A stretch of 64,000 bases of DNA, taken from NCBI GenBank assembly GCA_026018925.1, contig JAKSZU010000164.1, positions 248,001 to 312,000 on the forward strand. The letters run 5' to 3'. The notes under the pieces are model-generated. The model was not told the DNA's origin and ran no database searches. It saw nothing but the letters and a program-made list of their open reading frames with translations. This document shows positions 1 through 64,000 of the stretch, piece after piece. Source of the stretch: Tupaia tana (taxonomy: Eukaryota > Chordata > Mammalia > Scandentia > Tupaiidae). Position 1 is the stretch's first letter; each line of letters begins with the position of its first letter. The position numbers and the translations under genes are program-made.

Positions 1-2570
1 GTGTGGTAGGGGAGCCCCTCTGGCCTTCTATCGCTGTCTCTGTGTCTGTGAGGTCCTCTGTCTTTCTCTGCTCCTGTCTCCTCATTTTTTTTGGTAATTT
101 TTTCCTTTTTACGATTTTTTTAAAGGTAGAATTTCTCTCTGGCTCTCAGCTCCATCTTTTGTTTTGTTAATAAGTCCTTCTGCTCCTTTCTCCCAGGCAG
201 GAGAGTTGAGCCATTCTCTGAGAAGATTCCACATGGATACTGGGAAGAAGATATTTCAGGGCACAGGCGAAATGAAGATTTTCTACTCATAATTCAGCCT
301 CCAGCAAGCAAAGCTAGTGTGGTAGGGAGCCCCTCTGGCCTTCTATCCCTGTCTCTGTTTCTATGAGGTCTCTGTCTCTCTCTGCGCCTGTCTCTTCATT
401 TTTTTTTGTAATTTTTCCTTTTTACGATTATTTTAAAGGTAGAATGTCTCTCTGGCTCTCAGCTCCATCTTTTGTTTTGTTAATAAGCCCTTCTGCTCCT
501 TTCTCCCAGGCAGGAGAGTTGAGCCATTCTCTGAGAAGATTCCACATGGATACTGGGAACTAGATATTTCAGGGCACAGGCGAAATGCAGATTTTCTACT
601 CATAATTCAGCCTCCAGCAAGCAAAGCTAGTTGAGGTAGGGAGCCCCCTCTGGCCTTCTATCCCTGTCTCTGTGTCTCTGAGGTCTCTGTCTCTCTCTGC
701 TCTTCTCTCTTCATGTTTTTTTTGGTAATTTTTTCCTTTTTGCGCATATTTTTTAAAGGTAGAATTTCTCTCTGGCTCTCAGCTCCCTCTTTTGTTTTGT
801 TAATAAGCCCTTCTGCTCCTTTCTCCCCAGGCAGGAGAGTTGAGCCATTCTCTGAGAAGATTCCACATGAATACTGGGAACTAGATATTTCAGGTCACAG
901 GCGAAATGAAGATTTTCTACTCATAATTCAGCCTCCAGCAAGCAAAGCTAGTGAGGTAGGGAGCCCCTCTGGCCTTCTATCCCTGTCTCTGTGTCTCTGA
1001 GGTCTCTGTCTCTCTCTGCTCCTGTCTCTTCATTTTTTTTGGTAATTTTTTCCTTTTTACGATTTTTTTAAAGGTAGAATTTCTCTCTGGCTCTCAGCTC
1101 CATCTTTTGTTTTGTTAATAAGCCCTTCTGCTCCTTTCTTTCAGGCAGGAGAGTTGAGCCATTCTCTGAGAAGATTCCACATGGATACTGGGAACTAGAT
1201 ATTTCAGGGCACAGGCAAAATGAAGATTTTCTACTCATAATTCAGCCTCCAGCAAGCAAAGCTAGTGTGGTAGGGAGCCCCTCTGGCCTTCTATCCCTGT
1301 CTCTGTTTTCTATGAGGTCTCTGTCTCTCTCTGCTCCTGTCTCCTCATTTTTTTTTGGTTATTTTTCCTTCTTACGATTTTTTTAAAGGTAGAATTTCTC
1401 TCTGGCTCTCAGCTCCATCTTTTGTTTTGTTAATAAGCCCTTCGGCTCCTTTCTCCCAGGCAGGAGAGTTGACCCATTCTCTGAGAAGTTTGCACATGGA
1501 TACTGGGAACAAGATATTTCAGGGCACAGGCGAAATGAAGATTTTCTACTCATAATTCAGCCTCCAGCAAGCAAAGCTTGTGTGGTAGGGAGCCCCCTCT
1601 GGCCTTCTATCGCTGTCTCTGTGTCTCTGAGGGTCTCTGTCTCTCTCTGCTCCTATCTCCTCATTTTCTTTGGTAATTTTTCCTTTTTACGATTTTTTTT
1701 AAAGGTAGAATTTCTCTCTGGCTCTCAGCTCCATCTTTTTTTTTTGTTAATAAGCCCTTCTGCTCCTTTCTCCCAGGCAGGAGAGTTGAGCCATTCTCTG
1801 AGAAGTTTCCACATGGATACTGGGGAACTAGATATTTCAGGGCACAGGCGAAATGAACATTTTCTACTCATAATTCAGCCTCCAGCAAGCAAAGCTAGTG
1901 TGGTAGGGAGCCCCTCTGGCCTTCTCCTCGCTGTCTCTGTGTCTGTGAGGTCTCTGTCTCTCTCTGCTCCTGTCTCCCCTTTTTTTGGTAATTTTTCCTT
2001 TTTTACGATTTTTTTAAAGGTAGAATTTCTCTCTGGCTCTCAGCTCCATCTTTTTTTTTGTTAATAAGCCCTTCTGCTCCTTCTCTCCCAGGCAGGAGAG
2101 TTGAGCCATTCTCTGAGAAGTTTCCACATGGATACTGGGAACTAGATATTTCAGGGCACAGGCGAAATGAACATTTTCTACTCATAATTCAGCCTCCAGC
2201 AAGCAAAGCTAGTGTGGTAGGGGAGCCCCTCTGGCCTTCTATCGCTGTCTCTGAGTCTGTGAGTTCTCTGTCTCTCTCTGCTCCTGTCTCCTCATTTTTT
2301 TGGAAATTTTTCCTTTTTACGATTTTTTTTAAAGGTAGAATTTCTCTCTGGCTCTCAGCACCATCTTTTGTTTTGTTAATAAGTCCTTCTGCTCCTTTCT
2401 CCCCAGGCAGGAGAGTTGAGCCATTCTCTGAGAAGATTCCACATGGATACTGGGAATAAGATATTTCAGGGCACAGGCGAAATGAAGATTTTCTACTCAT
2501 AATTCAGCCTCCAGCAAGCAAAAGCTAGTGTGGTAGGGAGCCCCTCTCGCCTTCTATCCCTGTCTCTGTT
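1..2570. other. Zone of excess 1-bp insertions (possible unpolished sequence)
   Basis: Against the copies at 14.17-16.36 kb and 24.2-26.7 kb, this zone has about 20 single-base gains and almost no losses. Most lengthen homopolymers or doublets: gtaggggagcc at 8-16 and again at 2216-2224, aggtcctctg near 51, gagccccctctgg near 640 and 1592, ctccccagg near 825 and 2400, actggggaac near 1820, agcaaaagc near 2520, and extra T in several T runs. The offset to its duplicate drifts from 13815 at position 357 to 13794 at 2574, a surplus of 21 bp in 2.2 kb, whereas the offset stays near 13.79 kb from there to 13.5 kb. One-directional indels look more like residual long-read error than evolution. Confidence 0.6.
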
Positions 2571-3507
2571 TCTATGAGGTCTCTGTCTCTCTCTGCGCCT
2601 GTCTCTTCATATTTTTTTGTAATTTTTCCTTTTTACTATTTTTTTAAAGGTAGAATGTCTCTCTGGCTCTCAGCTCCATCTTTTGTTTTGTTAATAAGCC
2701 CTTCTGCTCCTTTCTCCCAGGCAGGAGAGTTGAGCCATTCTCTGAGAAGATTCCACATGGATACCGGGACCTAGATATTTCAGGGCACAGGCGAAATGAA
2801 GATTTTCTACTCATAATTCAGCCTCCAGCAAGCAAAGCTAGTGAGGTAGGGAGCCCCTCTGGCCTTCTATCCCTGTCTCTGTGTCTCTGAGGTCTCTGTC
2901 TCTCCCTGCTCTTCTGTCTTCATTTTTTTTTGGTAATTTTTCCTTTTTACGATTTTTTTAAAGGTAGAATTTCTCTCTGGCTCTCAGCGCCCTCTTTTGT
3001 TTTGTTAATAAGCCCTTCTGCTCCTTTCTCCCAGGCAGGAGAGTTGAGCCATTCTCTGAGAAGATTCCACATGGATACTGGGAACTAGATATTTCAGGTC
3101 ACAGGAGAAATGAAGATTTTCTACTCATAATTCAGCCTCCAGCAAGCAAAGCTAGTGTGGTAGGGAGCCCCTCTGGCCTTCTATCCCTGTCTCTGTGTCT
3201 CTGAGGTCTCTGTCTCTCTCTGCACCTGTCTCCTCATTTTTTTTGGAAATTTTTCCTTTTTACGATTTTTTTAAATGTAGAATTTCTCTCTGGCTCTCAG
3301 CTCCATCTTTTGTTTTGTTAATAAGCCCTTCTGCTCCTTTCTCCCAGGCAGGAGAGTTGAGCCATTCTCTGAGAAGATTCCACATGGATACTGGGAACTA
3401 GATATTTCAGGGCACAGGCGAAATGAAGATTTTCTACTCATAATTCAGCCTCCAGCAAGCAAAGCTAGTGTGGTAGGGGGCCCCTCTGGCCTTCTATCCC
3501 TGTCTCT
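1..3507 (+). repeat. HOR block A1 (types a-b-c-d-e-f-g-h-i, c'', j)
   Basis: Monomer starts are near 42 (a), 357 (b), 675 (c), 990 (d), 1310 (e), 1620 (f), 1940 (g), 2250 (h), 2568 (i), 2885 (c'') and 3195 (j). Diagnostic variants are: a, gtctgtgagg plus gtctttctc; b, gattattttaaagg plus gtagaatgtc; c, ctcttctctcttcatg; d, tttctttcagg; e, ttccttcttacg plus gttgaccc; f, ctcctatctcctc with tttctttgg; g, ctccccttttttt; h, gagttctctg with ggaaattt; i, tactattttttt; j, aaatgtagaa. It matches block A3 about 13.8 kb downstream. The first ~2.6 kb carries about 20 single-base insertions that A3 lacks. Confidence 0.85.
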
Positions 3508-6500
3508 GTGTTCTCTGAGGTCTCTGTCTCTCTCTGCTCCTGTCTCCTCATTTTTTTTTGGTAATTTTTCCTTTTTACGATTTTTTTAAAGGTAGAATTT
3601 CTCTCTGGCTCTCAGCTCCTTCTTTTGTTTTGTTAATAAGCCCTTCTGCTCCTTTCTCCCAGGCAGGAGAGTTGAGCCATTCTCTGAAAAGTTTCCACTT
3701 GGATACTGGGAACTAGATATTTCAGGGCACAGGGCGAAATGAAGATTTTCTACTCATAATTCAGCCTCCAGCAAGCAAAGCTAGTGTGGTAGGGAGCCCC
3801 TCTGGCCTTCTATCCCTGTCTCTGTTTCTATGAGGTCTCTGTCTCTCTCTGCGCCTGTCTCATCATTTTTTTTTTGTAATTTTTCCTTTTTACGATTTTT
3901 TTAAAGGTAGAATTTCTCTCTGGCTCTCAGCTCCATCTTTTGTTTTGTTAATAAGCCCTTCTGCTCCTTTCTCCCAGGCAGGAGAGTTGAGCCATTCTCT
4001 GAGAAGATTCCACATGGATACTGAGAACTAGATATTTCAGGGCACTGGAGAAAGGAAGAATTTTTACTCATAATTCAGCCTCCAGCAAGCAAAGGTAGTG
4101 TGGTAGGGAGACCCTCTGGCCTTCTGTCCCTTTCTCTGTGTCTCTGAGGTCTCTGTCTCTCTCTCTGCTCCTGTCTCCTCAATTTTTTTGGTAATTTTTC
4201 CTTTTTACGATTTTTTTAAAGGTAGAATTTCTCTCTGGCTCTCAGCTCCATCTTTTGTTTTGTTAATAAGCCCTTCTGCTCCTTTCTCCCAGGCAGTAGA
4301 GTTGAGCCATTCTCTGAGAAGATTCCACATGGATACCGGGAACTAGATATTTCAGGGCACAGGCGAAATGAAGATTTTCTACTCATATTTCAGCCTCCAG
4401 CAAGCAAAGCTAGTGTGGTAGGGAGCCCCTCTGGCCTTCTATCCCTGTCTCTGTTTCTCTGAGGTCTCTGTCTCTCCCTGCTCCTGTCTCCTCATTTTTT
4501 TGGTAATTTTTCATTTTTACGATTTTTTTAAAGGTAGAGTTTCTCTCTGGCTCTCAGCTCCATCTTTTGTTTTGTTAATAAGCCCTTCTGCTCTTTTCTC
4601 CAGGCAGGAGAGTTGAGCCATTCTCTGAGAAGATTCCACATGGATACTGGGAACTAGATATTTCAGGGCACAGGCGAAATGAAGATTTTCTACTAATAAT
4701 TCAGCCTCCAGCAAGCAAAGCTAGTGTGGTAGGTAGGCCCTCTGGCCTTATGTCCCTGTCTCTGTGTCTCTGAGGTCTCTGTCTCCCTCTGCTCCAGTCT
4801 CCTCATTTTTTTTGGAAATTTTTCCTTTTTACGATTTTTTTAAAGGTAGAATTTCTCTCTGGCTCTCAGCTCCATCTTTTGTTTTGTCAATAAGCCCTTC
4901 TGCTCCTTTCTCCCAGGCAGGAGAGTTGAGCCATTCTCTGAGAAGTTTCCACATGGATACTGGGAACTAGATATTTCAGGGCACAGGCGAAATGAAGATT
5001 TTCTACTCCTAATTCAGCCTCCAGCAAGCAAAGCTAGTGTGGTAGGGAGCCCCTCTGGCCTTCTAACCCTGTCTATGTGTCTCTGAGGTCTCTGTTTCTC
5101 TCTGCTCCTGTCTCCTCATTTTTTTAGGTAATTTTTCCTTTTTACGATTTTTTTTAAAGGTTGAATTTTCTCTGGCTCTCAGCTCCATCTTTGTTTTGTT
5201 AATAAGCCCTTCTGCTCCTTTCTCCCAGGAAGGAGAGTTGAGCCATTCTCTGAGAAGATTCCACATGGATACTGGGAACTAGATATTTCAGGGCACTGGA
5301 GAAATGAAAATTTTCTACTCATAAATCAGCGTCCAGCAAGCAAAGCTATTGTGGTAGGGAGCCCCTCTGGCCTTTTGTCCCTTTCTCTGTGTCTCTGAGG
5401 TCTCTGTCTGTCTCTGCTCCTGTCTCCTCAATTTTTTTGTTAATTTTTCCTTTTTACGAATTTTTTAAAGGTAGAATTTCTCTCTGGCTCTCAGCTCCAT
5501 CTTTTGTTTTGTTAATAAACCCTTCTGCTCCTTTCTCCCAGGCAGTAGAGTTGAGCCATTCTCTGAGAAGTTTCCACATGGATACTGGGAACAAGATATT
5601 TCAGGGCACAGGCGAAATGAAGATTTTCTACTCATAATTCAGCCTCTAGCAAGCAAAGCTAGGGTGGTAGGGAGCCCCTCTGGCCTTTTATTCCTGTCTC
5701 TGTTTCTCTGAGGTCTCTGTCTCTCTCTGCTCCTCTCTCCTCATTTTTTTGGTAATTTTTCCTTTTTTTACGATTTTTTTTTAAAGGTAGAATTTTCTCT
5801 GGCTCTCAGCTCCATCTTTTGTTTTGTTAATAAGCCCTTCTGATCCTTTCTCCCAGGCAGGAGAGTTGAGCCATTCTCTGAGAAGATTCCACATGGATAC
5901 TGGGAACTAGATATTTCAGGGAACAGGCGAAATGAAGATTTTTCTACTCATAATTCAGCCCCCAGCAAGCAAAGCTAGTGTGGTGGGGAGCCCCTCTGGC
6001 CTTCTATCCCTGTCTCTGTGTTTCTGAGGTCTCTGTCTCTCTCTGCTCCTGTCTCCTCATTTTTTTTATAATTTTTCATTTTTACAATTTTTTTAAAGGT
6101 AGAATTTCTCTCTGGCTCTCAGCTCCATCTTTTGTTTTGTTAATAAGCCCTTCTGCTCCTTTCTCCCAGGCAGGAGAGTTGAGCCATTCTCTGAGAAGTT
6201 TCCACATGGATACTGGGAACTAGATATTTCAGGGCACAGGCGAAATGAAGATTTTCTACTCATAATTCAGCCTCCAGCAAGCAAAGCTAGTATGGAAGGG
6301 AGCCCCTCTGGCCTTCTATCCCTGTCTCTGTGTCTCTGAGGTCTCTGTCTCTCTCTGCTCCTGTCTCCTCATTTTTTTTTGTTAATTTTTCCATTTTTAT
6401 GATTTTTTTTTAAAGGTACAATTTTCTCTGGCTCTCAGCTCCATTTTTTGTTTTGTTAATAAGCCCTTCTGCTCCTTTCTCCCCAGGCAGGAGAGTTGAG

Positions 6501-9500
6501 CCATTCTCTGAGAAGATTCCACATGGATACTGGGAACTAGATATTTCAGGGCACAGGCGAAATGAAAATTTTCTACTCATAATTCAGCCTCCAGCAAGCA
6601 AAGCGAGTGTGGTAGGGAGCCCCTCTGGCCTTCTATCCCTGTCTCTGTGTCTCTGAGGTCTCTGTATCTCTCTGCTCCTGTCTCCTCATATTTTTTGGTA
6701 ATTTTTCCTTTTTACGATTTTTTTAAAGGTAGAATTTCTCTCTGGCTCTCAGCTCCATCTTTTGTTTTGTTAATAAGCCCTTCTGATCCTTTCTCCCAGG
6801 CAGGAGAGTTGAGCCATTCTCTGAGAAGATTCCACATGGATACTGGGAAATAGATATTTCAGGGAACAGGCGAAATGAAGATTTTCTACTCATAATTAAG
6901 CCTCCAGCAAGCAAAGCTAGTATGGAAGGGAGCCCCTCTGGCCTTCTATCCCTGTCTCTGTGTCTCTGAGGTCTCTGCCTCTCTCTGCTCCTGTCTCCTC
7001 ATTTTTATTTTGGTAATTTTTCCTTTTTTATGATTTTTTTAAAGGTAAATTTCTCTCTGGCACTCAGCTCCATCTTTTGTTTTGTTAATAAGCCCTTCTG
7101 CTCCTTTCTCCCAGGCAGGAGAGTTGAGCCATTCTCTGAGAAGATTCCACATGGATACTGGGAACTAGATATTTCAGGGCACAGGCGAAATGAAGATTTT
7201 CTACTCATAATTCAGCCTCCAGCAAGCAAAGGTAGTGTGGTAGGGGGCCCCTCTGGCCTTCTATCCCTGTCTCTGTGTCTCTGAGGTCTCTGTCTCTCTC
7301 TGCTCCTGTCTCCAAATTTTTTTTGGTAATTTTCCTTTTTACGATTTTTTTAAAGGTAGAATTTCTCTCTGGCTCTCAGCTCCATCTTTTGTTTTGTTAA
7401 TAAGCCCTTCTGCTCCTTTCTCCCAGGCAGGAGAGTTGAGCCATTCTCTGAAAAGTTTCCACATGGATACTAGGAACTAGATATTTCAGGGCACAGGCGA
7501 AATGAAGATTTTCTACTCATAATTCAGCCTCCAGCAAGCAAAGGTAGTGTGGTAGGGAGCCCCTCTGGACTTATATCCCTGTCTCTGTGTCTCTGAAGTC
7601 TCTGTTTCTCTCTGCTCCTGTCTCCTCATTTATATTTTGGTAATTTTTCTTTTTCCGATTTTTTTAAAGGTACAATTTCTCTCTGGCTCTCAGCTCCATT
7701 TTTTGTTTTGTTAATAAGCCCTTCTGCTCCTTTCTCCCAGGCAGGAGAGTTGAGCCATTCTCTGAGAAGATTCCACATGGATACTGGGAACTAGATATTT
7801 CAGGGCACAGGCTAAATGAAGATTTCCTACTCATAATTCAGCCTCCAGCAAGCAAAGCTAGTGTGGTAGGGAGCCCCTCTGGCCTTCTATCCCTGTCTCT
7901 GTGTCTCTGAGGTCTCTGTATCTCTCTGCTCCTGTCTCCTCATATTTTTTTGGTAATTTTTCTTTTTACGATTTTTTTAAACGTAGAATTTCTCTCTGGC
8001 TCTCAGCTCCATCTTTTGTTTTGTTAATAACCCTTCTGCTCCTTTCTCCCAGGCAGGAGAGTTGAGCCATTCTCTGAGAAGATTCCACATGGATACTGGG
8101 AAATAGATATTACAGGGCACAGGCGAAATGAAGATTTTCTACTCATAATTCAGCCTCCAGCAAGCAAAGCTAGTGTGGTAGGGAGCCCCTCTGGCCTTCT
8201 ATCCCTGTCTCTGTGTCTCTGAAGTCTCTGCCTCTCTCTGATCCAGTCTCCTCATAATTTTTTTTGTAATTTTTCCTTTTTAAGATTTTTTTAAAGGTAG
8301 AATTTCTCTCTGGCTCTCAGCTCCATCTTTTGTTTTGTTAATAAGCCCTTCTGCTCCTTTCTCCCATGCAGGAGAGTTGAGCCATTCTCTGAGAAGATTC
8401 CACATGGATACTGGGAACTAGATATTTCAGGGCACAGGCGAAATGAAGATTTTCTACTCATAATTCAGCCTCCAGCAAGCAAAGGTAGTGTGGTAGGGAG
8501 CCCCTCTGGCCTTCTATCCCTGTCTCTGTGTCTCTGAGGTCTCTGTCTCTCTCTGCTCCTGTCTCCAAATATTTTTTTGGTAATTTTTCCATTTTACGAT
8601 TTTTTTAAAGGTAGAATTTCTCTCTGGCTCTCAGCTCCATCTTTTGTTTTCTTAATAAGCCCTTCTGCTCCTTTCTCCCAGGCAGGAGAGTTGAGCCATT
8701 CTCTGAGAAGATTCCACATGGATACTGGGAACTAGATATTTCAGGGCACAGGCGAAATGAAGATTTTCTACTCATAATTCAGCCTCCAGCAAGCAAAGCT
8801 ACTGTGGTAGGGAGCCCCTCTGGCTTTCTATCCCTGTCTCTGTGTCTCTGAGGTCTCTGTATCTCTCTGCTCCTCTCTCCTCATTTTGTTTTGGTAATTT
8901 TTCCTTTTTACGGTTTTTTTAAAGGTTGCATTTCTCTCTGGCTCTCAGCTCCATCTTTTGTTTTGTTAATAAGCCCTTCTACTCCTTTCTCCCATGCAGG
9001 AGAGTTGAGCCATTCTCTGAGAAGATTCCACATGGATACTGGGAACTAGATATTTCAGGGCACAGGCGAAATGAAGATTTTCTACTCATAATTCAGCCTC
9101 CAGCAAGCAAAGCTAGTGTGGTAGGGAGCCCCTCTGGCCTTCTATCCCTGTCTCTGTGTCTCTGAGTTCTCTGTCTCTCTCTGCTCCTGTCTCCTCATTT
9201 TATTTTTTAATTTTTCTTTTTTACGGTATTTTTTAAAGGTAGAATTTCCCTCTGGCTCTCAGCTCCATCTTTTGTTTTGTTAATAAGCCCTTCTGCTCCT
9301 TTCTCCCAGGCAGGAGAGTTGATCCATCCTCTGAGAAGTTTCCACATGGATACTGGGAACTAGATATTTCAGGGCACAGGCGAAATGAAGATTTTCTACT
9401 CATAATTCAGCCTCCACCAAGCAAAGCTAGTGTGGTAGGGAGCCCGTCTGGCCTTCTATCCTTGTCTCTGTGTCTCTGAGGTCTCTGTCTCTCTCTGCTC

Positions 9501-10409
9501 CTGTCTCCTCATATATTTTGGGTAATTTTTCCTTTTTACGATTTTTTTAAAGGTAGAATTTCTCTCTGGCTCTCTCCTCCATCTTTTGTTTTGTTAATAA
9601 GCCCTTCTGCTCCTTTCTCCCAGGCAAGAGAGTTGAGCCATTCTCTGAGAAGATTCCACATGGATACTGGGAACTAGATATTTCAGGGCACAGGCGAAAT
9701 GAAGATTTTCTACTCATAATTCAGCCTCCAGCAAGCAAAGCTAGTGTAGTAGGGAGCCCCTCTGGCTTTCTATCCCTGTCTCTGTGTCTCTGAGGTCTCT
9801 GTATCTCTCTGCTCCTCTCTCCTCATTTGTTTTGGTAATTTTTTCCTTTTTTACGATTTTTTTAAAGGTAGAATTTCTCTCTGGCTCTCAGCTCCATCTT
9901 TTGTTTTGTTAATAAGCCCTTCTGCTCCTTTCTCCCAGGCAGGAGAGTTGATCCATTCTCTGAGAAGTTTCCACATGGATACTGGGAACTAGATATTTCA
10001 GGGCACAGGCGAATGAAGATTTTCTACTCATAATTCAGCCTCCAGCAAGCAAAGCTAGTGTGGTAGGGAGCCCCTCTGGCCTTCTATACCTGTCTATCTG
10101 TCTCTGAGGTCTCTGTCTCTCTCTGCTCCTGTCTCCTCATTTTTTTGGTAATTTTTTCTTTTTACGATTTTTAAAAGGTAGAATTTCTCTCTGGCTCTCA
10201 GCTACATCTTTTGTTTTGTTAATAAGCCCTTCTGCTCCTTTCTCCCCAGGCAGGAGAGTTGAGCCATTCTCTGAGAAGATTCCACATGGATACTGGGAAC
10301 TAGATATTTCAGGGCACAGGCGAAATGAACATTTTCTACTCATAATTCAGCCTCCAGCAAGCAAAGCTAGTGTGGTAGGGAGCCCCTCTGGCCTTCTATC
10401 GCTGTCTCT
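3508..10409 (+). repeat. Block B1, 22 divergent monomers
   Basis: Between A1 and A2 lie 22 monomers of more mixed type. Useful markers are: ctgtctgtctctg with gttaataaaccc (5389-5530); tctgatccttt with agggaacagg (near 5850 and 6785); ccaaattttt and ccaaatattt (near 7310 and 8560); catttatattttgg (7625); aaacgtagaa (7978); gatccagtctcc (8240); aaaggttgcattt (8922); a tttattttttaat form (9197); catatattttggg (9510); and tacctgtctatctg (10087). The same markers recur in the same order in block B2 about 13.79 kb downstream, so B1 and B2 are paralogous copies of one 6.9-kb segment. Confidence 0.85.
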
Positions 10410-13400
10410 GTGTCTGTGAGGTCTCTGTCTTTCTCTGCTCCTGTCTCCTCATTTTTTTTTGGTAATTTTTCCTTTTTACGATTTTTTTAAAGGTAGAATT
10501 TCTCTCTGGCTCTCAGCTCCATCTTTTGTTTTGTTAATAAGTCCTTCTGCTCCTTTCTCCCAGGCAGGAGAGTTGAGCCATTCTCTGAGAAGATTCCACA
10601 TGGATACTGGGAACAAGATATTTCAGGGCACAGGCGAAATGAAGATTTTCTACTCATAATTCAGTCTCCAGCAAGCAAAGCTAGTGTGGTAGGGAGCCCC
10701 TCTGGCCTTCTATCCCCGTCTCTGTTTCTATGAGGTCTCTGTCTCTCTCTGCGCCTGTCTCTTCATTTTTTTTTGTAATTTTTCCTTTTTACGATTATTT
10801 TAAAGGTAGAATGTCTCTCTGGCTCTCAGCTCCATCTTTTGTTTTGTTAATAAGCCCTTCTGCTCCTTTCTCCCAGGCAGGAGAGTTGAGCCATTCTCTG
10901 AGAAGATTCCACATGGATACTGGGAACTAGATATTTCAGGGCACAGGCGAAATGAAGATTTTCTACTCATAATTCAGCCTCCAGCAAGCAAAGCTAGTGA
11001 GGTAGGGAGCCCCTCTGGCCTTCTATCCCTGTCTCTGTGTCTCTGAGGTCTCTGTCTCTCTCTGCTCTTCTCTCTTCATGTTTTTTTGGTAATTTTTCCT
11101 TTTTACGATTTTTTTAAAGGTAGAATTTCTCTCTGGCTCTCAGCTCCCTCTTTTGTTTTGTTAATAAGCCCTTCTGCTCCTTTCTCCCAGGCAGGAGAGT
11201 TGAGCCATTCTCTGAGAAGATTCCACATGAATACTGGGAACTAGATATTTCAGGTCACAGGCGAAATGAAGATTTTCTACTCATAATTCAGCCTCCAGCA
11301 AGCAAAGCTAGTGAGGTAGGGAGCCCCTCTGGCCTTCTATCCCTGTCTCTGTGTCTCTGAGGTCTCTGTCTCTCTCTGCTCCTGTCTCTTCATTTTTTTT
11401 GGTAATTTTTCCTTTTTACGATTTTTTTAAAGGTAGAATTTCTCTCTGGCTCTCAGCTCCATCTTTTGTTTTGTTAATAAGCCCTTCTGCTCCTTTCTTT
11501 GAGGCAGGAGAGTTGAGCCATTCTCTGAGAAGGTTCCACATGGATACTGGGAACTAGATATTTCAGGGCACAGGCGAAATGAAGATTTTCTACTCATAAT
11601 TCAGCCTCCAGCAAGCAAAGCTAGTGTGGTAGGGAGCCCCTCTGGCCTTCTATCCCTGTCTCTGTTTCTATGAGGTCTCTGTCTCTCTCTGCTCCTGTCT
11701 CCTCATTTTTTTGGTTATTTTTCCTTCTTACGATTTTTTTAAAGGTAGAATTTCTCTCTGGCTCTCAGCTCCATCTTTTGTTTTGTTAATAAGCCCTTCG
11801 GCTCCTTTCTCCCAGGCAGGAGAGTTGACCCATTCTCTGAGAAGTTTGCACATGGATACTGGGAACAAGATATTTCAGGGCACAGGCGAAATGAAGATTT
11901 TCTACTCATAATTCAGCCTCCAGCAAGCAAAGCTTGTGTGGTAGGGAGCCCCTCTGGCCTTCTATCGCTGTCTCTGTGTCTCTGAGGTCTCTGTCTCTCT
12001 CTGCTCCTATCTCCTCATTTTCTTTGGTAATTTTTCCTTTTTACGATTTTTTTAAAGGTAGAATTTCTCTCTGGCTCTCAGCTCCATCTTTTTTTTTTGT
12101 TAATAAGCCCTTCTGCTCCTTTCTCCCAGGCAGGAGAGTTGAGCCATTCTCTGAGAAGTTTCCACATGGATACTGGGAACTAGATATTTCAGGGCACAGG
12201 CGAAATGAACATTTTCTACTCATAATTCAGCCTCCAGCAAGCAAAGCTAGTGTGGTAGGGAGCCCCTCTGGCCTTCTCTCGCTGTCTCTGTGTCTGTGAG
12301 GTCTCTGTCTCTCTCTGCTCCTGTCTCCCCTTTTTTTGGTAATTTTTCCTTTTTACGATTTTTTTAAAGGTAGAATTTCTCTCTGGCTCTCAGCTCCATC
12401 TTTTTTTTTGTTAATAAGCCCTTCTGCTCCTTTTCTCCCCCGGCAGGAGAGTTGAGCCATTCTCTGAGAAGTTTCCACATGGATACTGGGAACTAGATAT
12501 TTCAGGGCACAGGCGAAATGAACATTTTCTACTCATAATTCAGCCTCCAGCAAGCAAAGCTAGTGTGGTAGGGAGCCCCTCTGGCCTTCTATCGCTGTCT
12601 CTGAGTCTGTGAGTTCTCTGTCTCTCTCTGCTCCTGTCTCCTCATTTTTTTGGAAATTTTTCCTTTTTACGATTTTTTTAAAGGTAGAATTTCTCTCTGG
12701 CTCTCAGCACCATCTTTTGTTTTGTTAATAAGTCCTTCTGCTCCTTTCTCCCAGGCAGGAGAGTTGAGCCATTCTCTGAGAAGATTCCACATGGATACTG
12801 GGAACAAGATATTTCAGGGCACAGGCGAAATGAAGATTTTCTACTCATAATTCAGCCTCCAGCAAGCAAAGCTAGTGTGGTAGGGAGCCCCTCGCGCCTT
12901 CTATCCCTGTCTCTGTTTCTATGAGGTCTCTTTCTCTCTCTGCGCCCTGTCTCTTCATATTTTTTTGTAATTTTTCCTTTTTACTATTTTTTTAAAGGTA
13001 GAATGTCTCTCTGGCTCTCAGCTCCATCTTTTGTTTTGTTAATAAGCCCTTCTGCTCCTTTCTCCCAGGCAGGAGAGTTGAGCCATTCTCTGAGAAGATT
13101 CCACATGGATACTGGGAACTAGATATTTGAGGGCACAGGCGAAATGAAGATTTTCTACTCATAATTCAGCCTCCAGCAAGCAAAGCTAGTGAGGTAGGGA
13201 GCCCCTCTGGCCTTCTATCCCTGTCTCTGTGTCTCTGAGGTCTCTGTCTCTCTCTGCTCCTGTCTCTTCATTTTTTTTTGGTAATTTTTCCTTTTTACGA
13301 TTTTTTTAAATGTAGAATTTTCTCTCTGGCTCTCAGCTCCATCTTTTGTTTTGTTAATAAGCCCTTCTGCTCCTTTCTCCCAGGCAGGAGAGTTGAGCCA

Positions 13401-13543
13401 TTCTCTGAGAAGATTCCACATGGATACTGGGAACTAGATATTTCAGGGCACAGGCGAAATGAAGATTTTCTACTCATAATTCAGCCTCCAGCAAGCAAAG
13501 CTAGTGTGGTAGGGAGCCCCTCTGGCCTTCTATCCCTGTCTCT
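10410..13543 (+). repeat. HOR block A2 (10 monomers, a to j)
   Basis: Starts are a 10410, b 10724, c about 11037, d 11351, e about 11664, f 11976, g about 12289, h about 12602, i about 12915 and j 13229. The d copy carries ctttctttgagg in place of the usual cccagg, and the a copy carries cagtctccagc followed by tatccccgtc. Both are shared with A4, 13.79 kb downstream. Some single-base insertions (tctcccccggc near 12438, gcgccctgtc near 12943, gaattttctctc near 13316) are absent from A4 and may be errors. Confidence 0.88.
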
Positions 13544-16500
13544 GTGTCTCTGAGGTCTCTGTCTCTCTCTGCTCCTGTCTCCTCATTTTTTTTTGGTTAT
13601 TTTTCCTTTTTACGATTTTTTTAAAGGTAGAATTTCTCTCTGGCTCTCAGCTACATCTTTTGTTTTGTTAATAAGTCCTTCTGCTCCTTTCTCCCAGGCA
13701 GGAGAGTTGAGCCATTCTCTGAGAAGATTCCACATGGATACTGGGAACAAGATATTTCAGGGCACAGGCGAAATGAAGATTTTCTACTCATAATTCAGCC
13801 TCCAGCAAGCAAAGCTAGTGTGGTAGGGAGCCCCTCTGGCCTTCTATCCCTGTCTCTGTTTCTATGAGGTCTCTGTCTCTCTCTGCGCCTGTCTCCTCAT
13901 TTTTTTTTGTAATTTTTCCTTTTTACGATTTTTTTAAAGGTAGAATGTCTCTCTGGCTCTCAGCTCCATCTTTTGTTTTGTTAATAAGCCCTTCTGCTCC
14001 TTTCTCCCAGGCAGGAGAGTTGAGCCATTCTCTGAGAAGATTCCACATGGATACTGGGAAGAAGATATTTCAGGGCACAGGCGAAATGAAGATTTTCTAC
14101 TCATAATTCAGCCTCCAGCAAGCAAAGCTAGTGTGGTAGGGAGCCCCCTCTGGCCTTCTATCCCTGTCTCTGTTTCTATGAGGTCTCTGTCTCTCTCTGC
14201 GCCTGTCTCTTCATTTTTTTTTGTAATTTTTCCTTTTTACGATTATTTTAAAGGTAGAATGTCTCTCTGGCTCTCAGCTCCATCTTTTGTTTTGTTAATA
14301 AGCCCTTCTGCTCCTTTCTCCCAGGCAGGAGAGTTGAGCCATTCTCTGAGAAGATTCCACATGGATACTGGGAACTAGATATTTCAGGGCACAGGCGAAA
14401 TGCAGATTTTCTACTCATAATTCAGCCTCCAGCAAGCAAAGCTAGTGAGGTAGGGAGCCCCTCTGGCCTTCTATCCCTGTCTCTGTGTCTCTGAGGTCTC
14501 TGTCTCTCTCTGCTCTTCTCTCTTCATGTTTTTTTGGTAATTTTTCCTTTTTGCGATATTTTTAAAGGTAGAATTTCTCTCTGGCTCTCAGCTCCCTCTT
14601 TTGTTTTGTTAATAAGCCCTTCTGCTCCTTTCTCCCAGGCAGGAGAGTTGAGCCATTCTCTGAGAAGATTCCACATGAATACTGGGAACTAGATATTTCA
14701 GGTCACAGGCGAAATGAAGATTTTCTACTCATAATTCAGCCTCCAGCAAGCAAAGCTAGTGAGGTAGGGAGCCCCTCTGGCCTTCTATCCCTGTCTCTGT
14801 GTCTCTGAGGTCTCTGTCTCTCTCTGCTCCTGTCTCTTCATTTTTTTTGGTAATTTTTCCTTTTTACGATTTTTTTAAAGGTAGAATTTCTCTCTGGCTC
14901 TCAGCTCCATCTTTTGTTTTGTTAATAAGCCCTTCTGCTCCTTTCTTTCAGGCAGGAGAGTTGAGCCATTCTCTGAGAAGATTCCACATGGATACTGGGA
15001 ACTAGATATTTCAGGGCACAGGCAAAATGAAGATTTTCTACTCATAATTCAGCCTCCAGCAAGCAAAGCTAGTGTGGTAGGGAGCCCCTCTGGCCTTCTA
15101 TCCCTGTCTCTGTTTCTATGAGGTCTCTGTCTCTCTCTGCTCCTGTCTCCTCATTTTTTTTGGTTATTTTTCCTTCTTACGATTTTTTTAAAGGTAGAAT
15201 TTCTCTCTGGCTCTCAGCTCCATCTTTTGTTTTGTTAATAAGCCCTTCGGCTCCTTTCTCCCAGGCAGGAGAGTTGACCCATTCTCTGAGAAGTTTGCAC
15301 ATGGATACTGGGAACAAGATATTTCAGGGCACAGGCGAAATGAAGATTTTCTACTCATAATTCAGCCTCCAGCAAGCAAAGCTTGTGTGGTAGGGAGCCC
15401 CTCTGGCCTTCTATCGCTGTCTCTGTGTCTCTGAGGTCTCTGTCTCTCTCTGCTCCTATCTCCTCATTTTCTTTGGTAATTTTTCCTTTTTACGATTTTT
15501 TTAAAGGTAGAATTTCTCTCTGGCTCTCAGCTCCATCTTTTTTTTTTGTTAATAAGCCCTTCTGCTCCTTTCTCCCAGGCAGGAGAGTTGAGCCATTCTC
15601 TGAGAAGTTTCCACATGGATACTGGGAACTAGATATTTCAGGGCACAGGCGAAATGAACATTTTCTACTCATAATTCAGCCTCCAGCAAGCAAAGCTAGT
15701 GTGGTAGGGAGCCCCTCTGGCCTTCTCTCGCTGTCTCTGTGTCTGTGAGGTCTCTGTCTCTCTCTGCTCCTGTCTCCCCTTTTTTTGGTAATTTTTCCTT
15801 TTTACGATTTTTTTAAAGGTAGAATTTCTCTCTGGCTCTCAGCTCCATCTTTTTTTTTGTTAATAAGCCCTTCTGCTCCTTTCTCCCAGGCAGGAGAGTT
15901 GAGCCATTCTCTGAGAAGTTTCCACATGGATACTGGGAACTAGATATTTCAGGGCACAGGCGAAATGAACATTTTCTACTCATAATTCAGCCTCCAGCAA
16001 GCAAAGCTAGTGTGGTAGGGAGCCCCTCTGGCCTTCTATCGCTGTCTCTGAGTCTGTGAGTTCTCTGTCTCTCTCTGCTCCTGTCTCCTCATTTTTTTGG
16101 AAATTTTTCCTTTTTACGATTTTTTTAAAGGTAGAATTTCTCTCTGGCTCTCAGCACCATCTTTTGTTTTGTTAATAAGTCCTTCTGCTCCTTTCTCCCA
16201 GGCAGGAGAGTTGAGCCATTCTCTGAGAAGATTCCACATGGATACTGGGAATAAGATATTTCAGGGCACAGGCGAAATGAAGATTTTCTACTCATAATTC
16301 AGCCTCCAGCAAGCAAAGCTAGTGTGGTAGGGAGCCCCTCTCGCCTTCTATCCCCTGTCTCTGTTTCTATGAGGTCTCTGTCTCTCTCTGCGCCTGTCTC
16401 TTCATATTTTTTGTAATTTTTCCTTTTTACTATTTTTTTAAAGGTAGAATGTCTCTCTGGCTCTCAGCTCCATCTTTTGTTTTGTTAATAAGCCCTTCTG

Positions 16501-17299
16501 CTCCTTTCTCAAAGGCAGGAGAGTTGAGCCATTCTCTGAGAAGATTCCACATGGATACTGGGAACTAGATATTTGAGGGCACAGGCGAAATGAAGATTTT
16601 CTACTCATAATTCAGCCGCCAGCAAGCAAAGCTAGTGAGGTAGGGAGCCCTCTGGCCTTCTATCCCTGTCTCTGTGTCTCTGAGGTCTCTGTCTCTCTCT
16701 GCTCTTCTCTCTTCATGTTTTTTTGGTAATTTTTCCTTTTTACGATTTTTTTAAAGGTAGAATTTCTCTCTGGCTCTCAGCTCCCTCTTTTGTTTTGTTA
16801 ATAAGCCCTTCTGCTCCTTTCTCCCAGGCAGGAGAGTTGAGCCATTCTCTGAGAAGATTCCACATGGATACTGGGAACTAGATATTTCAGGTCACAGGAG
16901 AAATGAAGATTTTCTACTCATAATTCAGCCTCCAGGAAGCAAGCTAGTGAGGTAGGGAGCCCCCTCTGGCCTTCTATCCCTGTCTCTGTGTCTCTGAGGT
17001 CTCTGTCTCTCTCTGCACCTGTCTCTTCATTTTTTTTGGTAATTTTTCCTTTTTACGATTTTTTTAAATGTAGAATTTCTCTCTGGCTCTCAGCTCCATC
17101 TTTTGTTTTGTTAATAAGCCCTTCTGCTCCTTTCTCCCAGGCAGGAGAGTTGAGCCATTCTCTGAGAAGATTCCACATGGATACTGGGAACTAGATATTT
17201 CAGGGCACAGGCGTAATGAAGATTTTCTACTCATAATTCAGCCTCCAGCAAGCAAAGCTAGTGTGGTAGGGAGCCCCTCTGGCCTTCTATCCTGTCTCT
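13544..17299 (+). repeat. HOR block A3 (12 monomers: a', b', b, c to i, c'', j)
   Basis: Starts are a' 13544, b' 13858, b 14172, c about 14487, d 14799, e 15112, f 15425, g about 15739, h about 16051, i 16362, c'' about 16675 and j 16988. Relative to the 10-monomer unit it has an extra b' monomer and an extra c''. From about 14.05 kb onward it is the duplicate of A1, sharing d with tttctttcagg and ggcaaaatg, and the c'' monomer. The first two monomers belong to the end of the upstream 13.8-kb unit. Confidence 0.87.
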
Positions 17300-20200
17300 G
17301 TGTCTCTGAGGTCTCTGTCTCTCTCTGCTCCTGTCTCCTCATTTTTTTTTGGTTATTTTTCCTTTTTACGATTTTTTTAAAGGTAGAATTTCTCTCTGGC
17401 TCTCAGCTCCATCTTTTGTTTTGTTAATAAGTCCTTCTGCTCCTTTCTCCCAGGCAGGAGAGTTGAGCCATTCTCTGAGAAGATTCCACATGGATACTGG
17501 GAACAAGATATTTCAGGGCACAGGCGAAATGAAGATTTTCTACTCATAATTCAGCCTCCAGCAAGCAAAGCTAGTGTGGTAGGGAGCCCCTCTGGCCTTC
17601 TATCCCTGTCTCTGTTTCTATGAGGTCTCTGTCTCTCTCTGCGCCTGTCTCTTCATTTTTTTTTTGTAATTTTTCCTTTTTACGATTTTTTTAAAGGTAG
17701 AATGTCTCTCTGGCTCTCAGCTCCATCTTTTGTTTTGTTAATAAGCCCTTCTGCTCCTTTCTCCCAGGCAGTAGAGTTGAGCCATTCTCTGAGAAGATTC
17801 CACATGGATACTGGGAACTAGATATTTCAGGGCACAGGCGAAAGGAAGATTTTCTACTCATAATTCAGCCTCCAGCAAGCAAAGGTAGTGTGGTAGGGAG
17901 CACATCTGGCCTTCTGTCCCTTTCTCTGTGTCTCTGAGGTCTCTGTCTCTCTCTGCTCCTGTCTCCTCATATTTTTTGGTAATTTTTTCTTTTTTCCGAT
18001 TTCTTTTAAAGGTAGAATTTCTCTCTGGCTCTCAGCTCCATCTTTTGTTTTGTTAATAAGCCCTTCTGCTCCTTTCTCCCAGGCAGGAGAGTTGAGCCAT
18101 TCTCTGAGAAGATTCCACATGGATACCGGGACCTAGATATTTCAGGGCACAGGCGAAATGAAGATTTTCTACTCATAATTCAGCCTCCAGCAAGCAAAGC
18201 TAGTGTGGTAGGGAGCCCCTCTGGCCTTCTATCCCTGTCTCTGTGTCTCTGAGGTCTCTGTCTCTCCCTGCTCCTGTCTCATTTATTTTTTTGGTAATTT
18301 TTCATTTTTACGATTTTTTTAAAGGTAGAATTTCTCTCTGGCTCTCAGCGCCATCTTTTGTTTTGTTAATAAGCCCTTCTGCTCCTTTCTCCAGGCAGGA
18401 GAGTTGAGCCATTCTCTGAGAAGATTCCACATGGATACTGGGAACTAGATATTTCAGGGCACAGGCGAAATGAAGATTTTCTACTCATAATTCAGCCTCC
18501 AGCAAGCAAAGCTAGTGTGGTAGGTAGGCCCTCTGGCCTTCTGTTCCTGTCTCTGTGTCTCTGAGGTCTCTGTCTCCCTCTGCTCCTGTCTCCTCATTTT
18601 TTTTGGAAATTTTTCCTTTTTACGACTTTTTTTAAAGGTAGAATTTCTCTCTGGCTCTCAGCTCCATCTTTTGTTTTGTTAATAAGCCCTTCTGCTCCTT
18701 TCTCCCAGGCAGGAGAGTTGAGCCATTCTCTGAGAAGATTCCACATGGATACTGGGAACTAGATATTTCAGGGCACAGGCGAAATGAAGATTTTCTACTC
18801 CTAATTCAGCCTACAGCAAGCAAAGCTAGTGTGGTAGGGAGCCCCTCTGGCCTTCTATCCCTGTCTATGTGTCTCTGAGGTCTCTGTTTCTCTCTGCACC
18901 TGTCTTCTCATTTTTTTAGGTAATTTTTCCTTTTTACGATTTTTTTTAAAGGTAGAATTTCTCTCTGGCTCTCAGCTCCATCTTTTGTTTTGTTAATAAG
19001 CCCTTCTGCTCCTTTCTCCCAGGCAGGAGAGTTGAGCCATTCTCTGAGAAGATTCCACATGGATACTGAGAACTAGATATTTCAGGACACTGGAGAAATG
19101 AAGAATTTCTACTCATAATTCAGCGTCCAGCAAGCAAAGCTAGTGTGGTAGGGAGACCCTCTGGCCTTCTGTCCCTTTCTCTGTGTCTCTGAGGTCTCTG
19201 TCTGTCTCTGCTCCTGTCTCCTCAATTTTTTTGTTAATTTTTCCTTTTTACGAATTTTTTAAAGGTAGAATTTCTCTCTGGCTCTCAGCTCCATCTTTTG
19301 TTTTGTTAATAAACCCTTCTGCTCCTTTCTCCCAGGCAGTAGAGTTGAGCCATTCTCTGAGAAGATTCCACATGGATACTGGGAACTAGTTATTTCAGGG
19401 CACAGGCGAAATGAAGATTTTCTACTCATAATTCAGCCTCTAGCAAGCAAAGCGAGTGTGGTAGGGAGCCCCTCTGGCCTTCTATCCCTGTCTCTGTTTC
19501 TCTGAGGTCTCTGTCTCTCTCTGCTCCTGTCTCCTCATTTTTTTGGTAATTTTTCCTTTTTTACGATTTTTTTAAAGGTAGAGTTTCTCTCTGGCTCTCA
19601 GCTCCATCTTTTGTTTTGTTAATAAGCCCTTCTGATCCTTTCTCCCAGGCAGGAGAGTTGAGCCATTCTCTGAGAAGATTCCACATGGATACTGGGAACT
19701 AGATATTTCAGGGAACAGGCGAAATGAAGATTTTCTACTAATAATTCAGCCTCCAGCAAGCAAACCTAGTGTGGTAGGGAGCCCCTCCGGCCTTCTATCC
19801 CTGTGTCTGTGTTTCTGAGGTCTCTGTCTCTCTCTGCTCCTGTCTCCTCATTTTTTTTGGTAATTTTTCCTTTTTACGATTTTTTTAAAGGTAGAATTTC
19901 TCTCTGGCTCTCAGCTCCATCTTTTGTTTTGTCAATAAGCCCTTCTGCTCCTTTCTCCCAGGCAGGAGAGTTGAGCCATTCTCTGAGAAGTTTCCACATG
20001 GATACTGGGAACTAGATATTTCAGGGCACAGGCGAAATGAAGATTTTCTACTCATAATTCAGCCTCCAGCAAGCATAGCTAGTGTGGTAGGGAGCCCCTC
20101 TGGCCTTCTATCCCTGTCTCTGTGTCTCTGAGGTCTCTGTCTCTCTCCGCTCCTGTCTCCTCATTTTTTTTTGGTAATTTTTCCATTTTACGATTTTTTT

Positions 20201-23200
20201 TTTAAAGGTAGAATATTTCTCTGGCTCTCAGCTCCATCTTTGTTTTGTTAATAAGCCCTTCTGCTCCTTTCTCCCAGGCAGGAGAGTTGCGCCATTCTCT
20301 GAGAAGGTTCCACATGGATACTGGGAACTAGATATTTCAGGGCACAGGCGAAATGAAAATTTTCTACTCATAATTCAGCCTCTAGCAAGCAAAGCGAGTG
20401 TGGTATGGAGCCCCTCTGGCCTTCTATCCCTGTCTCTGTTTCTCTGAGGTCTCTGTCTCTCTCTGCTCCTGTCTCCTCATTTTTTTGGTAATTTTTCCTT
20501 TTTACGATTTTTTTAAAGGTAGAGTTTCTCTCTGGCTCTCAGCTCCATCTTTTGTTTTGTTAATAAGCCCTTCTGATCCTTTCTCCCAGGCAGGAGAGTT
20601 GAGCCATTCTCTGAGAAGATTCCACATGGATACTGGGAACTAGATATTTCAGGGAACAGGCGAAATGAAGATTTTCTACTAATAATTCAGCCTCCAGCAA
20701 GCAAAGCTAGTATGGAAGGGAGCCCCTCTGGCCTTCTATCCCTGTCTCTGTGTCTCTGAGGTCTCTGTCTCTCTCTGCTCCTGTCTCCTCATTTATATTT
20801 TGGTAATTTTTCCTTTTTATGATTTTTTTAAAGGTAACATTTCTCTCTGGCACTCAGCTCCATCTTTTGTTTTGTTAATAAGCCCTTCTGCTCCTTTCTC
20901 CCAGGCAGGAGAGTTGAGCCATTCTCTGAGAAGATTCCACATTGGATACTGGGAACTAGATATTTCAGGGCACAGGCGAAATGAAGATTTTCTACTCATA
21001 ATTCAGCCTCCAGCAAGCAAAGCTAGTGTGGTAGGGGGCCCCTCTGGCCTTCTATCCCTGTCTCTGTGTCTCTGAGGTCTCTGTCTCTCTCTGCTCCTGT
21101 CTCCTCATTTTTTTTGGTAATTGTTCCTTTTTACGATTTTTTTAAAGGTAGAATTTCTCTCTGGCTCTCAGCTCCATCTTTTGTTTTGTTAATAAGCCCT
21201 TCTGCTCCTTTCTCCCAGGCAGGAGAGTTGAGCCATTCTCTGAAAAGTTTCCACTTGGATACTGGGAACTAGATATTTCAGGGCACAGGCGAAATGAAGA
21301 TTTTCTACTCATAATTCAGCCTCCAGCAAGCAAAGCTAGTGTGGTAGGGAGCCCCTCTGGACTTATATCCCTGTCTCTGTGTCTCTGAAGTCTCTGTCTC
21401 TCTCTGCTCCTGTCTCCTCATTTATATTTTGTTAATTTTTCCTTTTTATGATTTTTTTAAAGGTACAATTTCTCTCTGGCTCTCAGCTCCATTTTTTGTT
21501 TTGTTAATAAGCCCTTCTGCTCCTTTCTCCCAGGCAGGAGAGTTGAGCCATTCTCTGAGAAGATTCCACATGGATACTGGGAACTAGATATTTCAGGGCA
21601 CATGCGAAATGAAGATTTTCTACTCATAATTCAGCCTCCAGCAAGCAAAGCTAGTGTGGTAGGGAGCTCCTCTGGCCTTCTATCTCTGTCTCTGTGTCTC
21701 TGAGGTCTCTGTATCTCTCTGCTCCTGTCTCCTCATATTTTTTTGGTAATTTTTCCTTTTTACGATTTTTTTAAACGTAGAATTTCTCTCTGGCTCTCAG
21801 CTCCATCTTTTGTTTTGTTAATAAGCCCTTCTGCTCCTTTCTCCCAGGCAGGAGAGTTGAGCCATTCTCTGAGAAGATTCCACATGGATACTGGGAAATA
21901 GATATTACAGGGCACAGGCGAAATGAAGATTTTCTACTCATAATTAAGCCTCCAGCAAGCAAAGCTAGTGTGGTAGGGAGCCCCTCTGGCCTTCTATCCC
22001 TGTCTCTGTGTCTCTGAAGTCTCTGCCTCTCGCTGATCCAGTCTCCTCATAATTTTTTTTGTAATTTTTCCTTTTCAAGATTTTTTTAAAGGTAGAATTT
22101 CTCTCTGGCTCTCAGCTCCATCTTTTGTTTTGTTAATAAGCCCTTCTGCTCCTTTCTCCCATGCAGGAGAGTTGAGCCATTCTCTGAGAAGATTCCACAT
22201 GGATACTGGGAACTAGATATTTCAGGGCACAGGCGAAATGAAGATTTTCTACTCATAATTCAGCCTCCAGCAAGCAAAGGTAGTGTGGTAGGGAGCCCCT
22301 CTGGCCTTCTATCCCTGTCTCTGTGTCTCTGAGGTCTCTGTCTCTCTCTGCTCCTGTCTCCAAATATTTTTTTGGTAATTTATCCTTTTTACGGTTTTTT
22401 TTAAGGTAGAATTTCTCTCTGGCTCTCAGCTCCATCTTTTGTTTTCTTAATAAGCCCTTCTGCTCCTTTCTCCCAGGCAGGAGAGTTGAGCCATTCTCTG
22501 AGAAGATTCCACATGGATACTGGGAACTAGATATTTCAGGGCACAGGCGAAATGAAGATTTTCTACTCATAATTCAGCCTCCAGCAAGCAAAGCTACTGT
22601 GGTAGGGAGCCCCTCTGGCTTTCTATCCCTGTCTCTGTGTCTCTGAGGTCTCTGTATCTCTCTGCTCCTCTCTCCTCATTTTGTTTTGGTAATTTTTCCT
22701 TTTTACGATTTTTTTAAAGGTTGCATTTCTCTCTGGCTCTCAGCTCCATCTTTTGTTTTGTTAATAAGCCCTTCTACTCCTTTCTCCCATGCAGGAGAGT
22801 TGAGCCATTCTCTGAGAAGATTCCACATGGATACTGGGAACTAGATATTTCAGGGCACAGGCGAAATGAAGATTTTCTACTCATAATTCAGCCTCCAGCA
22901 AGCAAAGCTAGTGTGGTAGGGAGCCCCTCTGGCCTTCTATCCCTGTCTCTGTGTCTCTGAGTTCTCTGTCTCTCTCTGCTCCTGTCTCCTCATTTTATTT
23001 TTTAATTTTTCTTTTTTACGGTATTTTTAAAGGTAGAATTTCCCTCTGGCTCTCAGCTCCATCTTTTGTTTTGTTAATAAGCCCTTCTGCTCCTTTCTCC
23101 CAGGCAGGAGAGTTGATCCATCCTCTGAGAAGTTTCCACATGGATACTGGGAACTAGATATTTCAGGGCACAGGCGAAATGAAGATTTTCTACTCATAAT

Positions 23201-24202
23201 TCAGCCTCCACCAAGCAAAGCTAGTGTGGTAGGGAGCCCGTCTGGCCTTCTATCCTTGTCTCTGTGTCTCTGAGGTCTCTGTCTCTCTCTGCTCCTGTCT
23301 CCTCATATATTTTGGGTAATTTTTCCTTTTTACGATTTTTTTAAAGGTAGAATTTCTCTCTGGCTCTCTCCTCCATCTTTTGTTTTGTTAATAAGCCCTT
23401 CTGCTCCTTTCTCCCAGGCAAGAGAGTTGAGCCATTCTCTGAGAAGATTCCACATGGATACTGGGAACTAGATATTTCAGGGCACAGGCGAAATGAAGAT
23501 TTTCTACTCATAATTCAGCCTCCAGCAAGCAAAGCTAGTGTAGTAGGGAGCCCCTCTGGCTTTCTATCCCTGTCTCTGTGTCTCTGAGGTCTCTGTATCT
23601 CTCTGCTCCTCTCTCCTCATTTGTTTTGGTAATTTTTCCTTTTTACGATTTTTTTTAAAGGTAGAATTTCTCTCTGGCTCTCAGCTCCATCTTTTGTTTT
23701 GTTAATAAGCCCTTCTGCTCCTTTCTCCCAGGCAGGAGAGTTGATCCATTCTCTGAGAAGTTTCCACATGGATACTGGGAACTAGATATTTCAGGGCACA
23801 GGCGAAATGAAGATTTTCTACTCATAATTCAGCCTCCAGCAAGCAAAGCTAGTGTGGTAGGGAGCCCCTCTGGCCTTCTATACCTGTCTATCTGTCTCTG
23901 AGGTCTCTGTCTCTCTCTGCTCCTGTCTCCTCATTTTTTTGGTAATTTTTTCTTTTTACGATTTTTAAAAGGTAGAATTTCTCTCTGGCTCTCAGCTACA
24001 TCTTTTGTTTTGTTAATAAGCCCTTCTGCTCCTTTCTCCCAGGCAGGAGAGTTGAGCCATTCTCTGAGAAGATTCCACATGGATACTGGGAACTAGATAT
24101 TTCAGGGCACAGGCGAAATGAACATTTTCTACTCATAATTCAGCCTCCAGCAAGCAAAGCTAGTGTGGTAGGGAGCCCCTCTGGCCTTCTATCGCTGTCT
24201 CT
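17300..24202 (+). repeat. Block B2, 22 monomers, duplicate of B1
   Basis: This is collinear with B1 at an offset of 13788-13795. For example, the gttaataaaccc monomer starts at 5389 and 19183; the gatccagtctcc, ccaaatattt and ggttgcattt monomers follow in the same order; and the tttattttttaat form is at 9197 and about 22992. The monomer count is equal (22 in both). The copies agree closely from about 21.3 kb to the end. They differ more at 17.3-17.6 kb and at 19.8-21.1 kb, where individual monomers appear to have been replaced. Confidence 0.87.
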
Positions 24203-27200
24203 GTGTCTGTGAGGTCTCTGTCTTTCTCTGCTCCTGTCTCCTCATTTTTTTTGGTAATTTTTCCTTTTTACGATTTTTTTAAAGGTAGAATTTCTCTCTG
24301 GCTCTCAGCTCCATCTTTTGTTTTGTTAATAAGTCCTTCTGCTCCTTTCTCCCAGGCAGGAGAGTTGAGCCATTCTCTGAGAAGATTCCACATGGATACT
24401 GGGAACAAGATATTTCAGGGCACAGGCGAAATGAAGATTTTCTACTCATAATTCAGTCTCCAGCAAGCAAAGCTAGTGTGGTAGGGAGCCCCTCTGGCCT
24501 TCTATCCCCGTCTCTGTTTCTATGAGGTCTCTGTCTCTCTCTGCGCCTGTCTCTTCATTTTTTTTTGTAATTTTTCCTTTTTACGATTATTTTAAAGGTA
24601 GAATGTCTCTCTGGCTCTCAGCTCCATCTTTTGTTTTGTTAATAAGCCCTTCTGCTCCTTTCTCCCAGGCAGGAGAGTTGAGCCATTCTCTGAGAAGATT
24701 CCACATGGATACTGGGAACTAGATATTTCAGGGCACAGGCGAAATGAAGATTTTCTACTCATAATTCAGCCTCCAGCAAGCAAAGCTAGTGAGGTAGGGA
24801 GCCCCTCTGGCCTTCTATCCCTGTCTCTGTGTCTCTGAGGTCTCTGTCTCTCTCTGCTCTTCTCTCTTCATGTTTTTTTGGTAATTTTTCCTTTTTACGA
24901 TTTTTTTAAAGGTAGAATTTCTCTCTGGCTCTCAGCTCCCTCTTTTGTTTTGTTAATAAGCCCTTCTGCTCCTTTCTCCCAGGCAGGAGAGTTGAGCCAT
25001 TCTCTGAGAAGATTCCACATGAATACTGGGAACTAGATATTTCAGGTCACAGGCGAAATGAAGATTTTCTACTCATAATTCAGCCTCCAGCAAGCAAAGC
25101 TAGTGAGGTAGGGAGCCCCTCTGGCCTTCTATCCCTGTCTCTGTGTCTCTGAGGTCTCTGTCTCTCTCTGCTCCTGTCTCTTCATTTTTTTTGGTAATTT
25201 TTCCTTTTTACGATTTTTTTAAAGGTAGAATTTCTCTCTGGCTCTCAGCTCCATCTTTTGTTTTGTTAATAAGCCCTTCTGCTCCTTTCTTTGAGGCAGG
25301 AGAGTTGAGCCATTCTCTGAGAAGGTTCCACATGGATACTGGGAACTAGATATTTCAGGGCACAGGCGAAATGAAGATTTTCTACTCATAATTCAGCCTC
25401 CAGCAAGCAAAGCTAGTGTGGTAGGGAGCCCCTCTGGCCTTCTATCCCTGTCTCTGTTTCTATGAGGTCTCTGTCTCTCTCTGCTCCTGTCTCCTCATTT
25501 TTTTGGTTATTTTTCCTTCTTACGATTTTTTTAAAGGTAGAATTTCTCTCTGGCTCTCAGCTCCATCTTTTGTTTTGTTAATAAGCCCTTCGGCTCCTTT
25601 CTCCCAGGCAGGAGAGTTGACCCATTCTCTGAGAAGTTTGCACATGGATACTGGGAACAAGATATTTCAGGGCACAGGCGAAATGAAGATTTTCTACTCA
25701 TAATTCAGCCTCCAGCAAGCAAAGCTTGTGTGGTAGGGAGCCCCTCTGGCCTTCTATCGCTGTCTCTGTGTCTCTGAGGTCTCTGTCTCTCTCTGCTCCT
25801 ATCTCCTCATTTTCTTTGGTAATTTTTCCTTTTTACGATTTTTTTAAAGGTAGAATTTCTCTCTGGCTCTCAGCTCCATCTTTTTTTTTGTTAATAAGCC
25901 CTTCTGCTCCTTTCTCCCAGGCAGGAGAGTTGAGCCATTCTCTGAGAAGTTTCCACATGGATACTGGGAACTAGATATTTCAGGGCACAGGCGAAATGAA
26001 CATTTTCTACTCATAATTCAGCCTCCAGCAAGCAAAGCTAGTGTGGTAGGGAGCCCCTCTGGCCTTCTCTCGCTGTCTCTGTGTCTGTGAGGTCTCTGTC
26101 TCTCTCTGCTCCTGTCTCCCCTTTTTTTGGTAATTTTTCCTTTTTACGATTTTTTTAAAGGTAGAATTTCTCTCTGGCTCTCAGCTCCATCTTTTTTTTT
26201 TGTTAATAAGCCCTTCTGCTCCTTTCTCCCCGGCAGGAGAGTTGAGCCATTCTCTGAGAAGTTTCCACATGGATACTGGGAACTAGATATTTCAGGGCAC
26301 AGGCGAAATGAACATTTTCTACTCATAATTCAGCCTCCAGCAAGCAAAGCTAGTGTGGTAGGGAGCCCCTCTGGCCTTCTATCGCTGTCTCTGAGTCTGT
26401 GAGTTCTCTGTCTCTCTCTGCTCCTGTCTCCTCATTTTTTTGGAAATTTTTCCTTTTTACGATTTTTTTAAAGGTAGAATTTCTCTCTGGCTCTCAGCAC
26501 CATCTTTTGTTTTGTTAATAAGTCCTTCTGCTCCTTTCTCCCAGGCAGGAGAGTTGAGCCATTCTCTGAGAAGATTCCACATGGATACTGGGAACAAGAT
26601 ATTTCAGGGCACAGGCGAAATGAAGATTTTCTACTCATAATTCAGCCTCCAGCAAGCAAAGCTAGTGTGGTAGGGAGCCCCTCGCGCCTTCTATCCCTGT
26701 CTCTGTTTCTATGAGGTCTCTTTCTCTCTCTGCGCCTGTCTCTTCATATTTTTTTGTAATTTTTCCTTTTTACTATTTTTTTAAAGGTAGAATGTCTCTC
26801 TGGCTCTCAGCTCCATCTTTTGTTTTGTTAATAAGCCCTTCTGCTCCTTTCTCCCAGGCAGGAGAGTTGAGCCATTCTCTGAGAAGATTCCACATGGATA
26901 CTGGGAACTAGATATTTGAGGGCACAGGCGAAATGAAGATTTTCTACTCATAATTCAGCCTCCAGCAAGCAAAGCTAGTGAGGTAGGGAGCCCCTCTGGC
27001 CTTCTATCCCTGTCTCTGTGTCTCTGAGGTCTCTGTCTCTCTCTGCACCTGTCTCTTCATTTTTTTTGGTAATTTTTTCCTTTTTACGATTTTTTTAAAT
27101 GTAGAATTTCTCTCTGGCTCTCAGCTCCATCTTTTGTTTTGTTAATAAGCCCTTCTGCTCCTTTCTCCCAGGCAGGAGAGTTGAGCCATTCTCTGAGAAG

Positions 27201-27331
27201 ATTCCACATGGATACTGGGAACTAGATATTTCAGGGCACAGGCGAAATGAAGATTTTCTACTCATAATTCAGCCTCCAGCAAGCAAAGCTAGTGTGGTAG
27301 GGAGCCCCTCTGGCCTTCTATCCCTGTCTCT
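24203..27331 (+). repeat. HOR block A4 (10 monomers, a to j)
   Basis: Starts are a 24203, b 24516, c about 24829, d 25143, e about 25456, f 25768, g about 26081, h about 26393, i 26705 and j 27018. It duplicates A2 at offset 13792 and A5 at offset 3130, with very few differences visible in either comparison. The d monomer has ctttctttgagg as in A2 and A5. This is the cleanest copy of the 10-monomer unit. Confidence 0.9.
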
Positions 27332-30300
27332 GTGTCTCTGAGGTCTCTGTCTCTCTCTGCTCCTGTCTCCTCATTTTTTTTTGGTTATTTTTCCTTTTTA
27401 CGATTTTTTTAAAGGTAGAATTTCTCTCTGGCTCTCAGCTCCATCTTTTGTTTTGTTAATAAGTCCTTCTGCTCCTTTCTCCCAGGCAGGAGAGTTGAGC
27501 CATTCTCTGAGAAGATTCCACATGGATACTGGGAACAAGATATTTCAGGGCACAGGCGAAATGAAGATTTTCTACTCATAATTCAGCCTCCAGCAAGCAA
27601 AGCTAGTGTGGTAGGGAGCCCCTCTGGCCTTCTATCCCTGTCTCTGTTTCTATGAGGTCTCTGTCTCTCTCTGCGCCTGTCTCTTCATTTTTTTTTGTAA
27701 TTTTTCCTTTTTACGATTTTTTTAAAGGTAGAATGTCTCTCTGGCTCTCAGCTCCATCTTTTGTTTTGGTAATAAGCCCTTCTGCTCCTTTCTCCCAGGC
27801 AGGAGAGTTGAGCCATTCTCTGAGAAGATTCCACATGGATACTGGGAACTAGATATTTCAGGGCACAGGCGAAATGAAGATTTTCTACTCATAATTCAGC
27901 CTCCAGCAAGCAAAGCTAGTGAGGTAGGGAGCCCCTCTGGCCTTCTATCCCTGTCTCTGTGTCTCTGAGGTCTCTGTCTCTCTCTGCTCTTCTCTCTTCA
28001 TGTTTTTTTGGTAATTTTTCCTTTTTACGATTTTTTTAAAGGTAGAATTTCTCTCTGGCTCTCAGCTCCCTCTTTTGTTTTGTTAATAAGCCCTTCTGCT
28101 CCTTTCTCCCAGGCAGGAGAGTTGAGCCATTCTCTGAGAAGATTCCACATGAATACTGGGAACTAGATATTTCAGGTCACAGGCGAAATGAAGATTTTCT
28201 ACTCATAATTCAGCCTCCAGCAAGCAAAGCTAGTGAGGTAGGGAGCCCCTCTGGCCTTCTATCCCTGTCTCTGTGTCTCTGAGGTCTCTGTCTCTCTCTG
28301 CTCCTGTCTCTTCATTTTTTTTGGTAATTTTTCCTTTTTACGATTTTTTTAAAGGTAGAATTTCTCTCTGGCTCTCAGCTCCATCTTTTGTTTTGTTAAT
28401 AAGCCCTTCTGCTCCTTTCTTTGAGGCAGGAGAGTTGAGCCATTCTCTGAGAAGGTTCCACATGGATACTGGGAACTAGATATTTCAGGGCACAGGCGAA
28501 ATGAAGATTTTCTACTCATAATTCAGCCTCCAGCAAGCAAAGCTAGTGTGGTAGGGAGCCCCTCTGGCCTTCTATCCCTGTCTCTGTTTCTATGAGGTCT
28601 CTGTCTCTCTCTGCTCCTGTCTCCTCATTTTTTTGGTTATTTTTCCTTCTTACGATTTTTTTAAAGGTAGAATTTCTCTCTGGCTCTCAGCTCCATCTTT
28701 TGTTTTGTTAATAAGCCCTTCGGCTCCTTTCTCCCAGGCAGGAGAGTTGACCCATTCTCTGAGAAGTTTGCACATGGATACTGGGAACAAGATATTTCAG
28801 GGCACAGGCGAAATGAAGATTTTCTACTCATAATTCAGCCTCCAGCAAGCAAAGCTTGTGTGGTAGGGAGCCCCTCTGGCCTTCTATCGCTGTCTCTGTG
28901 TCTCTGAGGTCTCTGTCTCTCTCTGCTCCTATCTCCTCATTTTCTTTGGTAATTTTTCCTTTTTACGATTTTTTTAAAGGTAGAATTTCTCTCTGGCTCT
29001 CAGCTCCATCTTTTTTTTTGTTAATAAGCCCTTCTGCTCCTTTCTCCCAGGCAGGAGAGTTGAGCCATTCTCTGAGAAGTTTCCACATGGATACTGGGAA
29101 CTAGATATTTCAGGGCACAGGCGAAATGAACATTTTCTACTCATAATTCAGCCTCCAGCAAGCAAAGCTAGTGTGGTAGGGAGCCCCTCTGGCCTTCTCT
29201 CGCTGTCTCTGTGTCTGTGAGGTCTCTGTCTCTCTCTGCTCCTGTCTCCCCTTTTTTTGGTAATTTTTCCTTTTTACGATTTTTTTAAAGGTAGAATTTC
29301 TCTCTGGCTCTCAGCTCCATCTTTTTTTTTGTTAATAAGCCCTTCTGCTCCTTTCTCCCCGGCAGGAGAGTTGAGCCATTCTCTGAGAAGTTTCCACATG
29401 GATACTGGGAACTAGATATTTCAGGGCACAGGCGAAATGAACATTTTCTACTCATAATTCAGCCTCCAGCAAGCAAAGCTAGTGTGGTAGGGAGCCCCTC
29501 TGGCCTTCTATCGCTGTCTCTGAGTCTGTGAGTTCTCTGTCTCTCTCTGCTCCTGTCTCCTCATTTTTTTGGAAATTTTTCCTTTTTACGATTTTTTTAA
29601 AGGTAGAATTTCTCTCTGGCTCTCAGCACCATCTTTTGTTTTGTTAATAAGTCCTTCTGCTCCTTTCTCCCAGGCAGGAGAGTTGAGCCATTCTCTGAGA
29701 AGATTCCACATGGATACTGGGAACAAGATATTTCAGGGCACAGGCGAAATGAAGATTTTCTACTCATAATTCAGCCTCCAGCAAGCAAAGCTAGTGTGGT
29801 AGGGAGCCCCTCGCGCCTTCTATCCCTGTCTCTGTTTCTATGAGGTCTCTTTCTCTCTCTGCGCCTGTCTCTTCATATTTTTTTGTAATTTTTCCTTTTT
29901 ACTATTTTTTTAAAGGTAGAATGTCTCTCTGGCTCTCAGCTCCATCTTTTGTTTTGTTAATAAGCCCTTCTGCTCCTTTCTCCCAGGCAGGAGAGTTGAG
30001 CCATTCTCTGAGAAGATTCCACATGGATACTGGGAACTAGATATTTGAGGGCACAGGCGAAATGAAGATTTTCTACTCATAATTCAGCCTCCAGCAAGCA
30101 AAGCTAGTGAGGTAGGGAGCCCCTCTGGCCTTCTATCCCTGTCTCTGTGTCTCTGAGGTCTCTGTCTCTCTCTGCACCTGTCTCTTCATTTTTTTTGGTA
30201 ATTTTTCCTTTTTACGATTTTTTTAAATGTAGAATTTCTCTCTGGCTCTCAGCTCCATCTTTTGTTTTGTTAATAAGCCCTTCTGCTCCTTTCTCCCAGG

Positions 30301-30459
30301 CAGGAGAGTTGAGCCATTCTCTGAGAAGATTCCACATGGATACTGGGAACTAGATATTTCAGGGCACAGGCGAAATGAAGATTTTCTACTCATAATTCAG
30401 CCTCCAGCAAGCAAAGCTAGTGTGGTAGGGAGCCCCTCTGGCCTTCTATCCCTGTCTCT
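27332..30459 (+). repeat. HOR block A5 (10 monomers, tandem copy of A4)
   Basis: Each monomer of A4 has its counterpart 3128-3130 bp downstream: b' 27646, d 28273, e about 28586, f 28898, h about 29522, i 29834, j 30147. Shared private variants include ccctcgcgcc followed by aggtctctttctc at the h-i border (about 26682 and 29811) and agatatttgaggg in i. The a and b positions are the a' and b' variants (ggttatttttcc; gttttggtaataag) rather than a and b, so the unit is in the same phase but not identical at its start. Confidence 0.9.
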
Positions 30460-33400
30460 GTGTCTCTGAGGTCTCTGTCTCTCTCTGCTCCTGTCTCCTC
30501 ATTTTTTTTTGGTTATTTTTCCTTTTTACGATTTTTTTAAAGGTAGAATTTCTCTCTGGCTCTCAGCTCCATCTTTTGTTTTGTTAATAAGTCCTTCTGC
30601 TCCTTTCTCCCAGGCAGGAGAGTTGAGCCATTCTCTGAGAAGATTCCACATGGATACTGGGAACAAGATATTTCAGGGCACAGGCGAAATGAAGATTTTC
30701 TACTCATAATTCAGCCTCCAGCAAGCAAAGCTAGTGTGGTAGGGAGCCCCTCTGGCCTTCTATCCCTGTCTCTGTTTCTATGAGGTCTCTGTCTCTCTCT
30801 GCGCCTGTCTCTTCATTTTTTTTTGTAATTTTTCCTTTTTACGATTTTTTTAAAGGTAGAATGTCTCTCTGGCTCTCAGCTCCATCTTTTGTTTTGGTAA
30901 TAAGCCCTTCTGCTCCTTTCTCCCAGGCAGGAGAGTTGAGCCATTCTCTGAGAAGATTCCACATGGATACTGGGAACTAGATATTTCAGAGCACAGGCGA
31001 AATGAAGATTTTCTACTCATAATTCAGCCTCCAGCAAGCAAAGCTAGTGAGGTAGGGAGCCCCTCTGGCCTTCTATCCCTGTCTCTGTGTCTCTGAGGTC
31101 TCTGTCTCTCTCTGCTCCTGTCTCTTCATTTTTTTTGGTAATTTTTCCTTTTTACGATTTTTTAAATGTAGAATTTCTCTCTGGCTCTCAGCTCCATCTT
31201 TTGTTTTGTTAATAAGCCCTTCTGCTCCTTTCTCCCAGGCAGGAGAGTTGAGCCATTCTCTGAGAAGATTCCACATGGATACTGGGAACTAGATATTTCA
31301 GGGCACAGGCGAAATGAAGATTTTCTACTCATAATTCAGCCTCCAGCAAGCAAAGCTAGTGTGGTAGGGAGCCCCTCTGGCCTTCTATCCCTGTCTCTGT
31401 GTCTCTGAGGTCTCTGTCTCTCTCTGCTCCTGTCTCCTCATTTTTTTTGGTTATTTTTCCTTTTTACGATTTTTTTAAAGGTAGAATTTCTCTCTGGCTC
31501 TCAGCTCCATCTTTTGTTTTGTTAATAAGCCCTTCGGCTCCTTTCTCCCAGGCAGGAGAGTTGAGCCATTCTCTTAGAAGATTGCACATGGATACTTGGA
31601 ACTAGATATTTCAGGGCACAGGCGAAATGAAGATTTTCTACTCATAATTCAGCCTCCAGCAAGCAAAGCTTGTGTGGTAGGGAGCCCCTCTGGCCTTCTA
31701 TCGCTGTCTCTGTGTCTCTGAGGTCTCTGTCTCTCTCTGCTCCTATCTCCTCATTTTCTTTGGTAATTTTTCCTTTTTACGATTTTTTTAAAGGTAGAAT
31801 TTCTCTCTGGCTCTCAGCTCCATCTTTTTTTTTGTTAATAAGCCCTTCTGCTCCTTTCTCCCAGGCAGGAGAGTTGAGCCATTCTCTGAGAAGTTTCCAC
31901 ATGGATACTGGGAACTAGATATTTCAGGGCACAGGCGAAATGAACATTTTCTACTCATAATTCAGCCTCCAGCAAGCAAAGCTAGTGTGGTAGGGAGCCC
32001 CTCTGGCCTTCTATAGCTGTCTCTGTGTCTGTGAGGTCTAAGTCTTTCTCTGCTCCTGTCTCCTCATTTTTTTGGTAATTTTTCCTTTTTACGATTTTTT
32101 TAAAGGTAGAATTTCTCTCTGGCTCTCAGCTCCATCTTTTGTTTTGTTAATAAGTCCTTCTGCTCCTTTCTCCCAGGCAGGAGAGTTGAGCCATTCTCTG
32201 AGAATATTCCACATGGATACTGGGAACAAGATATTTCAGGGCACAGGCGAAATGAAGATTTTCTACTCATAATTCAGCCTCCAGCAAGCCAAGCTAGTGT
32301 GGTAGGGAGCCCCTCTGGCCTTCTATCCCTGTCTCTGTTTCTATGAGGTCTCTGTCTCTCTCTGCGCCTAACTCTTCATTTTTTTTTTTGTAATTTTTCC
32401 TTTTTACGATTTTTTTTAAAGGTAGAATGTCTCTCTGGCTCTCAGCTCCACCTTTTTTTTTGTTAATAAGCCCTTCTGCTCCTTTCTCCCAGGCAGGAGA
32501 GTTGAGCCATTCTCTGAGAAGATTCCACATGGATACTGGGAACTAGATATTTCAGGGCACAGGCGAAATGAAGATTTTCTACTCATAATTCAGCCTCCAG
32601 CAAGCAAAGCTAGTGAGGTAGGGAGCCCCTCTGGCCTTCTATCCCTGTCTCTGTGTTTCTGAGGTCTCTGTCTCTCTCTGCTCTTCTCTCTTCATGTTTT
32701 TTTGGTAATTTTTCCTTTTTACGATATTTTTAAAGGTAGAATTTCTCCCTGGCTCTCAGCTCCCTCTTTTGTTTTGTTAATAAGCCCTTCTGCTCCTTTC
32801 TCCCAGGCAGGAGAGTTGAGCCATTCTCTGAGAAGATTCCACATGAATACTGGGAACTAGATATTTCAGGTCACAGGCGAAATGAAGATTTTCTACTCAT
32901 AATTCAGCCTCCAGCAAGCAAAGCTAGTGAGGTAGGGAGCCCCTCTGGCCTTCTATCCCTGTCTCTGTGTCTCTGAGGTCTCTGTCTCTCTCTGCTCCTG
33001 TCTCTTCATTTTTTTGGTAATTTTTCCTTTTTACGATTTTTTTAAAGGTAGAATTTCTCTCTGGCTCTCAGCTCCATCTTTTGTTTTGTTAATAAGCCCT
33101 TCCGCTCCTTTCTCCCAGGCAGGAGAGTTGAGCAATTCTCTGAGAAGATTGCACATGGATACTGGGAACTAGATATTTCAGGGCACAGGCGAAATGAAGA
33201 TTTTCTACTCATAATTCAGCCTCCAGCAAGCAAAGCTAGTGTGGTAGGGAGCCTCTCTGGCCTTCTATCGCTGTCTCTGTGTCTCTGAGGTCTCTGTCTG
33301 TCTCTGCTCCTGTCTCCTCATTTTTTTTGTTAATTTTTCCTTTTTACGATTTTTTTAAAGGTAGAATTTCTCTCTGGCTCTCAGCTCCATCTTTTGTTTT

Positions 33401-34218
33401 GTTAACAAACCCTTCTGCTCCTTTCTCCCAGGCAGGAGAGTTGAGCCATTCTCTGAGAAGTTTCCACATGAATACTGGGAACTAGATATTTCAGGGCACA
33501 GGCGAAATAAAGATTTTCTACTCATAATTCAGCCTCCAGCAAGCAAAGCTAGTGTGGTAGGTAGCCCCTCTGGCCTTCTAACCCTCTCTCTGTGTCTCTG
33601 AGGTCTCTGTCTCTCTCTGCTCCTGTCTCCTCTTTTTTTTTGGTAATTTTTCCGTTTTACGATTTTTTTTAAAGGTAGAATTTCTCTCTGGCTCTCAGCT
33701 CCATCTTTTGTTTTGTTAATACGCCCTTCTGCTCCTTTCTCCGAGGCAGGAGAGTTGAGCCATTCACTGAGAAGATTCCACATGGATACTGGGAACTAGA
33801 TATTTCAGGGCACAGGCGAAATGAAGATTTTCTACTCATAATTCAGCCTCCAGCAAGCAAAGCTTGTGTGGTAGGGAGCCCCTCTGGTCTTCTATCGCTG
33901 TCTCTGTGTCTCTGAGGTCTCTGTCTCTCTCTGCTCCTATCTCCTCATTTTCTTTGGTAATTTTTCCTTTTTACGATTTTTTTAAAGGTAGAATTTCTCT
34001 CTGGTTCTCAGCTCCATCTTTTTTTTTGTTAATAAGCACTTCTGCTCTTTTCTCCCAGGCAGGAGAGTTGAGCCATTCTCTGAGAAGTTTCCACATGGAT
34101 ACTGAGAACTAGATATTTCAGGGCACAGGCGAAATGAAGATTTTCTACTCATAATTCAGCCTCCAGCAAGCAAAGCTAGTGTGGTAGGGAGCCCCTCTGG
34201 CCTTCTATCCCTGTCTCT
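30460..34218 (+). repeat. Transition block of about 12 mixed A-like monomers
   Basis: After A5 the regular a-to-j order breaks down. Monomers here include a' and b' (30460, 30774), a j-like copy with aaatgtagaa and a shortened T run (31087), a d/e-like copy with tctcttagaag (31399), f (31712), an a-like copy with gtctaagtctttc (about 32025), a b-like copy with gcgcctaactc (about 32340), c and d copies (about 32655 and 32967), a gtctgtctctg copy with gttaacaaaccc (33279), a copy with ctccgagg (about 33592) and f again (33906). The block joins the A family to the C family. Confidence 0.75.
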
Positions 34219-35158
34219 GTTTCTATGAGGTCTCTGTCTCTCTCTGCGCCTGTCTCTTCATATTTTTTTGTAATTTTTCATTTTTACGATTTTTTTAAAG
34301 GTAGAATGTCTCTCTGGCTCTCAGCTCCATCTTTTGTTTTGTTAATAAGCCCTTCTGCTCCTTTCTCCCAGGCAGGAGAGTTGAGCCATTCTCTGAGAAG
34401 ATTCCACATGGATACTGGGAACTAGATATTTCAGGGCACAGGCGAAATGAAGATTATCTACTCATAATTCAGCCTCCAGCGAGCAAAGCTAGTGAGGTAG
34501 GGAGCCCCTCTGGCCTTCTATCCCTGTCTCTGTGTCTCTGAGGTCTCTGTCTCTCTCTGCTCTTCTCTCTTCATGTTTTTTTGGTAATTTTTCCTTTTTA
34601 CGATTTTTTTAAAGGTAGAATTTCTCTCTGGCTCTCAGCTCCCTCTTTTGTTTTGTTAATAACCCCTTCTGCTCGTTTCTCCCAGGCAGGAGAGTTGAGC
34701 CATTCTCTGAGAAGATTCCACATGGATACTGGGAACTAGATATTTCAGGTCATAGGCGAAATGAAGATTTTCTACTCATAATTCAGCCTCCAGCAAGCAA
34801 AGCTAGTGAGGTAGGGAGCCCCTCTGGCCTTCTATCCCTGTCTCTGTGTCTCTGAGGTCTCTGTCTCTCTCTGCTCCTGTCTCTTCATTTTTTTTGGTAA
34901 TTTTTCCTTTTTACGATTTTTTTAAAGGTAGAATTTCTCTCTGGCTCTCAGCTCCATCTTTTGTTTTGTTAATAAGCCCTTCTGCTCCTTTCTCCCAGGC
35001 AGGAGAGTTGAGCCATTCTCTGAGAAGATTGCACATGGATACTGGGAACTAGATATTTCAGGGCACAGGCGAAATGAAGATTTTCTACTCATAATTCAGC
35101 CTCCAGCAAGCAAAGCTAGTGTGGTAGGGAGCCACTCTGGCCTTCTATCCCTGTCTCT
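34219..35158 (+). repeat. Three-monomer i-c-d segment opening the C region
   Basis: The three monomers start near 34219, 34532 and 34846. They are A-type i, c and d with private variants: gattatctac, cagcgagcaaag, and in c ataaccccttctgctcg together with caggtcataggcg. The same three occur at 38919-39858, offset 4700. The c variants also occur in the 3' half of the monomer at 49221, followed by the same d monomer at 49532. This trio is therefore a mobile cassette in the sense of unequal exchange, not a transposon. Confidence 0.8.
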
Positions 35159-37664
35159 GTGTCTCTGAGGTCTCTGTCTCTCTCTGCTCCTGTCTCCTCA
35201 TTTTTTTTTGGTAATTTTTCCTTTTTACGATTTTTTTTAAAGGTAGAATTTCTCTCTGGCTCTCAGCTCCATCTTTTTTTTTTGATAATAAGCCCTTCTG
35301 CTCCTTTCTCCCAGGCAGGAGAGTTGAGCCATTCTCTGAGAAGTTTCCACATGGATACTGGGAACTAGATATTTCAGGGCACAGGCGAAATGAAGATTTT
35401 CTACTCATAATTCAGCCTCCAGCAAGCAAAGCTAGTGTGGTAGGGAGCCCATCTGGCCTTCAATCGCTGTCTCTGTGTCTGTGAGGTCTCTGTCTCTCTC
35501 TGCTCCTGTCTCCTCATTTTTTTTGGTAATTTTTCCTTTTTACGATTTTTTTAAAGGTAGAATTTCTCTCTGGCTCTCAGCTCCATCTTTTGTTTTGTTA
35601 ATAAGTACTTCTGCTCCTTTCTCCCAGGCAGGAGAGTTGAGCCATTCTCTGAGATGATTCCACATGGATACTGGGAACAAGATATTTCAGGGCACAGGCG
35701 AAATGAAGATTTTCTACTCATAATTCAGCCTCCAGCAAGCAAAGCTAGTGTGGTAGGGAGCCCCTCTGCCCTTCTATCCCTGTCTCTGTTTCTATGAGGT
35801 CTCTGTCTCTCTCTGCACCTGTCTCTTCATTTTTTTTGGTAATTTTTCCTTTTTATGATTTTTTTAAAGGTAGAATGTCTCTCTGGCTCTCAGCTCCATC
35901 TTTTGTTTTGTTAATAAGCCCTTCTGCTCCTTTCTCCCAGGCAGGAGAGTTGAGCCATTCTCTGAGAAGATTCCACATGGATACTGGGAACTAGATATTT
36001 CAGGGCACAGGCGAAATGAAGATTTTCTACTCATAATTCAGCCTCCAGCAAGCAAAGCTAGTGAGGTAGGGAGCCCCTCTGGCCTTCTATCCCTGTCTCT
36101 GTGTCTCTGAGGTCTCTGTCTCTCTCTGCTCTTGTCTCTTCATGTTTTTTTGGTAATTTTTCCTTTTTACGATTTTTTTAAAGGTAGAATTTCTCTCTGG
36201 CTCTCAGCTCCCTCTTTTGTTTTGTTAATAAGCCCTTCTGCTCCTTTCTCCCAGGCAGGAGAGTTGAGCCATTCTCTGAGAAGATTCCACATGGATACTG
36301 GGAACAAGATATTTCAGGGCACAGGCGAAATGAAGATTTTCTACTCATAATTCAGCCTCCAGCAAGCAAAGCTAGTGTGGTAGGGAGCCACTCTGGCCTT
36401 CTATCACTGTCTCTGTGTCTCTGAGGTCTCTGACTCTCTCTGCTCCTGTCTCCTCATTTTTTTTGGTAATTTTTCCTTTTTACGATTTTTTTAAAGGTAG
36501 AATTTCTCTCTGGCTCTCAGCTCCATCTTTTGTTTTGTTAATAAGCCCTTCGGCTCCTTTCTCCCAGGCAGGAGAGTTGAGCCATTCTCTGAGAAGATTC
36601 CACATGGATACTGGGTACTAGATATTTCAGGGCACAGGCGAAATAAAGATTTTCTACTCATAATTCAGCCTCCAGCAAGCAAAGCTACTGTGGTAGGTAG
36701 CCCCTCTGGCCTTCTATCCCTGTCTCTGTGTCTCTGAGGTCTCTGTCTCTCTCTGCTCCTGTCTCCTCTTTTTTTTTGGTAATTTTTCCTTTTTACGATT
36801 TTTTTAAAGGCAGAATTTCTCTCTGGCTCTCAGCTCCATCTTTTGTTTTGTTAATAAGCCCTTCTGCTCCTTTCTCCCAGGCAGGAGAGTTGAGCCATTC
36901 TCTGAGAAGATTCCACATGGATACTGGGAACTAGATATTTCAGGGCACAGGCGAAATGAAGATTTTCTACTCATAATTCAGCCTCCGGCAAGCAAAGCTA
37001 GTGTGGTAGGGAGCCACTCTGGCCTTCTATCCCTGTCTCTGTGTCTCTGAGGTCTCTGTCTCTCTCTGCTCCTGTCTCCTCATTTTTTTTGGTAATTTTT
37101 CCTTTTTACGATTTTTTTAAAGGTAGAATTTCTCTCTGGCTCTCAGCTCCATCTTTTGTTTTGGTAATAAGCCTTTCTGCTCCTTTCTCCCAGGCAGGAG
37201 AGTTGAGCCATTCTCTGAGAAGATTCCACATGGATACTGGGAACTAGATATTTCAGGGCACAGGCGAAATGAAGATTTTCTACTCATAATTCAGCCTCCA
37301 GCAAGCAAAGCTAGTGTGGTAGGAAGCCACTCTGGCCTTCTATCCCTGTCTCTGTGTCTCTGAGGTCTCTGTCTCTCTCTACTCCTGTATCTTCATTTTT
37401 TTTGTAATTTTTCCTTTTTACGATATTTTAAAGGTAGAATTTCTCTCTGACTCTCAGCTCCATCTTTTGTTTTGTTAATAAGCCCTTCTGCTCCTTTCTC
37501 CCAGGCAGGAGAGTTGAGCCATTCTCTGAGAAGATTCCACATGGATACTGGGAACTAGATATTTCAGGGCACAGGCAAAATGAAGATTTTCTACTCATAA
37601 TTCAGCCTCCAGCAAGCAAAGCTAGTCTGGTAGGGAGCCCCTCTGGCCTTCTATCGCTGTCTCT
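35159..37664 (+). repeat. C-type HOR unit C1 (8 monomers p-q-r-s-t-u-v-w)
   Basis: Starts are p 35159, q 35475, r 35788, s about 36102, t 36415, u 36728, v 37041 and w 37354. Diagnostics are: p, a long T run followed by gataataag, with gaagtttcc; q, gtctgtgagg with gagatgattcc; r, ctatgagg with gcacctgtctcttc and gtagaatgtc; s, cttgtctcttcatg; t, cccttcggctcc with tgggtactag and gcgaaataaag; u, cctctttttttttgg with aggcagaa; v, gttttggtaataagcctttc; w, actcctgtatcttc with ctctgactctcag. This is the fullest C unit and I use it as the reference. Confidence 0.85.
36642..36647 (+). promoter_or_regulatory. AATAAA hexamer in t-type monomers (example)
   Basis: Most monomers read gcgaaatgaag. t-type and a few other copies read gcgaaataaag, creating AATAAA, a canonical polyadenylation hexamer. 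Examples lie near 33507, 36642, 46340, 47893, 50073, 54443, 60355 and 63170, with gagaaataaag near 48204 and 60667. It is a by-product of one substitution. There is no evidence that these arrays make polyadenylated RNA. Confidence 0.3.
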
Positions 37665-39858
37665 GTGTCTCTGAGGTCTCTGTCTCTCTCTGCTCCTGTC
37701 TCGTCATTTTCTTTGGTAATTTTTCCTTTTTACGATTTTTTTAAAGGTAGAATTTCTCTCTGGCTCTCAGCTCCATCTTTTTTTTTTGATAATAAGCCCT
37801 TCTGCTCCTTTCTCCCAGGCAGGAGAGTTGAGCCATTCTCTGAGAAGTTTCCACATGGATACTGGGAACTAGATATTTCAGGGCACAGGCGAAATGAAGA
37901 TTTTCTACTCATAATTCAGCCTCCAGCAAGCAAAGCTAGTGTGGTAGGGAGCCCATCTGGCCTTCAATCGCTGTCTCTGTGTCTGTGAGGTCTCTGTCTC
38001 TCTCTGCTCCTGTCTCCTCATTTTTTTTGGTAATTTTTCCTTTTTACGATTTTTTTAAAGGTAGAATTTCTCTCTGGCTCTCAGCTCCATCTTTTGTTTG
38101 GTTAATAAGTCCTTCTGCTCCTTTCTCCCAGGCAGGAGAGTTGAGCCATTCTCTGAGATGATTCCACATGGATACTGGGAACAAGTTATTTCAGGGCACA
38201 GGCGAAATGAAGATTTTCTACTCATAATTCAGCCTCCAGCAAGCAAAGCTAGTGTGGTAGGGAGCCCCTCTGGCCTTCTATCCCTGTCTCTGTTACTATG
38301 AGGTCTCTGTCTCTCTCTGCACCTGTCTCTTCATTTTTTTTGGTAATTTTTCCTTTTTACGATTTTTTTAAAGGTAGAATGTCTCTCTGGCTCTCAGCTC
38401 CATCTTTTGTTTTGTTAATAAGTCCTTCTGCTCCTTTCTCCCAGGCAGGAGAGTTGAGCCATTCTCTGAGAAGATTCCACATGGATACTGGGAACTAGAT
38501 ATTTCAGGGCACAGGCGAAATGAAGATTTTCTACTCATAATTCGGCCTCCAGCAAGCAAAGCTAGTGAGGTAGGGAGCCCCTCTGGCCTTCTATCCATGT
38601 CTCTGTGTCTCTGAGGTCTCTGTCTCTCTCTGCTCTTGTCTCTTCATGTTTTTTTGGTAATTTTTCCTTTTTACGATTTTTTTAAAGGTAGAATTTCTCT
38701 CTGGCTCTCAGCTCCCTCTTTTGTTTTGTTAATAAGCCCTTCTGCTCCTTTCTCCCAGGCAGGAGAGTTGAGCCATTCTCTGAGAAGATTCCACATGGAT
38801 ACTGGGAACTAGATATTTCAGGGCACAGGCGAAATGAAGATTTTCTACTCATAATTCAGCCTCCAGCAAGCAAAGCTAGTGTGGTAGGGAGCCCCTCTGG
38901 CCTTCTATCCCTGTCTCTGTTTCTATGAGGTCTCTGTCTCTCTCTGCGCCTGTCTCTTCATATTTTTTTGTAATTTTTCATTTTTACGATTTTTTTAAAG
39001 GTAGAATGTCTCTCTGGCTCTCAGCTCCATCTTTTGTTTTGTTAATAAGCCCTTCTGCTCCTTTCTCCCAGGCAGGAGAGTTGAGCCATTCTCTGAGAAG
39101 ATTCCACATGGATACTGGGAACTAGATATTTCAGGGCACAGGCGAAATGAAGATTATCTACTCATAATTCAGCCTCCAGCGAGCAAAGCTAGTGAGGTAG
39201 GGAGCCCCTCTGGCCTTCTATCCCTGTCTCTGTGTCTCTGAGGTCTCTGTCTCTCTCTGCTCTTCTCTCTTCATGTTTTTTTGGTAATTTTTCCTTTTTA
39301 CGATTTTTTTAAAGGTAGAATTTCTCTCTGGCTCTCAGCTCCCTCTTTTGTTTTGTTAATAACCCCTTCTGCTCGTTTCTCCCAGGCAGGAGAGTTGAGC
39401 CATTCTCTGAGAAGATTCCACATGGATACTGGGAACTAGATATTTCAGGTCATAGGCGAAATGAAGATTTTCTACTCATAATTCAGCCTCCAGCAAGCAA
39501 AGCTAGTGAGGTAGGGAGCCCCTCTGGCCTTCTATCCCTGTCTCTGTGTCTCTGAGGTCTCTGTCTCTCTCTGCTCCTGTCTCTTCATTTTTTTTGGTAA
39601 TTTTTCCTTTTTACGATTTTTTTAAAGGTAGAATTTCTCTCTGGCTCTCAGCTCCATCTTTTGTTTTGTTAATAAGCCCTTCTGCTCCTTTCTCCCAGGC
39701 AGGAGAGTTGAGCCATTCTCTGAGAAGATTGCACATGGATACTGGGAACTAGATATTTCAGGGCACAGGCGAAATGAAGATTTTCTACTCATAATTCAGC
39801 CTCCAGCAAGCAAAGCTAGTGTGGTAGGGAGCCACTCTGGCCTTCTATCCCTGTCTCT
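37665..39858 (+). repeat. C-type HOR unit C2 (7 monomers p-q-r-s-i-c-d)
   Basis: It starts like C1 (p 37665, q 37979, r 38292, s about 38605) but then switches to the i-c-d trio (38919, about 39232, 39546), which is the copy of 34219-35158. t, u, v and w are absent. The p-q-r-s part matches the unit at 42052 at offset 4387, while the i-c-d part matches the upstream trio at offset 4700. Confidence 0.83.
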
Positions 39859-41740
39859 GTGTCTCTGAGGTCTCTGTCTCTCTCTGCTCCTGTCTCCTCA
39901 TTTTTTTTTGGTAATTTTTCCTTTTTACGATTTTTTTAAAGGTAGAATTTCTCTCTGGCTCTCAGCTCCATCTTTTTTTTTTTATAATAAGCCCTTCTGC
40001 TCCTTTCTCCCAGGCAGGAGAGTTGAGCCATTCTCTGAGAAGTTTCCACATGGATACTGGGAACTAGATATTTCAGGGCACAGGCGAAATGAAGATTTTC
40101 TACTCATAATTCAGCCTCCAGCAAGCAAAGCTAGTGTGGTAGGGAGCCCATCTGGCCTTCAATCGCTGTCTCTGTGTCTGTGAGGTCTCTGTCTCTCTCT
40201 GCTCCTGTCTCCTCATTTTTTTTGGTAATTTTTCCTTTTTACGATTTTTTTTAAAGGTAGAATTTCTCTCTGGCTCTCAGCTCCATCTTTTGTTTTGTTA
40301 ATAAGTCCTTCTGCTCCTTTCTCCCAGGCAGGAGTGTTGAGCCATTCTCTGAGATGATTCCACATGGATACTGGGAACAAGATATTTCAGGGCACAGGCG
40401 AAATGAAGATTTTCTACTCATAATTCAGCCTCCAGCAAGCAAAGCTAGTGTGGTAGGGAGCCCCTCTGGCCTTCTATCCCTGTCTCTGTTTCTATGAGGT
40501 CTCTGTCTCTCTCTGCACCTGTCTCTTCATTTTTTTTGGTAATTTTTCCTTTTTATGATTTTTTTAAAGGTAGAATGTCTCTCTGGCTCTCAGCTCCATC
40601 TTTTGTTTTGTTAATAAGCCCTTCTGCTCCTTTCTCCCAGGCAGGAGAGTTGAGCCATTCTCTGAGAAGATTCCACATGGATACTGGGAACTAGATATTT
40701 CAGGGCACAGGCGAAATGAAGATTTTCTACTCATAATTCAGCCTCCAGCAAGCAAAGCTAGTGAGGTAGGGAGCCCCTCTGGCCTTCTATCCCTGTCTCT
40801 GTGTCTCTGAGGTCTCTGTCTCTCTCTGCTCTTGTCTCTTCATGTTTTTTTGGTAATTTTTCCTTTTTACGATTTTTTTAAAGGTAGAATTTCTCTCTGG
40901 CTCTCAGCTCCCTCTTTTGTTTTGTTAATAAGCCCTTCTGCTCCTTTCTCCCAGGCAGGAGAGTTGAGCCATTCTCTGAGAAGATTCCACATGGATACTG
41001 GGAACTAGATATTTCAGGGCACAGGCGAAATGAAGATTTTCTACTCATAATTCAGCCTCCAGCAAGCAAAGCTAGTGTGGTAGGGAGCCACTCGGGCCTT
41101 CTATCACTGTCTCTGTGTCTCTGAGGTCTCTGTCTCTCTCTGCTCCTGTCTCCTCATTTTTTTTGGTAATTTTTCCTTTTTACGATTTTTTTAAAGGTAG
41201 AATTTCTCTCTGGCTCTCAGCTCCATCTTTTGTTTTGTTAATAAGCCCTTCGGCTCCTTTCTCCCAGGCAGGAGAGTTGAGCCATTCTCTGAGAAGATTC
41301 CACATGGATACTGGGTACTAGATATTTCAGGGCACAGGCGAAATATAGATTTTCTACTCATAATTCAGCCTCCAGCAAGCAAAGCTACTGTGGTAGGTAG
41401 CCCCTCTGGCCTTCTATCCCTGTCTCTGTGTCTCTGAGGTCTCTGTCTCTCTCTGCTCCTGTCTCCTCTTTTTTTTTGGTAATTTTTCCTTTTTACGATT
41501 TTTTTAAAGGCAGAATTTCTCTCTGGCTCTCAGCTCCATCTTTTGTTTTGTTAATAAGCCCTTCTGCTCCTTTCTCCCAGGCAGGAGAGTTGAGCCATTC
41601 TCTGAGAAGATTCCACATGGATACTGGGAACTAGATATTTCAGGGCACAGGCGAAATGAAAATTTTCTACTCATAATTCAGCCTCCAGCAAGCAAAGCTA
41701 GTGTGGTAGGGAGCCACTCTGGCCTTCTATCCCTGTCTCT
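38919..41740 (+). repeat. 4.70-kb-offset duplication, copy 2
   Basis: Collinear with 34219-37040. After it, w follows u directly, whereas copy 1 is followed by v then w. Private shared variants include gattatctactc, cagcgagcaaag, ataacccc and caggtcatagg in the first two monomers and tttttatgat in r. Confidence 0.88.
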
Positions 41741-42051
41741 GTGTCTCTGAGGTCTCTGTCTCTCTCTGCTCCTGTATCTTCATTTTTTTTGTAATTTTTC
41801 CTTTTTACGATATTTTAAAGGTAGAATTTCTCTCTGACTCTCAGCTCCATCTTTTGTTTTGTTAATAAGCCCTTCTGCTCCTTTCTCCCAGGCAGGAGAG
41901 TTGAGCCATTCTCTGAGAAGATTCCACATGGATACTGGGAACTAGATATTTCAGGGCACAGGCAAAATGAAGATTTTCTACTCATAATTCAGCCTCCAGC
42001 AAGCAAAGCTAGTCTGGTAGGGAGCCCCTCTGGCCTTCTATCGCTGTCTCT
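39859..42051 (+). repeat. C-type HOR unit C3 (7 monomers, v missing)
   Basis: The order is p-q-r-s-t-u-w, with starts 39859, 40173, 40488, about 40801, 41115, 41428 and about 41741. It is identical in order to C1 except that the v monomer (gttttggtaataagc) is gone and u is joined directly to w. From 38919 to about 41740 it is the 4700-bp-offset copy of 34219-37040. The r copies of C1 and C3 share tttttatgatttt, a CpG loss. Confidence 0.85.
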
Positions 42052-45000
42052 GTGTCTCTGAGGTCTCTGTCTCTCTCTGCTCCTGTCTCGTCATTTTCTT
42101 TGGTAATTTTTCCTTTTTACGATTTTTTTAAAGGTAGAATTTCTCTCTGGCTCTCAGCTCCATCTTTTTTTTTTGATAATAAGCCCTTCTGCTCCTTTCT
42201 CCCAGGCAGGAGAGTTGAGCCATTCTCTGAGAAGTTTCCACATGGATACTGGGAACTAGATATTTCAGGGCACAGGCGAAATGAACATTTTCTACTCATA
42301 ATTCAGCCTCCAGCAAGCAAAGCTTGTGTGGTAGGGAGCCCATCTGGCCTTCAATCGCTGTCTCTGTGTCTGTGAGGTCTCTGTCTCTCTCTCCTCCTGT
42401 CTCCTCATTTTTTTTGGTAATTTTTCCTTTTTACGATTTTTTTAAAGGTAGAATTTCTCTCTGGCTCTCAGCTCCATCTTTTGTTTTGTTAATAAGTCCT
42501 TCTGCTCCTTTCTCCCAGGCAGGAGAGTTGAGCCATTCTCTGAGATGATTCCACATGGATACTGGGAACAAGTTATTTCAGGGCACAGGCGAAATGAAGA
42601 TTTTCTACTCATAATTCAGCCTCCAGCAAGCAAAGCTAGTGTGGTAGGGAGCCCCTCTGGCCTTCTATCCCTGTCTCTGTTTCTATGAGGTCTCTGTCTC
42701 TCTCTGCACCTGTCTCTTCATTTTTTTTGGTAATTTTTCCTTTTTACGATTTTTTTAAAGGTAGAATGTCTCTCTGGCTCTCAGCTCCATCTTTTGTTTT
42801 GTTAATAAGCCCTTCTGCTCCTTTCTCCCAGGCAGGAGAGTTGAGCCATTCTCTGAGAAGATTCCACATGGATACTGGGAACTAGATATTTCAGGGCACA
42901 GGCGAAATGAAGATTTTCTACTCATAATTCAGCCTCCAGCAAGCAAAGCTAGTGAGGTAGGGAGCCCCTCTGGCCTTCTATCCCTGTCTCTGTGTCTCTG
43001 AGGTCTCTGTCTCTCTCTGCTCTTGTCTCTTCATGTTTTTTTGGTAATTTTTCCTTTTTACGATTTTTTTAAAGGTAGAATTTCTCTCTGGCTCTCAGCT
43101 CCCTCTTTTGTTTTGTTAATAAGCCCTTCTGCTCCTTTCTCCCAGGCAGGAGAGTTGAGCCATTCTCTGAGAAGATTCCACATGGATACTGGGAACTAGA
43201 TATTTCAGGGCACAGGCGAAATGAACATTTTCTACTCATAATTCAGCCTCCAGCAAGCAAAGCTAGTGTGGTAGGGAGCCACTCTGGCCTTCTATCCCTG
43301 TCTCTGTGTCTCTGAGGTCTCTGTCTCTCTCTGCTCCTGTCTCCTCATTTTTTTTGGTAATTTTTCCTTTTTACGATTTTTTTAAAGGTAGAATTTCTCT
43401 CTGGCTCTCAGCTCCCTCTTTTGTTTTGTTAATAAGCCCTTCGGCTCCTTTCTCCCAGGCAGGAGAGTTGAGCCATTCTCTGAGAAGATTCCACATGGAT
43501 ACTGGGTACTAGATATTTCAGGGCACAGGCGAAATAATGATTTTCTACTCATAATTCAGCCTCCAGCAAGCAAAGCTACTGTGGTAGGTAGCCCCTCTGG
43601 GCTTCTATCCCTGTCTCTGTGTCTCTGAGGTCTCTGTCTCTCTCTGCTCCTGTCTCCTCATTTTCTTTGGTAATTTTTCCTTTTTACGATTTTTTTAAAG
43701 GCAGAATTTCTCTCTGGCTCTCAGCTCCATCTTTTGTTTTGTTAATACGCCCTTCTGCTCCTTTCTCCCAGGCAGGAGAGTTGAGCCATTCTCTGAGAAG
43801 ATTCCACATGGATACTGGGAACTAGATATTTCAGGGCACAGGCGAAATGAAGATTTTCTACTCATAATTCAGCCTCCAGCAAGCAAAGCTAGTGTGGTAG
43901 GGAGCCTCTCTGGCCTTCAATCCCTGTCTCTGTGTCTCTGAGGTCTCTGTCTCTCTCTGCTCCTGTCTCCTCATTTTTTTGGTAATTTTTCCTTTTTACG
44001 ATTTTTTTAAATGTAGAATTTCTCTCTGGCTCTCAGCTCCCTCTTTTGTTTTGTTAATAAGCCCTTCTGCTCCTTTCTCCCAGGCAGGAGAGTTGAGCCA
44101 TTCTCTGAGAAGATTCCACATGGATACTGGGAACTAGATATTTCAGGGCACAGGCGAAATGAAGATTTTCTACTCATAATTCAGCCTCCAGCAAGCAAAG
44201 CTAGTGTGGTAGGGAGCCCCTCTGGCCTTCTATCCCTGTCTCTGTGTCTCTGTCTCTCTCTGCTCTTGTCTCTTCATTTTTTTTGGTAATTTTTCATTTT
44301 TACGATTTTTTTAAAGGTAGAATTTCTCTCTGGCTCTCAGCTCCATCTTTTGTTTTGTTAATAAGTCCTTCTGCTCCTTTCTCCCAGGCAGGAGAGTTGA
44401 GCCATTCTCTGAGATGATTCCACATGGATACTGGGAACAAGATATTTCAGGGCACAGGCGAAATGAAGATTTTCTACTCATAATTCAGCCTCCAGCAAGC
44501 AAAGCTAGTGTGGTAGGGAGCCACTCTGGCCTTCTATCCCTGTCTCTGTGTCTCTGAGGTCTCTGTCTCTCTCTGCTCCTGTCTCCTCATTTTTTTTGGT
44601 AATTTTTCCTTTTTACGATTTTTTTAAAGGTAGAATTTCTCTCTGGCTCTCAGCTCCATCTTTTGTTTTGGTAATAAGCCTTTCTGCTCCTTTCTCCCAG
44701 GCAGGAGAGTTGAGCCATTCTCTGAGAAGATTCCACATGGATACTGGGAACTAGATATTTCAGGGCACAGGCGAAATGAAGATTTTCTACTCATAATTCA
44801 GTCTCCAGCAAGCAAAGCTAGTGTGGTAGGGAGCCACTCTGGCCTTCTATCCCTGTCTCTGTGTCTCTGAGGTCTCTGTCTCTCTCTACTCCTGTATCTT
44901 CATTTTTTTTGTAATTTTTCCTTTTTACGATATTTTAAAGGTAGAATTTCTCTCTGACTCTCAGCTCCATCTTTTGTTTTGTTAATAAGCCCTTCTGCTC

Positions 45001-45171
45001 CTTTCTCCCAGGCAGGAGAGTTGAGCCATTCTCTGAGAAGATTCCACATGGATACTGGGAACTAGATATTTCAGGGCACAGGCGAAATGAAGATTTTCTA
45101 CTCATAATTCAGCCTCCAGCAAGCAAAGCTAGTCTGGTAGGGAGCCCCTCTGGCCTTCTATCGCTGTTTCT
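42052..45171 (+). repeat. C-type HOR unit C4 (10 monomers p-q-r-s-t-u-x-y-v-w)
   Basis: Starts are p 42052, q 42366, r 42679, s about 42993, t 43306, u 43619, x about 43932, y 44244, v 44548 and w 44861. Two monomers not in C1 lie between u and v: x (gagcctctctgg, ccttcaatccc, aaatgtagaa) and y, which lacks 9 bp in the CT tract and has gagatgattcc. The t copy has gaaataatga, and q has ctctctcctcctg by substitution. Confidence 0.84.
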
Positions 45172-47800
45172 GTGTCTCTGAGGTCTCTGTCTCTCTCTGC
45201 TCCTATCTCTTCATTTTCTTTGGTAATTTTTCCTTTTTACGATTTTTTTAAAGGTAGAATTTCTCTCTGGCTCGCAGCTCCATCTTTTTTTTTTGATAAT
45301 AAGCCCTTCTGCTCCTTTCTCCCAGGCAGGAGAGTTGAGCCATTCTCTGAGAAGTTTCCACATGGATACTGGGAACTAGATATTTCAGGGCACAGGCGAA
45401 ATGAACATTTTTTACTCATAATTCAGCCTCCAGCAAGCAAAGCTAGTGTGGTAGGGAGCCCATCTGGCCTTCAATCGCTGTCTCTGTGTCTGTGAGGTCT
45501 CTGTCTCTCTCTGCTCCTGACTCCTCATTTTTTTTGGTAATTTTTCCTTTTTACAATTTTTTTAAAGGTAGAATTTCTCTCTGGCTCTCAGCTCCATCTT
45601 TTGTTTTGTCAATAAGTCCTTCTGCTCCTTTCTCCCAGGCAGGAGAGTTGAGCCATTCTCTGAGATGATTCCACATGGATACTGGGAACAAGATATTTCA
45701 GGGCACAGGCGAAATGAAGATTTTCTACTCATAATTCAGCCTCCAGCAAGCAAAGCTAGTGAGGTAGGGAGCCCCTCTGGCCTTCTATCCCTGTCTCTGT
45801 GTCTCTGAGGTCTCTGTCTCTCTCTGCTCTTGTCTCTTCATGTTTTTTTGGTAATTTTTCCTTTTTACGATTTTTTTAAAGGTAGAATTTCTCTCTGGCT
45901 CTCAGCTCCCTCTTTTGTTTTGTTAATAAGCCCTTCTGCTCCTTTCTCCCAGGCAGGAGAGTTGAGCCATTCTCTGAGAAGATTCCACATGGATACTGGG
46001 AACTAGATATTTCAGGGCACAGGCGAAATGAAGATTTTCTACTCATAATTCAGCCTCCAGCAAGCAAAGCTAGTGTGGTAGGGAGCCACTCTGGCCTTCT
46101 ATCCCTGTCTCTGTGTCTCTGAGGTCTCTGTCTCTCTCTGCTCCTGTCTCCTCATTTTTTTTGGTAATTTTTCCTTTTTACAATTTTTTTAAAGGTAGAA
46201 TTTCTCTCTGGCTCTCAGCTCCATCTTTTGTTTTGTTAATAAGCCCTTCGGCTCCTTTCTCCCAGGCAGGAGAGTTGAGCCATTCTCTGAGAAGATTCCA
46301 CATGGATACTGGGTACTAGATATTTCAGGGCACAGGCGAAATAAAGATTTCCTACTCATAATTCAGCCTCCAGCAAGCAAAGCTACTGTGGTAGGTAGCC
46401 CCTCTGGCCTTCTATCCCTGTCTCTGTGTCTCTGAGGTCTCTGTCTCTCTCTGCTCCTGTCTCCTCTTTTTTTTTGGTAATTTTTCCTTTTTACGATTTT
46501 TTTAAAGGCAGAATTTCTCTCTGGCTCTCAGCTCCATCTTTTGTTTTGTTAATACGCCCTTCTGCTCCTTTCTCCCAGGCAGGAGAGTTGAGCCATTCTC
46601 TGAGAAGATTCCACATGGATACTGGGAACTAGATATTTCAGGGCACAGGCGAAATGAAGATTTTCTACTCATAATTCAGCCTCCAGCAAGCAAAGCTAGT
46701 GTGGTAGGGAGCCTCTCTGGCCTTCAATCCCTGTCTCTGTGTCTCTGAGGTCTCTGTCTCTCTCTGCTCCTGTCTCCTCATTTTTTTTGGTAATTTTTCC
46801 TTTTTACGATTTTTTTAAAAGTAGAATTTCTCTCTGGCTCTCAGCTCCCTCTTTTGTTTTGTTAATAAGCCCTTCTGCTCCTTTCTCCCAGGCAGGAGAG
46901 TTGAGCCATTCTCTGAGAAGATTCCACATGGATACTGGGAACTAGATATTTCAGGGCACAGGCGAAATGAAGATTTTCTACTCATAATTCAGCCTCCAGC
47001 AAGCAAAGCTAGTGTGGTAGGGAGCCCCTCTGGACTTATATCCCTGTCTCTGTGTCTCTGTCTCTCTCTGCTCTTGTCTCTTCATTTTTTTTGGTAATTT
47101 TTCATTTTTACGATTTTTTTAAAGGTAGAATTTCTCTCTGGCTCTCAGCTCCATCTTTTGTTTTGTTAATAAGTCCTTCTGCTCCTTTCTCCCAGGCAGG
47201 AGAGTTGAGCCATTCTCTGAGATGATTCCACATGGATACTGGGAACAAGATATTTCAGGGCACAGGCGAAATGAAGATTTTCTACTCATAATTCAGCCTC
47301 CAGCAAGCAAAGCTAGTGTGGTAGGGAGCCCCTCTGGCCTTCTATGCCTGTCTCTGTTTCTATGAGGTCTCTGTCTCTCTCTGCACCTGTCTCTTCATTT
47401 TTTTGGTAATTTTTCCTTTTTACGATTTTTTTAAAGGTAGAATTTCTCTCTGGCTCTCAGCTCCATCTTTTGTTTTGGTAATAAGCCTTTCTGCTCCTTT
47501 CTCCCAGGCAGGAGAGTTGAGCCATTCTCTGAGAAGATTCCACATGGTTACTTGGAACTAGATATTTCAGGGCAGAGGCGAAATGAAGATTTTCTACTCA
47601 TAATTCAGCCTCCAGCAAGCAAAGCTTGTGTGGTAGGGAGCCCCTCTGGCCTTCTATCCCTGTCTCTGTGTCTCTGAGGTCTCCGTATCTCTCTGCTCCT
47701 GACTCCCCATTTTTTTTGGTAATTTTTCCTTTTTAAGATTTTTTAACGGTAGAATTTCTCTCTGGCTCTCAGCTCCATCTTTGGTTTTGTTAATACGCCC
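43930..47800 (+). repeat. 8.1-kb-offset duplication, copy 1
   Basis: About 12.4 monomers, from x (about 43932) to within z (47667), recur at offset 8105. Anchor pairs are 45172/53277, 45237/53342, 45486/53591, 46113/54218, 46426/54531 and 46739/54844, all exactly 8105 apart. Left of x the partners differ (u against r). The right limit lies inside the z monomer. Confidence 0.88.
44244..44547 (+). repeat. y-type monomer with a 9-bp CT-tract deletion (first of seven)
   Basis: The CT tract reads gtgtctctgtctctctctg where other types have an extra aggtctctg, so 9 bp between two tctctg direct repeats are lost. The same deletion begins at 47052, 48917, 52348, 55157, 56397 and 58262. All seven lie in the C region, and all are followed by gctcttgtctc. 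Six continue with gagatgattcc, while 48917 continues as an f/g-like monomer. A single slippage event followed by spread with the HOR is the simplest reading. Confidence 0.8.
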
Positions 47801-50800
47801 TTCTGCTCCTTTCTCCCAGGCAGGAGAGTTGAGCCATTCTCTGAGAAGTTTCCACATGGATACTGGGTACTAGATATTTCAGGGCACAGGCGAAATAAAG
47901 ATTTTCTACTCATAATTCAGCCTCCAGCAAGCAAAGCTAGTGTGGTAGGGAGCCACTCTGGCCTTCTATCCCTGTCTCTGTGTCTCTGAGGTCTCTGTTT
48001 CTCTCTGCTCCTGTCTCCTCATTTTTTTTGGTAATTTTTCCTTTTTACGATTTTTTTAAAGGTAGAATTTCTCTCTGGCTCTCAGCTCCATCTTTTGTTT
48101 TGTTAATAAGCCCTTCGGCTCCTTTCTCCCAGGCAGGAGAGTTGAGCCATTCTCTGAGAAGATTCGACATGGATACTGTGTACTAGATATTTCAGGGCAC
48201 AGGAGAAATAAAGATTTTCTACTCATAATTCAGCCTCCAGCAAGCAAAGCTACTGTGGTAGGTAGCCCCTCTGGCCTTCTATCCCTGTCTCTGTGTCTCT
48301 GAGGTCTCTGTCTCTCTCTGCTCCTGTCTCCTCATTTTTTTTGGTAATTTTTCCTTTTTACGATTTTTTTAAAGGTAGAATTTCTCTCTGGCTCTCAGCT
48401 CCATCTTTTGTTTTGTTAATAAGCCCTTCTGCTCCTTTCTCCCAGGCAGGAGAGTTGAGCCATTCTCTGAGAAGTTTCCACGTGGATACTGGGAACTAGA
48501 TATTTCAGGGCGCAGGCGAAATGAAGATTTTCTACTCATAATTCAGCCTGCAGCAAGCAAAGCTAGTGTGGTAGGGAGCCCCTCTGGCCTTCTATCCCTG
48601 TCTCTGTGTCTCTGAGGTCTCTGTCTCTCTCCTCCTGTCTCCTCATTTTTTTTGGTTATTTTTCATTTTTACGATTTTTTTAAAGGTAGAATTTCTCTCT
48701 GGCTCTCAGCTCCATCTTTTGTTTTGTTAATAAGCCCTTCTGCTCCTTTCTCCCAGGCAGGAGAGTTGAGCAATTCTCTGAGAAGATTCCACATGCATAC
48801 TGGGAACTAGATATTTCAGGGCACAGGCGAAATGAAGATTTTCTACTCATAATTCAGCCTCCAGCAAGCAAAGCAAGTGTGGTAGGGAGCCCCTCTGGCC
48901 TTCTATCCCTGTCTCTGTGTCTCTGTCTCTCTCTGCTCTTGTCTCCTCATTTTTTTTGGTAATTTTTCCTTTTTACGATTTTTTTAAAGGTAGAATTTCT
49001 CTCTGGCTCTCAGCTCCATCTTTTTTTTTGTTAATAAGCCCTTCTGCTCCTTTCTCCCAGGCAGGAGAGTTGAGCCATTCTCTGAGAAGTTTCCACATGG
49101 ATACTGGGAACTAGATATTTCAGGGCACAGGCGAAATGAACATTTTCTACTCATAATTCAGCCTCCAGCAAGCAAAGCTAGTGTGGTAGGGAGCCCCTCT
49201 GGCCTTCTATCGCTGTCTCTGAGTCTATGAGGTCTCTGTCTCTCTCTGCTCCTGTCTCCTCAATTTTTGGTAATTTTTCCTTTTTACGATTTTTTTAAAG
49301 GTAGAATTTCTCTCTGGCTCTCAGCTCCCTCTTTTGTTTTGTTAATAACCCCTTCTGCTCGTTTCTCCCAGGCAGGAGAGTTGAGCCATTCTCTGAGAAG
49401 ATTCCACATGGATACTGGGAACTAGATATTTCAGGTCATAGGCGAAATGAAGATTTTCTACTCATAATTCAGCCTCCAGCAAGCAAAGCTAGTGAGGTAG
49501 GGAGCCCCTCTGGCCTTCTATCCCTGTCTCTGTGTCTCTGAGGTCTCTGTCTCTCTCTGCTCCTGTCTCTTCATTTTTTTTGGTAATTTTTCCTTTTTAC
49601 GATTTTTTTAAAGGTAGAATTTCTCTCTGGCTCTCAGCTCCATCTTTTGTTTTGTTAATAAGCCCTTCTGCTCCTTTCTCCCAGGCAGGAGAGTTGAGCC
49701 ATTCTCTGAGAAGATTGCACATGGATACTGGGAACTAGATATTTCAGGGCACAGGCGAAATGAAGATTTTCTACTCATAATTCAGCCTCCAGCAAGCAAA
49801 GCTAGTGTGGTAGGGAGCCACTCTGGCCTTCTATCCCTGTCTCTGTGTCTCTGAGGTCTCTGTCTCTCTCTGCTCCTGTCTCCTCATTTTTTTTGGTAAT
49901 TTTTCCTTTTTACGATTTTTTTAAAGGTAGAATTTCTCTCTGGCTCTCAGCTCCATCTTTTGTTTTGTTAATAAGCCCTTCGGCTCCTTTCTCCCAGGCA
50001 GGAGAGTTGAGCCATTCTCTGAGAAGATTCCACATGGATACTGGGTGCTAGATATTTCAGGGCACAGGCGAAATAAAGATTTTCTACTCATAATTCAGCC
50101 TCCAGCAAGCAAAGCTACTGTGGTAGGTAGCCCCTCTGGCCTTCTATCCCTGTCTCTGGGTCTCTGAGGTCTCTGTCTCTCTCTGCTCCTGTCTCCTCTT
50201 TTTTTTTGGTAATTTTTCCTTTTTACGATTTTTTTAAAGGCAGAATTTCTCTCTGGCTCTCAGCTCCATCTTTTGTTTTGTTAATAAGCCCTTCTGCTCC
50301 TTTCTCCCAGGCAGGAGAGTTGAGCCATTCTCTGAGAAGATTCCACATGGATACTGGGAACTAGATATTTCAGGGCACAGGCGAAATGAAGATTTTCTAC
50401 TCATAATTCAGCCTCCAGCAAGCAAAGCTAGTGTGGTAGGGAGCCACTCTGGCCTTCTATCCCTGTCTCTGTGTCTCTGAGGTCTCTGTCTCTCTCTGCT
50501 CCTGTCTCCTCATTTTTTTTTGGTAATTTTTCCTTTTTACGATTTTTTTAAAGGTAGAATTTCTCTCTGGCTCTCAGCTCCATCTTTTGTTTTGGTAATA
50601 AGCCTTTCTGCTCCTTTCTCCCAGGCAGGAGAGTTGAGCCATTCTCTGAGAAGATTCCACATGGATACTGGGATCTAGATATTTCAGGGCACAGGCGAAA
50701 TGAAGATTTTCTACTCATAATTCAGCCTCCAGCAAGCAAAGCTAGTGTGGTAGGGAGCCACTCTGGCCTTCTATCCCTGTCTCTGTGTCTCTGAGGTCTC

Positions 50801-51095
50801 TGTCTCTCTCTACTCCTGTATCTTCATTTTTTTTGTAATTTTTCCTTTTTACGATATTTTAAAGGTAGAATTTCTCTCTGACTCTCAGCTCCATCTTTTA
50901 TTTTGTTAATAAGCCCTTCTGCTCCTTTCTCCCAGGCAGGAGAGTTGAGCCATTCTCTGAGAAGATTCCACATGGATACAGGGAACTAGATATTTCAGGG
51001 CACAGGCAAAATGAAGATTTTCTACTCATAATTCAGCCTCCAGCAAGCAAAGCTAGTCTGGTAGGGAGCCCCTCTGGCCTTCTATCGCTGTCTCT
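45172..51095 (+). repeat. C-type HOR unit C5 (19 monomers)
   Basis: The order is p 45172, q 45486, s 45800, t 46113, u 46426, x 46739, y 47052, an r/v hybrid near 47354, z 47667 (ggtctccgtatc, gactcccc, ttaacggtag), t' 47980 (gatactgtgtac), a monomer with tttccacgtgg at 48293, a copy with a 2-bp CT deletion at 48606, a y/f hybrid at 48917, an h/c hybrid at 49221, d 49532, t 49845, u 50158, v 50471 and w about 50785. It is a compound unit. Its first part recurs at 53.3 kb, its middle at 60.1 kb, and part of its end comes from the i-c-d cassette. Confidence 0.8.
48293..48916 (+). repeat. Two-monomer module with cctgcagc and a 2-bp CT deletion
   Basis: The first monomer ends with cagcctgcagcaagc in place of cagcctccagcaagc. 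The next has gtctctctcctcctg, two bases shorter than gtctctctctgctcctg. The pair recurs at about 55.9-56.4 kb, 57.64-58.26 kb and 60.76-61.38 kb. The tttccacgtgg variant accompanies it in three of the four; the 57.64-kb copy has tttcccacatgg instead. Confidence 0.8.
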
Positions 51096-53276
51096 GTGTC
51101 TCTGAGGTCTCTGTCTCTCTCTGCTCCTGTCTCGTCATTTTCTTTGTTAATTTTTCCTTTTTACGATTATTTTAAAGGTAGAATTTCTCTCTGGCTCTCA
51201 GCTCCATCTTTTTTTTTTGATAATAAGCCCTTCTGCTCCTTTCTCCCAGGCAGGAGAGTTGAGCCATTCTCTGAGAAGTTTCCACATGGATACTGGGAAC
51301 TAGATATTTCAGGGCACAGGCGAAATGAACATTTTCTACTCATAATTCAGCCTCCAGCAAGCAAAGCTAGTGTGGTAGGGAGCCCATCTGGCCTTCAATC
51401 GCTGTCTCTGTGTCTGTGAGGTCTCTGTCTCTCTCTGCTCCTGTCTCCTCATTTTTTTTGGTAATTTTTCCTTTTTACGATTTTTTTAAAGGTAGAATTT
51501 CTCTCTGGCTCTCAGCTCCATCTTTTGTTTTGTTAATAAGTCCTTCTGCTCCTTTCTCCCAGGCAGGAGAGTTGAGCCATTCTCTGAGATGATTCCACAT
51601 GGATACTGGGAACAAGATATTTCAGGGCACAGGCGAAATGAAGATTTTCTACTCATAATTCAGCCTCCAGCGAACAAAGCTAGTGTGGTAGGGAGCCCCT
51701 CTGGCCTTCTATCCCTGTCTCTGTTTCTATGAGGTCTCTGTCTCTCTCTGCACCTGTCTCTTCATTTTTTTTGGTAATTTTTCCTTTTTACGATTTTTTT
51801 AAAGGTAGAATGTCTCTCTGGCTCTCAGCTCCATCTTTTGTTTTGTTAATAAGCCCTTCTGCTCCTTTCTCCCAGGCAGGAGAGTTGAGCCATTCTCTGA
51901 GAAGATTCCACATGGATACTGGGAACGAGATATTTCAGGGCACATGCGAAATGAAGATTTTCTACTCATAATTCAGCCTCCAGCAAGCAAAGCTAGTGAG
52001 GTAGGGAGCCCCTCTGGCCTTCAATTCCTGTCTCTGTGTCTCTGAGGTCTCTGTCTCTCTCTGCTCCTCTCTCCTCATTTTTTTGGTAATTTTTCCTTTT
52101 TACGATTTTTTTAAATGTAGAATTTCTCTCTGGCTCTCAGCTCCCTCTTTTGTTTTGTTAATAAGCCCTTCTGCTCCTTTCTCCCAGGCAGGAGAGTTGA
52201 GCCATTCTCTGAGAAGATTCCACATGGATACTGGGAACTAGATATTTCAGGGCACAGGCGAAATGAAGATTTTCTACTCATAATTCAGCCTCCAGCAAGC
52301 AAAGCTAGTGTGGTAGGGAGCCCCTCTGGCCTTCTATCCCTGTCTCTGTGTCTCTGTCTCTCTCTGCTCTTGTCTCTTCATTTTTTTTGGTAATTTTTCA
52401 TTTTTACGATTTTTTTAAAGGTAGAATTTCTCTCTGGCTCTCAGCTCCATCTTTTGTTTTGTTAATAAGTCCTTCTGCTCCTTTCTCCCAGGCAGGAGAG
52501 TTGAGCCATTCTCTGAGATGATTCCACATGGATACTGGGAACAAGATATTTCAGGGCACAGGCGAAATGAAGATTTTCTACTCATAATTCAGCCTCCAGC
52601 AAGCAAAGCTAGTGTGGTAGGGAGCCACTCTGGCCTTCTATCCCTGTCTCTGTGTCTCTGAGGTCTCTGTCTCTCTCTGCTCCTGTCTCCTCATTTTTTT
52701 TTGGTAATTTTTCCTTTTTACGATTTTTTTAAAGGTAGAATTTCTCTCTGGCTCTCAGCTCCATCTTTTGTTTTGGTAATAAGCCTTTCTGCTCCTTTCT
52801 CCCAGGCAGGAGAGTTGAGCCATTCTCTGAGAAGATTCCACATGGATACTGGGAACTAGATATTTCAGGGCACAGGCGAAATGAAGATTTTCTACTCATA
52901 ATTCAGTCTCCAGCAAGCAAAGCTAGTGTGGTAGGGAGCCACTCTGGCCTTCTATCCCTGTCTCTGTGTCTCTGAGGTCTCTGTCTCTCTCTACTCCTGT
53001 ATCTTCATTTTTTTTGTAATTTTTCCTTTTTACGATATTTTAAAGGTAGAATTTCTCTCTGACTCTCAGCTCCATCTTTTGTTTTGTTAATAAGCCCTTC
53101 TGCTCCTTTCTCCCAGGCAGGAGAGTTGAGCCAGTCTCTGAGAAGATTCCACATGGATACTGGGAACTAGATATTTCAGGGCACAGGCGAAATGAAGATT
53201 TTCTACTCATAATTCAGCCTCCAGCAAGCAAAGCTAGTGTGGTAGGGAGCCCCTCTGGCCTTCTATCGCTGTTTCT
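51096..53276 (+). repeat. C-type HOR unit C6 (7 monomers p-q-r-x-y-v-w)
   Basis: Starts are p 51096, q 51410, r 51723, x about 52037, y 52348, v 52653 and w about 52966. The x-y-v-w part is the copy of C4's x-y-v-w at offset 8105. s, t and u are missing. The p copy carries tttgttaattttt and gattattttaaagg, private to it among p copies. Confidence 0.83.
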
Positions 53277-55825
53277 GTGTCTCTGAGGTCTCTGTCTCTC
53301 TCTGCTCCTATCTCTTCATTTTCTTTGGTAATTTTTCCTTTTTACGATTTTTTTAAAGGTAGAATTTCTCTCTGGCTCGCAGCTCCATCTTTTTTTTTTG
53401 ATAATAAGCCCTTCTGCTCCTTTCTCCCAGGCAGGAGAGTTGAGCCATTCTCTGAGAAGTTTCCACATGGATACTGGGAACTAGATATTTCAGGGCACAG
53501 GCGAAATGAACATTTTTTACTCATAATTCAGCCTCCAGCAAGCAAAGCTAGTGTGGTAGGGAGCCCATCTGGCCTTCAATCGCTGTCTCTGTGTCTGTGA
53601 GGTCTCTGTCTCTCTCTGCTCCTGACTCCTCATTTTTTTTGGTAATTTTTCCTTTTTACAATTTTTTTAAAGGTAGAATTTCTCTCTGGCTCTCAGCTCC
53701 ATCTTTTGTTTTGTTAATAAGTCCTTCTGCTCCTTTCTCCCAGGCAGGAGAGTTGAGCCATTCTCTGAGATGATTCCACATGGATACTGGGAACAAGATA
53801 TTTCAGGGCACAGGCGAAATGAAGATTTTCTACTCATAATTCAGCCTCCAGCAAGCAAAGCTAGTGAGGTAGGGAGCCCCTCTGGCCTTCGATCCCTGTC
53901 TCTGTGTCTCTGAGGTCTCTGTCTCTCTCTGCTCTTGTCTCTTCATGTTTTTTTGGTAATTTTTCCTTTTTACGATTTTTTTAAAGGTAGAATTTCTCTC
54001 TGGCTCTCAGCTCCCTCTTTTGTTTTGTTAATAAGCCCTTCTGCTCCTTTCTCCCAGGCAGGAGAGTTGAGCCATTCTCTGAGAAGATTCCACATGGATA
54101 CTGGGAACTAGATATTTCAGGGCACAGGCGAAATGAAGATTTTCTACTCATAATTCAGCCTCCAGCAAGCAAAGCTAGTGTGGTAGGGAGCCACTCTGGC
54201 CTTCTATCCCTGTCTCTGTGTCTCTGAGGTCTCTGTCTCTCTCTGCTCCTGTCTCCTCATTTTTTTTGGTAATTTTTCCTTTTTACAATTTTTTTAAAGG
54301 TAGAATTTCTCTCTGGCTCTCAGCTCCATCTTTTGTTTTGTTAATAAGCCCTTCGGCTCCTTTCTCCCAGGCAGGAGAGTTGAGCCATTCTCTGAGAAGA
54401 TTCCACATGGATACTGGGTACTAGATATTTCAGGGCACAGGCGAAATAAAGATTTCCTACTCATAATTCAGCCTCCAGCAAGCAAAGCTACTGTGGTAGG
54501 TAGCCCCTCTGGCCTTCTATCCCTGTCTCTGTGTCTCTGAGGTCTCTGTCTCTCTCTGCTACTGTCTCCTCTTTTTTTTTGGTAATTTTTCCTTTTTACG
54601 ATTTTTTTAAAGGCAGAATTTCTCTCTGGCTCTCAGCTCCATCTTTTGTTTTGTTAATACGCCCTTCTGCTCCTTTCTCCCAGGCAGGAGAGTTGAGCCA
54701 TTCTCTGAGAAGATTCCACATGGATACTGGGAACTAGATATTTCAGGGCACAGGCGAAATGAAGATTTTCTACTCATAATTCAGCCTCCAGCAAGCAAAG
54801 CTAGTGTGGTAGGGAGCCTCTCTGGCCTTCAATCCCTGTCTCTGTGTCTCTGAGGTCTCTGTCTCTCTCTGCTCCTGTCTCCTCATTTTTTTTGGTAATT
54901 TTTCCTTTTTACGATTTTTTTAAAAGTAGAATTTCTCTCTGGCTCTCAGCTCCCTCTTTTGTTTTGTTAATAAGCCCTTCTGCTCCTTTCTCCCAGGCAG
55001 GAGAGTTGAGCCATTCTCTGAGAAGATTCCACATGGATACTGGGAACTAGATATTTCAGGGCACAGGCGAAATGAAGATTTTCTACTCATAATTCAGCCT
55101 CCAGCAAGCAAAGCTAGTGTGGTAGGGAGCCCCTCTGGACTTATATCCCTGTCTCTGTGTCTCTGTCTCTCTCTGCTCTTGTCTCTTCATTTTTTTTGGT
55201 AATTTTTCATTTTTACGATTTTTTTAAAGGTAGAATTTCTCTCTGGCTCTCAGCTCCATCTTTTGTTTTGTTAATAAGTCCTTCTGCTCCTTTCTCCCAG
55301 GCAGGAGAGTTGAGCCATTCTCTGAGATGATTCCACATGGATACTGGGAACAAGATATTTCAGGGCACAGGCGAAATGAAGATTTTCTACTCATAATTCA
55401 GCCTCCAGCAAGCAAAGCTAGTGTGGTAGGGAGCCCCTCTGGCCTTCTATGCCTGTCTCTTTTTCTATGAGGTCTCTGTCTCTCTCTGCAACTGTCTCTT
55501 CATTTTTTTTGGTAATTTTTCATTTTTACTATTTTTTTAAAGGTAGAATTTCTCTCTGGCTCTCAGCTCCATCTTTTGTTTTGGTAATAAGCCTTTCTGC
55601 TCCTTTCTCCCAGGCAGGAGAGTTGAGCCATTCTCTGAGAAGATTCCACATGGTTACTTGGAACTAGATATTTCAGGGCAGAGGCGAAATGAAGATTTTC
55701 TACTCATAATTCAGCCTCCAGCAAGCAAAGCTTGTGTGGTAGAGAGCCCCTCTGGCCTTCTATCCCTGTCTCTGTGTCTCTGAGGTCTCCGTATCTCTCT
55801 GCTCCTGACTCCCCATTTTTTTTGG
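52037..55825 (+). repeat. 8.1-kb-offset duplication, copy 2
   Basis: Second copy, with a constant 8105-bp offset over about 3.8 kb and very few substitutions visible. Private shared features include ggctcgcagc, gctcctgactcc, tttacaattttt, aaagattcctac and tggacttatatcc. The right limit is the hybrid monomer at 55774, where the sequence jumps to the counterpart two monomers further on. Confidence 0.88.
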
Positions 55826-58800
55826 TAATTTTTCCTTTTTACGATTTTTTTAAAGGTAGAATTTCTCTCTGGCTCTCAGCTCCATCTTTTGTTTTGTTAA
55901 TAAGCCCTTCTGCTCCTTTCTCCCAGGCAGGAGAGTTGAGCCATTCTCTGAGAAGTTTCCACGTGGATACTGGGAACTAGATATTTCAGGGCGCAGGCGA
56001 AATGAAGATTTTCTACTCATAATTCAGCCTGCAGCAAGCAAAGCTAGTGTGGTAGGGAGCCCCTCTGGCCTTCTATCCCTGTCTCTGTGTCTCTGAGGTC
56101 TCTGTCTCTCTCCTCCTGTCTCCTCATTTTTTTGGTTATTTTTCATTTTTACGATTTTTTTAAAGGTAGAATTTCTCTCTGGCTCTCAGCTCCATCTTTT
56201 GTTTTGTTAATAAGCCCTTCTGCTCCTTTCTCCCAGGCAGGAGAGTTGAGCAATTCTCTGAGAAGATTCCACATGGATACTGGGAACTAGATATTTCAGG
56301 GCACAGGCGAAATGAAGATTTTCTACTCATAATTCAGCCTCCAGCAAGCAAAGCTAGTGTGGTAGGGAGCCCCTCTGGCCTTCTATCCCTGTCTCTGTGT
56401 CTCTGTCTCTCTCTGCTCTTGTCTCTTCATTTTTTTTGGTAATTTTTCATTTTTACGATTTTTTTAAAGGTAGAATTTCTCTCTGGCTCTCAGCTCCATC
56501 TTTTGTTTTGTTAATAAGTCCTTCTGCTCCTTTCTCCCAGGCAGGAGAGTTGAGCCATTCTCTGAGATGATTCCACATGGATACTGGGAACAAGATATTT
56601 CAGGCACAGGCGAAATGAAGATTTTCTACTCATAATTCAGCCTCCAGCAAGCAAAGCTAGTGTGGTAGGGAGCCCCTCTGGCTTTCTATGCCTGTCTCTG
56701 TTTCTATGAGGTCTCTGTCTCTCTCTGCACCTGTCTCTTCATTTTTTTTGGTAATTTTTCTTTTTACGATTTTTTAAAAGGTAGAATGTCTCTCTGGCTC
56801 TCAGCTCCATCTTTTGTTTTGTTAATAAGCCCTTCTGCTCCTTTCTCCCAGGCAGGAGAGTTGAGCCATTCTCTGAGAAGATTCCACATGGATACTGGGA
56901 ACTAGATATTTCAGGGCACAGGCGAAATGAAGATTTTCTACTCATAATTCAGCCTCCAGCAAGCAAAGCTAGTGAGGTAGGGAGCCCCTCTGGCCTTCTA
57001 TCCCTGTCTCTGTGTCTCTGAGGTCTCTGTCTCTCTCTGCTCTTGTCTCTTCATGTTTTTTTGGTAATTTTTCCTTTTTACGATTTTTTTAAAGGTAGAA
57101 TTTCTCTCTGGCTCTCAGCTCCCTCTTTTGTTTTGTTAATAAGCCCTTCTGCTCCTTTCTCCCAGGCAGGAGAGTTGAGCCATTCTCTGAGAACATTCCA
57201 CATGGATACTGGGAACTAGATATTTCAGGGCACAGGCGAAATGAAGATTTTCTACTCATAATTCAGCCTCCAGCAAGCAAAGCTAGTGTGGTAGGGAGCC
57301 ACTCTGGCCTTCTATCCCTGTCTCTGTGTCTCTGAGGTCTCTGTCTCTCTCTGCTCCTGTCTCCTCTTTTTTTTGGTAATTTTTCCTTTTTACGATTTTT
57401 TTAAAGGTAGAATTTCTCTCTGGCTCTCAGCTCCATCTTTCTTTTGTTAATAAGCCTTTCTGCTCCTTTCTCCCAGGCAGGAGAGTTGAGCCATTCTCTG
57501 AGAAGATTCCACATGGATACTGGGAACTAGATATTTCAGGGCACAGGTGAAATGAAGATTTTCTACTCATAATTCAGCCTCCAGCAAGCAAAGCTACTGT
57601 GGTACGGAGCCCCTCGGGCCTTCTATTCCTGTCTCTGTGTCTCTGAGGACTCTGTCTCTCTCTGCTCCTGTCTCCTCATTTTTTTTGGTAATTTTTCCTT
57701 TTTACGATTTTTTTAAAGGTAGAATTTCTGTCTGGCTCTCAGCTCCATCTTTTGTTTTGTTAATAAGCCCTTCTGCTCCTTTCTCCCAGGCAGGAGAGTT
57801 GAGCCATTCTCTGAGAAGTTTCCCACATGGATACTGGGAACTAGATATTTCAGGGCACAGGCGAAATGAAGATTTTCTACTCATAATTCAGCCTGCAGCA
57901 AGCAAAGCTAGTGTGGTAGGGAGCCCCTCTGGCCTTCTATCCCTGTCTCTGTGTCTCTGAGGTCTCTGTCTCTCTCCTCCTGTCTCCTCATTTTTTTTGG
58001 TTATTTTTCATTTTTACGATTTTTTTAAAGGTAGAATTTCTCTCTGGCTCTCAGCTCCATCTTTTGTTTTGTTAATAAGCCCTTCTGCTCCTTTCTCCCA
58101 GGCAGGAGAGTTGAGCCATTCTCTGAGAAGATTCCACATGGATACTGGGAACTAGATATTTCAGGGCACAGGCGAAATGAAGATTTTCTACTCATAATTC
58201 AGCCTCCAGCAAGCAAAGCTAGTGTGGTAGGGAGCCCCTCTGGCCTTCTATCCCTGTCTCTGTGTCTCTGTCTCTCTCTGCTCTTGTCTCTTCATTTTTT
58301 TTGGTAATTTTTCATTTTTACGATTTTTTTAAAGGTAGAATTTCTCTCTCGCTCTCAGCTCCATCTTTTGTTTTGTTAATAAGTCCTTCTGCTCCTTTCT
58401 CCCAGGCAGGAGAGTTGAGCCATTCTCTGAGATGATTCCACATGGATACTGGGAACAAGATATTTCATGGCACAGGCGAAATGAAGATTTTCTACTCATA
58501 ATTCAGCCTCCAGCAAGCAAAGCTAGTGAGTTAGGGAGCCCCTCTGGCCTTCTATCCCTGTCTGTGTGTCTCTGAGGTCTCTGTCTCTCTCTGCTCTTGT
58601 CTCTTCATGTTTTTTTGGTAATTTTTCCTTTTTACGATTTTTTTAAAGGTAGAATTTCTCTCTGGCTCTCAGCTCCCTCTTTTGTTTTGTTAATAAGCCC
58701 TTCTGCTCCTTTCTCCCAGGCAGGTGAGTTGAGCCATTCTCTGAGAAGATTCCACATGGATACTGGGAACTAGATATTTCAGGGCACAGGCGAAATGAAG

Positions 58801-59192
58801 ATTTTCTACTCATAATTCAGCCTCCAGCCAGCAAAGCTAGTGTGGTAGGGAGCCCCCCTGGTCTTCTATCCCTGTCTCTGTGTCTCTGAGGTCTCTGTCT
58901 CTCTGTGCTCCTGTCTCCTCATTTTTTTTGGTAATTTTTCCTTTTTATGATGTTTTTAAAGTTAGAATTTCTCTCTGGCTCTCAGCTCCATCTTTTATTT
59001 TGTTAATAAGCCCTTCTGCTCCTTTCTCCCAGGCAGGAGAGTTGAGCCATTCTCTGAGAAGTTTCCACATGGATACTGGGAACTAGATATTTCAGGGCAC
59101 AGGCGAAATGAAGATTTTCTACTCATAATTCAGCCTCCAGCAAGCAAAGCTAGTGTGGTAGGGAGCCCATCTGGCCTTCTATCGCTGTCTCT
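53277..59192 (+). repeat. C-type HOR unit C7 (19 monomers)
   Basis: p 53277, q 53591, s 53905, t 54218, u 54531, x 54844, y 55157 and the r/v hybrid 55461 match C5 at offset 8105, including private variants ggctcgcagc in p, gctcctgactcc and tttacaattttt in q, and aaagattcc in t. At 55774 a hybrid monomer begins. Then come the 2-bp-deletion copy at 56087, y 56397, r about 56701, s about 57013, two copies at 57324 and 57637, the 2-bp-deletion copy at 57951, y 58262, s about 58567 and a p-like copy at 58880 (tatgatgtttttaaag, cttttattttg). Confidence 0.8.
55774..56086 (+). repeat. Hybrid monomer at a recombination junction
   Basis: The first part (ggtctccgtatctc, gactcccc) is z type as at 47667. 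The rest has the regular ttacgattt and aaaggtagaa, then gtttccacgtgg, gggcgcaggcg and cctgcagc, as in the monomer at 48293. Offsets to the upstream region change from 8105 to 7481 across it, a difference of 624 bp or two monomers. An in-register exchange between z and the monomer two places downstream explains it. Confidence 0.75.
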
Positions 59193-62100
59193 GTGTCTGT
59201 GAGGTCTCTGTCTCTCTCTGCTCCTGTCTCCTCATTTTTTTTGGTAATTTTTCCTTTTTACGATTTTTTTAAAGGTAGAATTTCTCTCTGGCTCTCAGCT
59301 CCATCTTTTGTTTTGTTAGTAAATCCTTCTGCTCCTTTCTCCCAGGCAGGAGAGTTGAGCCATTCTCTTAGATGATTCCACATGGATACTGGGAACAAGA
59401 TATTTCAGGGCACAGGCGAAATGAAGATTTTCTACTCATAATTCAGCCTCCAGCAAGCAAAGCTAGTGTGGTAGGGAGCCCCTCTGGCCTTCTATCCCTG
59501 TCTTTGTTTCTATGAGGTCTCTGTCTATCTCTGCGCCTGTCTCTTCATTTTTTTCGGTAATTTTTCCTTTTTACGATTTTTTTAAAGGTAGAATGTCTCT
59601 CTGGCTCTCAGCTCCATCTTTTGTTTTGTTAATAAGCCCTTCTGCTCCTTTCTCCCAGGCAGGAGAGTTGAGCCATTCTCTGAGAAGATTCCACATGGAT
59701 ACTGGGAACTAGATATTTCAGGGCACAGGCGAAATGAAGATTTTCTACTCATAATTCAGCCTCCAGCAAGCAAAGCTAGTGTGGTAGGGAGCCCCTCTGG
59801 CCTTCTATTCCTGTCTCTGTGTCTCTGAGGTCTCTGTCTCTCTCTGATCCTGTCTCCTCATTTTTTTGGTAATTTTTCCTTTTTACGATTTTTTTAAAGG
59901 TAGAAATTCTCTATGGCTCTCAGCTCCATCTTTTGTTTTGTTAATAAGCCCTTCGGCTCCTTTCTCCCAGGCAGGAGAGTTGAGCAATTCTCTGAGAAGA
60001 TTCCATATGGATACTGGGAACTAGATATTTCAGGGCACAGGCGAAATGAAGATTTTCTACTCATAATTCAGCCTCCAGCAAGCAAAGCTAGTGTGGTAGG
60101 GAGCCCCTCTGGCCTTCTATCCCTGTCTCTGTGTCTCTGAGGTCTCCATATCTCTCTGCTCCTGACTCCCCATTTTTTTTGGTAATTTTTCCTTTTTAAG
60201 ATTTTTAACGGTAGAATTTCTCTCTGGCTCTCAGCTCCATCTTTGGTTTTGTTAATACGCCCTTCTGCTCCTTTCTCCCAGGCAGGAGAGTTGAGCCATT
60301 CTCTGAGAAGATTCCACATGGATACTGGGTACTAGATATTTCAGGGCACAGGCGAAATAAAGATTTTCTACTCATAATTCAGCCTCCAGCAAGCAAAGCT
60401 AGTGAGGTAGGGAGCCACTCTGGCCTTCTATCCCTGTCTCTGTGTCTCTGAGGTCTCTTTTTCTCTCTGCTCCTGTCTCCTCATTTTTTTTGGTAATTTT
60501 TCCTTTTTACGATTTTTTTAAAGGTAGAATTTCTCTCTGGCTCTCAGCTCCATCTTTTGTTTTGTTAATAAGCCCTTCGGCTCCTTTCTCCCAGGCAGGA
60601 GAGTTGAGCCATTCTCTGAGAAGATTCCACATGGATACTGTGTACTAGATATTTCAGGGCACAGGAGAAATAAAGATTTTCTACTCATAATTCAGCCTCC
60701 AGCAAGCAAAGCTACTGTGGTAGGTAGCCCCTCTGGCCTTCTATCCCTGTCTCTGTGTCTCTGAGGTCTCTGTCTCTCTCTGCTCCTGTCTCCTCATTTT
60801 TTTTGGTAATTTTTCCTTTTTACGATTTTTTTAAAGGTAGAATTTCTCTCTGGCTCTCAGCTCCATCTTTTGTTTTGTTAATAAGCCCTTCTGCTCCTTT
60901 CTCCCAGGCAGGAGAGTTGAGCCATTCTCTGAGAAGTTTCCACGTGGATACTGGGAACTAGATATTTCAGGGCACAGGCGAAATGAAGATTTTCTACTCA
61001 TAATTCAGCCTGCAGCAAGCAAAGCTAGTGTGGTAGGGAGCCCCTCTGGCCTTCTATCCCTGTCTCTGTGTCTCTGAGGTCTCTGTCTCTCTCCTCCTGT
61101 CTCCTCATTTTTTTTGGTTATTTTTCATTTTTACGATTTTTTTAAAGGTAGAATTTCTCTCTGGCTCTCAGCTCCATCTTTTGTTTTGTTAATAAGCCCT
61201 TCTGCTCCTTTCTCCCAGGCAGGAGAGTTGAGCCATTCTCTGAGAAGATTCCACATGGATACTGGGAACAAGATATTTCAGGGCACAGGCGAAATGAAGA
61301 TTTTCTACTCATAATTCAGCCTCCAGCAAGCAAAGCTAGTGTGGTAGGGAGCCCCTCTGGCCTTCTATCCCTGTCTTTGTTTCTATGAGGTCTCTGTCTA
61401 TCTCTGCGCCTGTCTCTTCATTTTTTTTGGTAATTTTTCCTTTTTACGATTTTTTTAAAGGTAGAATGTCTCTCTGGCTCTCAGCTCCATCTTTTGTTTT
61501 GTTAATAAGCCCTTCTGCTCCTTTCTCCCAGGCAGGAGAGTTGAGCCATTCTCTGAGAAGATTCCACATGGATACTGGGAACTAGATATTTCAGGGCACA
61601 GGCGAAATGAAGATTTTCTACTCATAATTCAGCCTCCAGCAAGCAAAGCTAGTGTGGTAGGGGGCCCCTCTGGCCTTCTATCCCTGTCTCTGTTTCTATG
61701 AGGTCTCTGTCTCTCTCTGCGCCTGTCTCTTCATTATTTTTGTAATTTTTCCTTTTTACGATTTTTTTAAAGGTAGAATGTCTCTCTGGCTCTCAGCTCC
61801 ATCTTTTGTTTTGTTAATAAGCCCTTCTGCTCCTTTCTCCCAGGCAGGAGATTTGAGCCCTTCTCTGAGAAGATTCCACATGGATACCGGAAACTAGATA
61901 TTTCAGGGCACAGGCGAAATGAAGATTTTCTACTCATAATTCAGCCCCCAGCAAGCAAATCTAGTGTGGTAGGGAGCCCCTCTGGCCTTCTATCCCTGTC
62001 TCTGTTTCTCTGAGGTCTCTGTCTCTCTCTACTCCTGTATCTTCATTTTTTTTGTAATTTTTCCTTTTTACGATTTTTTGAAAGGTAGAATTTCTCTCTG

Positions 62101-62315
62101 ACTCTCAGCTCCATCTTTTGTTTTGTTAATAAGCCCTTCTGCTCCTTTCTCCCAGGCAGGAGAGTTGAGCCATTCTCTGAGAAGATTCCACATGGATACT
62201 GAGAACTAGATGTTTCAGGGCACAGGCGAAATGAAGATTTTCTACTCATAATTCAGCCTCCAGCAAGCAAAGCTAGTGTGGTAGGGAGCCCCTCTGGCCT
62301 TCTATCGCTGTCTCT
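59193..62315 (+). repeat. C-type block C8 (10 monomers)
   Basis: Starts are q 59193, r-like 59506 (gtctttgtttctatgagg, gtctatctctgcgcc), 59820, z about 60130, t' 60442, the gtggatact monomer 60755, the 2-bp-deletion copy 61068, r-like 61379 (same private variants as 59506, 6 monomers apart), a b-like copy about 61691 (gagatttgagccc) and w about 62004. The z-t'-60755-61068 run matches 47667-48606 at offset 12462. Confidence 0.8.
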
Positions 62316-62710
62316 GTGTCTCTGAGGTCTCTGTCTCTCTCTGCTCCTATCTCCTCATTTTCTTTGGTAATTTTTCCTTTTTACGATTTTTTTAAAGGTC
62401 GAATTTCTCTCTGGCTCTCAGCTCCCTCTTTTGTTTTGTTAATAAGCCCTTCTGCTCCTTTCTCGCAGGCAGGAGAGTTGAGCCATTCTCTGAGAAGATT
62501 CCACATGGATACTGGGAACTAGATATTTCAGGTCACAGGCCAAATGAAGATTTTCTACTCATAATTCAGCCTCCAGCAAGCAAAGCTAGTGAGGTAGGGA
62601 GCCCCTCTGGCCTTCTATCCCTGTCTCTGTGTCTCTGAGGTCTCTGTCTCTCTCTGCTCCTGTCTCTTCATTTTTTTTGGTAATTTTTCCTTTTTACGAT
62701 TTTTTTAAAG

Positions 62711-62781
62711 GTAGAATTTCTCTCTGGCTCTCAGCTCCATCTTTTGTTTTGTTAATAAGCCCTTCTGCTCCTTTCTCCCAG
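62711..62781 (+). other. Intron-like 71-nt segment inside each monomer (shown in the reference copy)
   Basis: The segment begins at GT in aaag|gtagaa, a fair 5' splice-site match. It ends at a strong 3' splice-site match: a long pyrimidine run followed by cccag|g. A branch-point-like ttaat lies with its A about 26 nt before the AG, inside the usual 18-40 nt range. The rest of the monomer (242 nt) would be the matching exon. The arrangement is present in almost every copy of the array. What is seen is the motif set and spacing; use by the spliceosome is inference and could be coincidental, since CT-rich repeats easily resemble acceptors. Confidence 0.35.
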
Positions 62782-62798
62782 GCAGGAGAGTTGAGCCA

Positions 62799-62809
62799 TT
62801 CTCTGAGAA
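62799..62809. other. 11-bp interrupted palindrome ttctctgagaa, one per monomer
   Basis: TTCTC and GAGAA form a perfect inverted pair around one central base. It is retained in most copies across the array and sits about 18 bp after the cccag element. A few copies change it, for example gaaaag forms near 3.69 kb, 7.45 kb and 21.24 kb, and gagatgatt in the q and y types. It is the clearest dyad in the monomer. A protein-binding role is possible, but nothing in the sequence identifies a factor. Confidence 0.5.
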
Positions 62810-64000
62810 GATTCCACATGGATACTGGGAACTAGATATTTCAGGGCACAGGCGAAATGAAGATTTTCTACTCATAATTCAGCCTCCAGCAAGCAAAGCT
62901 AGTGTGGTAGGGAGCCTCTCTGGCCTTCTATCGCTGTCTCTGTGTCTCTGAGGTCTCTGTCTGTCTCTGCTCCTGTCTCCTCATTTTTCTTGGTAATTTT
63001 TCCTTTTTACGATTTTTTTAATGGTAGAATTTCTCTCTGGCTCTCAGCTCCATCTTTTGTTTTGTTAATAAGCCCTTCTGCTCCTTTCTCCCAGGCAGGA
63101 GAGTTGAGCCATTCTCTGAGAAGATTCCACATGAATACTGGGAACTAGATATTTCAGGGCACAGGCGAAATAAAGATTTTCTACTCATAATTCAGCCTCC
63201 AGCAAGCAAAGCTTGTGTGGTAGGGAGCCCCTCTGGCCTTCTATCCCTGTCTCTGTGTCTCTGAGGTCTCTGTCTCTCTCTGCTCCTATCTCCTCATTTT
63301 CTTTGGTAATTTTTCCTATTTACGATTTTTTTAAAGGTAGAATTTCTCTCTGGCTCTCAGCTCCATCTTTTGTTTTGTTAATAAGCCCTTCTGCTCCTTT
63401 CTCCCAGGCAGGAGAGTTGAGCCATTCTCTGAGAAGTTTCAACATGGATACTGGGAACTAGATATTTCAGGGCACAGGCGAAATGAACATTTTCTACTCA
63501 TAATTCAGCCTCCAGCAAGCAAAGCTAGTGTGGTAGGGAGCCCCTCTGGCCTTCTATCGCTGTCTCTGAGTCTGTGAGGTCTCTGTCTCTCTCTGCTCCT
63601 GTCTCCTCAATTTTTGGTAATTTTTCCTTTTTACGATTTTTTTAAAGGTAGAATTTCTCTCTGGCTCTCAGCTCCATCTTTTGTTTTGTTAATAAGTCCT
63701 TCTGCTCCTTTCTCCCAGGCAGGAGAGTTGAGCCATTCTCTGAGAAGATTCCACATGGATACTGGGAACAAGATATTTCAGGGCACAGGCGAAATGAAGA
63801 TTTTCTACTCATAATTCAGCCTCCAGCAAGCAAAGCTAGTGTGGTAGGGAGCCCCTCTGGCCTTCTATCCCTGTCTCTGTTTCTATGAGGTCTCTGTCTC
63901 TCTCTGCGCCTGTCTCTTCATATTTTTTTGTAATTTTTCCTTTTTACGATTTTTTTAAAGGTAGAATGTCTCTCTGGCTCTCAGCTCCATCTTTTGTTTT

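What the first reader, a model, noticed from the sequence alone, without database searches (positions are those of the whole stretch)
240..27960. Tandem duplication of a 13.8-kb, 44-monomer segment
A1+B1+A2 and A3+B2+A4 are collinear at an offset that stays within about 13788-13795 over more than 11 kb, including the irregular B block whose monomer order would not recur by chance. The few differences suggest a recent event. It sits one level above the 10-mer HOR.
Basis: seen in the sequence. Interest (0 to 1): 0.7.

Follow-up and report, generated by a model that had tools for sequence, protein, structure and literature searches.

The report
Repeated 44-monomer block in satellite DNA
A 13.8-kb block of 44 satellite repeats does occur back to back in this assembly, but as part of a longer run of such blocks whose parts were mixed by later exchange, which is ordinary behaviour for this kind of DNA rather than one clean recent duplication.

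Summary
The window is wholly a 313-bp satellite. Monomers at 198-14,011 match those at 14,012-27,799 in order, 44 monomers apart, far beyond shuffled order. The interpretation needs three corrections. (1) The match continues left of the window to a 100-N gap, so about 2.3 units of [25-monomer A block + 19-monomer B block] are visible, and a third, incomplete B-type block (B0) lies beyond the gap. (2) It is not uniformly recent. Identity is 99.75% for A2/A4 but 96.8% in the left part of B. There B2 is closer to B0 (D about 0.01) than to B1 (about 0.033), and 25 derived variants are shared by B0+B2 against 7 by B1+B2. B2 is a mosaic that switches near 20,279. (3) Inside the units the A repeat is an 11-mer, not a 10-mer. 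Best explanation: out-of-register exchange at the boundary of two higher-order-repeat domains, then more exchange or conversion. Part of copy 1 lies in a low-quality contig end. No raw reads were available, so an assembly error is not excluded. Interest modest.

The parts
198..14011 (+). Copy 1 of the 44-monomer stretch (A1 + B1 + A2); the left end is set by the window, not by biology
14012..27799 (+). Copy 2 of the 44-monomer stretch (A3 + B2 + A4), head-to-tail with copy 1 and with no Ns between
   Evidence: the window holds only A, C, G, T
198..3978 (+). A1: right-hand part of a 25-monomer A block that begins at -3,899, outside the window
   Evidence: 99.17% to copy 2 with 28 indel events
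3979..9939 (+). B1: 19-monomer irregular block; the nearest relatives of its left 8 monomers in the 260 kb are 0.016-0.032 away
9940..17768 (+). A2+A3: 25-monomer A block, an 11-mer higher-order repeat
   Evidence: offset 11 mean D 0.0160 against 0.0393 at offset 10
17769..23732 (+). B2: 19-monomer block; its left 8 monomers are like the upstream block B0, the rest like B1
17142..18083 (+). A-to-B junction of copy 2 at a monomer boundary (17,769): in the two monomers before it 29 of 30 (other A parent: 28 of 29) diagnostic sites are A-type, in the monomer after it 13 of 13 (15 of 16) are B-type
20279..20590 (+). Monomer in which B2 turns from mainly B0-like to mainly B1-like
23733..27799 (+). 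A4: the A block after B2, 99.75% identical to A2
24670..30927 (+). 10-mer run: ten consecutive monomers (24,670-27,799) with zero substitutions to those ten further on (27,800-30,927)
   Evidence: 10 of 13 pairs at 0.000

Best explanation
The 13.8-kb unit is a piece of satellite array that straddled the boundary between two neighbouring higher-order-repeat (HOR) domains: an irregular family (monomer types o-p-Z-a-b-q-r, seen upstream) and an 11-mer family (s-B-C-E-H-O-F-P-N-K-D/E). Inferred mechanism: unequal sister-chromatid exchange or break-induced replication between an A-type and a Z-type monomer, in monomer register, joined the end of an A block to the start of a B block. That repeated [B 19 + A 25] in tandem and gave a period-44 run of at least 2.3 units. 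Later exchange or conversion, again out of register, replaced the left part of one B block and homogenised the A blocks, so different parts of the unit have different histories. Shown here: the collinearity, the extra partial unit, the third B-type block, the sharp in-register junction of copy 2, the conflicting histories of B left and right. Inferred: the exchange mechanism, the order of events, and that the assembly is right.
For: Offset-44 collinearity beyond 300 shuffles and best of 817 offsets for the B core. It continues to -4,217, at the gap. The third block B0 (-9,466 to the gap) aligns to B2 at offsets 85-86; the monomer just right of the gap is 0.006 from the last monomer of B2 and 0.010 from that of B1, next relative 0.029. 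Conflicting histories, derived meaning unlike the scaffold consensus: in the left 8 monomers shared B0+B2 25, B1+B2 7, B0+B1 1, all three 26; in 13 A monomers after the blocks B1+B2 16, B0+B2 0, B0+B1 2, all three 76. A-to-B junction of copy 2 sharp at a monomer boundary. Substitutions between copies are uneven: variance/mean 4.15, p 2e-18; B-left against A2, Fisher p 8e-24. Other local periods nearby: 26, 37, 15, 13, 16 and 11 monomers.
Against: The order across the 100-N gap is the scaffolder's, so B0's place is not proven. In the alignment B0 monomers 233, 234 and 236-239 are 0.038-0.061 from their B2 partners; two of them (238, 239) fit other B2 monomers better, and about 7 monomers seem to be missing, perhaps inside the gap (my reading). 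The three triples available at the right part of B0 (238-240) are not decisive: derived shared B1+B2 1, B0+B2 0, B0+B1 0, all three 12. In the genome search B0 (96%) stands little above the 95% family background for B1-left, and two partial matches also reach 96%. The A-to-B junction of copy 1 is blurred. Rare inserted bases are 2.0 per monomer next to the gap, so part of copy 1 is of poor sequence quality. A single exchange does not give the exact pattern of three blocks.
Confidence: 0.72

Rival explanations
1. One clean recent tandem duplication of the whole 13.8 kb; the differences are later point mutations.
For: Two adjacent copies of the same length; A2/A4 99.75% and the right four monomers of B 99.36% identical; B-right found at only two places at 99-100%.
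Against: Differences are strongly uneven, B-left is only 96.8% identical, B2-left shares 25 derived variants with B0 and 7 with B1, and the period-44 match continues outside the two copies. A later conversion of one B-left would be needed, which is the best explanation under another name.
Confidence: 0.1
2. Assembly artefact: two haplotypes, or two array positions, joined head-to-tail by the assembler.
For: Satellite scaffold with a 100-N gap 4.6 kb left of the window; rare insertions falling from the gap into copy 1, as at a thinly covered contig end; no reads to check.
Against: No Ns at the join of the copies (14,012), where rare insertions are 0.25-0.33 per monomer. Of 124 B1/B2 differences only 17 involve an allele carried by 3 or fewer of 828 monomers, so they are mainly known variants, not private errors. 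Local periods of similar kind occur elsewhere in the scaffold, although these rest on the same assembly.
Confidence: 0.13
3. Chance: the 44 offset is only a multiple of the 11-mer repeat (4 x 11).
For: 44 = 4 x 11; many A monomers match as well at offsets such as 33 and 54.
Against: The B core matches best at 44 of 817 offsets, and shuffles never reach the observed value.
Confidence: 0.02

Closest known systems
Cascading 'superHOR' of orangutan Y alpha satellite, 58-mer and 45-mer (PMC12428378; abstract and passages seen)
   Same: A very long unit of tens of monomers in which some monomer types recur inside the unit, arranged in rows of shorter repeats.
   Different: There alpha-satellite monomers (171 bp, recalled), dozens to hundreds of copies and 0.25% divergence for the 58-mer; here 313-bp non-alpha monomers, about 2.3 visible units and 1.2% divergence, uneven along the unit.
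Turnover of human centromeric alpha-satellite HOR arrays (PMC11062924; abstract and passages seen)
   Same: Gain and loss of HOR units, new units intermixed with old ones; that paper invokes unequal crossing over, saltatory amplification and conversion.
   Different: Different satellite and genome; here one scaffold and one locus, no population data and no CENP-A data.

Membership tests
Higher-order repeat (HOR) of a satellite | Units of several distinct monomers repeated in order, unit-to-unit distance well below monomer-to-monomer distance | tested here: met
   11-mer: 0.0156 and 0.0160 at offset 11 against 0.0476 and 0.0393 at offset 10; mean of all monomer pairs 0.0466. 44-mer: 0.0128.
Cascading superHOR | Unit of tens of monomers with monomer types recurring inside the unit | tested here: met
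   44 monomers; types C, E, H, F and N recur within each of the two full 25-monomer A blocks
Cascading superHOR | Array of many low-divergence canonical copies | tested here: not met
   About 2.3 units in view, 98.81% identity, uneven. A short, nascent or decaying case at most; not filed as a member.
Alpha satellite | 171-bp monomer (recalled) | tested here: not met
   313-bp monomer
Alpha satellite | CENP-B box in a subset of monomers (motif recalled) | tested here: not met
   0 matches with at most 1 mismatch in the window; 0 exact on either strand in 260 kb, 13 and 20 with up to 2 mismatches, no chance level computed for those
Functional centromere DNA | CENP-A occupancy | not testable with these tools
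   No chromatin data. Indirect only: satellite hits at 114.2 and 116.6 Mb of a 163.7-Mb contig.

The most novel reading that the evidence does not exclude
The boundary between two HOR domains is itself a favoured place for out-of-register exchange, so new very long units start there; this locus would be such a unit caught at two to three copies, with a recombinant B block recording the intermediate step.
Probability: 0.15. Interest if true: 0.5.

Novelty: new member of a known kind. Interest (0 to 1): 0.28.

Why it matters
Few-copy long units with readable junctions and a mosaic block are useful for working out the order of exchange events in satellite arrays, here in a 313-bp non-alpha satellite of which the listings of my paper searches showed no description (one search listed 15 of 1,716). 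The result also warns that 'recent duplication' cannot be read from the homogenised parts of a satellite alone.

Tried and rejected
Rejected: chance or plain multiple of the 11-mer; a purely sequencing-error origin of the B1/B2 differences (17 of 124 involve a rare allele); CENP-B box (motif recalled); the 96% match on C499 as another copy of the A repeat (for 12 of its 13 monomers the best hit is the consensus-like type A, the thirteenth ties; type A is 0.8% from the consensus against 2.5% for all monomers), so it is family background. Three first attempts at cutting monomers missed some or lost register and were replaced; only the place of the gap is taken.

Dropped rows: one interval of 542 bases that holds the N gap was left out of the 828 monomers. 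The history test used 8, 13 and 3 monomer triples, not all of B, because B0 is incomplete. Distances count substitutions only, on alignment columns filled in more than half of the monomers; indels are. Substitutions between the copies are 164 by pairwise alignment and 176 by the multiple alignment.

Literature: searches; listings and starts of abstracts seen. Opened by term search only: PMC4053949 (no '313' in its main text), PMC11062924, PMC12428378, PMC13103737 (its '313 bp' is the end of a genome-size number). The other papers were not opened. The library lacks most subscription journals, so absence there is weak.

Species: globin exons read as a mammal. The alpha and beta chains look to me like tree shrew (Tupaia), from memory; no call compared them with Tupaia, and the PDB search (best 60 of 248 shown) named few species. 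The name is a lead only.
Full report
Setting. The window is C269:248,001-312,000 of an unnamed 2.95-Gb genome in 1,198 contigs. It is wholly a 313-bp tandem satellite, 204.5 copies, 95% matches. I fetched C269 from 168,001 to its end at 427,904; all of it is the same satellite apart from a 100-N gap at C269:243,392-243,491, that is 4,608 bases left of the window start. I could not fetch C269:1-168,000. With a conserved word as anchor, 828 monomers were cut with lengths 303-321, aligned, and compared by substitutions. Two random monomers differ at 4.66% on average.

Observation. Among 31-mers present 2-6 times in the window the top distance class is 44 monomers. In order, 198-14,011 pairs with 14,012-27,799. 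Pairwise alignment gives 164 substitutions and 59 indel events, 98.81% identity without gaps. Shuffling the window's 203 monomers 300 times never gave a 44-monomer collinear stretch with mean distance below 0.0342; observed 0.0128. For ten B-core monomers alone, offset 44 ranks first of 817 offsets. Single monomers are weaker evidence: 20 of 25 A monomers and 9 of 19 B monomers of copy 1 have some other monomer at least as close as the +44 partner. The order makes the case.

Anatomy. By monomer types the scaffold here reads: an upstream irregular family with types o-p-Z-a-b-q-r; then A blocks made of an 11-mer (s-B-C-E-H-O-F-P-N-K-D/E), with B blocks between. A blocks of 25 monomers lie at -3,899 to 3,978 and 9,940 to 17,768; B blocks of 19 monomers at 3,979-9,939 (B1) and 17,769-23,732 (B2). 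25 + 19 = 44. Left of the gap, monomers from -9,466 on (B0) align with B2 at offsets 85-86. The first monomer right of the gap is 0.006 from the last monomer of B2 and 0.010 from that of B1, with the next relative at 0.029. So a third B block probably sits across the gap, but the order there is the scaffolder's. To the right the pattern gives way to a 10-mer: ten of 13 monomers from 23,733 on have zero substitutions to the monomer ten further on.

History. The two copies do not have one age. A2/A4 are 99.75% identical and the right four monomers of B 99.36%, but the left eight monomers of B only 96.80%, with 80 of the 164 substitutions. Per-monomer counts are overdispersed (variance/mean 4.15). 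In those left eight monomers B2 is 0.003-0.013 from B0 but 0.016-0.045 from B1. Derived variants (unlike the scaffold consensus): B0+B2 25, B1+B2 7, B0+B1 1, all three 26. From about monomer 318 (20,279) on, B2 follows B1. B2 is thus a mosaic, and the three blocks are related. Against a simple picture: B0 monomers 233, 234 and 236-239 do not fit their B2 partners (0.038-0.061), and the three triples usable at the right part of B0 decide nothing. In the genome search the best full-length places for B1-left are B1 itself, B2 at 97% and B0 at 96%, against 95% and less for others; two partial matches also reach 96%, so B0 stands out little there. For B-right they are B1 and B2 at 99-100%, then 96%. 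The tool scores only the best candidates, so these are lower bounds.

Junction. In copy 2 the change from A to B falls at a monomer boundary: 29 of 30 diagnostic sites in the two monomers before 17,769 are A-type (28 of 29 with another A parent), and 13 of 13 in the next are B-type (15 of 16). This is what homologous exchange in register leaves. Copy 1's junction is blurred, with mixed sites in monomers 263-268.

Quality of the sequence. Rare inserted bases are at 2.00 per monomer in the 12 monomers right of the gap, 1.58 in the next 12, 0.67 in the next, 0.08 from about 7.1 kb, 0.25-0.33 from about 10.9 to 22 kb, and 0.00 after that; most bins elsewhere are at or below 0.17, a few at 0.33-0.58. 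The left end looks like a thinly covered contig end and would explain the drift of the offset from 13,814 to about 13,790 at the left side of copy 1. It does not explain the B1/B2 substitutions: of 124, only 17 involve an allele carried by 3 or fewer of 828 monomers. The join of the two copies at 14,012 has no Ns.

Mechanism. The simplest account is out-of-register exchange, in monomer register, at the boundary between two HOR domains, followed by further exchange or conversion. [quoted passage not shown] the sequence cannot tell them apart. The same scaffold has other local periods: 26 monomers from 39.7 kb and 37 from 58.4 kb of window coordinates, 13 and 16 elsewhere. Over 40-monomer bins the 44-mer gives the lowest mean distance (0.0152), so it is the strongest of a common kind.

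Comparison. Long units with internally recurring monomer types are known as cascading superHORs in orangutan alpha satellite (PMC12428378, abstract and passages). This locus works like a beginning of such a thing, but lacks the many uniform copies, so I do not file it as a member. It is not alpha satellite: 313-bp monomer and no CENP-B box. Hits at 114.2 and 116.6 Mb of the 163.7-Mb contig C1197, with two sampled 10-kb stretches near 114.2 Mb fully satellite, fit a centromeric or pericentromeric place, which is not shown.

Verdict. Observation confirmed; interpretation partly right. A real-looking but ordinary example of satellite array turnover, better described as a short period-44 array with a recombinant block than as one recent duplication.

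Noticed in passing
window, 40 monomers from 39,700: Local period of 26 monomers (mean distance 0.029), another long local tandem repeat of the same kind; a distance of 8,105 bp, 26 monomers, has 653 exact 31-mer pairs in the window.
   Followed up: no
window, 40 monomers from 58,407 (runs beyond the window): Local period of 37 monomers, mean distance 0.026.
   Followed up: no
4,608 bases left of the window, and window 1-7,000: 100-N scaffold gap and a falling gradient of rare single-base insertions running from it into the window, as at a thinly covered contig end.
   Followed up: yes
window 44,085-58,103 (7 monomers) and C269 further right (8 monomers): 15 of 828 monomers are 303-304 bp, about 9 bp short, in two clusters; the missing bases were not looked at.
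   Followed up: no
C1197:114.2-116.6 Mb (L030, L031 and hits): The same satellite lies inside a 163.7-Mb contig; two 10-kb stretches sampled near 114.2 Mb are satellite throughout.
   Followed up: partly
L038-L043: Globin exons of this genome; the alpha and beta chains remind me of tree shrew (Tupaia), from memory only.
   Followed up: partly
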